A stretch of DNA of 64,000 nt from assembly GCA_004335835.1 (NCBI GenBank), contig RWJK01000869.1:22495-86494 (forward strand), read 5' to 3'. Position numbers and translations under genes: made by a program. The stretch is from Scenedesmus sp. ARA3. Lineage: Eukaryota; Chlorophyta; Chlorophyceae; Sphaeropleales; Scenedesmaceae. Below the pieces are notes generated by a model. The model was not told where the DNA came from. It saw only the letters and a program-made list of their open reading frames with translations, and did no database searches. This document shows positions 1 to 64,000 of this stretch, piece by piece. Numbering within the stretch: the first letter of the stretch is position 1; each line of letters begins with the position of its first letter.

Positions 1-269
1 GGGGGGGGGCGCAGGTGTCAGATGTATGATCTTCATCAGGGCGTGGCAGTTTTGCGGATGAACGCGAGGAACGCCGCCGTCAACAGCATGGCGTTTGAGT
101 GGCCGCAGCTGTGCTGCAGTGGATGGTTGCATCGTGCCCGGCTGTCGTCATATTGTGCGCTTCGCAGCCCACATTGCGCAGGCAGCCATCGACAGCAGCC
201 TGCTAAGCATTTGATCGCCTTGCTGCTGAACAAACACCCTGCTGCTGCTGCTGCCGCAGCCGCCGCCAG

Positions 270-585
270 GCCCTCACTGCGCGGGGGCCCAGCTGCTTAA
301 TGCCATTGACAGCAGCCTGGGCATGGAGTACACGTTGCTGCTGGCACCCACCATCCTGCTGCTGCTGCTGCTTGTATTCTTCAAACCAGGCCCTCACTGC
401 GCGGGGGCCCAGCTGCTTGACGCCATTGACAGCAGCCTGCTGAGCATCCGTCCGCGCTGTTGCTGATTAATTTCCCTTCTGCTGATCAAACGCCCTGCTG
501 CTGCTGCTGCTGCCTTTCCCCCAGGCCCTCACTGTGCGGGGGCGCAGCTGCTTGACGCCATTGACAGCAGCCTGCGCAAGGAGTA
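270..585 (+). repeat. Three copies of an exon-start segment with acceptor
   Basis: The segment beginning CAG|GCCCTCACTG occurs at 270, 390 and 525, spaced 120 and 135 bp, each about 55 bp long and preceded by a CTG/CCG-rich tract and an AG. All encode a version of PHCAGAQLLDAIDSSL. Only the third continues into a long open exon. The copies differ by several substitutions, so they are not simple assembly stutter. Confidence 0.85.
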
Positions 586-1025
586 CAGCCTGGAGGGGGT
601 GTACCAGTGGATGACGCATGCTATTATTCCTATGCATGTGCTGGCGGAGCTGGTGGTGCACTCATACCCCTACAAGGCTGACATACACATGACGCTGCTG
701 GTGAGCCCTGCTGTAGTTCAAGTGCTGGCTGGGTGCATGTGTTTACAGTGTGTGCATGTTGTGTGTGCACTCCTATCCCTACAAGGCAAACATACACATG
801 ACGCTGCTGGTGAGCGCTGCCTGTGTGTTTGTGGTGTGCATGCTTGTGGGCTGCTGTGTGTGCTTTGAGTTTGGCCGTTTGTCGTTCGGTGTACGGGCAG
901 GTGGCGCAGTTGGATGAGCATTGGAGCAGTGGTGTACTTCCGCCCCTACAACGCAGACATCCACATGACGCTGCTGGTGAGGTAGAAAGGGGGGGGGGGT
1001 CCGTCTGTGCCCCTGCTCACAGCTG

Positions 1026-1078
<53 letters not shown>

Positions 1079-1374
1079 AGGAGCTGATGAGTGAGCAGGA
1101 GATGCCCACGCTGACGGCGGTGCAGCAGCTGCAGCTCAGCCAGCTGCAGCAGCAGCAGGACCGGCTGATGGCGCAGCAGCAGCAGGCAGCGGCGCTGCTG
1201 GCGCAGCAGCAGCAGACAGCCGCCATGCTGAGTCAGCAGCACGCTGCCATGCAGATGCTGCAGCAGCAGCAGATGCTGCTGGCTGGCGGCAGCAGCATGG
1301 AAGACGTGCAGCAGCAGCAGCAGCAGCAGAATGGGGGGCTTGGGATGACGATGTATGCCGGATATGGCTTGTAA
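525..1374 (+). CDS. 3' end of a Gln-rich protein gene of unknown function
   Basis: Two exons are visible, 525-700 and 1081-1374. The upstream part of the gene lies before the window or is unclear. The first exon enters in phase 1 after a CCCAG acceptor, encodes 58 codons including AQLLDAIDSSLRKEY and HSYPYKADIHMTLL, and ends at a GTGAGC donor in phase 0. The last exon starts ELMSEQEMPTL and is dominated by Gln-rich heptad-like sequence (QLQLSQLQQQQ, MLSQQHAAMQMLQ), probably coiled coil, ending at TAA. I do not recognise the family and assign no function. Both edges of the first exon have extra copies nearby, so which copy is spliced is not certain. The reading frame and splice signals support a real gene; the exon choice is less sure. 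Confidence 0.6.
659..976 (+). repeat. Three copies of an exon-end segment with donor
   Basis: A 36-42 bp segment encoding PY(K/N)A(D/N)IHMTLL followed by a GTGAG donor occurs at 659-700, 768-809 and 941-976. The copies are diverged from each other. The first is in frame with the exon starting at 525. Confidence 0.85.
1027..1077 (+). repeat. (CTG)17 tract abutting a 3' splice site
   Basis: Seventeen uninterrupted CTG triplets are followed directly by CAG and the last exon of the gene at 1081. The tract occupies the place of the usual polypyrimidine tract. Confidence 0.9.
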
Positions 1375-2683
1375 GCACGGCTGCCGTGTATGTGTTGGTG
1401 CTGGCGCATGTCGCGTGATGTATGATGCAGGTGCAGCCTAGCTGGCTGCTCTGCTGAGGCGCTGTGTTGTTTGGGCGGTGCGGGGTGTTGGCAGGCGCAT
1501 GCATTGACAGCCAGAGCAACTGTTAGACACGACGTAGAGGTGCCGCAGCATGTGGCAACATGTGGCCTTCAATGGTGGCCGACTAGATTATGTGCACGCG
1601 TTTTGTGACTTGATCTTGGTTGGTGGTGTTTTTTACGAGTTGTTGTGGGCATCTGTGAGCTGATTAAATCTGCCTGGCGCGCATGTCCAGGCAGCAGCCC
1701 GCTGCGCTGCTGCTGCTGCTGCAGCAGCACAGCTGCCAGGCTGCGCTGCGCCAGCAGTGCTTCGCGCGGACGCATGCGGCGCTGCCTTGCTTGCTGGTGC
1801 TGCTGCTGCTCCATGAACTGCAGCAGCAGCGCAGCTGTGGTGGCGGCGTGCGAGGGGTCAAGACACACTACGAACTAGCGGCCGTCACTCAACACATCAA
1901 AACATGCCTTAGATACTATCTAGTAGTGTTTGACAGTGAGTAGAATGTGCACAGGTTGGAGGTGTCTCGCTGTGGGAGCGGGCCCCGGCATGCGGCAGGT
2001 CATATGCAGGTCATATGCACCACGCATGCAGCCACAGCGGGCTCACAAGCACCACACCAGGTTGGCAGCAGCATGCTGCACAGCCATGGGCCGCGGCGGC
2101 GTCTGCTGCTGCTGCTGCCACAGCTAGCTATGGCCCTCTGCATGTGGCGGAAGTTAGTTAGTAGCTGATGGCAGCGCTGCTCCTGCTGCTGGCATCGGCT
2201 GAGGAGCCAGCAGCTGCAGGCGCATGCGGTTGTGTTTTTTTAGCGCCAATTGAGCGCCTGCTCCGCCAGCAGTAGCAGCTGCACCAGCACAATCATTGGC
2301 TGCGGCGTTGCTGCGCCAGGGCAGTGCTGCAGCACGTGCTGCTGAAGCATGCCTGTGTCATGTGCCAATTAGAAAGCGGCACATGTTGGGTTCAGGCATT
2401 ACGATGTAGGTGGACGCATGTTGATTGGCTCGTTGTGTGCCTGCAGCTACACAGCATGACACCGCCGCCGCTGCTTGTGTGCACCAGCGCATGTTGACTG
2501 GTATCTGTGGTGTGTGCGTGTGTGGCTGCCGTTATGCGCAGCTGAGGTGCTGAATTTCTGAGCCTGGGGGGAAAGTGTGAGGTGTGACTGGTCAGTCGGT
2601 CTCGGCCGACAGTCAGCGCACGCCTGCTGACGTTTTCTGATAGTGTGAGGTGTGTGGTTTGATGCTTCAGTTGAATGGGGGCC

Positions 2684-2731
2684 ACATTGAGAGAGGATTG
2701 TTACATGTGGGCACTGGCACCAACACATTGT
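2684..2731 (+). repeat. Dispersed 45-bp repeat, copy 1
   Basis: The sequence around GAGAGAGGATTGTTACATG, followed by GGGCACTGGCACCA, matches 27980-28024 at roughly 85 percent by eye. The surrounding sequence is not similar. It may be a fragment of a short mobile element. Confidence 0.5.
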
Positions 2732-4260
2732 GTGTGCATGTCATGCAGGTGGTGCATGTTGTGTGTGTGCTGCTGCAGTGCCTGGCCAGCGGCTGCTGCA
2801 GTGCCTTCCAGTTGGTGGTGGAGGCTGGGCCGGGTGGCTGCACCGCGCCTGCAGTAAGTGCCTGCTGTATGTGACACGGCCCACCAGCCACTTGGCAGGA
2901 AGCGCTGCCTGCAGTGCGCTGGCTGGCTCAGCAGGCTGGGTTGTGGTGTGGTGTGTTGTGTTGCGGCTGCATGCGGTGCATGCAAGTTGTTCAGGCGAGA
3001 TGTGTAGGCTGCGCTGCTGGCGGGTGGTGTCCTTGCTGTCAGCAGTGCCAGGGCTGTGAGTGCCCTCGGCTGGACTGTCTGCAAGCAAGCAAGCGCAAGT
3101 GGTGGAAACCATTCATGCGTTGTTAACAGTGACGAGGCTTGCGCTCTTCAAACACAACTACTGCCCTGGCTGCTGCCGCTGGCCTCGAGTGCGTGTCTGT
3201 TTGGCACAGCTTGTGGAAGCAGGCAGGGCAGGTGGCTGTGCTGCGCCCACGCAGACCGCTTCAGCATTGTTAGGAAGTTGGGTCGTTACGTGACAGGGTG
3301 CGTGGGGGTCTTACTGTCATGGTTGAATTAGGTACGCTGTCTTGCATAGAATTCAATCCTGAGAGTTTCAAGCAAATTCTACACCATATGTATGTCTGAT
3401 GTTGTTGCACGGCATGAGGCTGCAGCTGTGCATTGGCCAGCTGTGCAATGACAGTGCCCCGCTGCCGCCGCAATTCAGGGCTGTGCTGCTGCAGATGGGC
3501 TGTGGCTTTAGCAAATACCAGCTCTCGTGTTTGGGTGGTTGTCTGCTTGTGTATAGCCCGGCATGCGCACTCCACTACGCCAGCAGCGCTGCTGCAGCGC
3601 TGTCGGCTCTGCGGGCGCCTGCCGCGTGCAGGAAAAAGGTGTGCTGATCTGTTTGATCTGGCAGGCAGTCGACTCGGCATTGCTTACCTTTGTGCAGTAC
3701 GCCAGCATTTTATCTGTACTTAGGGGAGCCTCATGAAATGGTGACACACCTGACGGCATGACTGTGGGCTCTTGATCCATCCTGGCGGCTGTTGGGCGTG
3801 TTGGCATGCTGGCGTGATGCGGCTGCGGCAGGCTGCTGCAGGCTGCTGGCGGCAAGGCTGGCAAGCCAGCAATGTACCGTCACGGTACGGTGCCTCGTGC
3901 GTTGGCAGTGAGATTGGATGTGGGTGTGCAGTGCTGCCACGACACAGTGTGCTGTGACCTGCCAAGTCAAGCAAGTTGCTGCAGCCTGCTAGGCCGCACA
4001 GAGGCCTGTGTAACCACCTCGTGCCATTGCCTTGCGCTTGAGCACGCCTGCCAGGCAGTACCAGCGGCTGTGTGTAGCTACAGCATGCAGCGCCGCGCCT
4101 GTGACAAAACCCGTGATCCCAGCTCGCCCCATGTCAGCGGTCCTTCATCATCATCATGTTACCCATCAAGCCATAGCATCAACGCCATGTCAGCGGTCCT
4201 TGACCCGGTGGGACAATTGAACAATATTGATGTAACAACAGCTACACCTGTGTTTCAGGA

Positions 4261-4417
4261 AGTATACATCCTCATCTCGTGTTCGCATGTTACAGTGCAC
4301 ACTGCATTCAGACAACAAAATATAACGGTGCTGCGTGCCACGCAGCACCCTTATATCAGTTTGTTTGAATGAAGTCTGCGCGGTGTAACATGCGAACACG
4401 AGATGAGGATGTATACT
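4261..4417. mobile_element. 157-bp foldback element (MITE-like palindrome)
   Basis: The outer arms 4261-4294 and 4384-4417 are perfect 34-bp inverted repeats starting AGTATACATCC. The inner parts remain alignable, and the centre (about 4327-4347) is the perfect palindrome GTGCTGCGTG-C-CACGCAGCAC. The whole unit is therefore an imperfect hairpin of about 78-bp arms. It has no coding capacity. I see no clear target duplication at its ends, so its mobility is inferred from shape only. Confidence 0.7.
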
Positions 4418-5358
4418 GGCATGATGCCCTGCAGCCAGGCATGCCCAGGGTGTGCAGCGCTGCCATGTGCAGCACACACGTCTGCATGCTTGATGGCGGA
4501 GGCGCAACACCAACAGCATGAAGGAAAAACACCGCACCAGCGATTGCCACCTCAAAACGTATACAGAGGTTCAACGTGCTAGACGTCGCCATCCGCACGC
4601 CTACTATGATAGTATCCGTGAAGATGTCACCCGGTGCTGGGCCATCACAGACATCAGCACCAGCAGCATGAGTCGATGGGAGGCCCCGCCGCCATGAAAC
4701 TGCTGCTGTTCAAGGCTAGTAAACAAAAATTTGTATGGTAATCATAGTACAAGGGTACACCGGCGCAGCCACCTCTCGGCTAATGATGCTTTCAATGCCA
4801 ATGCCAAAACTGCCAGGGCAGAGGTGCGGCCGCCATCTGGTTGCAACAACCAACTATACAACAGACAGCAGAGCAAGGGCCAAGACACGACAAAAGCGCC
4901 TGGAAAAAACCAAGTCGTACTGCCCACAAGCCCCCCACCCCCTATCAGTCCCTACTGTATACAGCCACTGCGCAGCATTCACACATGGCACACACGCTGC
5001 AATTCCACCTTGTTGCCTACGAAATCAACCCCCCAAAAGTGCATTGACACCAGGCCCGCTGTCAGGTTGCCATCACGTGCCCCACATTGCATTGTCTGCT
5101 CACAACCCCACAGCAACGCCTGCTCAACCACGCGCTACTGGATCGCTGCCTCGCGCAACTGCTGCACAGCAACCCACAACACATCACACGCTGCCGCCAA
5201 CACTGCCCTGTGACTGTGCCCTGTTGCAACTTCCCAATGGCACCTCGCAGCCATTGCTGCGCCACGCCTGCTCCTCCCAAAACTGCTTGTGCTTCAGCCA
5301 TCCACAGCCGCGCCACCAGAAGAACAAGATACACGCACACACATGCATTGCATTCTGC

Positions 5359-5502
5359 ATGACTGCAGATACTGGTGTGAGCATGACTGCAGATACTGGT
5401 GTGAGCATGACTGCAGATACTGGTGTGAGCATGACTGCAGATACTGGTGTGAGCATGACTGCAGATACTGGTGTGAGCATGACTGCAGATACTGGTGTGA
5501 GG
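5359..5502 (+). repeat. 24-bp minisatellite, six copies
   Basis: The unit ATGACTGCAGATACTGGTG plus TGAGC is repeated six times with a single change at the very end. It translates as MTADTGVS in one frame, but nothing suggests it is expressed. The near-perfect identity indicates recent expansion. Confidence 0.95.
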
Positions 5503-6721
5503 AAGCCTCTAACCTGATGGCCATGCACGCCAACAGTGCCGCTGTCCTCCCGCTGCTGCTGCTGCGAGAGCAACATACAAATGCACATCGCAGCTGCGCC
5601 TGGCGCGCTGCATGGATTGATGCACGCAGCGAGTGCAGCAGCAACTGGCGATGTGCGCAAGCATGTGTGAACACTCCAATCAGCAGCGGGATGGGTATGC
5701 CGTCACGTGGTGTTTGTGCAGTGGCCTGCAGTCGAGGCCTGCCTTGCCAGCACAGTACTGGCTGCACATGCCTTGCAGCATTGCAGATACCGCCTCGCAG
5801 CATTGCAGATACCGTCAATTCAATACGCAGCACGCTGCCCGCATGCTGCAATGCAGTGCACCAGGAGAGCCAGGAAACAAAGAAGAAGAAGAAGCAGGAG
5901 CGCTGGCGCAACACAATGTGCGCAGACGTGTGCAGCGACCAGCAACACACTTGGTGATGCACGGGGTGCGAGGCAGTCAGAACATGAGGGCAGCACGGCA
6001 GCAGGCAAAGCCTGCCTGGCGCAGGTTCTTGCAATCAATGCCTGTCTAGGACTGGAAAGCACAGCAGAGCAGTACAGTGGAGCAATCTAGCATCCTCAGC
6101 TCAACAAACTATACGTATGATGCCGCATCAAAGCAGCCCTAGTGACACTGCCTGTTTCAATGGCCGCCTGCTGATGCTCTATGCAGTAGCACCTGACAAC
6201 ACTGTGTGCCCCCAGACATACTCGAAGCAGCCTTCTTGAGACACCCACACAAAACGTCCTCTCTGGTCAAAATTGGCACGCGCGCCACGTCCCCACAACC
6301 ATCAAACTAGCTACGCCTTAAAAGCCCACACGCTGTCGCCCTGATCCCTAATGCAACCATGAGTGACTCATACAGCAGCAGCTGCTACACACACTGCTGG
6401 TCACAAGCTGCATTGCCGTCATCACACTGGCAGTAGAAAGAAGAAGAAGAGTGCAACACAAACATCGTCACGCAAGCCGCTGCACATGAATATAAGTTGA
6501 AATACATGTCTCTGCCACGAGGCGCTTGAAGACAAACCACCCCAGGAAAGGGCCCACTGGGTGAATGAAGATAAAGCGCACGCCACAATCACACACCACA
6601 TGACCAGCGACATGCTCCGCGGCCAGCGCCGTGCTTCCCCCAACTGTTTGCCGCGCATGCCTTCCAGCAGCGCAGCATCTCTTGGGCGGCCATGTGCTGT
6701 GCTGCCCTTTCAGCAGCAGCC

Positions 6722-8607
6722 TCACACGTCCATGACGCTGTGCGGCGCGTCGCTCCACCAGGCCGGGCGTGCGTGCTTGGTGAGGCGCAGGATGTGGGAG
6801 TCGCAGTCCTTGTCGTCCCACAGCTCCTCAGCCTGCACAATGCCCACGAACTGCAGCGGCAGCAGCAGCAGCAGCAGCAGCGGAGGGTGCATGGTGTGGG
6901 ACACACAATTCAGAGCAAAGCATGCCATGCAACAAACATACAGCAAAAAGCTGTTGACCAGAGGCGGGGCAAGCGCGGCAATGCTGCACAGCAGTGGGCG
7001 CAAGCTCGAACGCAGTGCACCCTGCTTCCCCTAAACAGGAGCACGTCCCGCCTGGCCTGTCCTCCCTCCCTCCCTCCCTCCACCCACCCACCTGCTCTGG
7101 CGTGATGTAGCCGTGGCTGTCCATGCAGCTCAGCGCCAGCTCCATCTCGTGGTCGCCCAGCGCGTGGTGCAGCAGGCTCATGCCGCTCAAAAACTCCTCC
7201 CTGCAGCGCGGCGGCAGCAGCAGCAGCAGCGGGCACACAAAACAGCGGTGAGAAGCACTTGTGCTTGAACAGCTGGCCAAGGACTCTTGTCTAATGTTGG
7301 TGCACAAGGGTCACGGCACGACAAGAAGTTCTCCCTGCACCAGCAGCAGCAGGCCAGGTGAGGCCAAGGCAAGCAAAAACAGCAGTAGGACGACCTCCTT
7401 GTAAACCATAACAGCTGAAAACATGCCAGTAGGCAGCACGCAGCAGCAGCAGCATGTGCTGCGGCGCTGCAATGCAAAGTGCTGCTGCCGGCCCACCGGC
7501 CGCGCCACCCACCTGTCGATGACGCCGTTGCCGTCGGTGTCCAGCTCCTTGAACATGGTCATGGCTTTGGCGTGCAGCGCGTCAAGCACCGCCTGCTTGT
7601 CGGCGATGGCGGCCACCTCGCTGCTGCTGGCAGACACGCGCTTCTTCTCCATGTTGCTCTGGATCTGCGGCAGTACCGCGGTGGGGCAGGGAGGGCGGGG
7701 CGCTCATGCATGTACAGAGTGGGCACTATGGGCAAAAAGAAAGACATGCAGAGTATGGCCATGGGGGGGACAGCTGCAGCTAGCTGCAGGCGGTCAGGCT
7801 GGCACAGCAGCGCAACAGCTGGTGGAAGCGCAGCCAACAGCCAGTTGCATATAGTTCCACCTGCATGCGCACTGGCGCCACAGGGATGCTGACCGTGCTG
7901 CTGCTACTAACCCAGCCTATCTCAAACCAGCAATCTCACCTTGAGTGAGTGGTAGAGCTGCTCTGCATCTCCTGTAAAGGCCACTTCATACACAAGCTTC
8001 TCCAGGCTGTCCAGGCTCTGGCAGGCAGCTGCAGCACTGCCTGACTCCAGCTCAAGCTTGCAGCCCGACTGCGCCTGCTGGCGGCGGTCATGGTAGAACT
8101 TCCAGACCTGTGACAGTGCAGGAGGCATGGGCAACGGTGAGGGTTGACTGCATGGGTGCAGGTGCTGCACTGGTAGGTGAAGGTCGGTACAGCAACGACG
8201 CAGAGCCCTTGCCGATGCAAAAGCCACATGATCAAGACAGAATAAGAGTTGTTAATATGCATACGCGCTGCTAGCGACATCGCGGTGTCGCACACACAGC
8301 TTTGGTCTCGGAGAAAGGCAGACAAGACACGGCAGCAAGCTGGCTTCCATCGGCTTGTGCTGGCTGAGCAACGCACCTCCCAGCACTTTGCTTGCTCCTC
8401 AGGAGTGGCTTTGGTTGAGCACAAATCTGCACGGGTGGATGAGCGGTAGGTAAGCCTGCTGTCCCAGAGACAGCCACGAAAGCTGCACCTGGGCAAGCAC
8501 GTACCTGCCAGCTCCTGGTCAGCGTGATCTAGAAGCGACATCCTCTGACTGTTCACCAAAATGTCCAGGGCTGGGTTGGGGGTCGCTGTGGCGCGCAGCG
8601 GAGGCAT
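6722..8607 (-). CDS. EF-hand calcium-binding domain protein
   Basis: Six exons on the minus strand (8505-8607, 8377-8426, 7940-8107, 7513-7664, 7092-7200, 6722-6850) join in perfect phase to give 236 residues. Residues 149-160 form a canonical EF-hand loop, DTDGNGVIDREE, with the expected Asp/Asn/Gly/Glu ligand positions; an intron splits this loop inside the Arg codon. The preceding helix (AMTMFKEL) and following helix (FLSGMSLL) complete the hand. The following exon may hold a degenerate second hand (MDSHGYITPEQF). The N-terminal half is unrecognised. The likely role is Ca2+ binding or sensing in the cytosol; no partner is evident. The start MPPLRATATP was chosen because the frame upstream (to 8691) looks non-coding, but an extra 5' exon is possible. 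Confidence 0.85.
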
Positions 8608-10844
8608 GATAGTCTGTGCTCTCCTGCCGGTGATCAGCAGCACCGGCTGTTTGTGAAGCAGAGACATAACCAAAAAGTCTGTTGTAAGCACGCAGGATAG
8701 TGTGCAAGCTATGCCAGGGTGGAACGCAAGACGAAAAAAGCGAATCAGTACGCAATCAGGGGTGAATTGGTTGACTGGTTGACAACTGAAGACGATATTT
8801 TTTTTTGCGGTTTGCTGGTGGTGAGTTGCGGGTGCTCTCTCTATGCCACACCAGTGCTGACACGGATGGTTACGTGCCGGTCAAGCCCTAGGTGCAACTG
8901 CTGTTCGATATGACTACCTCAGGGAACTCAGGTAACCAACTTGAATGTACAAGGTGATGATGCCGCAGGCTGGCTGGCTGGGGTGCTATGACCAAGGGTG
9001 CAGCAACTCAGTTTCTGCATGCCGCTTCTGCCTGCTGCACTGGAGGTGCCTGCCATTTCAGTATGGTGCGTGAAACAGCAATCTCATCAACCCCATGTCT
9101 TTGGCTTGTAACATATGAGTAAGTTATGTTCGATCTGCTCCAAGGGCTCTAATGCGTTGACACAAACATTTCAAATGTTGATGAGCCGCCTGGGTTACTG
9201 GATTTTCGTTATTCCAGGGTAGGCAGAGCTGCAGGCAAGATACTAGTAGGGAGTACTCCGACACCAGCTTAGTCCTGAGTTCATGAACTGTTGATCAACT
9301 CTGCCATGGCAATTGGCCAATTGGCCGCCAACTTGGCTGTGGCACACGGGCACAGCGGCTCAGCTGCCCATGGTCCAGTCCAACTGTTTTGAAAGTCCAA
9401 CTCGTACGCACTGGTTGTCGGCTGCGGATGCGAAGATGTCTGGGTGGGATATCGAAGTAATGCATAAATGAGGGACAACAGGCCTTCAACGCTGCTCACT
9501 GTGGTGCTCCGGGTGGTGTTGTGCTTTGACTCTCGCCACGTTGTATAATGCATGTACTAGTACTGTTCAAGCCAGTGAGGGTTTTTGGCGTTGGCTGGTT
9601 TTTCTCCCTCGCGACGCTGCCATGATCAGATGATTTTGTTGGAGCCGTTGTCTGAGCTAGTGGGGTTTTCTTGGTGTTGGTACGGCTTCTCCCTGTCCAA
9701 GACACTACATCATGTCAATGATTGACTATAGACTCCTTTATTGGGGTGGCTGGCACTGAGTGTTGGTCGGGTGTGTGCAGCATGCAATTGAGCTGTATCA
9801 CACCAAGGGGGTGTGGGGGTTCAACTCCTCTGCTTATGTTTTTGGTCCGGGCGCTGGGCACCTCCTGTATAGGGGTGTCAGACGTGTCTTGCTGGTGGAG
9901 GCATTGCCTTTGTGTCCCCTGCAGTCAGGTTCGCCTGACTGCTGCGTGTAACTAGCCAGTAGGATTTTGTCCCCCCTGGTAACAAAAAAAACTATGCTCA
10001 CTGCCAGTGATTGAACTTCCATCCAGCAACCTGGTTTTTTCAGCAACCTGGTTTAGCCTGCCACAGCCAGCACGGCCTTGCCAGGCACCTGCCAGCGCCG
10101 GAGTTGAGCTGGCTGGCCTCCCGTCGCCACTTTGCACAGCCTACCACCAGCTCCAGTCCGGCATGGTGCATCACTGCACTGCAGCGATGCCGCTGGGGCT
10201 CCCCTGCCAGTGCAATGCAGCCGTAACAGCATGCGCATGGCTTCTGCAGCAAACACATGTGCAGCACAGAATTGCTTGCAAGCCCATCTCGCGTGGCCAA
10301 GCACACAGGCTTTGGTTGCAGCACGTTTTCTAGGGATCATTCACACAGTAGTCATCACTGCATTCTGCCAGCGACGGCTGCAGCTACCATGGCCATGGCA
10401 TCGGCAGCTGTTGCTGCCAGCAGTGTGCAGGTGCCAGCATCGTGCTGCTGCCAGCAGGGCACACCTGCCACTCGCACATCCGCCCATCGCAGCGTCCGCA
10501 GGACTGATGTGATTCGCAGGTTAAGCCAGAGATGTGCCAAGATAATTTCAGAGTGCCAATTTGCTGCGGCAGCATGTGCAGTGTGCTGTGGTGAAAGCCG
10601 GGCTCACAGTTGCTTGTATGGTGTCTAGCAGACTTATTGTGCAGCTAAGCACCTTTGGTGTGCAGCATAATTCTTGTAAAAGCATAGCACCTGAACCTGG
10701 TACTCGCCCATGTGTCCACAGACGTCCAGAAGTTCCATGAACCCGCCTGCCACGTGGCAATGTCATGGCCATGGGGCGCGCCGAGTTGGCGCCTGCTCAT
10801 AAAGCCGGGAGTGGAGCTCGGGGGGCCATCAGCTTCCACTTCTC
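8608..10844. other. Spacer with SINE-like repeat and promoter region
   Basis: This stretch separates the divergent EF-hand gene and the 33-residue-repeat gene. No coding exon is supported. It contains a tRNA-like repeat element (9745-9992) and, near 10021-10055, a short tandem copy of CAGCAACCTGGTTT. Promoters for both neighbours should lie here. Confidence 0.55.
9745..9992 (+). mobile_element. SINE-like element, copy 1
   Basis: The element carries GGTTCAACTCC, close to a tRNA B box (GGTTCRANYCC), and ends in GTCCCCCCTGGTAAC followed by an A run. It aligns with 18865-19147 on the same strand over the tRNA-like head (GGTCGGGTGTGTGC shared exactly). Its tail matches 34436-34560 on the opposite strand. 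A tRNA-derived head, unrelated insertion sites and an A-rich 3' end are what SINEs show. The limits are approximate, and ACTAT at both ends is only a possible target duplication. Confidence 0.55.
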
Positions 10845-10853
10845 TATATAAAT
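10845..10853 (+). promoter_or_regulatory. TATA box
   Basis: TATATAAAT lies only 22 bp before the ATG at 10875. Transcription would then begin at about the ATG itself, so either the leader is extremely short or translation starts at the next in-frame Met (10953). Confidence 0.6.
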
Positions 10854-10874
10854 CACAGTGTTAAACAGTTTGAA

Positions 10875-13214
10875 ATGATCGAACGGCAGCAACACTTAGC
10901 ACACGCTTTGCACGGCTGCCCGCAGCTGTGCACGGAGCTGGGCCTGACGGGCATGGCCTGCCTCGCTGCGAGCAGCAGGACCCTGAGAGCCGCGTCTCGT
11001 GATGACCTAAACAGCAAAGCAGTCAGCCTGTTGACGACAGCACTCGGACCAGTTCCAGACCGGGACAAACTGCAGCAGCACAAGAAGGCAGTGTTGTGGT
11101 TGCTGCAGCAAGCGCCCATGCAAGCACCAGCATTATCAGCCGTGATTGTCGAGATACCGATGGTTATTGCAACCCTTGCCAAGGACTTTGTGTCCGCTGG
11201 CGTGCGTGTCAGCTATGTGCAGCTGCTGGCTGCAGCTGACAGGATGGTTGAGCGAGTGGAGGTGTGGGTGCTGGCGCAGCAGCAGTGCCGTCATTGCAGG
11301 AAGCCTGAGACAGCAGCTGCAGTGCTGCGCTGCCTGCCACAGCAGCTTGAGCCGGAGGCAGCGCGCAAGCTGCTGCTGACTGCAGCAGTGCGGCGGCATG
11401 CAGATGTTGCATTGCAAGCGCTGCAGCTGCAGTCGCTGCAGCAGCACATCGACACAGCTGCGGCAGAAACGATGCTTCTCCACCTGCTGTCACATGGCGA
11501 ATGCGTAGTTGCGCTGTGCAAGCTGCCAGCAGCAGCGCAGCTGAGCAGCACTGCAGTAGCAGGGCTGCTGAAGGCAGCAGCACTTGCCCCAGGCGGCACA
11601 GCAGAGGCAGTGTTCCAGCTATGCAGCTTGCAGGCTGCTGCAGAGCTCAGTGCTGAGCAGTTGGCTGGGGTGATGCAAGCGTTTATGGAAGCAGGAGCAA
11701 CTGAGGTGGGCAGCGGCATCCGTCACTTCATGTGGGGCTACATAACACAGCTGCCGGCCGCCAGCCGTCTAGACAGCAGCGCATTGACGCATCTGCTGCA
11801 TGCAGCTGTTGAGACGGGCAGTGCACGTTACGTCGACAGCATGTGCGCGCTGCTGGCAGCAGCCGGCACCAGCAGCCTGGCACTAATGCAGCTGCTGCTG
11901 CATAGCATGCCGTCAACGGCCCCTGTTCACCATTTATTGCTGAAGCTTGCGATGCGGCACCCAGCCGCCGAGCAACTCAGCAGCAGCGAGCTTGCACAGC
12001 TGATGCGTGACGCTGTGCAGCGAGGCGCTTCAGCCGCAGTGGCCGGCTTGTGCCGCAAGCAGGCAGCTGGGCAGCTCAGCAGGGGCGACCTGCTGCAGCT
12101 GCTGACATTGGCAGTGCAGCGCAGCAGCTCAGGCTGTGTGCGGCAGCTGTGCGGCTTGCCAGCAGCACAGCAGCTCAGCATTGAGGAGGTGCTGCCGCTG
12201 CTGCAGGCAGCAGCAGAGTCCAGCGGCAGCGACTCATTTGAGATGGCTGCTGTGCTGAGCCGGCTGCCGGCTGCACAGCAGCTGAGCAGCACGACTATTT
12301 CAAGGTTGCTGCAGCCGGCTGTGCAGCGTGGCAACACGCCAGGCACCGAGGCTTTGTGCAGATTAGTCAGAAGCAGCACACTGTGCAGATGGCTGGTTGC
12401 AGAGCGTGTGAATGGTGTGGCTGTAGCGGGGCTGCTGCACTCTGCCGTGCAGTGCAGCAGCCCGGGGTGCTTGAAGGCTTTGCTCAGGCTGCCAGGTGCA
12501 GCCGCGGTGGAGGCTGATGATTTGGCGCAGCTGCTGTCAGCAGCATCATGCCTGCAGTGCCTGCAGATGCTGTGCAGCTTGCCAGCAGCACGGCAGCTGA
12601 ACATTGAGCAGCTGGTGCATGCATTGGCAGCAGCTGTCAGCAGAGGCAGCAGTGAGGGCATTGAGGAGCTGTGCAAGCTGCCAGCAGCAGCGGTGGTGGG
12701 TGCAGAGGCGGCGGCGCAGCGGCTGCTGGCAGCGGCACAGCAGGGCGGCTGGAGGTGCATGGAGCAGCTGCTGGCGCTGCCAGCCGCACGCCATGTAGAC
12801 AGCGATGAGATAGTGCCGGCGCTGCAAGCAGCCGTGCAGTGCGGCAGCACTGAATGCATCATGCGGCTCCGCACACTGCCAGCAGCACTGGAGATCAGTA
12901 GTGGGGCAGTAGTGCCGCTGCTGCAGGCAGCTGTGGGGAGCCGGCTTGGGTCTTGCCTGTTGCTGCTGTGCAAGCTGCCGGCAGCCCGCCAGCTCAGCAG
13001 TGCAGAGGCAGCGCAGGTGTATGCCGCAGCTGCTAGGCACGACAACTATGGTGCGCAGCTGATTGTGTCTGCCGCACAGCTTGGCGGGCTGTGGTGTGCT
13101 GACAGCGGCGCGGCCTGCTGCTGTGGCAGGCACGAATGCTATGATGCGCAGCTGCTTGCATCTGCCGCACAGCTTGGCGGCAACAGCTTCTGTGAGCTGC
13201 AGCAGTGTTTTTGA
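10875..13214 (+). CDS. 33-residue helical-repeat protein (unknown family)
   Basis: This is one uninterrupted 779-codon frame, striking among intron-rich neighbours. Roughly residues 1-60 look like an F-box-type helical segment (LGLTGMACLAASSRTLRAAS), which is weak evidence. From about residue 210 the protein is built of some 12-14 degenerate 33-residue repeats with consensus LCxLPAAxQLSxxxLxxLLQAAVxxGSxxC; clear copies start LCGLPAAQQLS, LCSLPAARQLN and LCKLPAARQLS. The pattern of two amphipathic helices per unit resembles ankyrin or HEAT-like solenoids without matching their signature residues. A solenoid scaffold for protein binding is the natural inference. The C-terminus carries an in-frame 93-bp tandem duplication. 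The start may be the ATG at 10953 because of the TATA position. Confidence 0.8.
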   Translation: MIERQQHLAHALHGCPQLCTELGLTGMACLAASSRTLRAASRDDLNSKAVSLLTTALGPVPDRDKLQQHKKAVLWLLQQAPMQAPALSAVIVEIPMVIATLAKDFVSAGVRVSYVQLLAAADRMVERVEVWVLAQQQCRHCRKPETAAAVLRCLPQQLEPEAARKLLLTAAVRRHADVALQALQLQSLQQHIDTAAAETMLLHLLSHGECVVALCKLPAAAQLSSTAVAGLLKAAALAPGGTAEAVFQLCSLQAAAELSAEQLAGVMQAFMEAGATEVGSGIRHFMWGYITQLPAASRLDSSALTHLLHAAVETGSARYVDSMCALLAAAGTSSLALMQLLLHSMPSTAPVHHLLLKLAMRHPAAEQLSSSELAQLMRDAVQRGASAAVAGLCRKQAAGQLSRGDLLQLLTLAVQRSSSGCVRQLCGLPAAQQLSIEEVLPLLQAAAESSGSDSFEMAAVLSRLPAAQQLSSTTISRLLQPAVQRGNTPGTEALCRLVRSSTLCRWLVAERVNGVAVAGLLHSAVQCSSPGCLKALLRLPGAAAVEADDLAQLLSAASCLQCLQMLCSLPAARQLNIEQLVHALAAAVSRGSSEGIEELCKLPAAAVVGAEAAAQRLLAAAQQGGWRCMEQLLALPAARHVDSDEIVPALQAAVQCGSTECIMRLRTLPAALEISSGAVVPLLQAAVGSRLGSCLLLLCKLPAARQLSSAEAAQVYAAAARHDNYGAQLIVSAAQLGGLWCADSGAACCCGRHECYDAQLLASAAQLGGNSFCELQQCF
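13035..13180 (+). repeat. In-frame 93-bp tandem duplication at the C-terminus
   Basis: The coding sequence for YGAQLIVSAAQLGG (from 13047) recurs 93 bp later as YDAQLLASAAQLGG (from 13140). Ninety-three is 31 codons, so the frame is kept. It is a partial extra repeat unit added just before the stop. Confidence 0.8.
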
Positions 13215-14317
13215 GCTCGGCAGCGAGGAGGTTGAGCAGCTGCATGCGTCAGCTGAGATGCATGGCAGCTGCAGTTACCAGGGGTTTGAGTCCATCACGC
13301 GGCTTGATGCAGTGCTTGGCCCAGTGCACCCGGGGCACAAGCAGCAGCCCGTGCTGCTCTGTGAAGGCAGCTGGGAGACATGATTCAGACAGTGTGCAGC
13401 CCAGTGAGTGACTGATGCAGTTGCTGCACTGTGCCATGCAGCCCCGAAACATCATGCGGCGTAATGAGTGTACCCTGTGGGAATGTGATGGCTCTCCTGC
13501 CTGCAGGCGGTAGCTGGAAAGGTTTGCGCTTTTGGTCTTGATCCGCAGCGTTGCCGTTGTATGGCCACCAAGTCGATTGGTGGCACCATGGGACACAGTC
13601 AAGTGAGCCGAGTCAGTGCATGGTGATGGCGTTGCTAATGCTGCTGGATGTGAACAACCTATGACGACGGGAGAATGCATTTTTCACAGTTACCTACTAG
13701 ATTGAGGGCACCTCGTCATTCCCCGGATTGGCATTAGAGTGGCAAACAAAGCAGTAGCAGCTGCTGGCATTTCAGGGCACGTACAGAGTTTCTTAACCGC
13801 TACACACCGACCGTCAAAGCCCTGTTCATCACAGTGGAATGAATATGGAAATCAGCGACGCCTCAGCACGACGAATGTGCAATCTGCATGCTATGCATAT
13901 GCATATGCAGGAAGCAGTGCGGGTTTCCGTCAAAGACAGCCCGGTTTCAGGGTACACAGCAGTCATATCCAACGAATGTCGACAGCCGTTTACAACACCG
14001 TACCACTAATCTCTTATATAATATTCGAATCATACGTCAGGTGCTCAGCGATAGGTCCAGCCACATGCTTTGGTTTGAGGCAACGCCATACCTTGGACGG
14101 ACACGCACAACCCGCACATTCTTATGCTTACACCCTTACATTGCTGCGGCACAACAGCTATCTGATCTTAGGTCTGAGACAAGCTGAACACAAGCCTTTG
14201 ACGTACCCCTGGCACTGCAGCTAATCGGATGGGCTTCTAAGTGCAGCGAATCAATAGCAGCAGCAGCAGCCTCTAGATCTACAGGCTCCTTGCACAACAC
14301 CCGACGACTGAGCTGCT
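13215..14317. other. Spacer and upstream region of MYND copy 1
   Basis: No gene is supported. The first part is presumably 3' UTR of the repeat protein. From about 13943 onward the sequence is alignable with the region before MYND copy 2, so the promoter was included in the tandem duplication. TTATATAATATT near 14014 is a possible TATA element, but it lies about 300 bp from the ATG. Confidence 0.55.
14043..14106 (+). promoter_or_regulatory. Upstream block shared by both MYND genes, copy 1
   Basis: GCTCAGCGA, then TTTGAGGCAACGCC and ACCTTGGA are conserved in order with 19651-19708 (GCTCAGCGA, TTGAGACAACGCC, TACCTTGGACACGC). The conserved block stands above the more diverged flanks, which may mean promoter function, or merely a younger stretch of the duplication. 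Confidence 0.45.
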
Positions 14318-15353
14318 ATGAGACCTGCTGAGCGTGCAAAGCAAGCCGAGGATGCAGCTGGCGAGCTGAGCAGCCTGGTGCGCAGCCCCGAGGTAGCGCA
14401 GCTGCTGCAGCAACCTCTGCCAGCTGCACCAACTGCAGTACAGCAGGCGCTGCTGTTCAACTGCAGCAGCAGCCTGCGGCAGCTGTTTGACGCTCTGCCT
14501 CAAGAGCCCAGCACAGAACCTGACAAAGAAGCAGCACTCCAGCTGGTGAGAGGCGTGCTGCGTCCCCAGGCAGTGCACAGTGCTGGGCTGCTGCTGGTGT
14601 GGCTGCAGCAGCAGCCGCAGCTCGCTGCAGCGCTGCAGAGCTTGGGCAGCGGCCACATGCAGCCTGGCAGCATTGAGAGTGTCTGGTACATCGGGATGCG
14701 TGTGGTGACTGGCATCGCTGAGCTGCTGATGAACTGCATAGGAGCGAGCACACGGCACACTGTCACTGATCTCACAGCCGACATGACAGAGCAGCTGGTG
14801 CAATCAGGTGGGGTGTTTGCTGCTGCGGGAGGGTTGCACAGCACTCGCTGTAGCGCGTGGCCTGTGCATTGTGATATGTGGCGCACTCCTGATAAAGTTT
14901 GTGGTTCCGAAGAAGCGCTGTAGTGGCAATGCACAGCTTCATAGAGCTTGGCAGAATCTATGACAGAAGCACACTATACTGGCAGCACTGTACTCTAAAC
15001 TTGGATGGTGTACAAAGAGATGATTTGGATGTGATGAGTGTTGATTGACTTGACGCATCGCAGGCAATGTACATCTGCTGCTGCTGCTGCTACTTCTGCT
15101 GCTTGATGTGCAGATGTGCTAGCCAGCTGTGCAGGGCTCCTGGAGCAGCTGCTGCAGCATGCATCAGTTGACCGCCTCGCACAGCTGGGCACGTTTCAGC
15201 TCATGTTTACGCTGGCGTGCATGTGGTCTGAGGTGATGCCTAATGTGCTGCCGCAGCTGCCAACACTGGTGCAGGCAGCACTGCCCCTGCTGCGGCAGCT
15301 GCACGGCTATGGCAGGCTGCTGGCAACAGGCACAGCTGCAGCTGCAGCCGGCC

Positions 15354-15447
<94 letters not shown>

Positions 15448-18065
15448 TAAAAGCAGAAGCAGAAGCGGAGCAGTGTGGTGCTTGTTCAGCAACGTGCAGC
15501 TGGCTTGTGGAGACTTTGTGTACCAGCTGTGCTACATGACGGCGCGGCAGGATCTCAGCACAGCAGCAGCAGCGCAGGCTGCCAGCTTGCTGCGCGAGCC
15601 AGCAGTGGCGCAGCTGCTGCTGCAGCTGCTGATAGTTTGCACCAAGTTACTGCACCAGCAGCACAGTGAGCAGCAGCAGCAGCAGGACAGCAAGCAGCAG
15701 CTGCCTGCAGACCTGCTGCCCATTCCTGCCTTCCACCAGCACCAAGACATGCTGCAGCTGCTGCCAGGTGGCCAGGCCTACCTGGATGCAGCAGCTCACG
15801 AAGCGGCCTCAACCTGCAAAGACAGCGCCTCCTGCGTTGCACGCATTCAGAAGTACACTGCAGCACTGCAGTCCAGCTTGGAGCAGATATCCATCCAGCA
15901 GCAGGGCAGCCTGGCGAGCATTGGCATCACCGCTGCGGTGTCGCCGGCTGCGATCATGCTGGTGCTGGAGCTGCAGCTGCTGGCAGCTGGCGCAGCGCAG
16001 CGCCTGCAGCAGCCGCAGCCTGGTATGACAACCACCAGTTCAACCTGCTGGCGTCCTACAACTCACTGCTAGAGGAGCAGCTGAAAGCAGCGCTGCAGGC
16101 CGGCAGCAGCAGCCTGCCACGCGAGGTGCTGCAGCGGGCTGGGCTGCAGCTGCTGCAGGCGCTGGCAGCGCCGCTGCAGCAGCTGCAGCTGACTGCGACC
16201 GGCGATGCGTGGCGGGCGCACATGGTGCGCACTGCTGCTGCAGGCAACCAGCCCGGGTCGTTTGGGCATGTGCTGCTGGCGCTGGGTGCTGCTGCGCCTG
16301 GGCTGACGGCAATGGACCTGATGCACGACGCACCTGGTGAGCGGGGTGACACTGTTTTCAGTTTGCATGTCAAGCTGTGCTTGCCTGACAGTCCTGTGGC
16401 GGGTGCCGTGTTGGCGCATTCTGTCATATTTAGAGCTTGCCGGTTGGTCAAGTTGCATGCCTGCCAGCAGTTCTTGGTGTGTTGTAGTGGTGATGCACCA
16501 GTGTCAGGCCGCGATTTAACAGTATATTCGTGACAGTGCAACCAATGTGTGCTCTCTCAATGGACCTGATGCACGGCGCACCTGGTGAGGGGTGACGCTG
16601 TGCTTGCCTGTGGCAGGTGGCGTGTTCTGGTGCACTTTGCTTGAGCTTGCTGGTCAACCAGTAGTGGTTGCCTTGCTTGTGGTGGCTGAGGTATCTGGCG
16701 AGGCGGGTGCAGCTGTGCTTGCTTGCCTGGCGGTGCTGTGGCAGGTGCCGCGTTGGTGCATTCTGCTGGAGCTCGCTGGTTGGTTGAACTGCATGCGCGC
16801 TTGTTGTGTTGTGGTGGTTATGCAGTGGTGTCAGGTCGCCAGTGCTGCTCGCCTTGTGCTGCAGGCAGGTGCACTGCATAAATGCCTGCGGGAGCTGGGG
16901 ATGGCTGCCTGCGCAGGAGCTGTATTGTTGCAGAGTTGTCTGATGCATTGTGTTTGGGGTATTGATTCATCGCGATTGATACAAACAGCCTGCAAACTGG
17001 ATGAATCAACTGGAGTTCTGTGTCAACACAGGTTGGAATCAACCCAGATGATGTGGCTGCTTTGATTGGATAGAATTGAACTATATGAGCGACAGTACAA
17101 CCGATGTATGCTTTGAGCAAAGTAGAATGCAAAGCTGACGCTGCAACCTGCTCCGTCTGTGTTTAACGCATCGCTTGGCGCAGGGTTGAAAGAGTCGCCC
17201 ATGTTCAAGCTGGCGGCAGCACACCCGGAGGCCTTCACAGCCCTGCTGGACTGCTTCATGCGCTCGCCAGCGCTGCAGGCAGCAGACATGATGTGCGCAG
17301 TGGAGGCGCTCGCACACGCAGCAAGTGCGGTGCTGATGAGCTCTGGTCCTGGCCGGCCTGCTGGTCTTGCGGGAGCGGTGCTGAGCCGTGCTGCTGGCCA
17401 GCCTAGCTTGCTGGGCAACACAGCAGCAGTGGCAGGCCTGGCTTCTGCCATCACCAGCTTCGCCAAGCGAGCAGTGCAGCTGACAAGGGCAGCGCTGCGG
17501 CAGCAGGGCCAGTCGCGCGTGGCGCCTGAAGCTACGGCAGCTGTGTACTTCCCCGGTGCACTCAACATCATCGCCAATGTGCTGAAGAACATTGTGGCCA
17601 ACGGCCTGTATCTAGCATCGCAGAATGCCAGTGCTGCTGGCGCTGCCAGCGCCGGCAGCAGCAGCAGCCAGGCTGCTGCAAGCATCGCCCTGCTGTCTGT
17701 GGTTGCTGCTCGTAGCCTGGTGCAGCTGGCAGATGCGGGCGAGGCAGTAGGGCCGCAGCTGCTGTTCAGGTGCAGCAGGGCCCAGCCTCGCTTCAAGCGC
17801 AAGTGGGTGGCAGTACAGGGCGGCACTCCCATCAATATGAATGCGCATGATTTGAGCGGCACACCTGACAAGCACACTGCGCCCGGCCAGTGGCAGGTCT
17901 GGCAGTTCCACCTGCTGCAGTCCATGCTGCAGGCGGTGTTTGCCTTCAATGTGGCGAGCGCAGCGCCACCACCAGCAGCAGCAGCAGCAGCGCCAGCAGG
18001 GGGCACGGCTACTATGCGAAGTGCAGCGACAGCAGGGCCTGCAACAACTGCGCGTGCTGGTGCAG

Positions 18066-18098
<33 letters not shown>

Positions 18099-18475
18099 GT
18101 CGCGGCGCCCAGCAGGTCAGCTGGGGCTACCTGCTGCAGCTGCAGCAGTGCAGCCCACGCTGGGCAGCAGCACGGGCCGCATTTGAAGCCAAAGGTGCTG
18201 CGCGGCGCGATGATGTGCGGGGTATGCAAGTAGAACAGGAGTTTCCAGACACCCTGGAGCTGTGCAGGGCACTCGCAGCTGTTGCGCCGCTGCCGCTGGT
18301 GTGCAACAACCCGGGCTGTGAGAGCCTGGCTCGAGTGAGCGAGGCTGCAGCTGCCAGCAAGCGCTGTTCAAGCTGCAAGTGCAACTACTGCAGCGCCGAG
18401 TGCCAGACGGCTGATTGGAAGCGGCACAAGGATGCATGCAAGGGCATGGCTGCTGCTGGCCTGACATGCGTGTGA
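14318..18475 (+). CDS. MYND zinc-finger protein, tandem copy 1 (one frame break)
   Basis: Three exons are inferred: 14318-14807, 15114-16336 and 17184-18475, about 1000 residues. The C-terminus is a MYND finger: CNNPGC, then RCSSCKCNYCSAECQ and DWKRHKDAC supply the Cys/His zinc ligands. MYND fingers bind proline-rich peptides in partner proteins. The rest is Ala/Leu/Gln-rich helical sequence with a 29-residue poly-Ser run in exon 2 and no recognised domain. Exon 2 is open in one frame to about 16020 and then matches copy 2 only in another frame (REVLQRAGLQLLQ); the segment after the CCT codon is 17 nt where copy 2 has 21. This is a frameshift unless a base was lost in assembly. Elsewhere the frame and all splice phases hold. 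Confidence 0.7.
15356..15442 (+). repeat. (AGC)29 coding tract, poly-Ser
   Basis: Twenty-nine AGC codons encode a Ser run inside MYND copy 1 exon 2, followed by an RS-like stretch (RSKSRSRS). Copy 2 lacks the tract and has four Ala codons and a stop at the same place. Confidence 0.95.
16557..16584 (+). repeat. Copy of MYND-1 exon 2 end with donor
   Basis: CAATGGACCTGATGCACGGC and CACCTG|GTGAG repeat the true exon end at 16309-16336, 248 bp downstream within the intron. The following intron sequence (GGGGTGAC and later TTGGTGCATTCTG) is also duplicated in a diverged form, so most of intron 2 is a degenerate tandem repeat. Confidence 0.85.
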
Positions 18476-18864
18476 GGCTGTAGCAACTGCCACAGCTGTG
18501 CCGCGCTGTCTAGGTAGTGATAGAGCAACTGCTTCACTTGATTGTTGTGTCTGAGATGCTGCCATTCCATGTGTGACATCTGGCAGGCTGCTGGCAGCTG
18601 CTGCGCAGTAAGCCTGAGTGCTGCTGTTTGTGTGCCGCTGCCAGCGTACAATGCCCATGCTCGTAGCTGTGCACTTATCGCGCATGGTGGCTGGATATGA
18701 ATTTGAGAGCAGTGTGATTGCGGCGCAGCTCCAAAAACAGCAGACGGCCTACCAATTCACCACCTGCTTTGATGGGAAGATCAGCTGCTGTGTTGCAGGA
18801 AATTGGCAAGCTACGCAGTTGTCGAGCTATGATTATAGGCTCCGTTGTTCGGGCAGCTGACAGA

Positions 18865-19147
18865 GTCAGTAAGTTGCTAACACTGGCGGTCGGGTGTGTG
18901 CGGCTTCACGCAACTTGAGTCAAGTTGGAGTGATGCAGCACATCAAGGACGTGCGAGGGTTCACAACTCCTGTGCTGTTTGGGTCCTGGCACTGGTGCTG
19001 GGCTCCTCCTGGGAACAGGGTGTTTATGTGTCTCATTGGTGGGGCTGATACCTCTGGTGCTCGGCAGATCGGTTTTACCCAATGACTCCGTTGCTACCAC
19101 CCAATGAATTTGCGTTCCCCTTGTAACCATACCATGGCCAAAAAATC
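18865..19147 (+). mobile_element. SINE-like element, copy 2
   Basis: It shares GGTCGGGTGTGTGC, a B-box-like GGTTCACAACTCC and the downstream GGTCCTGGCAC/GCTGGGC segment with the copy at 9745. It ends CCCCTTGTAACCAT and then CCAAAAAATC, a diverged form of the tail. It is the most degraded of the three copies. Confidence 0.45.
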
Positions 19148-19650
19148 GTTGTCTGTCAGAGTGTTTGGCCACGTTATGCACGTTATGCTCGCCCAATTTG
19201 GGGCGCTGCACAATGCGGCACATGAATTCAGCATCAGCATACGGCCATGCTTGCACCCCGAGCAACTCGATCAACTGATGTGCATCTTCAATGATTTCTG
19301 ATGGTTTTGGGCCCTCGCCATGTTGCTACCTCACAGTCAGGTGACTACAGCGAGGTGGTGGCCCCAGCGAATGGTACCTGCTGGAGCTGCTGCCACTTGA
19401 CGGCATACATTGCAATTCCTCAGCTGCCACCGCCAACCGCCCAGGCCCGTACCCAGTTGGTAAAGTACTGCGTGTGCAGATGGCGAGCATAACGTGCCGT
19501 CGAGGTTAACTGCTGTGCAAGGGAGCAGTGCAGTGGTGTGGTCAACAACAGCCGTGTTTCAGGGTACGGCTGTCACATGTCATATATGACCTGAACATGA
19601 CGATCAAACTCCATACAGCCGCTCGCGAAACTATTAACGAGAACTTCAGA

Positions 19651-19708
19651 GCTCAGCGACAGACCTAGAACGCTCCTGGCTTGAGACAACGCCCTACCTT
19701 GGACACGC
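19651..19708 (+). promoter_or_regulatory. Upstream block shared by both MYND genes, copy 2
   Basis: This is the counterpart of 14043-14106, placed 176 bp before the next landmark, the ATG at 19884; in copy 1 the distance is 212 bp. Confidence 0.45.
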
Positions 19709-20720
19709 GCAGCTCTTTCATCGTCGCTCTGATCCACCTCTCCGCTTGCAAAGATCTGCGGCAAGAAGATATTTAACCTCTTACGCTGCTAGATCCTTCC
19801 TCAAGTGCGGCTGAGCAACATCAGCAGCAGGAGCAGCAGCAGAAGCAGCCACAGGAACATCGCAACGATCCGACGACGGTCCGATGCGATCTGCTCAGCG
19901 TGCACAGAAAGCAGAGGATGCAGCAAGCCAGCTGAGCAGCCTGGTGCGCAGCCCCGAGGTGGTGCAGCTGCTGCAACAACCTCTGCCTGCTGCACCATCA
20001 GCAGAACAGCAGGCAGTGCTAGCCAGCTGTGGCAGCAGCCTGCAGCAGCTATCTAAAGCACTGCCTGCAGACCCTCGCACCGAGTCAGACGCAGCAGCAG
20101 CAGTCCAGCTGGTGACAGGCGTGCTGCGCCACGAAGCAATCCACAGTGCTGGGCTGCTGCTGGTGTGGCTGCAGCAGCAGCAGCAGCTGGCTACAGAGCT
20201 GCAGGCTGCTGACAGTGGCCGGCTGGAGCCTGGCAGTGTGGCAGGTGTGTGGCTGGCGGGGACGCTGCTGGTGGATAGGCTTGCTGGCCTGGTGGTCAGC
20301 TGCAGATTGAGCACCAGCCGCGCGTCGGCCATCCCTGACATCATACTGCGCCTGACACAGCAGCTGGCTCAGTCAGGTGGGTGTTGTTGCTTCTTACCGA
20401 AGTTAGTCACAGCAGTCTGTCTTGTAGTAGGCCCGTGCAATATTGTATGTTGAGGGTTGCCAGAGAACATTGTAGACTCCTAGAAGTGCCATGGGGTGAC
20501 ACGGCTCACATGGACTGGCGCATTGCACAGAGTTGAGTGCCTCACTGCAACGCGCGGTGGTATGGTTACATGTGTGAGGCAAGTTGTGCAGTTTGGCGGA
20601 TCAACCACTGGGGCCAGGCCTCTATTGATGACAGCAGCTGCACTTTCCAGCATTCATGCTGGTCATTGACCAATCTTTGCTGGCTGAGTGAGCACCTGCT
20701 GCGCCGCAAAGCAACTCTGT

Positions 20721-20755
<35 letters not shown>

Positions 20756-22370
20756 ACTTGGGCGCAGGCGTACTGACCAGTTGGACAGAGGTGCTGCAGC
20801 TGTTCCTGCAGCAGGTGTCAGCTGGATGTGCAGCTGCCTGCAGGCCTCCGGTGGTGCTGTTCAACCTCAGCGTCAGCCTGTGCTTGCTGTGGATGGAGGC
20901 AATGCCGCATGTGCCACTGCAGCTGCAAACGCTGCTGCAGGCGGCACTGCCGCTGCTGCGGCAGCTGCACAGCTACGGCAGGCTGCTGGCTTTCAGCTCA
21001 GCTGCAGCAGCAGCAGACTAGAACATCTTCCAGAAGATGTGTGTGGCATACATCAAGGTTCAGTTGGCTTGGGGAGACCTTGCCTACCAGGTGTGCTACA
21101 TGATGGTGCGCCGGCAGCTAGGCACAGCAGCGGCAGATCAGGCTTTCAGCTTTCTGCGCGAGCCGGCAGTGGCGCAGCTGCTGCTGCAGCTGCTGACAGC
21201 CTGCACCATGATGCTGCACCGACACCACAGTGAGCAGCAGCAGGAGCAGCAGCAGCAGCAGCAGCAGAACAGCCAGCAGCAGCTGCGTGCAGACCTGCTG
21301 CCCATCCCAGCCTTCCACCAGCAGGAGGACGTGCTGCAGCTGCTGCCAGGAGGCCAGGCCTACTTGGCTACAGTTGCTCGCTTCTTCGACAATGCCAGTG
21401 ACGATGTCGCCTCAGAAGTAATTGCGCGGGCTCACAAGTACGCAGGTGCAAAGGAGACCACCTTGGAGCACTGCTGCATGCAGGAGCAGGGCAGCTTGCC
21501 AATGGCAGTAGACGGCAGCTCCCCTGTGCTGTCAGCTGCTGCTGTGCGGCTGATGCTGGAGCTGCAGCTGCTGGCTGCTGGTGCAGTGCAGCGCCTGCAG
21601 CAGCAGCAGCAGCCTGTGGATGCCACAAGCCCTCACTTCCAGCTGCTGCTGGCCTGCACGGCCGTGCTGCAGAAGCAGCTGCAAGTACGCGTGCAGACTG
21701 GCGCCAGCAGCCTGCCGCCTGAGGTGCTGCAGCGGGCTGGGCTGCAGCTGCTGCAGGCGCTGGCGGCACCGCTGCAGCAGCTGCAGCTGGCTGCGAATGG
21801 AGCGTCATGGCGGGCCGTTCTGGTGCCAGCTGCTGCAGCCAACAATCCGGCATCCTTGTCGTTGAATCATGCGCTGCTGGCGCTGGGCGCTGCTGCGCCT
21901 GGGCTGACATATGAGGAGGTGGTGGCAGCCGCACCGGGTCATGGTGGGGCGCTGCTGCTGCTGCGGTTGCCTGCTTGCTCTGCGCTCGGTGCCATGTTGG
22001 CGGCGCACAGTGTGATTCACTCGCTGCTATCAATCTGCTTGCTGGTTAGCCGGCTTGCCTGCTTGTTGTGCCGTGTAGCTGTGCTGTGCAGTAGTCCCCT
22101 CTGGCTGCCTGTCAGATCAGAATTGTGCTGCTGTCATGTCCTGGTTGTGAAGTGAAGACTGTGGGGCTGACACTGTGCTCTGCTGTGCCTGTGTTCCATG
22201 CCCCACTCATCGCAGGGTTGAATGCGTCGCCCATGTTCAAGCTGGCAGCAGCTCAGCCAGAGACCTTCACAGCCCTGCTCGACTGCTTCGTGCGCTCACC
22301 AGTGCTGCAGGCAGCAGACATGCTCACAGCAGTTGAGGCGCTCGCACATGCGGCAGGCGCGGTGCTGAGC

Positions 22371-22373
<3 letters not shown>

Positions 22374-22421
<48 letters not shown>
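22374..22421 (+). repeat. (GCT)16 coding tract, poly-Ala
   Basis: Sixteen GCT codons encode Ala in MYND copy 2 exon 3. Copy 1 has unrelated Gly/Pro/Ala sequence at this position, showing how quickly these tracts turn over between paralogues. Confidence 0.9.
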
Positions 22422-22423
<2 letters not shown>

Positions 22424-23329
22424 GCCACCTGGCTTGCTGGGCAACACAGCAGCAGTGGCAGGCCTGGCTTCTGCTGTCGCCAGCTTCGCCAAGCGAGCAG
22501 TGCAGCTGACCAGGGCAGCAGTACAGATGCAGGGCCAGTCAAGCGCAGCAGCGCAGGACGCAGCAGCTGTGTACTTCCCAGCTGCTCTCATAGACATCAC
22601 TGATGTGCACAAGGAGAGTGTAGCACACAGCCTGTTCCAAGCATCACGGAATGCCAGTGCTGCTGGTGCTGCCAGCGCCGGCAGCAGCAGCAGCAGCAGC
22701 CAAGCTGCTGCCAGCACTGCCCTGCTGTCCGTGGTTACTGCCCGCGGCCTGGTGCAGCTGGCAGATGCGGGCGAGGCAGCAGGACCTCAGCTGCTGTTCA
22801 GGTGTGCATCAAGTGCAGCAGGGCCCAGTTTGCCTTCAAGCGCAGGTGGGTGGCAGCGCAGGGCGCCACCTTCCTCCGCTTGGAAGCACCTCAAATGAGC
22901 GGCCCCCCTGAGATGCACACTGCACCCAGCCAGTGGCAGGTCTGGCAGAGCCACATGCTGCAGGCAATGCTGCAGCTGGTGCTCGCGTTCAATGGGACCG
23001 ATGCAGTGCGATCAGCAGCAACAGAGACAGCGCCAGCAGCTGCTGCAGCAACAGCAGCAGGACCCTCAACTGCTGCTGTTGCTGCTGCCAGATCAGTCAG
23101 CGGCAGCGGCAGTTGCAGCAGGCCGGGCCACCCCAGCAGCGCCCAGCAGGTCAGCTGGGGCTACCTGCTGCAGCTGCAGCAGCACAGCCCAAGTTGGGCA
23201 GCAGCGCTGGCAGCATTTGATGCCAGGTGGCCTAGCTGGCGTGATGATGTGCAGGGTGGCATTGCTGCGAGCGCAGCCAGCACGAACGAGCTCGTGCAGC
23301 GGACAGAGCAGCAGTACACAGACGCCCTT

Positions 23330-23532
23330 GAGCTGTGCAGAGTGAGTGAATGAGTGAGTGACTACCCAGGCAGCTCTGCAGCTCCTGGGTAAGTTAAGGC
23401 TAAGAGGGTGTGTGTGGCCAGGGGCGGCGCCCCTGGGCTCCACACCCTCTATTTTTTGACACTACGTCACTCAGGGTTCCCAGGTGATCCCTCAACCCAG
23501 TACTGATCGAGCCCAACCAGAGCTGTGCAGAG
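23330..23532. mobile_element. Introner-like insertion with 13-bp target duplication
   Basis: GAGCTGTGCAGAG occurs at 23330-23342 and again at 23520-23532; copy 1 has the site once. The 177 bp between them carries GTGAGT donors at its left end, a hairpin ACCCAGG/CCTGGGT, a strong hairpin from AGAGGGTGTG to CACACCCTCT (23402-23451) with a CCAGGGGC/GCCCCTGG core, and subterminal TGAGTGAC/GTCACTCA. Splicing from AGA|GTGAGT (23341) to CCCAG|GTGATC (23484) removes most of it in phase 0. That leaves 12 new codons plus the duplicated ELCR. Confidence 0.8.
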
Positions 23533-23747
23533 CATTGGAAGCTGCTGCACCGCTGCGACTGCTGTGCAACAACCCCATATGTGACAGCCTGGCTGGAGAG
23601 AGCGAGGCAGCCGCTGCCAGCAAGCGCTGTTCAATCTGCAAGTGCAACTACTGCAGCGCTGAATGCCAGACGGCTGACTGGAAGCGGCACAAGCCTGCAT
23701 GTAAGGGCATGGCTGCTGCGCAGCATGCTGGCCTGACATGCGTGTGA

Positions 23748-24419
23748 GGCTGTCGCGACCGGGTGCTGATCGAGGAAGTTGAGTTGAACGGCGTATGTTT
23801 GATAGGGTTCAGGCAGTGTGTCTTTGCAGACTAATGTCAGGCATGCTGGACTGCACCTTTGAGAATAGGATTCAAAAGCACAATGCATGTGCTGCCGATC
23901 CTGCAGGATCAGCTGTTCATTGTTGTGGCGCCAGTCCGAGGGTGTTTAAGCCCGCTTTGTTGTGTTGACAGCACCGCGCCGGATCTTGGCCTGTGTGCAC
24001 GTGTTGCCTACTTGGTAAGCTGACCCTGCACCTGCAACAGCAGCTGCATTGCATAGCAGCAGCTGCATGGCACAGCTGGGGCCCGTGACAGGGTGAACCC
24101 TGGACCGGCTGCCAAATGCCTGCCCTGCACTGATCAACCTACCGGGCTGACAATGTAATATAACAGTTATCTTATTGCACGAGTTGCTGCTCCGCAAAGT
24201 CATGGGAGGAGGCGCTACGTGTGGCTAACGCCTGCGTCCTCACGGCGTATGTAACATCAACTGAGGCTTAGAACCCGGTGAGAAAGCGATTACACGTTTC
24301 GAAACTGCAGCAGGTATATATTGAAGCTGTTTAGTGTCCCTTGTCGCTGGTATCAAGATAGTTTCAGGGCAGCGGCAACAGTTGCCTGAAGTGCTTGCTG
24401 CAGTACGAGCCCCGCAGAC
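23748..24419. other. Spacer before the dehydrogenase gene
   Basis: No coding exon is seen. It includes the 3' UTR of MYND copy 2 and the dehydrogenase promoter. Confidence 0.55.
24315..24322 (+). promoter_or_regulatory. TATA-like element of the dehydrogenase gene
   Basis: TATATATT lies about 105 bp before the ATG at 24420, which would give a leader of about 75 nt. Confidence 0.5.
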
Positions 24420-24648
24420 ATGACGATCACCGGCAAAACATGTGTAATTACGGGAGCTTCCCGTGGCATTGGCTTGGAGGTGAGCAGGGTGCTTGTGGCT
24501 TCAGTTGGCAGACGTCGTTCCGGGAGCAACACGTAGGTGACCAGCGCCCGGATGTGAAGCCACGTCTCGCTGATACTCAGCTAAGTACCACTACGCATGA
24601 TGCAGATGTAGATGTCTTCGCCTTAGGCGTGCAGCTCAACCGTAACCG

Positions 24649-24684
<36 letters not shown>

Positions 24685-25523
24685 TAATCCCATCCTTTTG
24701 AAGCACGCCTGCACTAAACTGCGCTGTATCCTCACCCTTGAGTGCATTACGCCATTCTCTGGTTTTTGGTTTCTGCAGTGGGCCAAGCAGCTGCTGGCGC
24801 AGGGCAACACAGTGGTGGCCACAGCGCGTGACCCCGCCTCATCCCCCGGCCTGTCTGAGCTGTCTCAGCAGTTCGGCGACAAGCTGCTGCTGACGTCACT
24901 GGAGGCTGCCAGTGAGGCCGGCATTGCAGAGTGGGCGGCGCAGCTCAAGGGCAAGGTGTCACACATTGACGTGAGTGGAGTGAAATCAATGCACTTGATG
25001 CACTTTGTTTGGGGGGGTTGGCTGCATGGGTGGCCTGACAGCACATGAGCAGCAGCAGCCCGGCAATGCGCCACGAGCTGAGGTGTGCACTCAGCATATA
25101 ACAGGCAAGTGCTGCTGTCTTGCCAGCAGAATGCACATGTTACACAGCACTGTGTGCTGCCCTCTCCTTGCCGCGCACTGTGCGCGCGACGCTTTGCTGC
25201 TGCTGCTGTTGCTGCTGCTGCCAACACTGCTGCTGCGCCAGGTGCTGATCAACAACGCGGGAATGAGCGTGGAGGGCTTTTGAGCTGCATTTCATGCTGA
25301 TTCTGCTGGCAACTCTGCTGCTGCTTACGCTGCTGCCCCAGGTGCTGATCAACAACACGGGCATGAGTGTGGAAGGGCTTCTGGACTGCGGTCCATGCTG
25401 CTGATACTGCTGCTGCTGCTGCTACTGCGTCGCCAGGTGCTGATCAACAATGCGGGCATGAGCGTGGAAGGGCTTCTAAACTGCGATCCATGCTGCTGAC
25501 ACTGCTGCTGCTGCTGCTGCTGC

Positions 25524-25582
<59 letters not shown>

Positions 25583-27370
25583 CTGCGCCAGGTGCTGATC
25601 AACAACGCGGGCATGAGCGTGGAGGGCTTTGAGGATGGCCTGGCACAGCTCAGCGCCAGCAGCCTGGGTGACACGCTGGCGGTGAATGCGTACGGGCCGC
25701 TGCTGGCGGTGCAGCAGCTGCTGAAGCAGGTGGGGGATATGGGCTGCTGCATTCCAGCACCCCCGCTGTAAAGCACACATCACACGTGATAGCAGAATGA
25801 TTGTGCAGCATGCTTTGGTGGGACAAGTAGTGTGCAAGAACAGCCCTGCAGAGTGCTACAGATGGTGCATTGCAAGGTGGGTGGTGGGAATGCGCAGGGG
25901 AGGATCACCTGCAGGGCAGAGCCGCGCAGTGGCCGTGATGAATGCACTGCATGCAGTGCGCCGGTGCAGCTGCTGCATGGCGCTTGCAGTGACTGGTAAT
26001 CAACAATGCGCAGCGTCCATGGGCTGGGGTGCCTTGCTGCTGCTGCTGCTGCTGCTGCTGTTACTGCTGTTCACCTTTGCGGTCGACTCTGCACCGCTGT
26101 TGAGTGCTCAAAGTACCTGCATTGGTCTTTCACAATGGCATAGCCCCAACACCATCATGGTGTGCACATGATGTGCACGCTAAGTTTTCTGCTGCCTTTG
26201 CTCAGCCGCCTGCTCGCTCTGCTGCTGCTGCTGCTGCTGCTGCTGCCGCCGCCACCGCTGCTACTGCTGCTGCTGCTGCTGCCGCTGCTCGCGCCCCCCA
26301 GGGCCTGCTGGGCGGCTACGGGCCCAGCCTGGTGGCCTACACCAGCTCCATCATGGCCAGCATGGGCGGCTTTGCGTTTCCTAACGCCAAGATGTACGCC
26401 TACAGGTGCGGTGCCAGCTTGGAACCTTGAGGGTTCTTTGTTGCCCTGAACGGGGGCTGCACATGCCGGTTCATTGTGCGTAAATGTTCCCCAGCGCTAA
26501 CCTTACAAATACAGTTGGCATGTGGACAGAGGTAGGATGTGCGAGATGCTGATGGCAATGCCAGGGCACAGCAGAAGTGTGCGAGGGTCAGTGGTACCGC
26601 TGTAGCCTTCAAGGCATGCCATGACAGTGTAAAGATGGACAGTCTAGCATGAAAAATGCAAAGCTGCGCACCCTTAAGCATCGCTGTGTGCATGACATGT
26701 GCAGCTCTGGCAGCGCTTCCCAACCCCTGCTGCAACGTTGCCGCTGCTGTAATATTGTTGCTGCCAACCGCCCCTGCAGGGCGTCCAAGGCTGCGCTGAA
26801 CATGCTGGTGGTGACGAGTGTGCAGGAGCTGACCGCCAAGAACATCACCAGCGTCATGCTGCACCCAGGTGAACTGGGAGCTGTTTCATATTGTCAGTCA
26901 CAATTTGTTGTTATGCAAGGTGCCTTGGAGGCAGGTGGAGGGTGCGTCTGCCAACAACATCACCATTGTACTGCTGCACCCAGGTGGATTGGGAGCTGTT
27001 TGCACAGCAGGGGGTGCTGCCTAGTCTTCTCATTTCGCACCTGAAGTTGGTGGGGTTGGGGTTTCGGCTGAGTGTCAGCAGCTGACCTTGCCAGCAGCTG
27101 GCAGCCAGCGCTGCGCTGCAACTGCAGCAGGCCCCAGCAGACGCAGCGAGCGCACAACGTCACAGCACGGCGCGACTCAGCACCACGCAATGCAGTTGGT
27201 CGAGGCGCATGCCAGCCGCACCTCTGCCAATGTTATAATTTACAGTCATGCTGCCTGCCCGCTGACAGCAGCCGTTGCTGCTCCCCTTCCTGCTGCTGCT
27301 GCCTGCTCCAGGCTACGTGGCCACCGACATGCCTGTCGCCTGCCCACTGAGAGCAGCCGCATGTCTGACA

Positions 27371-27404
<34 letters not shown>

Positions 27405-27558
27405 TGCCCCAGGCTACGTGGCCACCGACATGACTGCGGGCCAGCCCGGCACCATCCCCGCCGCTGAGAGCGTGGCGGGCCAGCTGAAGCTGCTGCAGGA
27501 CGGGCGGCCCCTCAACGGCAAGTTCTACAGCTACACAGGAGAGGAGCTGGCCTTCTGA
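24420..27558 (+). CDS. Short-chain dehydrogenase/reductase (classical SDR)
   Basis: Six exons (24420-24479, 24779-24970, 25592-25729, 26302-26405, 26780-26868, 27413-27558) join in phase to 242 residues, a normal classical SDR length. The cofactor motif TGASRGIG is at residues 11-18. The structural motif INNAG opens exon 3, the catalytic Ser lies in YTSSIMASM, and Tyr and Lys lie in YAYRASK, split by an intron. PGYVATDM follows the active site as usual. ATARDP after strand 2 is typical of NADP(H)-preferring members, so NADPH-dependent carbonyl reduction in the cytosol is likely. The substrate cannot be read from sequence. Four exon edges of this gene have extra copies in introns or the 3' UTR. 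Confidence 0.93.
25242..25635 (+). repeat. Four tandem copies of SDR exon 3 start with acceptor
   Basis: CAG|GTGCTGATCAACAA and the following codons for VLINN(A/T)GMSVEG occur at 25242, 25342, 25437 and 25592. Each copy follows a CTG-rich tract and its own AG. Only the fourth continues as the real exon; the first three reach stops within about 20 codons. Copies 2 and 3 share GAAGGGCTTCT and are closest to each other. Confidence 0.95.
26950..27001 (+). repeat. Copy of SDR exon 5 end with donor and intron start
   Basis: CCAACAACATCACC through CTGCTGCACCCAG|GTGGATTGGGAGCTG repeats the true exon 5 end (CAG at 26868, GTGAACTGGGAGCTG) 115 bp downstream. Both the exon side and the intron side are duplicated. 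Confidence 0.9.
27312..27333 (+). repeat. Copy of SDR exon 6 start with acceptor
   Basis: CTGCTCCAG|GCTACGTGG and CCACCGACATG repeat the true exon 6 start at 27413, 101 bp upstream. The sequence CTGCCCACTGAGAGCAGCCG between them recurs again farther upstream, so the unit has been copied more than once. Confidence 0.9.
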
Positions 27559-27607
27559 GGGCTGGCTTTGTAGGGTGTGATTGGTGATGGTGCAGCATGC
27601 AATACGG

Positions 27608-27635
27608 GCTACACAGGTGAGAGGCTGGCCTTGTA
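27608..27635 (+). repeat. Copy of SDR terminal codons in the 3' UTR
   Basis: GCTACACAGGTGAG and GGCTGGCCTTGTAGGG repeat the end of the coding region (GCTACACAGGAGAG, GAGCTGGCCTTCTGAGGG at 27530-27561). Confidence 0.75.
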
Positions 27636-27979
27636 GGGTGGCAGGGCGGCCTTTTGAGCAGCCAAGCTGAGAAGCAGGCTAGTAGGCTGGTGCGCGTCAA
27701 GGCCCTCTGGCTATCCCTGTTCTGATAATCAGCATGATACGTGTTTGCAATAGGCTGCGGCTACTGACGACACTGTCCAACACTGTCCAGTGCAGCGGCA
27801 GCACCTTCTTAGATAGTACAGGAATACACTGCCTTGATATCAGCAGATTGCTGCCGTGCTGCATGGTGTTGCTGAAGACGGGTTGAAGGTGCATGCTTTC
27901 TCTGTGGCATTTGGCATGGCTAAACCGCGCGCCAAATTGGCTGGGTGCTTGGCTGATCTGGCCCAGGCATGCTCTGCTA

Positions 27980-28024
27980 CATTTGAGAGAGGATAGCTAC
28001 ATGTGGGTCCTGGCACCATCTTGG
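27980..28024 (+). repeat. Dispersed 45-bp repeat, copy 2
   Basis: ACATTTGAGAGAGGATAGC and TACATGTGGGTCCTGGCACCA match 2684-2731. Confidence 0.5.
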
Positions 28025-29163
28025 ATTGTATGAGCCACAACAGGTTGAGCTACATTTGTACCACATTGCAGCGGTAGTGCCAGGCGCTGCTACGCTGCAG
28101 CTGCGCGGGGCATGCAGCTGAGGACAGGCTGGCACAGCAGCAGCATGCACCTGCCGCAATGCTGCAGCACATGTACATGCATGCTCCTTGAGCACGTCTG
28201 GGAAAGGGTCCCCTGCTGCTGCGCCTTAATGATTGCATTGATCTTGACGCATGCTACTTGCCGCTGTTCGCTAATGTGTGGGCACTGCGCGCATGTCATC
28301 GTATTTGCACCTGTCTGGTGGCTGCACTTTGAGCATGATCTTAGTGCATCTGGATTTGTCCAGCGTTTGGATTGCAGATATCAGTCGCTGCAGCGGTGCG
28401 CAGCTAGCTGCCTGCAGGAACCGTTTGAACATTATAGACCAGCCTGAGGCTGTGCACTGTCGGCATGCATACATCTGCATCCCCTGGGGGCGCGTGCCGG
28501 GCGGGCAGCGTTCCTCTTCTGCTGCTGCCAAGCCTTATGCACGTGGCATCTAAGCGTTTGGCTGGCTGTACAGTGCCACCAGTTGTGGTGGCTGCTGTCG
28601 TGAAAAACAGTAAGAGGTTGCAGATTGCGGCCTATGGGCCTTCACCGTCATGCCAAGTTGGCAGGCCGCCAGCTATGTGCGCCAGCAATTGCAAGGTTGT
28701 ATTCCTGTTGTTTTCCTGGTGTAACATCCATCTGGTGAACATGAAATGGGAGCAAGCCCCATGCCAGCACTGTGGCGGTGCTTTTGTAGCAGTATGCACT
28801 CCTGCACATCTGGCTGTGGTGATGCGATCAGCAAGGCGTGCACGTAGATAGTGATGTTTGCGGCCAACCGTTACTTGTTGCGGAACATGTTACTCAATGC
28901 TTGCAGCAACTCAATGCAAAGAACACGTTATGCCAAGCCAGCAGCTGACCGACGCCATCACACCCATGCTGTGTGGCGTGGCACGTCAGTGGCGCCTTGC
29001 AAGCAGCAGGCGAGGCCACGACTCACAGCGCACACTGCATGCATCCAGTAGGCACCATCCTGTTGCAGTCACACTTGCAACCTCAGCCGCCCGCCACGCT
29101 GCCACTGGTGGCACCCAAGCATAGCCCCTCACACAAACAGCGCCACATGAACAGAAAAGACTG

Positions 29164-32100
29164 CTAGCTGTGCTGCTGCCCACCAGGCGGCTGCTGCTGC
29201 TGCTGCTGCTCCGCCACCACCAGCAGTGTCTGCAGCATGGCATCTGCAGCACCTGTCACCACCCCTCCAGCAGCCAGTGTGGCAGTCAGCTGTGCCAGCA
29301 CGCGCGGAGTCAGCAGCTCCCCTGGGAACACCAGCGGCACCCCTGGGGGGTAGGGGCACAGCAGCTCAGCGCTGATGCGGCCGGCAGCAGCAGCTAATGG
29401 TACAGTCTGGGTAGGGGCGAAGAAGGCGTCACGCGGCGACATGGGGGAGGGGCCAGGGTGGGCATCATGCTGCTGCTGCTGCTGCTGCTGCTGTGGGCTA
29501 GTAGGTTGGTCCTCATCGTCAGCTGTCTGTTTGACAGGTGGCGACATGTTGATCTTGCTCTTGCTGCTGCTGTGTATTGCAGCCGTGCTGTTCTGTATGC
29601 TGCCTGCTGCTACTCCTGCGTCTGGCTGCTGGGCCGAGGCAGCAGCAGCACTGTGTGGTGCATGGTGCAGCTTGCTGAGCTGGTCGAACCCGTGCAGCAG
29701 CGCCTCTGCATCGCCCATCACGCTGCCTGGGCCCACCACCAGCACCACCAGCTGCAGGTCAGGCGCGGCATCAGCAGCAGCGCAATGCAGGTTGCGGCAG
29801 GCGGAAGCGTTTCTCAAAAGCAGGGGAGGCATGCGGATGGCTTTGATCAGCATGCAGTCCTGCGTGTGTATGAGCGCATGTTTGCAGGCAAACAACACGC
29901 CTCAGCAGCAGCCAACACCCTGCAGTACCCACATGTCCTCGTTGCACCTGTGCTGTGGCCAGCTCAGCAGCAACATATGCCAATAAATCAAGTGCTGCCA
30001 GAATGCACAGCCTCAGCAGCAGCTGACACGCCTCGCACCTGTGCTGTGGCCAGTTCGGGTACAATGCTGTGCTGCTCCTCCAGCCACTGCGCAGCATCAA
30101 ACCCGCTCAGCCCCAGCCCCGCCACATTCACCACCAGCCTCAAAGGGTCCCAGCCACCCACCGAGGCCTCACTGCCGCAGCTGCCGCCCTGCAGCAGCAG
30201 CAGCCCTGGGATGGCTGCTAGGCCTGCCCGTGCTGCTGCTGCTACAGCCAGGGGGGTGTCCCAGGTGCCTGGTGTGGCTGCGTGGCGGCGTGCTGCGTCG
30301 AGGGAGGCCAGCAGCAGGTAGCTTGGGGAGGAGGTCTGCAGCACCTGCAGCAGCAACAGCAGCAGCAGCAGCAGCAGCGGCAGCGGCAGCACACAGCGCA
30401 AATGGGAGGTGGTACAGCACTCAAACTATGGCACCTGCTAGCAGCACTGCAGTGCTGTCGTGCATCCTGCTTCACCATGGCCTGCCTTCCAAAGCCCTGT
30501 GACCTGCACAAACCCACGCAGGGGTAGGATAGCACCTTCATAACCGCATTGCAGTTGAGAGCAAAGCCGGGCGTCTGCTGATATGTAGCTACACAACAAT
30601 CAACCTGGCTGAGCTACACCGACAGACAAAACTGCAGTAGACGCGTCGTGGCCCTCCTCCAAGCTGGAGGCCCCCGCCCACACACCTGCAGCGCCTTGCT
30701 GACGCCATCTCAGAATCAACCTCTCCATGTGCCGCCCAACCACACGCCTCTGCCCCTGCGGCTGCCCCCTCCCCTCCCCCCCTCCCATACACCAGAACAG
30801 TAAGCAGCCTCACCTGCAGCGCCTTGCTGACGCGGGCCGGGTCCACCCTGCTGCCCTGGCTGTGCAGCATGGCCGCCTGCGTCATCGCGCTCAGCACCTT
30901 GTGGCTGGACTGGGCCACCAGGTCGGCGCCAGCAGCCAGCGCAGACGGACTGCTGCTGCTGCTGGATGGCTGGCCTGCGGTGCATGCGAGTCAAGATGTT
31001 TGCGGCGGCTGGCGTCAGGCCTGGGAAGAATGGCTGGGTTGGAGATTTGCGATGCAGGCAAGCCAAACAGAAGCACACCTCGGGTGAGTCCCCGCACAAC
31101 AAGCGGGGCATGCTGCTGTGATGACTGCAACCTGCATCTGAATAAAGGCGGTGGAGTGAAAGTCCTGTACTACCTTGCAGGTGACGTGCGGAGCCACAAC
31201 CTGTGCTCACCTGCGGCTGGCTGGCCAGCTGCGACCTGCTGTCGCGAGTGTAGGTCCGCCTGCTGCTCCTGTAGTGTTTCCTGCTGCAGTATCAGATAGT
31301 CCGTCTGGTTCGCTACGCCATCCTGCTGCTGCTGTAGGTCCTCCTGCTCCTGCTGTAGGTCCTGCTGCTGCTGCTCTGCGCCATTCCACTGCCCCCGCAG
31401 GTCGTCTATCTGCTGCTGTAGACCCTCCTGCTGCTGTTGCAGACCCTCCAGCTGCTGCTGCAGGCCCTTCTGCTGCTGCTGCAGCCCCTTCTGCTGCTGC
31501 TGTAGGCCCTTCTGCTGCTGCTGCCATCCCTCCACTTGCTGCTGTGACTCCTCCTGCTGCTGCAGCAACTCTTCCTGCTGCCGCGCCAAGTGCTCCTGCT
31601 GCTGCGTCAACTCCTTCTGCTGCTGCTGTAGGACTTTGTGCTGCTGCTGTAGGCACCGCTGATACATCTGTGAATCAACTTGCTGCCGCCACAGCTCCTC
31701 CTCCTGTTGCCTTAACTCCTCCTGCTGCTGCTCCAACTTCTCATGCTGCTGCCCATACTCCTCCCCGTGCTGCTCTAGGTCCTTCCACTGCTGCTCCAAC
31801 TCCTCCTCCCGCCGCCGTAACTCCTCCTCCTGCTGCCGTAACTCCTCCCGATGCTGCTGCAGGAAAGCAAGGTGGCCTCCATGCGCCTCATCCACCAGCA
31901 GCGGCACACCCCGCTCATGACACAGCGCAGCCAGCTCTGCAGCAGCCACATACAGCAGCAGCAGACCCAGGTGACATAAGTGAAGTGATGCACCTGACAT
32001 TCAGTCCACACGCACATACACAACCACCCCACACTAGTGCAGGTGTGTATGAACTCTCGGTACTCAAAGATTGGCATTGCTATGAAGCAAGGCCGGGCGG

Positions 32101-33689
32101 GGCGGCATACGCCCAACACGCCTCAGACTGCTGCGCCTTACACCACACACACCTGGCGCACACACCGCCCAGCCAGCGCAGGCCTTGCGCTGCGAGGCCA
32201 GCAGCTAGTGCCAGACCCCATCCATTGCCACAGCCAACACCCGCCACGCGCGCCACAGTGCCCGAGTGCACCCAGTGTTGAGGCCTTACACAGCTGCCTG
32301 GCACCGACAGCTCGCAAGCGCCAGCTTATCTTTGCTGTGATGTGCATGTGAGTTCTGCAGGAGGGCCTGCCACACAGCTGACAGCTAAGCAGTGGATCTG
32401 GGGGTGAGCTGGGCCAGCCGCTACAACCAGGCAATAAAACAAGGGCAGACGTACCTGGCACACGTGCGACGGCGCCGTAGTAGGTGGGAGACACCACCAG
32501 CACTGCAGCCACCTCTAAACCCTGCTGCTGGGCATCCCTAAACCCTGCCTCCAGCTGCTGCGGCGTCACGCAGTGCGCCACGCCATGCAGCGCATCCTCC
32601 TCCGGCTGCAGCCACACAGGCCGGCAGCCAGCAAGCACACAGGCCGCAAATGCAGACAGGTGGCAGTTGCGTGCCAGCAGCAGGGCCTGGCCGGGCCTCA
32701 CAGTGGCCATCACTGCCGCGTGTATGCCTGCACTGCAGCCGTTGACCAGCAGCCAGGTGTGGTCCGCGCCAAAGGTGGCTGCTCCCGCCTGCTGCGCTGC
32801 TGCGATGACGCCGGTGGGGGAGGACAGGTAGTCAAGCCCTGCAGCAGCAGCAGCAGCAGCAGCAGCAGCTTCTTACTGGCTGGCTTGACAAGGCTGGCAT
32901 GCTTGCTGTGACTCCGTGTTGAGTGCAATACGGAACGTCGCACAAATCTTAGGTGACGCATGGTCGCTGCACAGTCATGCATCTGCTGCAGCGACGGCGG
33001 TGCATGGCAGTTCTGCTGTGAGTGCAATGCCCTGGAGCAGGTGGCTGCCGCACAGCCAGCAAAGCTGATGAAGCATGCCGCCTGGCAGCTTGCTGTGGCA
33101 GCTTTGCCTGCTTAGGGCTGTGATCATAGTGTGTGTGGTGCAGTGCAGCCGAGCCACTTGTATGAAACTGCTGCTGCTCCCATAGCAGTTGACCAACAAC
33201 AACCAAAACCTGCTGATTCCGACCTGCCAGCTCAGTCAGGTCGTACTGCAGCGGGTTGCGCTGCTGCTGGCTGCTGCTGCTGCCGCTGCCTGGCTGCAGT
33301 CCCAGCAGCTGGCACATGCCCGGGTCCAGCGCTCTGCCATGCTGGAGAGGCAGCAAAGCAGCATAACAGACCTGATTGTTAAGCACTATGATCAGACTTG
33401 TTCGCTGGCTGAGCATGAAAAGCAGCAACAGCAGCAGCAGCAGCAGCAGCAACAGCTGCAGCTGCAGCAGCAGCGGCCGCAGCAGCAGCACCCATCTCCA
33501 GCAGCAGCACCACGGCTACAACACCAGCTTCAACCATGCACCCGCACTAATAAATCGTAAGATTCGTCGTTTAGTGGCATTCCGGCTGCATGTGTCGCAC
33601 CTTGTGGCCCGGCACATGGAAGGGCTTGTCCTGCAGCCTGTTGCCGCGCTCAAGCACGGCATCCAGCAGCGGGGCCGACTGCCACGCAT
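29164..33689 (-). CDS. Orn/Lys/Arg decarboxylase family (PLP), with coiled-coil insert; 5' end missing
   Basis: Seven exons (33601-33689, 33224-33341, 32455-32838, 31211-31936, 30814-30974, 30039-30344, 29164-29751) join in phase to about 790 residues; at least one 5' exon is not identified. Family motifs in order: FHVPGHKHG, DLTELAGLDYLSSPTG, LLVNGCSAG, the RNCHLSAF segment, VLVVSPTYYG, VDEAHGGHLAF (PLP Asp, about residue 213), AQSSHKVLSAMTQAAMLH (Schiff-base Lys, about 464) and AELLCPYPPGVPL in the C-terminal domain. The enzyme would decarboxylate a basic amino acid, feeding polyamine synthesis; the substrate is not resolvable. Between the Asp and Lys motifs lies an extra segment of about 217 residues. 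Exon 7 also has a Gln/Ser-rich linker before the C-terminal domain. Exon ends 5 and 6 have copies in adjacent introns. Confidence 0.9.
29948..29966 (-). repeat. Copy of decarboxylase exon 6 end with donor
   Basis: On the minus strand GAGCTGGCCACAGCACAG|GTGC repeats the true exon end at 30039 (GAACTGGCCACAGCACAG|GTGC), 91 bp into the intron. Confidence 0.85.
30686..30706 (-). repeat. Copy of decarboxylase exon 5 end with donor
   Basis: On the minus strand GCGTCAGCAAGGCGCTGCAG|GTGTG repeats the true exon end at 30814 (CGCGTCAGCAAGGCGCTGCA then G|GTGAGG), 128 bp into the intron. Confidence 0.85.
31211..31862 (-). other. Gln/Glu-rich heptad-repeat insert inside the decarboxylase
   Basis: This is the part of decarboxylase exon 4 after HLAF. 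It encodes LQQHREELRQQEEEL and then many seven-residue units of the form LQQQQKG or LQQQQEE, with Leu at regular heptad positions. The frame is open for 650 nt. Codons vary synonymously (CTA/CTG, GGC/GGT/GGG, CAG/CAA), and the exon ends at a canonical GTGAGC donor in the phase needed by the next exon. This supports translation as coiled coil rather than a retained intron. Confidence 0.75.
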
Positions 33690-34435
33690 CTTTTTGATTA
33701 AAACTTGCATAACACTTGTGTGTTTTGTGACGTGACAGCGAATTGCGGCTTGCGACAGGCACGCATCCCGGACTGTGCCAGCACGTACTGCAGTTCATGC
33801 TGCTGTCGACTTGTTGCCACAATCAGGCCCGGTCAGTGCTAATGTGGCAATTATGCCAAATGAAAGAACACGATGCAGGCAGTTGTGCTGACGAGAAAGC
33901 GGGCTGTCGTCACGTGGCGGTATGAAACCCTGCCTGGGTACTAGCATGTCACCTGGTTACTAACATGCTGTTACGTGGGTTGCAGTGACCAGCCCTGCAT
34001 GATGCTTGCCAGTGCGCGGAAGGCCAGTCTCCACCTGGTGATGAGCACTGAGGCAGCATCAGGGCTGCGGCGTCACCACCGCGCTGAGCCAGCAGCACCT
34101 ATCACCATGTCAAGTGGCACCGACGCGACTATGTGTAAACCTGCTTGCAAAACACATGCTTGTTATGCAATCAGGAAGCAGCAGCACACTTGCACGATTG
34201 AATTTGTCTTCCAGCCTCATCACTGCTGCGCAGTCAGAACTCGTGGCAGCTGCCAGTGCGCGCCAGCCTCGCCAGTGGCAGGCAGGGGCAGCTACGGCAG
34301 CCTGAGCGCTTGCCGATGCTGCAAGGAATGCATGCACCCACACTGCATGAACCTAGCTGTGCCTGCAGCAACCCAGCTCAGCCAAACCACATGCTGCACA
34401 CCACAGCGCCTGCGCAATCCACCAGAAATAGTATG

Positions 34436-34560
34436 CAGCTTTTTTTTTGGTTACCAGGGGGGACGGAATCCTACTGGCTCGCTACCACAGCACAATTGGG
34501 CAAGCCCAACTGCCGGGAGCGGGAGGCAATGCCTCACCAGCAGAACACGTCACAACACGT
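34436..34560 (-). mobile_element. SINE-like element, copy 3 (5'-truncated)
   Basis: On the minus strand the element ends GAGCCAGTAGGATTCCGTCC, CCCCTGGTAACC and then an A run, matching 9953-9990. The preceding CTGCTGGTGAGGCATTGCC also matches. The tRNA-like head is missing, as expected for a 5'-truncated retroposon. Confidence 0.55.
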
Positions 34561-34926
34561 ATGCAGCTTTTGCGGCTGACGGCCAATAAATCAATGATCC
34601 GTCGGCAGTCTACTAGACATGATCATGCCTGCGTGGTCAACTAGACATAGTAGCAGCTGTCTATTGACAGACATGCCTGAAATGGTGTGGCGGTGTCCGC
34701 GCGCTCAGAGCTGCGTTGCCACACCGTCGCTGCCAACATCAGCAGGCACAGTCAGCCCGCCAGGGTGTTACTGTCACGTCAAATCAAGTAACAGGGAAGC
34801 AGGCAATCGCATGATGCCTTGGCGTGGCGTCAGCGCAGCACCCCAGGTCGCTACCAACACTTCAGCACGGCACACTTGTTTCACTATGGTGCTGGCACTC
34901 ACAGCTGAGAGGGTTGCTGCTGCCTG

Positions 34927-34959
34927 CCGCTAGTACTACTAGCGGGGTAGTCACCCCGC
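34927..34959. repeat. Two overlapping perfect hairpins
   Basis: CCGCTAGT-ACT-ACTAGCGG (34927-34945) overlaps GCGGGG-TAGTCA-CCCCGC (34942-34959). The stems share bases, so only one can form at a time. Confidence 0.6.
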
Positions 34960-35263
34960 AATCAATCACCATAACTTAACCCAGCAGCACCCACAGCCTA
35001 ACACTCCCACGCTCTGGCTAGCCTTCTATTGCCACAGCACAGGCAGCTGCTGCAGCTGCACAGACCAGCTGCAAACAACCCACACCCACCACCTAACACC
35101 CCCACCTGACAGTACCCCAGTTCCCTGCTACCCCCACCCCCACACATGCACAGGCGCCATGCCTCGATGCCTGCACCATGCACATTCAGCACGCTGTCTG
35201 TCTTTGAATTTAACACGAGAAAGTTCCGTCCGGTGAAAGGAAGAGCCCCGCCCGGCTGCCGCG

Positions 35264-37975
35264 TCAGCCCCTGGCGGGCGCCCTGCAGTCAGCCTTCTGC
35301 TCCGGCGTGGTGGGCACAGCGGGGCAGCTGCTGCACACATTGGCCGCATTGCAGTAGTGCGTGCCGGCCGGCTGCCGCACCTCGCAGCGCGTGACAGGCC
35401 CCACCTCCGGCACATCTTCCCTGCAGCACTGCTTGCCGAGCGTCCCGCAGTCGGGTGTGTTGAGGGTGCACGTGCCGATCTGCCCGCCCGCAAACAGCAG
35501 CGCCGCCTGCCAGTTGCCGCGGCAGTAGATGCCATCTTTCCCAGCCGCCGCATAGTTGCAGGGCTGGTACTTGAAGCGCCGGTTGTGCACCATGCCAGAG
35601 ATGCGCTGGTCAATCATGCTGGGGCAGCATGGCTCGCCAGGGTTGCCGCACGCTGGCGGCAGCGGCGCGCAGCGGCTGGTGCCATAGCCGCGCTGGAAAT
35701 ACCCATCCCAAGTGAGGCTGCGCGCGCCGCCGCCGGAGTTGAGCGGTGTTAGGCCTTGCTGCTTGTAGTCCGCCACCTTCCATACGCAGAAGCTGGCACC
35801 GTCTGTGCAGTAGGGCACGGGCTGGGTGGGGTCCAGCAGCCAGCGCTCCCGCACTACGCCGTCCTTGTTGGGCGGGCAGCAGCCGTTGTTCTTGGAGCCG
35901 CAGCGCGGGGGGAGCGGCAGGCAGCGGGGGGCGCCCAGCATGGTGTCCGCAGGGGAGGCGCAGTAGTCCTGCGGGTGTGTGGGGAGGTGGAGCGGGGCGG
36001 GGGCGAGGTGGAGAGGGCGGGGCAGGCAGGTCTAGGTGTGGGATGATGAGATTGTTTCCTACTTTGGAAAGCAAGATGCTGCGCATGACAAGTGGTGATG
36101 ACAGAGCACAGGTGGTCTACGTGGTGGCGCAGCAGTGAGCGAGCTGAGAGGGGCAGCCCTGGGTACTGATTGGGTCCTGCAGCATGCTCAAGGCTGCATA
36201 AGGCTGTTGCTTGCAGGAAGAGTATTGCTGTTGATGATCCGCTGCCTGCCTTACGCAGCAGCGGCCAGCTGCGCCGCACCTGCGGCCCGCACAGCAGCTC
36301 ACACTTGCTTGCAGGAACAGCATTGCTCGCAGCCGAGACCGTCTGCCGCCCACATGACCCAACCGTATCCGTCCCAGCCGCACCTGTGGCCCGCACAGCA
36401 GCTCTTTCTCAGCGCAGCCGATGCGCCGCGCTGCTGCGCCACACGGGTACCAGCGCTTGCCGCATGTGGCTGTGCTCAGCTTCCTGCGATTATGTTGTCC
36501 ACGAGGCAGCCGGGCAGCACGGCAGGCATGCTGTTTGAAAGTGGCGGGGGTAAAGAGGAAGCAGCGCGACAGCTGATCAGGGCTGCACTGCGCACTCCCG
36601 CGCCTTGTACCCGTGTGACTGCCGGAATGTGTCAGCTGCCAAAGCACAGGCCCTGCTGCTCTTGCCCCCAGCTGCCTGCTGCAAGTACTTCTTGTAGCTG
36701 CGCTGCACGGGCAGCTGCCGCCTCAACGCACCCAAACATAGCCGCTTGGCATACCTCTGCCCCCCTCCCCGCCGCACCTGCAGGTGCCCATGACCGCGCC
36801 TGAGCGCACCAGCCCCGGGTTTGCCGTCAGCCGCGTGAACATGGCGGTGCCGCCGTAGCCCACGCCCTCCACGATGCACGTCAGCCCCGGGCCGCAGCGC
36901 TCCGCCTCAGCCGTGGCGTCGCTGCTGAAGCAGCACGGCTGACCGGCCTGGCCGCAGGCCTGGTGGGGGGCAGGCGGCGCAGCAGGCGGGTGTGTGTGTC
37001 AGAGGGTCAGCAGGCAGCAGCAGTGCTGCTGTGGTGCTGTGTGCGTGCTCAGGGCTGCTGTGGATATGTCTTGCAACAGGATGAGACGAGTTTAAGCTGA
37101 TTGCTGCACCACTGGGTGTGGTCCCGCACGCCACACTGCAAGCACAGGCTGCTAGAGGTTCAACGCAGGAGGGGACTGGGCTCAGCAGCCAGCACAGCGG
37201 TCTGCAAAGCTGCTGCTGCAGTGGCCGTGGCAAGCAGTCGGCCTCAGCACGCGCCACCCTTGGGTCTGGCCCAGGGCGTCACTGAGCGGACGTGTCCAGG
37301 CACAGTGGCTGCAGCTGCTGGTTGCATTGCAGCATGCGGCCACGCACGCCACACAGCATGCGCAGGCTGATGGGAGGTCAAGCTGCAGGGATGCCGTGCC
37401 AGGCTCAGCTGCGCTGTGCCAGCAGCTTCACTGCTGCCCACTCACCGGCGGCGTGTCCAGGCAGACCTGTGGGAAGCGGCGCGTGCCGTCAGGGATGGCC
37501 GCCTCCTTGCTGGCAAACATGTAGCAGGCGCGGCCGCCCGTGCACTCCATGACGTCACATTCTGCACGACAGCAGCAGCGTGGAGGTGCGTGAGGCCAGG
37601 CAGCCACTGCTAGCGGCATCTGCTGCAACTCCGGCAGCTGGTGACACACGCGCAACAATAGCCGGGAAGTCCTCCAGCTAGTGACACACGCTGATGTTGT
37701 CCCTCCCTGCTGCCATTGCTCGCACAGCGCCCTCCAAGCCCTGTCCTACGTTACCCTGCCAGAATTGCTGCAGTCAGGCTGTTGAAGGGGCTGCCAGCTG
37801 GCTGTGCCTCACCTGATGCTAGGGTGCCTGGGGGGCACCTCGCGCAGCACAGCTGGCCCAGGCCTCCGCAGGCCTGCTGCAGCGCAGTGCTGCTCTGCTG
37901 CTTGGCTGCTGTGCTGCTGGTCAGACATGCAGCGGCGAGGATGAGCAGTGCCAGCGGCGCTGGGCGCCGCTTCAT
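35264..37975 (-). CDS. Secreted Cys-rich modular protein
   Basis: Five exons (37813-37975, 37446-37561, 36778-36959, 36384-36483, 35264-35968) join in phase to 421 residues. Residues 1-24 (MKRRPAPLALLILAAACL...) form a signal peptide. The mature protein carries about five modules opening with a C-G-x-x-x-x-x-C-C pattern: ACGGLGQLCC, ACGQAGQPCC, RCGSKNNGCC, ACGNPGEPCC and DCGTLGKQCC, each followed by further Cys pairs. These should be disulfide-bonded domains at the cell surface or outside. I do not recognise a named family; the pattern recalls small secreted Cys-knot modules. The fourth exon was accepted because it restores the phase and is Cys-rich (TCGKRWYPCG, ELLCGPQ); its end is also duplicated nearby. 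Confidence 0.8.
36280..36302 (-). repeat. Copy of Cys-rich gene exon 4 end with donor
   Basis: On the minus strand GAGCTGCTGTGCGGGCCGCA then G|GTGCGGC repeats the true exon end at 36384 (GAGCTGCTGTGCGGGCCACA, G|GTGCGGC), 104 bp downstream in the intron. Confidence 0.85.
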
Positions 37976-38765
37976 CACTTGACACTGCGGGGCGCAGTCG
38001 CAGGCAGTCGCAGGCAGGCAGGGACCTGAGGTGAGGGACCAACAGAGCTTGTGCCTCCTGCTTGTGCATCTGCCACTCCAAAAGGCTGCAACCTGATGAT
38101 GCTTCATGATCAAATTTTTTCGAGAGTGGCGCAATTGCCGATGATGATGCTCATGACTGGCTACTGCTGCACTCCTGCAATGCCAGCTGCATGGTGGCGT
38201 AGGAGCAGATCGGCACCGCGTGCAGCTCTACTACAAAGTGTATTTTCCCTTTCGATATTTGGCTGTAATGTCGGTGTTCAGTGACGCTTCTGGGGTGACT
38301 CAAGCATGATGGGGAGTTCACTCAGGCACCTGACACAGTCGACGGGGGGATCCCGCTTCTGACGAGTTGTTGTCAAATTTAACAACTGCCTAAGTTAATT
38401 TCACGGTGGTGCTTTCGTGTCAGGCACAGCCACAGCATCGGTGACACGATTTGTTCAGCAAAATGCAGCGTACCAGGGTAGGCTTCAAAGTTGAAAGGTC
38501 ATAACAGAATACGGCCGGGTTGTACTGAGGCGAGATAGTAAGAGAAAAGCAGGTGTTACGGTGTCGGTCACTCCGGTCTCTACGAAGCCACTTCCAGGCT
38601 GAAGTATCCGCACCCTGCACCCCCTGTTCTTCCTCAACCAGTTTCTATTGTAACTGCGCCCAGACAAGCATCAGTGTGTTGCTGGCCCAAAGCTGGTGCC
38701 AACACCTGCCACCGTCTCTCCTGGAGACTCTGGCAGGATGCGCTGAATCATATTAAGCTTGAACC
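37976..38765. other. Divergent promoter spacer between Cys-rich and BTB genes
   Basis: No coding exon and no clear TATA box are seen. The 790 bp must contain both promoters. Confidence 0.5.
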
Positions 38766-41700
38766 ATGGGTTTCGGCAAGCTCATACAACGCAAGCTCTT
38801 GGCAGCCCCAGGCAGTGAGGCCAAACAGCAGCGGGAAGACCTGGGGGGCCAGAGCGACCAGGACGACGACTCGCTGCTCCCCGCTGGCCTGGACCCGGCA
38901 GCAGGTGCCTCAAGCTCTTATGCAGGCTGCAGCGAGCTGTCGGGCGATGGGCGTTCCATGCACAGCAGCAGTGGCAGCAGCAGCAGTGGGGCTTCCTCAG
39001 ACTCAGGCAGGGAAGATGAGGTGAGGCTGCCAAGGGCTTGCAGGAACAGCGCCAGCAGCAGCTAGAGATGTTGTTTGATCTTGACAGCACAGAAGCTGCT
39101 GTTTGGTAGCCGCAGCATGCTGTTCTGGAGTGGGCAGCAGGCCCATGATGGCTGCCCGGCACAGCCTCTATGCTCCCATGGCACTGCTGCAGCTGTTGTT
39201 GACAGTCACAGCAGCATTTAGGCCACTCTTTTTGAATCATGTGTCACACTGCCAGTCTTCCGTATGGTTGTCAGCCAGCAGCAGCAGCATCAAGCATGTC
39301 CACTGTAGCAGCAAAGCACACAGACAGGTGTTCCATGATGTGCATGTCGACTGGCACACCTCGACTGGTATGAAAAAGAAAGATATTGGCGCAAGCCTGC
39401 GCAGCAATCTGAGTCCCTGGGAGCACTTACGCTCGCATGCATCGGGACCAGTGCCTCCTGTCCTTCCTGCAAACCCTCCCCTTGTGGCCTGCCTGCCCTG
39501 CCTTGCCCCTGCACCCTGCAGGTGGAGGCAGCAGCAGCCGCAGTAGCAGCCCTTGCAGTGTCGCCAGCCGCCGACCCCACCCAGCAGCCCACCCCTAGCA
39601 GCAGCTGCGCCGCGCTTGAGGCCTGCTGGAGTGCGCGGCTGCTGGCCTGCTGCCCCAGCCTGGCTGCTGCTGCGCCGCGGCTGCTGCCCCTGGCCACACC
39701 CACCTCAGCCAGCCTGGACTTCTGGGAGGCCCACCAGGGGGATAGCCTGCTGTTCAATGTGGGGCTTGTCAGCAGCAGCAGCAGCGACGGCAGCAGCGAC
39801 GGTCGCATACAGCAGCAGCGGCCGGTGCCGATTAACGCGCTGGACCTGGCGGCCAACAGCGAGTGGTTCAGGGCCTTAGTTGCGCACCTGCCCGTGCTGT
39901 GCGGCACGGACCTAGGTGCAGTGGCGGTGCCGTGTGCTGTTGCGCGGGAGGTGCTGGAGCATGGGATTGTGCGTGCTATTTATGGCAGCAGGCTGGCGCT
40001 GGACCCCGGCACTGTGGAGGCCACCTACAGGGCGGCAGACGCCATGCAGGTGCGGCGGATGAGGAGGGTGGTGGGGGGGCATGGTTTGGCACAGTGCCTG
40101 CGTCACCAAGCAGCCCTGTGTTGCTGCTGTTACTTGGAAAAAGCCAGCATTACGGCAGCTGGACGTGCAGCACTGTGTGACAGGAAGGAGTGAGAGATGG
40201 CTTCGCTGGCGGGATTGGAGGAAGAGGGCGCAGCAACGCCAGGCTTGGGGCAAGAGCGGCATAACACCGCAGTTGGCGTGTTCAGCGCAGAGCAGGCTGG
40301 CTAGAGGTGCCTGGAGCATGGCCATGTGTCAGCTGCATGGCACAGGCAGCAGCGGCCTGACATGGCGCCTCAGGGTGGCGTGAAGCAGCTGCAGAGCCTG
40401 TTGTGCATTCCGCTGCATGTTGCTCAAGCTTGACAGCATGATGCGCTGCTGCTTGCTGTGTGCTGTGTGCTGTATTGCTGCAGATCCCCGCCATTGTGGA
40501 CGCGTGCGAGGCCTACCTGTTTGACCTGGCCACTGGCGCAGATGCTGAGTCAGCAGCCACGCTGGCAGTCTTTGACCTGGCCGTGGACCTGCACCGCAGC
40601 AGCCTGGCGCACAAGCTGGCAGCACACTACGCGGCAGCAGCGCAGCGCGACGCGGCCGCGGCCGGGCCGTTGCTGCGCCACATGCTGAGCAGCGCGTGCT
40701 TTGCGGGCTGCGGGCTGAGCCAGCTGGCTGTGCTGCGCGCGGGGTTTGAAGCCGCGTGGGCTGGCGGGCAGGGCCCTGAGGTGCTGCTGCTGCATGTGCT
40801 GCTGGAGGTGTATGAGGCGCTGAACCCCAGGGACTATGGCGCTGTGCTGGACGCGCTGTGCTGGGAGGTGCTGCAGCAGGAGGAGGTGCTGATGCTGGCG
40901 CACTGGTGCGGGCAGCTGCCGCAGCAGCACGCGTTCACGCACGGGCTGCAGGCGCGCGTGCTGGCGCGCGTGGCGCAGCAGCTGAGCGGTGAGGCCATGG
41001 GGTGGGGTTGAGTGGTTTTGGGAATAGTTTTGCAGCAGATGGAGGGGGGAGCCTGCGTGGCTGTTGTGCGCTACTGCTGGTAGGCTGCGCATGAGCAGCA
41101 GCACATGTTGCATCCAGGCTGTGTGCACCGCTTGAGCTCGGCAGCTGCAGCCTAAGCACTGCTCGGCCTCCAGGGCTTGCTCGGCGGCGCTGATTATTTA
41201 TGGCTGCTGCATGCTAGTGCAGACTGCCTCTCCCTTCAGCCCTCACGTGTTCTTGCCTACACGCGTTCTCAAGCATGCACTCCGTGGCGTTCCTGCTGCT
41301 GCTGCTGCTCCCCCCCNNNNNNNNNNNNNNNCTCAGGCCGGCACGAGCGTCGCTACATCGTGTGGAAGCTGGAGGTGGGCCAGCTGCCGGGCAACGGGCA
41401 GCGCGTGGCCAGCAGCCAGTGCCTGCGGCTGCGCCACAGGAGGCTGTACCTGGTGGCGGAGCACATGGGCGACGCAGGTGGGGGGGTGGCTGTGTTGCCA
41501 GGGGCAGCTGCGGGCGAGGCAGCCGGGCCGCCAGGCTTGTGCACATGAGGTATGTTTTTGTTGTGCTGGGCTCTGCCTCGCCTGCAGGCTGGGCACGGCT
41601 CAGGTGTTGTGTCCTGCACCCGCTTGCTGCTTGAGCTGCCTTATACCCTGGTGCTTGACGTTCCCTTTTCGCCACATCTCTTGCCCCCTGCTCGTGCCTC

Positions 41701-42066
41701 TCCACAGCACCAGCTGATCCCTGTCGCTCTTGCTGCCCTTGCTGTATGCGCAACTTTTCCTCCTGCCGCGCAGACTGGGGCCTGTTCCTGTGCCCTGCCC
41801 CCGACGTGAGCCTGGCCAGCCGCGTGGCCGGCCACACGCTGTTCGTGCTGGGCCGCGAGCTGCACAAGCGAGTGGGCTTCAAGGACTGCGTGGTGCCGCC
41901 CGACACGCGCATCGGGGTGGGCTTTGGCGACCGCACCGCACTCAGCGAGTGGATGGGTGCGGGCTACGTGCAGAGCCTGGGGGACGGCAGCAAGCATGTG
42001 GTGGTGGGGACGATTGTGACTGACGTGCCCTGCAGTGAAGCCGCAGAGAGCGCCGGGCTGCGCTAG
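38766..42066 (+). CDS. BTB/POZ domain protein
   Basis: Five exons (38766-39020, 39522-40049, 40484-40988, 41337-41477, 41774-42066) join in phase to 573 residues. The start sits in a good context (ACCATGG). Residues 1-150 are acidic and Ser/Ala-rich. About 160-275 resembles a BTB fold: DSLLFNVG, the NSEWFRALVAHLP helix, VAREVLEHGIVRAIYG and TVEATYRAADAMQIPAIVDACEAYL. A helical BACK-like region follows (to about 430). The C-terminal part (RRYIVWKLEVGQLP, LFVLGRELHKRVGF) may be a beta-sandwich. Such proteins often serve as Cullin-3 substrate adaptors; this is inference from the fold. A 15-N gap lies in intron 3 next to the acceptor and does not touch coding sequence. Confidence 0.85.
41317..41331. 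other. Assembly gap of 15 N
   Basis: The gap lies wholly inside BTB intron 3, after a CTG run and C7-like tract and five bases before the exon. Its true length is unknown; a CTG expansion that failed to assemble is likely. Confidence 0.9.
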
Positions 42067-44901
42067 GGGTAGCGACTGCTGAAACTGATAGTCCTGATCC
42101 GTACTAGCCACGCCGCTTGTGGGAGGTCGGTACGCTTCTGTGATGGGCCATACTGTATTGTCACAGCTGTTAGGTTTTGGCGGTGGTGAGTAGAGCTGTG
42201 TGGCCCCAGCAGGTTGTTGGCTGAGCCCTGTGCAGGTACAGGAGCTGTGGCCTGGCTTGTTTGTTTCAAGGCTTGTGGACTGCCGCTTGCTGTATGTATT
42301 GGGGTGGCAATGGGCAACGTGAGTTTGCGCCAGCAGCCAGTGCAGCCTAGTGCAGGGTGTGCAGCACTAGGGGGCTGTTCGGCTGTGTGAGGCTGCAGCA
42401 GCAGCTGCTGGCGCTAGCTGTGCGTACCCTTCCTGGCTTGTTTTTCTTCAGTGGGCATGCCCCTGCCCTTTCTCTAGTCTTGGGTTTTTGGCCGTGAACC
42501 TTGCTGCTGGTGCTTGGAAACGCTCTTGAGGGAGGTGGCACGGTGGGGCCAGCTGCAATGCTGACCGGGTGCATGGAGCCGGGTTCACTGTTGCTTGGTC
42601 AGCTGCACTGTCAGCTGCATGATGAGCTGCACTGCTAGAGGGCATCAATCACAGCTGCTGCATTGCAGCGGCTGTTGAGAGGTGGTGTGTGGCACATGTT
42701 GCTGCTGGGTGGCTGATACAGCATCGCCACTCTGCCATGAGCTTATGAGCATAAACTATGTAGCTGCTTGTCAGTGTGCATGTGTGTCTGCACGTTCTCT
42801 TAGTCCTTGTAAAGTGTGCGGTGCAGTCGCCGCTGCTTGCGGCGCTGCACTGTCTACACGTTGCCTCTGTGTGTGCTTCTGTTCAGGTGGGGCGGAGGGC
42901 GTTCCGGCATCCTGTGGCACGCATTGGTGTGTGCATGCTGGCTGTACACTGGTGGCTGCGTCGGCTGGCTTGCGGCGTGTGTGTCCCCCACTGCGCGCAA
43001 CGAGTGTGTTGAGTACTCCTGCACACCACGGCTTTGCTGCACTCCAGCGCAGGTCCAATGACTCCGTGGTCTTGGCCGCTGGCAGTTTGTCATAGCATAG
43101 AAGATGAGACCGGCTTGTGCAGGGCTGGAAGGCCTAAACATGGCGCCATGGTCCACATGAACGCGTTACTCTGGCTTGATGCGAGGCATGGCTGCGTGCA
43201 GCAGCGCCTCGGGTTGAACTCTTTTGCTAGCTGTATGCCTGCACTGCGTGTGCTGCAGCGGCAGTAGTAGCAGTGCATGGCCACTGCGTGCATGGTATTC
43301 AGGGCGCGCTGCATGCACACCGGCGGGCCGACTGCGCCACTCATGCACGAAAGTTGTGCGGCTGTGCCGAGCTTGTCCTGCAGGTGCGTGGCCCGCAGCT
43401 GTGGATAACGCAATGTCAGCAGCTGGCGCGCAGGCTGTCGTGTGTTGATGTGTGTGGCGTAGCGGCTGTGTCCAGCACCACGCCATTGCTTATGTATACT
43501 AGGTGCTGCGCACGTGGTTGCCACCAGCTGGTGCTCTGTGGCGTGGCACTTTGCCATGCTGGTCACATGTGGTGCATGGCTGCAATTGCATCAAATGTCC
43601 TCACAACACAGCTTGTTTGATCGATCTTGTGCTGCTTTCTAGGTGGTTGGACTGAATGCTTGTTGCTGCTGATGCTGCAGCATCACGTGCTGCTGCGCCT
43701 CCTGACAACGTGCACATGCACTGCACGCTGCTGCACGTGCTGTGCCAGAGTTTGTGTGTACGCAGCTGCTGCTGTCATATTTTTGAGGGCAATGGGCTAT
43801 GTTGTGGCCTGCATGGCTGCTCGTGTGTCTTACATGGTGTGCGGGCAGTCGGGCTGTGCGTAGCACGTGTCGCCTGGCTCCTCAAGTCTGCTGCAGTTGC
43901 AGTACACTAGTGTGCCGCATGTTGGGTGCGCAGAGCAGCGTGTTCAGCAGGCGTTTCAACGATAGAGTTTACTTTTGCAGGTGGCAGACGCGTGCCTACG
44001 TCCTCGGGACGGCGGTTGACTTCAACTTTCAACCTAGTGGCAATTAATAGTTGCACTCGCCCTCATTAGGTGGCACCATGGTGTTGGCCAGCGCGTGTGC
44101 CACCCGTGTGCGTGTACAACATCCATGGCTGTGGTGCATGGCGCCTTGTTAGCACAGCCAGTAGATCAGCACGTGTAGGGTTGATTGCCACAGTCATCCT
44201 CCATGCTGCGTTTTGTGTGGTTCGCTGCTTGTCATGCTTAGCTACGCGCTTGAGGATGCGGCCGTATCCTTTGCAGTCAGCACTGGTATGCCACTGTACT
44301 TCACAGTGTAGGGCGTATAGCGCCATCAACCCAAATGCAGGGGCGGCATTGCTATGGCTGATTGACAACATGAACTGTATGCAGGGGCATCAGGCTCCCG
44401 CACCGCACATGCATACGTGGCAGCCGCTGTCGTACTGCTGTTTACGGTGACCTCAGACCAGCTGCAGGTGCAGCAGAAGCTGCTGCAGCTGCGATGTTCT
44501 GCGCCAATTTTTGTAGCTTTCAACTGTTGTCAACATAGTTATTTGTGATTGTATCGGTAGCTTGTAACTGGCGATGGCGAGATCATCACTGATTATATGG
44601 CATTTAGGTGTTACAAAGCAACTACTTGTAGTACAACTGTATACAAATTTGCCATGCATGCCAGAACCACTGCTCATTGTGGCGGGTCTTGCAAGCAGTG
44701 CCGCCCATGGCCCTGCAGATCGATCAGCCATCGCTAGCGCTGTCGCTGGCAGCAGTAAAAGATTGGCAGTCAAACACAGGTCAGCGTTGGCCCAGCGGCT
44801 TGCTTGCAGACAGACACGCATCAGGAAAAGTCTCGAGCCAATCCCACAGTACCAGGCGCTTTGGCTGTTGTGAAACTTCCACGCTTTGGCTCGCATGTGT
44901 G
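42067..44901. other. Convergent 3' spacer between BTB and glycosidase-like genes
   Basis: I see no exon with family motifs or coherent splice structure in 2.8 kb. TGTAA at 42808-42812 is a possible poly(A) signal for the BTB gene, but it would imply a long UTR. Confidence 0.5.
44611..44615 (-). terminator. Candidate poly(A) signal (TGTAA) of the glycosidase-like gene
   Basis: TGTAA, the usual chlorophycean poly(A) signal, occurs on the minus strand about 290 bp after the stop codon at 44902. Confidence 0.4.
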
Positions 44902-47900
44902 TCACAGCTCGTCACAGCCCCACTGGGGCCGCGAAAGCACCAGCGGCAGCGCCCAGTCGGGCACGTTATCGGGCAGCTGCGCCGGCGGGCACGGCCCGGC
45001 CTGCCTGCGCCTGCGGAAGTTGGGCGGCGTGTAGTAGGCTGGCCCCGGCAGGTTGAAGAAGGGCCGCGCAGGCACCAGCCCCGCCCTGTTAAAGTTGCGC
45101 ATCATGGCCAGCAGCTCAGGGTCGCAGAAGCTGGCCTTGGGGTCGCAGCCCACAGCGTCGGGGGACTGGCCTGCAGGGGGAGAGGGGGAGGCACCGGCAT
45201 GATGGCAGCAGCAGCACTGACTCAGTACATCTGAGATACATTGGCATGTATCAACCGTTAACGTTACATTACATTGTCCTCTTTTGATGGCGTTGATGCT
45301 ATGGCTTGATGGGTAACATGATGATGATGATGATTATTATGATAAGTTTGACCTGTCATATCATGTTCTCCTCAGTAAGCGGCTACGTGCGAAGATGGTG
45401 CTGCGGTGCGGCAACGTTGCCTCTATGGTTACCTCAACTGCTGTACGGCTGTTCTCACAGGACCGCTGTTGCATGTCATTGAGCCGATTTACACTGGGGA
45501 TGCTGCACCACTGAATCACTGATGCGCTGCGCAGCATCACTGTCACGTGGTGCTGTACATTTGCAAATGTATAAGCGCACATTGCGCCTGGTCCCACCTT
45601 TGGAGTCGGGGTGGTAGATGGCTGCCACGTCCCAGCTGCCCACAGGCCACAGGTATACCGCGTCAACAGCCAGCTCGTGGCTGCTGTCCCTCATGAAGGC
45701 CAGCTGCTGGCGCCACCACTCCATGCGGAAGGCCTTGGTCCACAGGTAGCGGAAGGGGTCCACCAGCTTGGGGGGACTGCTGTAGTCCTCGTAGGAGCCC
45801 TGCGGGGCAGGACAGCAGCAGCAGTGGCGGCAGCAGCCTTCAATGCAACTGCGCTGAGCCAATGTTGTAAAACCTGAGTCGAGCAGAGTCCAACCGGCCT
45901 GCAGAGTATGCGGCATGCATGCTGACAAATCATAGCCGCCTCTGCTACTTCTGTTTGACAACAGCTGCTGCTGCTGAATTGCAGCAGTGGCATGCTGGCT
46001 GATAGTCACAGCGTGTTAGAAACACGACTCAGCAGCACGGCCCCACCTGGCCGTTGAAGGCGTTCTTGCTGAGCTCTATGATGTCTGGCGTGGTGGTGCC
46101 GTCACAGCCAAAGTCGCGGCAGCCGCCCAGCCCGATCTCGTTGCTGATGAAGCCCTTACCCGCAGCGCGCAGGCTGGCCAGGCTCACGCCGCCAAACTGC
46201 TGCAGCTGGCTGGCAAAGTTGCGCAGCGACTGCGGCGCGTCCAGGGCCTTGGTGCTGGCGTTGTAGCGCTCCCACACTGCGGCACGGCGCACAGGGGCAG
46301 GCATAGTTCCAGAACATTGTCCTGCAGTGTAGGTTCTTGCAGATGCACAGCATGCTTTGCATCCTGTGTGGCAAGATATTGATGCTGCTGCACCCAGTGG
46401 CCCGGTGCTGGCGGGCTGCTCAGTGCTGAGGCCTAAGCAGCAGCTGTGGCAGGCGTAGCATGCACTCATCTGCTGTGCGCTGTGTGCTGTGCTCACCGTT
46501 GGGGTAGTTGGAGGTGCCCAGCATGTCCGCAACTTGCAGGAAGGCGCGGAAGGCTGCCCACTGCGCTGTGGTGACGCGCGTGGCAGGGCTGTAGGCGTCA
46601 CAGTAGTTGCTGCAGGCACGACACAGACAGCACGGCAGTAATGCCAGAAAGGCATGCAGTCGACGCCAAAGTGGGTCAGCATCGAAAAGTCAGCAGTGCA
46701 AGCCCATGCGGCAACATTCAACAAAGCAACCGCAGCCTGGCACCGCTTGCTGTATGTATGGCACGATGCTGACTGCAGAACCGCGCTACACATACACACT
46801 CGTGTGAAGATGCACTGCAGCAGATGCTGCTGTGTTGTACATTACAAGCTGTCTGATCACCATTTGCTGTCTAAATCTTGAAGCTGCTCTGCTGCAGCAC
46901 AACAGCAGCCCCCCCCCCTCCCACGCACCCGCAGAGCTTGGTGGGGTCAAACTGCGGGCCCACCGCGTAGCTGTCCACAATGGCTGCCAGCGCCGCCTGC
47001 ACTCGCTTCGTGACGCCCGCCCACTGCGCCCCAAACACTGTGAAGGTGCGGCCCAGCTCAGCGCCCAGGCCAAAGCTGATGGTGATGTTGCGGTTGGAGC
47101 CCACTGCTGCCTTGGCTGCGGCCAGTGTAGGGCGCAGCACCAGGCTCTCATAGGACCAGGGCAGCTTGGTGGTGCTGCCGATCAGGTTGACTGTGGGGTC
47201 AAACTCGGCGGCGTTCCTGCAAGCAGCAGGCAATTGATTGTTAATCACCAAGGGGAGCGACGTTTTACTGGCGAGCCATCCACAGCAATAAAGCTTACGT
47301 GACTGCCATCAGCGGCAGCAGGCATCGCCAGACTGCTGGACTTGTTGTGCTGTTATGCAGGGCCGCCTGCTGCTGTGTGGCCGTGGTGCCGTCTGCTGCT
47401 GCTGCTGCTGCTGCTGGCGTTCACCTCCAGGGGCAGCAGTCGGGCTGCTTGTAGTCAGCATCAATCATGGGGTTGAGGTAGATGTTGGCGAAGCCCAGCG
47501 ACACCGCAGCCGCCACGCACTGCGCAAAGTCGGCCGTGAAGGACGCCACATGGGCGGCTGTGGGCTCCACCTGCGCATATGAGGCGTCGCGCACCAGCCA
47601 CTGCACCACGCTGTGCCTGAAGTGCTTGTCTTCGTTGGTCTGCGCGTTGGCCGGCATGGCCCAGGTGTAGAAGAAGTAGGGCGCAAACTTGATGCTGCGG
47701 GGGTGCGAGGGCAGGCAGGGGCAGAGTTGCAGGGGCGCCAGGTGGGAAAAATGGCAGAGCGACGGTCAGCAGGTCACAAGTGGCAAGGCATGGGGAAGAT
47801 ACTGCTGCTGCTGCTGCTGCTACTGCTGGCATTTGCTGCCGTACATGGCGCACGGCTGTGCAGCATGCAGTCGGTCAGCGGCAGGGCACCGACACATTAT

Positions 47901-48288
47901 AGACTGCTGAGACTTTCTAAGCAGTGAGATATGCCTGGCGTCCTCCAGCTGGCAGCAAATCGGCAGCATGTGCTGCCAAGCCTCTTCCACAGCACTGCGG
48001 AGCTGAGGTCGCTGCATGCAGATCTTACGTTTTGTGGATTAGAGGCGCAGCCTCTCACCTGCTCCTGCTGTTGGGTGCGCCCAGCCTGCTGGCCACACGC
48101 TTGACCTGCTCGATGCACTTGGATGAGTTGCTGGCTGGGTCGAGCTTCCAGTCCGGCCAGCCAAACATGACCACAGTGGCAGCCACTGGGGGCCGCTGCG
48201 CTGCCGCCAGCTGCCTGGGTGCTGCTGCCGTTGCTGCAGCCGCAGCTGACAAGCACAGCAGTACCGTGTAGAGGCTACTTGGCTTCAT
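44902..48288 (-). CDS. Secreted glycoside-hydrolase-like protein (TIM-barrel type)
   Basis: Seven exons (48059-48288, 47425-47694, 46929-47216, 46497-46609, 46047-46276, 45598-45799, 44902-45170) join in phase to 533 residues. The N-terminus MKPSSLYTVLLCLSAAAAA is a signal peptide. The body alternates strands and helices as in a beta/alpha barrel: FAPYFFYTW, ANIYLNPMID, NITISFGLGAELGRTF (Glu about 220, acid/base candidate, followed by W and a helix) and KGFISNEIGLGG (Glu about 347, nucleophile candidate). The G-x-E and N/T-E-I-G pair is typical of clan GH-A enzymes such as beta-mannanases (GH113-like), which is an inference from motifs. A Pro/Arg-rich, Cys-containing tail ends the protein. 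It would act on polysaccharide in the wall or outside. Confidence 0.7.
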
Positions 48289-50073
48289 ATTCGGGAGTTT
48301 TGTGGTTGGTGAAGGGAGCCTGCACGGAAGGCAGTGGATGCACCTGCATCAGCAGTAGATCAGCACGCAAGTGTTGTACGACGGGCATGTCGTAGTGACT
48401 ACCGGGTTCTAAACGGTGCTCTTTGTGCTTGTCAATGCAATCAAGCAGGGCAGATAACGTAGTGGCCGATGCATTGCAGTCGCGCATGATTTGTTTGATC
48501 GGCGCACCAAGTGCACGGGCAGCTCGATCAACTGTTTACAACCCTAAAATGTGCAAAGCATGCACTTGTGTACCTGCTTCTCTTACGGATCGCCTGCCAG
48601 GTGGCGAGCAGGCTCGCTCCAAGGTGCCAACTGACCACTGGGTCTTGTCAGGGAAGTCTTGCCTCCGAGATGCACCGATAGCACGTTCAATCTCGCAGCT
48701 GTGACATTGTTTGATCCTGACAAAGGCCGCTGCCTTGCAATTCGAAGGTTCCGTCAAGGTTGTCTGTGACAGCAGCAATGACAGAACACAAAACACTCGT
48801 CCCGTAACAGTCGTGCTATTGTTGTCCACTCCATAGTGAAGGGTAAAGCGCGAGTTAATCGGAAGGACAGCAGGGGACCTGAGGTTGGCCAGCCTGCAGT
48901 GGTACTGTACTACTGGTACACCTGGCCAGGGGTGCCGCACTAGTGTACTTGGGGCCCAGCGGACTCAAGTTACACCTGCCTGCTGAGTTACGCCTCCAAC
49001 TTTTTGCCCGTACCCCACATTTCGGAACATTTTTTGAGTTCTAATCATGTACATGTTTGTCAGAACTACTAGTACTGCAAGCATTGATAAAGTTTAAGGG
49101 CTTGTCACTGACAAGTGGCACTGCGAGAACTGCGAGGCAGGCATATGCCTGCAAAAGTTGTCCGTACACTGAATGCAGTCACAATCCCCTAATACCTCTT
49201 TCAATAAGCTTATCGTAGGAGCACCGATGTAGCAGGCCATTCAGAGTATGATTTTCAGCTCATGGGGCAAGCATTCTTGGAAGAGCCACTGCCAACAACT
49301 TCTGGCAACTGTTCAAGGCCTGGACGCCTGCACACAATTCTATCCTGGTGGCAGTGATGCAGCTGCAGCCTGTGACATATACATGCAGATGGACATTATC
49401 ACGAAGCAATGCTCAAATCAGGCGATGCGCTGCACGGCACAGCTTTTGCAGTGCTGCCACAACCCTACCTCAGTGGGCACTTCGAACCGCGGTCAGTTGA
49501 AGTGACAGCTGGGTTCAGTGGGGTGCCAGCAGCGTCCACTTGAGTATCACAAGATCGAAATGGTTGCAAAACATCTCCACCATATCACTACGTGCACGCA
49601 TCGAGCTGCAGCTGTACAATAACCGAAGCTGCTCATCTGCGCCACGCTCGTTCTCCCTATTTCTGCCTGGATCTAAAATCTTGGCTGGAACACTTACAGT
49701 AACATACAACTATCTCACCGACATCTTGTCCCTGCCACGAGTCAAAGACAATTTGCGATTATCGCGAGTGCTTTGCCTTCAACAAGGAGTTTGTATGATT
49801 ATTTAGTATCATGACTACCCTACTGCTTGACAGCAGGCTCAGCAAGTGCAGGACCTAGGAGGAACAACCTGTTCAACAAGTCAGACAGGTGCAATCACTT
49901 CGCGTAGCTGCACACCTTCCTGACACCTGCATACCTGCAGTATAAACACATTATGGGTGCATACGCCACAAAACTATGATGCACAAGGTCCTCTGTCATC
50001 CGTAGGTTGCGGGGCCTTCTCCGTAGCACAGCTCAGCCATCGGCTTTGTTGCCTGTTGTCGCAGCCTATAGCA
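48289..50073. other. Divergent promoter spacer
   Basis: This separates the start of the glycosidase-like gene from that of the coiled-coil gene. No coding exon is seen; the only feature identified is a TATA box near its right end. Confidence 0.5.
49941..49946 (+). promoter_or_regulatory. TATA box of the coiled-coil gene
   Basis: TATAAA lies 128 bp before the ATG at 50074, allowing a leader of about 100 nt. Confidence 0.6.
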
Positions 50074-53000
50074 ATGGCTGACATGCTGGAGGTGGAGGGG
50101 CAGCTGGATGGTCCAGCAGAAGACCATGAACACGATGCACAGTCAATAGCTGGAACAGAGGCAACTGAAACGTTCAGCACAGCCGGGCCCGAGGGCTTCT
50201 ACAACAGCAAAAAATCCAGCACATGGAAGAAGCTCAAAAAGATGGTTGGAGCCAACACGCACAGCAAGGCTCATGGAGAGGTGAGTATTGCAGGTGCCAG
50301 CTGCAGCACTGCAGTTCTGCTGGTGCTGGTGCTGCTGAACAGTGACCAGGGGCCAGTGTCACACTTTGCAGGAGTAATCATCAGGCAGCAGTGTATTCCA
50401 ATGCATGGCATGTGCAGCTATGCTCAGCAGCTGCTGACATGCCCTGCACATGTTGCCTGTGCAGGCACCTGCAACAGCAGCTGCTGGTGAGGGCGTGCCA
50501 GCAGCACCTCAGCACCACCACACTCGCACTCTGTCCAGCTCGGTGGGCGCAGACTTTACCAGCGCAGCCAGCTTGTGCAGTCAGCAGCAGCATGCGCCAG
50601 CAGACGATGCAGAGTCTGAGGTGGCATCTGAGATGGGCCGCGGCAGCAGGATGTCGATGCGCTATGACCTGGGCAGCAGGGCGGGCGACGAGGACGGAGG
50701 CGGCAGCGGAAAAAGCACACTGAAAGGCATGTTCAAGAACAAGAACAAGAAGAGCAAGCAAATTGAGCTGGATGCTCTCAGGTACGGCTGGGCACCTAGT
50801 AGGCTTGCGCAGCAGTGCAGGGAGGCAACACTGGCTGCCTGAGATGGCATGTGCGCCAATGCAGCAGCAGCCGCTGCGCTGCTCATTGTTCTCGTGCCAT
50901 CTCGTAGCTCATTGCTGCGCCAGCCATTATATACCCGCTCCTGCAATCCTGCTCAACCAGGTCGCAGCAGCAGCAATGGCCTTCCAGCCCTGCCAGCCCT
51001 GCCTTCCAGCCCTGCCTGCCATGCTGGCTGTGAGAGGGCTATTGAATATTATCAGGCTTGCGGCTACAGCATGCTAGCATCTGCCTTGCGCTCACACAGC
51101 GTGTGTGGTATGCTGGCGCAGGTTTGAGATGGGCATGCTGCAGGAGCGCGCAGACCTGACTGAGCGGGACCTGGCAACCTACAGGCATGATGTGGGCACG
51201 CTGCGCGCTGAGCGCGACCACATGGTGAACCAGGTGGGTTGCAGGACGCAGATGGAGGCGTTGCACCTGTACACAACTGCATGGGTTTGCAGCCACTGGC
51301 TGTGCCACAGCAGCAGTTGGCTGCTTATGGCAGAGGTGTTGCTGTCTTGGTAGGGCAACATGTCTGGCCCACCAGTTGCAATAATGTCAGACACCACCCT
51401 GTAATCGGCACCCTTCCACTGCTGCAGGTGCACGAGCTGACTGTTGCGCTGACCACCACGCGCAGCGAGCGTGACAGTGCTGAGTCTGAGCGTGACCGGC
51501 TGAAGGAGCTGCATGGCCAGGTCAAGGCTGCACTGCAGGAGAGCTACAGCAGGGAGCAGGCGCTGATGAAGCAGGTGCGGCGGCCTTGCAGGCAGGCAGG
51601 CACTGCACTTGCGTGCGACATCTGCAGAGGGTTGATAGACGTTTTGTGTGCAGCAACAGTCACCAGCAGCTGTCATTGCAGCCTTGACCGTTCGTTGAAC
51701 CTGTGGGTGGGTGCGTGGCACTGTCAATCAGCTAGATAACCGTTGGAATTGGGCTGCTTGGTGGCATTAGCCCTGCGTGAAATCAAGCCATGTCCCTGCT
51801 TTGTGTGCTGCCTGGTCAATGCTGTCGCGCTTTGCGCCGCAGGTCAAGGAGCTAGAGGAGCTGTGTGGCGCGCAGCAGAACAGCCTGGAGGAGTCTGAGG
51901 AGCGCTACAGGGGGCTGCAGCAGGAGCACGACGAGCTGCACCACACAGCACTGGCAGCAAAGGCGCAGCTGGTCACAGCACAGGCACAGGTGGGTGCTGA
52001 GACTGCCAGCTATAAGTTAGGACCAGTGGCTTGATTCGACTGTAGGAGCTCACTCGGCTGCAGACGCGCAGCAGCTGGTGAGGCTGTCGTGTGTGCAGGC
52101 AGCAGCATGCACTGGCGGCATGAATCTGGCTACCTTACGTGCTGCAGCAGCGCTGCTGTCATCCCTGAGGCGCATTGCACGGCCACTCTGCCGTCCATCT
52201 CTGAATGCAGCACATGCGATAATGTGGTGTGATGTGCTATGCCGTGCTGCCCGTTTGCCCGGCTGCAGCTTGCCGAGGCGCGCAACCAGCGCGAGGAGAT
52301 GCTGGCAGACCTGGCATCGCTCACCAGCCAGGCCTCAGCGCTGCAGGCGGAGATAGACAGCAGGGACGAGAAGATGGGCGGGCTGGAGGCAGCAGCAGAG
52401 CAGGCGCACAGCGGGCTGGAGGCCGCGCTGGGCCGGCTGCGTGAGCTGGAGGGCGAGCAGCAGCAGCTGGAGGCGCGCGTGACGCTGCTGCAGGAGGAGA
52501 ACCTGGAGCTCAGTACTGAGGTGAGCAGGGGCATGAGTTGCAGGGGGTGCACTCATACTGCACACAACACAGTGCTGCTCCTGTACACGACGGAGTTTTG
52601 CTGGCTGCCTTGGGCGCTAATATCGGCAATTGCAACACACCATTGTGTCAGGCGACAGCTGTTCATCCTGCTGGTGAATGAATGAATGAGCTACGCGTGG
52701 TGTGTTAAAACTCGCCACCCGCGTAGTCAAGGGAGGGTGTGTGTGACGATGAGGATACCCCATGCGCCTTCACACCTCCTTCCATCCTCACTGATCCCTA
52801 GGGCGCAGCAAGGTACCCGTGGGGCCTCCTGCTGGTTGTCTGGCGGCTGGCCCTGCACAGCAGCAATTGCCCAAGTAGTGCCGCCACATGTGGCTCACCA
52901 CCTCTTGTTGAATGTGCGCTGCAGCTGTCTGGTGGCGCTGAGCTGCGCCGCCAACTGGAGGTGCAGCTGGGTGAGGCCACCGCCGCCAACAGCGCGCTGC

Positions 53001-54272
53001 AGGCGGAGCTGGATCGCGCCAACGTCAACGTGGACACGCTCACGGCGCGCATGGCTGAGCTGAGCAGCCAGCTGGCCAACAGCAGCGAGATGGGTGGCAG
53101 CCTGCGCGTGCAGAACAGCGAGCTCATGAGCGAGCTGGCACTCCTCAGGTGGGTGCAGGGGGTGGCAGAGGTTAGCAGGCAAACTGCTTATAGCTCGGCA
53201 TGCCGCCTTAAGCCATGCATTCTGCAGTCAGCTGGCAGTCCTTGTCAACGCCTGGACATATATGCGCATGTACCAAGAGGTGTGTTGTGTGCCTGAACTT
53301 GCAGGGAGCAGCAGCAGAGCAAGAGCAAGCAGGGCAGCCCGCTGTCAAAATGGCGCAAGGGCAGCAGCAGCACCACAGGCGGCACCAGCGCCACCGGCAG
53401 CAAGCCAGCTGCGGGCAGCAGTGGCAGCGGGACAGCAGCTGCTCCTGCGGTGCCAGCAGCAGCTGCCGGCAGCAGCACAGCAGGCGAGCCGTCTAGCTTC
53501 AGCCCCATGACGTCCCAGCTGCCTGCACGGGCATCAGGCGCAGCACCTGTGTCAGGGTCTGGTGCTGGTGCAGCCTCGCAGCACTGGCCTGAGGATGACA
53601 CACACGGCCAGGTGGGTGTGCATGGAAGCTCAGCCCAGCAGCGGGTGTCGTCGACATGCAGCTGCAAACAGCAGGAGTTAAGGGATGCGTGCATGTACAG
53701 TAGGTGTGATCATGCAGTCTCTGTATGACACTGGGTTTCTTGCGTGTATGTGTGTTAAAGGCTGACGTGTGCTGCCTTCCTCATGGTGCGTCTGCTTGGG
53801 GGTGCTGCCCCAGGCCTCTCCTGATGCTGTGGTGCTTGCGCAGGAGGACAGCAGCGTGGCGGCAGGAGCAGCAGCCCACCTGGATGCACCTGGCAGCCCA
53901 GAACCCATGGCTGGTGCCACTGCCGCCGTCACCACCAGTGCTGGCGGTGACGCTGCAGCCCTGAAAGTGGCAGTGGGCAGCGGTGCAGGCACTGCTGCTG
54001 CTGGCATGGACATGGCAAAAGGGCCGCTGACAGCAAGCAGGCCGACCAGCCGCAGGCAGACGGGGCCTGGCGGTGGCTTGCAGGGCCAGGCAGCAGGCAT
54101 GGCAGCAGCGGAGCGGCCGTCCAAGGTTGTGGCCAGGTCGCCCCGCAAGCTGTTCAACGCTGAGGAGGCGCCCGACATGCAGCAGGACATGCAGCAGCCG
54201 CAGCGCCAGCAGCACGACCTGTTCTCCCGCCTGTTCACGTGCCTGGCTCCCAAGACAGTGGAGATGCAGTAG
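50074..54272 (+). CDS. Coiled-coil protein of unknown function
   Basis: Nine exons (50074-50280, 50465-50781, 51122-51233, 51428-51574, 51843-51989, 52269-52520, 52925-53148, 53305-53611, 53814-54272) join in phase to 723 residues. Residues 1-174 are acidic then basic and disordered, with a Lys-rich patch (FKNKNKKSKQIE). About 175-469 is a long parallel-type coiled coil with heptads such as ERDRLKELHGQVKAALQE and LREQQ-like runs; most coil exons are phase-0 and a multiple of seven codons or close to it (49, 49, 84). The C-terminal 250 residues are Ser/Ala/Gly-rich and end LFSRLFTCLAPKTVEMQ. The likely role is a structural or tethering protein. The ATG at 50074 was chosen as the first in-frame Met after the presumed leader. 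Confidence 0.85.
52673..52800. mobile_element. Possible relative of the introner-like insert
   Basis: Located in intron 6 of the coiled-coil gene. It begins GTGAATGAATGAATGAG, has a hairpin CTACGCG...CGCGTAG, then GGGAGGGTGTGTGTG, later CACACCTCC, and ends near CTCACTGATCCCTAGGG. The order of elements parallels the insert at 23343-23519. Flanking CATCCTGCT and CATCCTCAC could be a degraded target duplication. Similarity is judged by eye. Confidence 0.35.
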
Positions 54273-55951
54273 GGACAGTGCAATTGCAGAGAGTGGATGT
54301 CTTGCGTGGCAAAATAGATGCGCTGCTGTCAGCTTTGGGTGCCTCTGGCAACAGGCACTGCAGTGTCACACCGCGGTTGCCGTTTGAACTGGCACCATCG
54401 TCGAGCTATCCGGTCAGCTGCATCACGCCACTCAGCTGCCGTCAGGGTAATAGTTTGACAGCCCACTTGGTGGTTGCATCCCACCACCAAAGTGTGCGTA
54501 CACTGCAGCAGCAATACACGTACTGCTTTTGATATGTGCTCACAGCAGTCCAGAGCGTTGTGCGCTCGTTTAGCTGTTGAGCACCTAGCGGTTTGCTGCG
54601 GACATGTAGCTCGATCGTGCCTGTGGTTCCCTTGCATGCGTTCCATTTATAGACTTGTCCTATTTGCGTAGCCTCAGTGCAACCAAACCTCCAGTGCATC
54701 TTGGCGAGTCCGGCAGCGTGCCTGTGTGCTCCAGCAAGCAGCGCCATTGCAGCCCCACGGCTGCCCTCTGGCAGGGCTGTCCAATGTGTGGCACGCAGTT
54801 GTCAGCTCGCTGATGCTAGTGCAGCATTTGCCGGCAACTGCCATCCAAGCTGGTAGCAGACAGACGCCCCAAGTGCATTGTTATGTGCGTGCCGTCTGGT
54901 GCGCGTGCCATCAAGATGGTGTAGTTGAAGTTATCTGGGAGCAGCCTGTGCTTGTCATATAGATTTGGCATCAGAATTGCTGATGCCATACGGGTTGTGC
55001 GCTGTGTGGGCTGAGTCCATGCGGGCTGTGATGTGTGGCGCTGCCATGTTAGAGGCGATCACGCTGCCTGCTCATGATTACGTGATCAGCACTCAAACTC
55101 TGACTGGCATTATGGACCCCTTGCACACAGCACACTCAGGGAGCAGTTGCCAGCAGTGTCATAAGGCACAGCACTGCATGTTGGAATTGGTCCGCACTCT
55201 GTGACGGACTGCCTGCGTGGCCACCGTGCCTGGACAGTACCTCAGTCAAGGATTGATTGAGGCTAAGACGCATGAGTGCTAGTTAGCATGCAGTCGCATG
55301 CGCGGCACGGCACATTGGTGCGCTTGTACACGCTGCTCAGCAGCCTGCTGAGCTAGCGTCTAGCTGCGCAGCCTGATGGTTGCGCCTGGACGTGACGTGT
55401 GCGCCTTGGGGTTATATGTGCTCACATTTGGCATCAGGGAGCGTCGACTAGTTGTTAGTACTGTTGCCTGTGGTCTATGTGTGGCTGCAAAAGTGATCAT
55501 GTGCAGCAACGCTTTGTAATTGCATCAGCTTGCCATCCCATCGTCACACTGTGTTCTCGGCCACTGCTCGCATCATGATGCTGATCAGCGGTGCTGCAGT
55601 ACGCATATGGTCACCCAGCCCCAGTGCAATAGTGGGGCCAATGCAATAGTTTGCAAGCAACTGGTCTGCAATGGCAGCTGTCACTGCAACTGCAGGCGCG
55701 GCCATCACGTCCATAGCATGCATGCAACTGCCTGCAACTGCCTGCACAGATGAACCATCAGATGAACCATCACAGTCTGCCGCCCATTGCCTTCAGCCAA
55801 GTCTTTGTCACATGTTACCAATGGTTGATTGCAGTCATGCCGTATACAAAGCCAATTGCACCACTGCAAGTGCACAACTTGTTCGCGGCACCCTCACAAC
55901 TCCTGCACCACCTCAACATGCCGCACAGCGCACACCGCGGCCAGCAGTCCC
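54273..55951. other. Convergent 3' spacer
   Basis: Between the coiled-coil and AAA ATPase genes. No exon is supported. Short tandem copies occur at about 55720-55772 (CAACTGCCTG, AGATGAACCATC). Confidence 0.5.
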
Positions 55952-58900
55952 TCACATCTGCAGCACCTGCCCGCCATCCAGCCACGGCGCCTGCCTACCA
56001 GCGCTGCCGCCGCCGCCGTCCGCGCCCTGCCGCCGCTGCTGCACAGCGGCCAGGTAGTCGGCCTCCCCTGGCAGCTGCGCCTCATCCACCTGGCCCCGTA
56101 TGATGCGGCTGGCCCACTGCCGCTCAGTCTGCTCACACACGTCACGCAGGTCACGTCCTGCGAAGCCTTGCGTTTGTGCTGCGATGCGGCCCAGCGCGTC
56201 TGCCGGCAGGTGCTGCGCGTACTGCTGCAGGATGGCTGCGCGGCAGGCCTCATCGGGCAGGCCGAAGTGGATGGACAGGTCGAACCTGGCAGGCGGGGAG
56301 CAACGGCGCAAAGTGGTTGGCAAGCACGGCCTTTTATGCACATCAGGAGCATGGCAAGCATGGCAGCAACAGGGTGTTGTTTTGCAGTCATGAAGACAGG
56401 TACAATATGTAAGGTGAACCTCCTGCTAAGCCACTCCACTCTGCAGCAGGCAGCACAAACTCAGTTTGCTGGCTGCTTCACCCACCTGCTCAGCAGCGCA
56501 GCGTCCAAGTCCTGCCGCCTGTTGGTGGCGCCGATCAGCACACTGCGGCGGCTGGCAGCACCTCGCTGCTGCTGCTGCTGCTGCCCAAAGCCACCCCCAG
56601 CCCCTCCACTCCCTGCTCCACTACTGCTGCTGCTGCTGCTGCCGCCCGCCACGCTGCTGTTGTCGAAGCCGTCGATCTCCCTCAGCAGCACTCCCAGCAG
56701 CCTCCTGCTGGCCTCGAGCATGTCGGGCCGCTCCCTGCTGCCCGCCAGGCTGTCCAGCTCGTCCAGGAAGATCACGCAGCCACCCAGCGCCTCGCACGCC
56801 TTGAACAGCTGCAGGCGGCGCAAATTTAAATGGAGAGTGAGAATGAAGGTGGCATACTATGTTAGTAGCACAGAACAGCCGCCCATTGCCCCGCACACCT
56901 CAAACAGCTGCAAAGAGAGCACAGCGCTGGGTCAGCACGACATGCTCAGATTCGGGTTGCTGCAATGCAGACGTTGCCGCAGCCGCCTAGCGCCTTGCAC
57001 GACTTCGACAGCTGCACAGTCAGGGTCAAGTGGCCTGCAACACATGCAGAGTTGAGTGGCTGCAGATAGCTGCTTGGTTGTGTTACATGCCCACCAAGCA
57101 GCCATCGCTTGACACCCTCTGTACCATAGCTGATGCATAATGAGTTTAGTGTCCAGGCCCTCTCCCTCATGCCCCTACCTTGGCCATGTTCTGCTCACTC
57201 TCACCGCACCACAAATAAGCAAAAGCAGTGCAGCCCTCAACGTTCGTTCGAGCAGCAGTTGGAGCAGGTGCTGTTGCACGCAGTGAAACAAACTGGCCGC
57301 CCTGCAGCAACCGCCCCCACCCCTCCCACCTTGGCCATGTTCTGCTCGCTCTCCCCGTACCACTTGCTGGTCAGGCCCTCCAGCGGCACATACACCAGCG
57401 GCAGCGCCACGCGGCTGGACAGCACCCGCGCACTGCTGGTCTTGCCGGTGCCTGCAGCAGCAGCAGCGAGCACAAGCGCAGGACATGGAGGGCGGCTGTG
57501 GGGTGCAGCTGGTGCAAAGGAGTTGCAATGAGCAACAGAAACAGATGACGTCACAGCGCTTGTCTGCATGCCTGCAGGGTACCTTGGGGAGATTGATGAT
57601 AGTTGCGGCACTGAACCGCTAGACAACAATACACAATACAATACACCTTCGGGACTGAAGCCGACCCAAGGCACTAGCCCAGCAAACAACAGGCTGTGAC
57701 CATATATAACGTGCAAGGCTTGCTTCTGCAGGATCCACAATATGTTACACGCTGCTCAGCTCAGTTTGCGAGCTACAAGTCACCAGCGCAGCAGGCTGCT
57801 CTGCACAGCCCTAATGCCTCCAATCAGAACCATGTGGCTGCAGCAGCCCCGCCCAGCAGGCAGCCCACCTGGCGGCCCCTCAAACAGCACAGCACGCGGC
57901 CTGCTGCCGCCCGGCTGGGCAGTCTTGCGCGTGCGCGACGCAACACGCTCAAACACCTGGGCAGCAGCAGGGCAGCAGCAGCGCAGGCAACTGGCAACAG
58001 CCTAGAAGCATCCATGCACATCTCAATGCGTGACTCCACCCAGCAGAGCAAATTCATCCACTGTACCCGTAAACAGCCTGGCCCAGGCATCGCTTCATAC
58101 CAACCCCCAGCGCGCGCCTCATGCTCCCACCCTCAACACACTGCCATCCATTGCTGAACCCCAAGCTCAGCACTTCTACATCTTCACTTCAGACTTGACC
58201 ATTGCGCCCACCTCTGGGTGCTTCAGTGGCAGCAGCAGGTAGTCCTCCAGCGCCTGCTTCTGGGACTCATAGCCGGCAAGGCTGCCCCAGCCACACTCGC
58301 CACCACCACCATCATCGCCAGCAGCAGCAGCAGCTGTTCCGTCCTGCTGCTGGCTGGCCAGCGCGGCCGCACTAGGCAGGTACACCTGCGCGCCCAGCTG
58401 CTGCAGCTGCTGCACAGCAGCACGGGCGGCCGGGTGCTGCCACGGCTGCAGCTGCTGAGGCGGCGCCTGCGCCTGCTGGGTGGCAGGCGGCGGGGGGCCA
58501 TGCCCATTGCTGCCCCCATACCTGCTGCTTTCACTGCTGCTGCTGCTGCTGCTTCTAGGGAAGTCTTGCTGGTGCTGGTGCTGCTGTTGCTGCTGCTGGC
58601 GCGCCTGCTGCTCAAACTGCTGCAGCCATGTCAGCAGCTCGGGTGGGGCCAGCTCCCTCAGCTGCGCCTCAATGTGCTCCTCCAGCTCCTCAAGGCTGCT
58701 GAAGCGCCCGCTGCTGCTGCTGCTGCTGCTGCTGCTGCCGCTGCCAAAGTTGTCACTGCTGCCACTGCCGCCGCCCAGGTCGTCCAGCAGCGTCTTCCAG
58801 CTGCGCTGCAGCTCAGACTGCAGGGAGTGGAGCGTGGCGGCAGCACGGGCACGGCAAGCGGCAGTGAAACCATGTGTGATGCAAGCTCGCCTGGCTGCAG

Positions 58901-60911
58901 CAGGCTTTCTGCATGTGTCAGGATAGCATGCGGCTCATGCCTTTAGGCCATACTGCCAGCACATTGATCTCACTGCCAGGCACCTGACGCAGAGAAAAGA
59001 ACACAAACATCACAGCGGTCAGGCGTGCAGCGCCCCAGCCCGCCCCACCTTCATGGCGCCAGCAATGTCATTCGCCAGGTCACCAACCAGGTCGTCAGCA
59101 GAGTAGCCAGTGAGGTCACCCGCCAGGTCACCCGCCACGTCACCCGCCAGGTCTCCGGCCACGTCACCGGCCAGGCCGCCAGCCACGTCGCCAGCAGCGT
59201 CACCCGCCATGCCACCGATGAGGTCACCAGCCAGCCCCGCCACCAGCCCCCCAAAGAGCCTCGCCAGCGGGCTGGCAGACAGCGGGTCACTGCTGCGGCC
59301 GCTGAAAGGGTGCCTGCTGCTGCTGCTGCTGCCAGAGCGCCAGCCAGGCCGCAGCAGGCTATCACCCCCCTGCAGCACATCAGCAAGTGTGAGGCAGAGC
59401 TGTTGTCGATGTGTGTCAGCTGAGCAGTGCAGTACGCTACAATGCATGCCATGTGGCTGGACGCTGCTGTTCTGGCTGCTGCAAGCTGCCATAGCACTGG
59501 GCATCAAGCAGCTGCCGCAGCATGCAGCCACCCAGCCAGCCAGCTGCCCTGCCCACTCCACAGCAGCAGCTGCTACAGCTGGCAGCGCCCCTCACCCGCC
59601 CCGGCCCGCCAGGCCTGTTGGCAGCGGCCACCAGCCGTGCCAGCAGCGCCAGCTCATCACCAGTGAAGGGGCTGCCGGGCTTCACCACAGACAGCCGCCC
59701 ATAGCCCGACACACTACTGCTGCTGCTGCCGCCGCTGCTGCTGCTGTCTTCATGCGGCGAGCCGTGCTGCAGGGGCACCATCACCTGCACACGCAGCTCC
59801 TCCCTGCTGCTGCTGCTGCTGCTGCCGGGTGCGGCGTGTGGCGGCTGCCTCACCGTCCTGCTGCTCTCCCACTGCACCACGCGCGAGGTGCCCAGCAGGC
59901 GGCTGGACGTGCTGCTGCTGCTGCTGCTGCTGGCGGCTGCCAGGGCATCCAGGCCCTCCTCTATGAGGCCCACCAGCCCCGCCACTTCAGCATTTGGCAG
60001 AATGGGTATGGCCACTGACAGCAGGTGGCCCTGCAGCTCCACCTGAGGCTGCTGCGGCCTGTTGCTGCTGCTGGTGTTTGGTGGTGCTGCTGCGGTTGAC
60101 GTGTCTTGCTGCTGCTGCTGCTGCTGCTGTGCTGCCGCCCTGTCGTAGTCCAGCAGTGCCTCCTGGAAGGCCTCTGCCACTGCCAGCTCAGCAGATGACA
60201 GCGCGGCAGCCCACACCTGGCGCCACGCGCATTGAGTGTACGCGCATGACAGTAGCAGGCTGAGTTGGTATAAAGTGCAGGGCCATGATGTGCAGGTGCA
60301 GCCATGACCGCCAGACGCGACACAATGCAGCGCAAGTGCAGTACAGCAGGCCTCGGCTGTGTGCGGTTGTGGCGCACAGGCTACATGCTTGGGTTGCAAC
60401 TGGGAGCATGCATGCACATGCCAGTGCAGCTGCAGGCTGTGTGCAACCGCGCTGGCTGCATTGCTGCAGGTGGGCTTGCCCTGCTCACCGGGTCGTGCGG
60501 GCCGGCAGCGGCATCTGCATGCGCCAGCACGCTGCCCTGAGCCACAAGCCCAGCAGCAGCAAAGCCTAGCCATGACAGCCAGCTGCTGCTGCTGCTGCTG
60601 TTGTAGCAACTGGACAGGAAAGGCACAAAGCTTCTCAGTAGAGTCTTGTTTGGACAGCTTGATGAGCCTCCTGCTGCTGCTGCCAGCTGTGCAGCAGCAG
60701 CACTACTGCTGCCTGGTGCCCATCTGGAAGCACCCAATGCATGGCCATTAGCAACTCCAGCAGTGCCCGCCGCAGCTGGTGCATGAAAACTAGCAGCGTT
60801 GCTGCTTCCGAGAGGCCGCAGCAGCGAGTTGGGAACGCTGGACAGTGCAGGCAGGGCGACGTGCAGGGCCCGAGACTGTAGGATCGCAGCGTACAGACTC
60901 CGGCGAAGCAT
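55952..60911 (-). CDS. AAA ATPase, predicted organellar
   Basis: Nine exons (60489-60911, 59596-60216, 59049-59369, 58954-58983, 58212-58817, 57869-57956, 57330-57451, 56486-56808, 55952-56285) join in phase to 955 residues; the 30-nt exon 4 is tentative. The N-terminus (MLRRSLYAAILQSRALHVA) looks like a mitochondrial presequence. The C-terminal third is one AAA module: GYESQKQALEDYLLLPLKHPE, Walker A GPPGTGKT (about 694-701, split by an intron after GPP), KWYGESEQNMAK, Walker B CVIFLDE (748-754), sensor/Arg-finger region IGATNRRQDLDAALLSRFD, and a helical lid with FAGRDLRDVC. It should be a hexameric unfoldase or remodelling ATPase; it most resembles plant single-AAA proteins of organelles. 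Exon 3 encodes tetrapeptide (A/V)GD(L/V) repeats. The upstream region is otherwise low complexity. Confidence 0.88.
56971..57011 (-). repeat. Copy of AAA exon 8 start with acceptor
   Basis: On the minus strand TGCAG|CTGTCGAAGTCGTG then CAAGGCGCTAGGCGGCTGCG repeats the true exon 8 start at 56808 (CTGTTCAAGGCGTGCGAGG, CGCTGGGTGGCTGCG). A shorter third copy (TTTGCAG|CTGTTTGAGG) ends at 56907. Offsets are 99 and 104 bp. Confidence 0.85.
57179..57212 (-). repeat. Copy of AAA exon 7 end with donor
   Basis: On the minus strand TGCGGTGAGAGTGAGCAGAA then CATGGCCAAG|GTAGGG repeats the true exon end at 57330 (TACGGGGAGAGCGAGCAGAA, CATGGCCAAG|GTGGGA), 151 bp into the same intron. Confidence 0.9.
59067..59240 (-). 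repeat. 12-bp coding repeats, (A/V)GD(L/V) tetrads
   Basis: On the minus strand units like GCGGGTGACGTG and GCCGGAGACCTG repeat about ten times in exon 3 of the AAA gene, giving LAGDVAGDLAGDVAGDL. The repeats vary at synonymous positions. Confidence 0.8.
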
Positions 60912-62324
60912 CTGCCGAACGCAACAAGTAAGTGTCGATCCTCAAAAACAGTGTGTGGAAGCGGTTGTAACCAGTTGCATGCTCTGCTACTGCTGTTGCT
61001 TCTCACAGTGCAGCTGAGGAGTGAGTCCTTGATGCTGAATGTAGCTGGGCTTGCTTGAGGTGTAACAGGTGCATTCTCGTATGAAGCATTGAAATCTCGG
61101 CTTTTTCAACACATGCAACTCTGTCACAGGTACTGGGTGTTTCTGCACCCTCCTGGTGCGGTTCATGTCACTGTGGTGGTTCATGCCACTCAAGCGCTGC
61201 TGACAGAGGCGTTGCCCGAGGGTTGCCAAGACATGGCAGCACATGTTGTCAAACCTGGCTGATTTGCATGCAACCACCACGGCACTGTCCTTGCCAAGGT
61301 TTCAACCTTGGCAGCTTGCCGACTGCAGCTGGCGAGCTGCTGCAGTCCATTGCCATACACACTGTGTATGACTCAACTGTGGCACAGTCGAAGTGTGCAG
61401 TGCGCCGCACTGGCGGCCATGCAACGGCCTTGCTGGCAAGGGCTGCTGTGCACCTGTGCCAGCGGTTCGGCAGGCGGGGCGCCCACCAGCCAGCGCACCC
61501 TGCAGCTGCAGAGTCGGATGTCCAGCCTGCATGCCTGCTGCGCTGCCACAGTATTGACACTCACCAAGGAGCTGTCAGAGCTAGCTCCCAATGATGCCTC
61601 AGCCTACAGCTGCCTCTAGCAATAGCCTGTATGATATTCATCGACCTAATTATTGGGAGGTTTTTATATGAAGATTAGGAGGCCAGACACATTTCAAACT
61701 TGGGCTACTGGCCATGGCGCTGAGCGGCTGGTGCAGCAGCCAGTGGTGCACCCGAAGTGGTGGGCCGCCCCGGGTTTTCAAAGCCAAGTTTATAGTTTGC
61801 ACCCGCTAGTGGTGCTAACACATCATTTGAGCTGCCAGGAGACCTGGCGGCTGGTGATACATCAAGTGTGACAGTAAGATAAAGCTGGTCCTACATGTTT
61901 AATTTTGCATGAGCTGCATACAGTTCAGGTGGGCTCAGGCTGAGTGGCAAAAGCAGTTTAGTGAGGAGGACTTCCCCTTACCGCCTTGTGGACGGCTGCG
62001 AACGGCATGGGCAGCGCAGACTTTTGATAGGCCAACGATAACACACGTTTTGGAATTTCACCGTTGATGATCGCTGCCAGCTGCGTCCTACCTACTACCT
62101 GATCACGTGTGTTAGGGCCCAGCCGTCCTGCATTCCTTCCATCTGGAACGCCAAGAGCAACCACTCAGACCAAGCCGTGTGTAATCTGTGATCCTTCTCC
62201 CCGTAACAGTCGAAGTAGTGGTGATTATCGCTAATCGCAGAGCGCCAGCAGCAGAGAGGGCGCTGCGTCGGGGTGGTGGTGCCTCATGCATCGCAGGTCC
62301 ACCCAAGGGGGCGATCAGACAGGC
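60912..62324. other. Divergent promoter spacer
   Basis: Between the starts of the AAA and transporter genes. No coding exon or clear TATA box is seen in 1.4 kb. Confidence 0.5.
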
Positions 62325-63519
62325 ATGGCAACTAAAAAGGAGGGTATCCTGTTCCCGTGGCATCATGGCACAGGCGCACAGCCCAGCTATGTGGAAGAAC
62401 TGGACGGTGAGAGCAGCTCTGCCGGCCAGAGCTGCATCAGCAGCACAAGCAATGGCGATACATTTATGTTTTGAACCTAGACTGATCAGGCTTCGGGGGC
62501 AACCAGCTGCAACCACCGTTCCCGTCCCTTGCCAGTGTTCCCCCAGTCAGCGTTCGCCTAGCTGGGGCAACCAGCAGCAACGATCATTTATAAAGTGTAG
62601 TTCAAATCCAATGCGTGGTCAAGCGTGCTGTCATAGGATCGGCTGCTGGTGGTGTTACTGCTGTCCTGGCAGCGACAGCTTCTGCACAACCAGCTGCCTT
62701 GTTTGCTCACGTGACCTGTCTTTCCCGCAGGCCTCAAGAACTGGGTCGAGAAGACCCGCGACAGGTGGGCAGCAGCATCAGCAGGCTGCCAGGAGTGAAG
62801 AGGCAGCAGCAGCAGTTGCAGCAGCAGCAGCAACAAGTCATGGCAGGGGATGAACATCTGGTGCCTGCCTGTTCTGCACACATGAAAACAGCAGCTATGC
62901 ACCACAGGTACAGCAGCTGACTTGTGCCAGATGCAACAGGTGGTTGCTGCTGCTGGCGTAGCCAGCTCAGCTGAGCTGCGCCCCCTGGCACATGCACTGC
63001 TGGCTCGCTCCACCTGACCTTGCCCGACGCCGCTGGCTGTGCTTGCTGCTGCTGCTGCTGCTGCTGCCTTTGCCTCTCCCCCCACTGTAGCGGCAGCAAG
63101 GCGTTCCGCGAGTTCACGCCGTTTGACTGGGCGGCGCTGTTCCTGCCCTGCCTGCGCTGGCTGCGCACCTACCGCGTCAAGGAGTGGCTGCTGGTGAGAG
63201 GGGGTGGGGAGGCGGGGGGCGGGGCAGCAGGATCAGGTGGAGAGAGCCAGCAGTGCATGATAGCGGGCTCAGCTTGCTGTGCCAGCAGCAGCAACCAGGG
63301 AGAGGGAGGGGGGCCGTGAATGCGGCCATGCACTGCGCTGCTGCCTGCTGGCGCCCTGCACTGCATGGCGGGTGCTTGATGCTGCAGCTGTTCACCCAGT
63401 GCACACACATTGCTGCAGCCTCATCCTTCATGGCAGGTGGTGGCGCGTGGCAGTCGGCAGATGCGCTTGCCTCAGCTGACGCAGCTACCTGATGCTGCCT
63501 TCCTGCCTGGCTGGCATCA

Positions 63520-63571
<52 letters not shown>

Positions 63572-63647
63572 CAGTGGGACCTGCTGGCGGGCGTCAGTGT
63601 GGGCTTCATGATCATCCCGCAGAGCATGAGCTACGCCAACATAGCAG
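62325..63647 (+). CDS. SulP/SLC26-type anion (sulfate) transporter, 5' part
   Basis: Four exons (62325-62406, 62731-62764, 63091-63193, 63575-63647) join in phase, and the gene runs past the window end. The visible protein is about 98 residues: a soluble N-terminus, then RSGSKAFREFTPFDWAALFL, PCLRWLRTY and the family signature WDLLAGVSVGFMIIPQSMSYANIAG at the first transmembrane segment, where SulP transporters carry GLTVGLMVVPQG-type sequences. Members exchange sulfate or other anions across the plasma or plastid membrane. The start MATKKEGILF was preferred; an in-frame Met at 62286 is possible. The final donor GTGGGC at 63648 leads to exons not in the window. Confidence 0.88.
63523..63570 (+). 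repeat. (CTG)16 tract abutting a 3' splice site
   Basis: Sixteen CTG triplets followed by GCAG and exon 4 of the transporter. Confidence 0.95.
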
Positions 63648-64000
63648 GTGGGCGGGCAGGTGTGCGTGGTGGTGGTGGGGAGGTGTGGGGGGTGTTGTGA
63701 GGAGTGGCGGCAGGTGCAGCAGTGCATGTGATGTCCAGGCTGAGTTGCAGCAAGCCCTAGAGCAGCGGCAACAGCGAACAACAAGAGGACATTGGCGTCA
63801 CATGTCGACACATGCAGCGGTCGCAGCGGGCAGCTGCAGTGCCTGGCGCCCACAGTGAGGGCCCGCGCGGGGTGGTGTGCGCCTCACCTGCTGTGCTGCA
63901 TGCGCCACTGCACCTGTCAGCAACAAAGCTGTCGAAGCCTGTGCGTTATGGCAGTAGCTCGATAAGGATAACACTGGAGTGTCTTCGTTCACCTTGCACC
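63648..64000 (+). other. Transporter intron 4 (continues beyond the window)
   Basis: After the donor at 63648 I find no exon with SulP motifs. The remainder is taken as intron. Confidence 0.6.

Follow-up and report, generated by a model that had tools for sequence, protein, structure and literature searches.

The locus raises the question of why the edges of exons, carrying their splice sites, should recur in the introns beside them, and whether they do so more often than other parts of genes. The window, a stretch of 64,000 nucleotides from Scenedesmus sp. ARA3 (assembly GCA_004335835.1, contig RWJK01000869.1, positions 22,495 to 86,494 of the forward strand), had been described as holding such copies in seven genes. 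In total, about 251 kb of 87 Mb was sampled, with 301 predicted introns. The unbiased comparison set comprised 17 loci whose content played no part in their choice, and a further locus, C414, was picked for a match; locus L019 contains 5,821 bases of N.

Copies of exon edges in the window

Exon edges were called by an ab initio gene finder blind to the finding, which placed them at 525, 700, 16336, 25592, 26868, 27413, 30039, 30814, 36384, 56808, and 57330, in agreement with the preliminary description. An annotated protein of Tetradesmus obliquus matches one seven-exon model (100% over 92%), and four window genes have Pfam support: SDR (7.7e-16), Orn/Lys/Arg decarboxylase (1.5e-50), AAA (1.2e-28), and MYND (1.3e-6). 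Each named exon edge (45 exon and 15 intron bases) was aligned to each named copy site, with 279–289 random 60-mers from the window per site as a control. All 16 named copies proved real, with scores of 39–103 over 22–56 aligned bases and identities of 81–100%, and none of the random 60-mers reached the score of the named copy. Self-BLAST with simple repeats masked recovered 14 of the 16, missing those at 56907 and 29948. Copies are thus present at all 11 listed junctions, which belong to about six genes rather than seven. The SDR stop region is copied too, as had been claimed, in a real but weak match. In the following list, template edges rest on the gene finder and alignment and copies on alignment, with additional support given where it applies.

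525..569 (+): template edge, first 45 bases of exon 525-700
263..314 (+): upstream copy of exon start 525, 47/52
386..434 (+): upstream copy of exon start 525, 47/49
656..700 (+): template edge, end of exon 525-700
765..820 (+): downstream copy of exon end 700 with GT, 51/56
943..981 (+): second downstream copy of exon end 700, 36/39
16310..16336 (+): template edge, end of MYND-gene exon
16558..16596 (+): copy of exon end 16336, 38/39
25592..25630 (+): template edge, start of SDR exon 25592-25729
25201..25523 (+): intronic array, period 95, 3.3 copies of acceptor plus SDR exon start (Tandem Repeats Finder, alignment)
26835..26868 (+): template edge, end of SDR exon 26780-26868; joined to 27413 in P0004
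26950..26998 (+): copy of exon end 26868 with GT, 42/49
27413..27436 (+): template edge, start of last SDR exon
27297..27335 (+): copy of exon start 27413 with AG, 37/39
27608..27632 (+): weak copy of SDR stop-codon region 27530-27554, 22/25, score 35
30039..30056 (-): template edge, end of decarboxylase exon
29944..29965 (-): copy of exon end 30039, 21/22
30814..30833 (-): template edge, end of decarboxylase exon
30683..30705 (-): copy of exon end 30814, 23/23
36384..36404 (-): template edge, end of exon in Cys-rich gene
36273..36300 (-): copy of exon end 36384, 27/28
56775..56808 (-): template edge, start of AAA-gene exon (also AAA homologues)
56876..56912 (-): copy of exon start 56808, 30/37
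56978..57016 (-): second copy of exon start 56808, 33/39
57330..57363 (-): template edge, end of AAA-gene exon
57174..57212 (-): copy of exon end 57330, 35/39

Evidence on splicing comes from P0004, one cDNA-like contig, which joins 26868 to 27413, each an edge with a neighbouring copy. In six AAA homologues, 57330 is connected directly to 56808, and the piece of copy that the gene model inserted there is absent. The gene finder predicted spurious small exons inside copies at 323-449 and 56899-56907, a warning for annotation, as two copies were mistaken for exons; a third predicted small exon, 25056-25082, is missing from SDR homologues and is false.

Exon edges compared with the rest of the gene

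Among the 301 introns, 39 copies at 33 junctions have a repeat unit that spans the exon–intron boundary, and both 5' and 3' exon boundaries are affected (21 donor and 12 acceptor junctions); introns outside 60–1600 bp, exons below 30 bp, and low-complexity matches were left out of this set. At the 17 unbiased loci, a copy in the adjacent intron was found for 13 of 296 exon edges, compared with 1 of 170 exon blocks lying 60–120 bp inside (Fisher p 0.022). The discovery contig (14/141 edges, 0/106 interior blocks) and C414 (10/33 and 3/23, p 0.20) show the excess most strongly. When probes were scored instead, with exons below 60 bp, introns below 80 bp, and mostly masked probes left out, matches in the intron at a score of at least 40 were obtained for 22 of the 234 donor edges and 15 of the 236 acceptor edges (pooled 37/470). 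The earlier statement that the interiors of exons escape copying nearly holds, as interior probes reached this score in 0 of 111 and 2 of 115 cases (2/226). Copying does occur at junctions, as first described, but it is not confined to splice sites: stop-codon edges are also copied (2/21 at a score of at least 40, 3/21 at 30 or more). CDS starts had a copy in none of 26 cases in the same probe test.

An excess at edges could be pure ascertainment, with duplication falling evenly, exon interiors being purged, and intron-only copies fading faster, so that edges stand out. Two observations are in keeping with this: intron flanks are rich in gaps (56 per 116 differences), and 60-bp probes from intron interiors match the rest of their own intron in 12 of 157 cases, about the edge rate, copies of copies and minisatellites not being separated in that figure. 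However, simulation of even duplication with coding tolerance and decay, with periods drawn from the observed copies and events assumed independent, gave ratios of exon-edge to intron-only clusters of 0.65–0.87 across four settings. The observed ratio was 60:15, a count from which spacings below 80 bp were left out and in which some clusters belong to a single array or are minisatellites, with the result that events are not fully independent, and some "exon" labels within arrays are false exons. Whole-unit arrays, which are less sensitive to decay, also lie on boundaries: 9 of the 12 arrays with a period of at least 80 bp reported by Tandem Repeats Finder do so, with periods of 114–214 bp, and the SDR array (95 bp) lies beside its exon. 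In addition, the exon part of copies is shorter than uniform breakpoints would give (median 36 in 28 copies versus 59, p 3.5e-5). We therefore regard ascertainment as unlikely. Selection tolerating only these copies, one of the explanations first proposed, is insufficient alone; the concentration of local tandem duplication at exon junctions exceeds what even duplication and tolerance produce.

The other explanation first proposed was template switching or slippage at CTG/CAG tracts adjoining the junctions. CTG tracts do lie between units in some acceptor arrays (25201-25592; L021 1868-2234), and acceptors with copies are slightly richer in tracts (4/12 versus 66/289, p 0.48). Across the 301 introns, however, no significant association was detected (donors with a copy 3/21 versus 40/280), and 18 of 21 copy-bearing donor junctions have no tract within 150 bp. 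Tracts as the driver were rejected on these counts, and we consider this route very improbable.

Copies lie at a narrow range of spacings, 24 of 39 at 90–150 bp and one below 90 (86). This range, together with arrays of three to four units, argues against an assembly artefact in which two diverged haplotypes or paralogues were written in succession at introns. Such an artefact would fit the appearance of the copies as diverged homologous junctions and the sharing of one intron by donor and acceptor copies (4 versus 0.84 expected). Precedent points both ways: one amphioxus mirage was aberrantly assembled in a draft genome, but amphioxus mirages were confirmed from trace reads, according to the excerpted account (PMC3087553). 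We hold an artefact to be most unlikely.

Divergence of the exon part, the flank, and the splice site

In 21 of the 39 copies, the alignment of the intron flank surpasses that of 95% of randomly paired flanks. In the other 18 it is at random level, though the exon part is 80–100% identical. When the groups were redrawn, the ratio of intron to exon distance was 1.59 for alignable flanks, where about 1.45 is reckoned if only the exon copy is constrained, and 2.06, with 94 gaps, for non-alignable ones.

These data bear on exon-limited homogenisation, by which an old duplication would be followed by gene conversion, with the exon as donor (perhaps via cDNA or mRNA), that keeps rewriting the exon-like part while introns drift, so that similarity stops at the splice junction. 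In the ungapped profile of the 21 donor copies, identity is 0.81–1.0 across the last 20 exon bases and 0.81–0.95 at +1 to +3, and then drops to 0.24–0.52 up to +40, except for 0.71 at +5. L014 has 44 identical exon bases beside a barely alignable spacer (19, shuffled 95th percentile 18), and L006 has 38 beside one that is not alignable (12 versus 14). In C414, 11446-11582 and 11686-11822 are 99% identical over 137 bp, ending 5 bp past the junction and including a 132-bp exon copy. Alignability of the flank does not track exon identity (6/11 copies at 0.95 or above, 15/28 below). On the other side, the 21 alignable flanks fit one clock, the 12 acceptor copies fade more slowly (at least 0.67 to 14 bases into the intron), and several arrays (L021, L009, and that at 12025 in C414) copy intron and exon alike. 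By eye, the units of L021 look a-b-a-b in order and the L014 copies look mosaic, as concerted evolution or unequal exchange within the arrays might make them. Homogenisation is, in our judgment, improbable.

The copies are possible decoy splice sites, judging from the GT or AG that they retain. A stronger proposal is that they are functional alternative or decoy sites under selection, for example making transcripts for decay. GT or AG is kept in 37 of 39 copies versus 1024 of 1282 exon dinucleotides, and exon-copy differences lean synonymous (78 of 126 pooled, null 0.314, above the roughly 0.45 reckoned for a neutral copy). Counting one copy per junction, however, the dinucleotides are kept in 31 of 33 cases versus 112 of 132 adjacent exon dinucleotides, which is not clearly different. 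Mismatches by codon position, 28:20:81 in 29 exon-copy pairs and 53:44:112 in a larger set, were also tabulated; the former, with the pooled synonymous excess, suggested strong coding constraint on the copies. At the seven edges with at least two copies, polarised changes private to the exon were 8 synonymous to 1, and those private to copies 24 synonymous to 35 (15:16:28 by codon position). Copy-private changes look near neutral, and strong coding constraint was therefore dropped. Nor does spacing preserve frame: 7 of 39 copies had a spacing divisible by 3 (p 0.04), but this signal, which might have indicated frame keeping or avoidance, was not upheld among clusters (19/63, p 0.69). Selected function for the copies is accordingly quite unlikely.

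Proposed origin and known systems

The reading that we favour, with a probability of about 0.6, is that these are minisatellite-like "mirage" arrays straddling exon boundaries, carried as decaying passengers, with an extra boundary bias of unexplained cause. A local duplication, mostly of 90–150 bp, would take in about 20–65 bp of exon edge, the splice site, and about 45–110 bp of intron. The extra unit would fall within the intron, and the copy would be tolerated because splicing at the exon-attached site leaves the mRNA unchanged; use of the true edges is seen at one junction, flanked by copies on both sides. Some units would be re-duplicated into arrays of three to four, and selection would hold the exon while intronic copies and spacers decay. 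Arrays would arise or persist more often at exon edges than in the rest of the gene, plausibly through staggered-break fill-in or through slippage close to where coding sequence meets non-coding, with unequal exchange as a later step. Filled-in staggered breaks yield small tandem duplications (PMC8355091) and are a candidate mutational route; that system is one of induced breaks in human and mouse cells, with overhangs of about 43–50 bp, and the excerpted account draws no link to splice junctions.

The 18 random-like flanks and the C414 similarity ending at the junction count against passenger arrays, because plain tandem duplication should bring the flank along. The pooled synonymous lean above the neutral figure and the 53:44:112 codon-position counts also tell against them, as do the edge-like match rate of intron-interior probes and the strength of the excess in the discovery contig and in C414. 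Alternatively, coding/non-coding boundaries may themselves provoke duplication or exon-limited copying, an active pasting of exon ends, cut at the splice junction, about 110 bp into the intron. We hold this only tentatively, as a doubtful possibility; if it were true, splice junctions would be hotspots of structural mutation and introns would be lengthened.

With about 4% of exon edges affected at unbiased loci, and more near the discovery site, an oddity becomes a countable process. It would offer many natural tests of splice-site choice among near-identical sites and a route to longer introns, perhaps to intron gain.

Exon-edge repeats with a splice site in the neighbouring intron are a known, rarely described kind, here in a new lineage and in many genes. 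Mirages, or mirage minisatellites, were described in amphioxus Adh3, BflGb6, and BflGb9; the units of BflGb6 are 81–100% identical, many copies carry AG/GT, and regular splicing is kept. The excerpted 2010 account places them at a few amphioxus genes, with the mechanism unclear, and reports length polymorphism and somatic instability (PMC3087553). Boundary-spanning units, involvement of both 5' and 3' boundaries, and tandem minisatellite-like lengths are shared with the alga. The present case differs in its green algal host, in the 301 predicted introns measured, in the spacing of 90–150 bp, and in the inclusion of stop-codon edges. As in intron gain by tandem duplication (the Rogers model; potato RdRp, PMC4974935), a duplication crosses a boundary and is tolerated because splicing hides the copy, but in potato a new intron was made, whereas the algal copies sit in existing introns. 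Novel intron positions in Drosophila (PMC2891723) likewise involve partial exon duplication with splice motifs; there the duplications arose within coding sequence at proto-splice sites, and in the alga they lie at existing junctions.

Exon map and copies in the window

The genome (87.3 Mb in 1567 contigs) was sampled over a total of 251 kb inside and outside the window, which lies at C594:22495-86494 on the discovery contig. Exons were mapped with an ab initio gene finder trained on the window together with 20 loci from elsewhere in that genome, blind to the claimed copies, i.e., diverged repeats of an exon edge and its splice site within the adjoining intron. In the window, all 11 claimed exon edges were recovered. 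The map is backed by Pfam, by protein homologues of the SDR and AAA genes, and by a predicted GH18-like gene of seven exons (44902-48288) that matches Tetradesmus obliquus OEZ85_000443 with 100% identity over 92% of the length. Judged by protein matches, T. obliquus (Scenedesmaceae) is very probably the source of the genome. The gene finder merged adjacent genes into one model and took pieces of copies (323-449 and 56899-56907) as exons; the three residues of the latter are missing from all six aligned AAA homologues, and a called 27-bp exon (25056-25082) lacks a counterpart in SDR homologues. P0004, the database protein of a cDNA-like contig, corresponds in its SDR C-terminal part to window sequence and is identical across 26868|27413; its N-terminal part is identical to a different T. 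obliquus SDR, OEZ85_006644, and the source contig is therefore possibly chimeric. The combination may represent a chimeric contig or a true fusion.

Targeted alignment bore out the junction copies named in the preliminary description (16/16, at 11/11 junctions), with 22-56 aligned bases and 81-100% identity, exceeding 85% in 14. No random window 60-mer (279-289 per site) reached the score of a named copy, and self-BLAST with simple repeats masked recovered 14 of the 16. The SDR stop region is copied too, as had been claimed, with 22 of 25 bases matching. Across the sample, 4 of 301 introns carry both donor- and acceptor-edge copies versus 0.84 expected. Individual features of the window are as follows:

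26869-27412: intron bearing donor-edge and acceptor-edge copies
31211-31936 (minus strand): Orn/Lys/Arg decarboxylase model, long Gln/Glu-rich stretch with 21-bp repeats inside or beside the domain
5357-5501: six units of a perfect 24-bp minisatellite, inside a predicted intron

Excess of copies at exon edges

When 30-bp probes were scanned around junctions (with up to 243 probes for donors and 237 for acceptors at each offset), matches peaked on the final 30 exon bases at donors (8.1-12.8%) and on the initial exon bases at acceptors (7.6-8.5%), with 1.5-6.7% at most remaining offsets. Long acceptor exons displayed a second rise at +130 to +150 (8.0-9.2% of 109-125 probes), perhaps caused by coding repeats. 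Edge 60-mers compared with the adjacent 400 bp of intron (score at least 40) matched at 22/234 donors and 15/236 acceptors, versus 0/111 and 2/115 for control blocks 100-160 bp inside the exon. With blocks 60-120 bp inside as a second control, edges exceeded interiors in loci not chosen for content (13/296 versus 1/170, p 0.022), on the discovery contig (14/141 versus 0/106), and on contig C414, which was picked because it matched (10/33 versus 3/23). None of 26 CDS starts had a copy; CDS stops matched in 2/21 cases (3/21 at a score of at least 30), and stop edges are thus affected too. At least one copy is present in 15 of 47 intron-bearing gene models, and median intron length is 394 bp with copies versus 250 bp without.

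Among 99 local-repeat clusters with a spacing of at least 80, 52 + 8 comprise an exon part with noncoding copies, the remainder being 18 exon-exon, 15 intron-only, and 6 unannotated. A simulation of even tandem duplication, retained only with the coding exon intact and with constrained exons and decaying introns, yielded edge to intron-only ratios of 0.65, 0.87, 0.82, and 0.81 in four settings. Compared with the observed clusters, these ratios indicate that the exon-edge excess is real within this sample, in which clusters are not all independent. Intron-interior probes matched in 12/157 cases, a caution that intron-intron repeats are not rare. The junction-copy pattern of the preliminary description is correct: exon-edge copies are real both in the window and in the rest of the 251 kb sampled.

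Structure and divergence of the arrays

An anchored scan of the 301 introns returned 39 copies, which belong to 33 junctions, 21 of them donors and 12 acceptors. Spacing is 90-150 bp in 24 copies and below 90 bp in one (86 bp); some arrays reach 3-4 units. For the 28 copies spaced at most 160 bp, the median exon part is 36 bp versus 59 under uniform breakpoints (p 3.5e-5), and the median intron part is 69 bp. Under strict Tandem Repeats Finder settings, 12 arrays had a period of at least 80 bp. Nine of them sit at an exon boundary, one falls in exons, one is in unannotated sequence, and the one classed as "intron only" is the SDR array at 25201-25523 that adjoins exon 25592. Relaxed settings gave 26, of which 16 sit at boundaries, 6 in exons, and 3 in introns, with 1 unannotated.

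At seven edges with at least two copies, exon-private changes were 8 synonymous to 1, and copy-private changes 24 to 35 (null synonymous fraction for pooled exon-copy differences, 0.31). The intron flank is alignable in 21/39 copies. In a redrawn alignable group the intron:exon distance ratio is 1.59, near the value for simple tandem duplication where one member is constrained. In the remaining 18 the flank is indistinguishable from random, and the pooled donor profile falls at +4. The most striking oddity lies on C414:

11446-11582 / 11686-11822 (minus strand; 1446-1582 / 1686-1822 of sampled locus L027): copy of 132 exon bases (99% identity) that takes in just 5 bases of intron

These copies, ~100 bp apart, have TGCAG 5' and GTAGAT 3'. 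With a length (132) divisible by three, this copy might act as a cassette exon. Together, the random-like flanks, the drop at +4, and the C414 case suggest exon-limited copying or homogenization, or breakpoints at junctions. Separately, paralogues on C594 and C414 (loci L019, 1484-1542, and L024, 8887-8944) have a donor-edge copy at seemingly the same exon; by eye, each copy is nearest its own exon, a pattern that might reflect repeated origin or concerted evolution.

Origin of the copies and relation to mirages

The copies are local repeats in tandem units, placed at exon boundaries and decaying, with no link to CTG; the earlier proposal of a CTG/CAG-tract mechanism is accordingly unsupported. 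Slippage or the filling-in of breaks would be the source of the duplications, the arrays would undergo unequal exchange, and a copy would be tolerated because splicing would remove it. The splice-decoy role proposed earlier is a candidate function of the copies. Among the open-licence literature matches listed (titles and abstract openings), there was no report of such copies in a green alga. The amphioxus study (PMC3087553) mentions that one mirage, a minisatellite-like array straddling an exon boundary, was misassembled in a draft genome; as described there, mirages are the same kind of structure as the exon-edge copies found here. Mirages are thus an already known kind, and what is new is the lineage.
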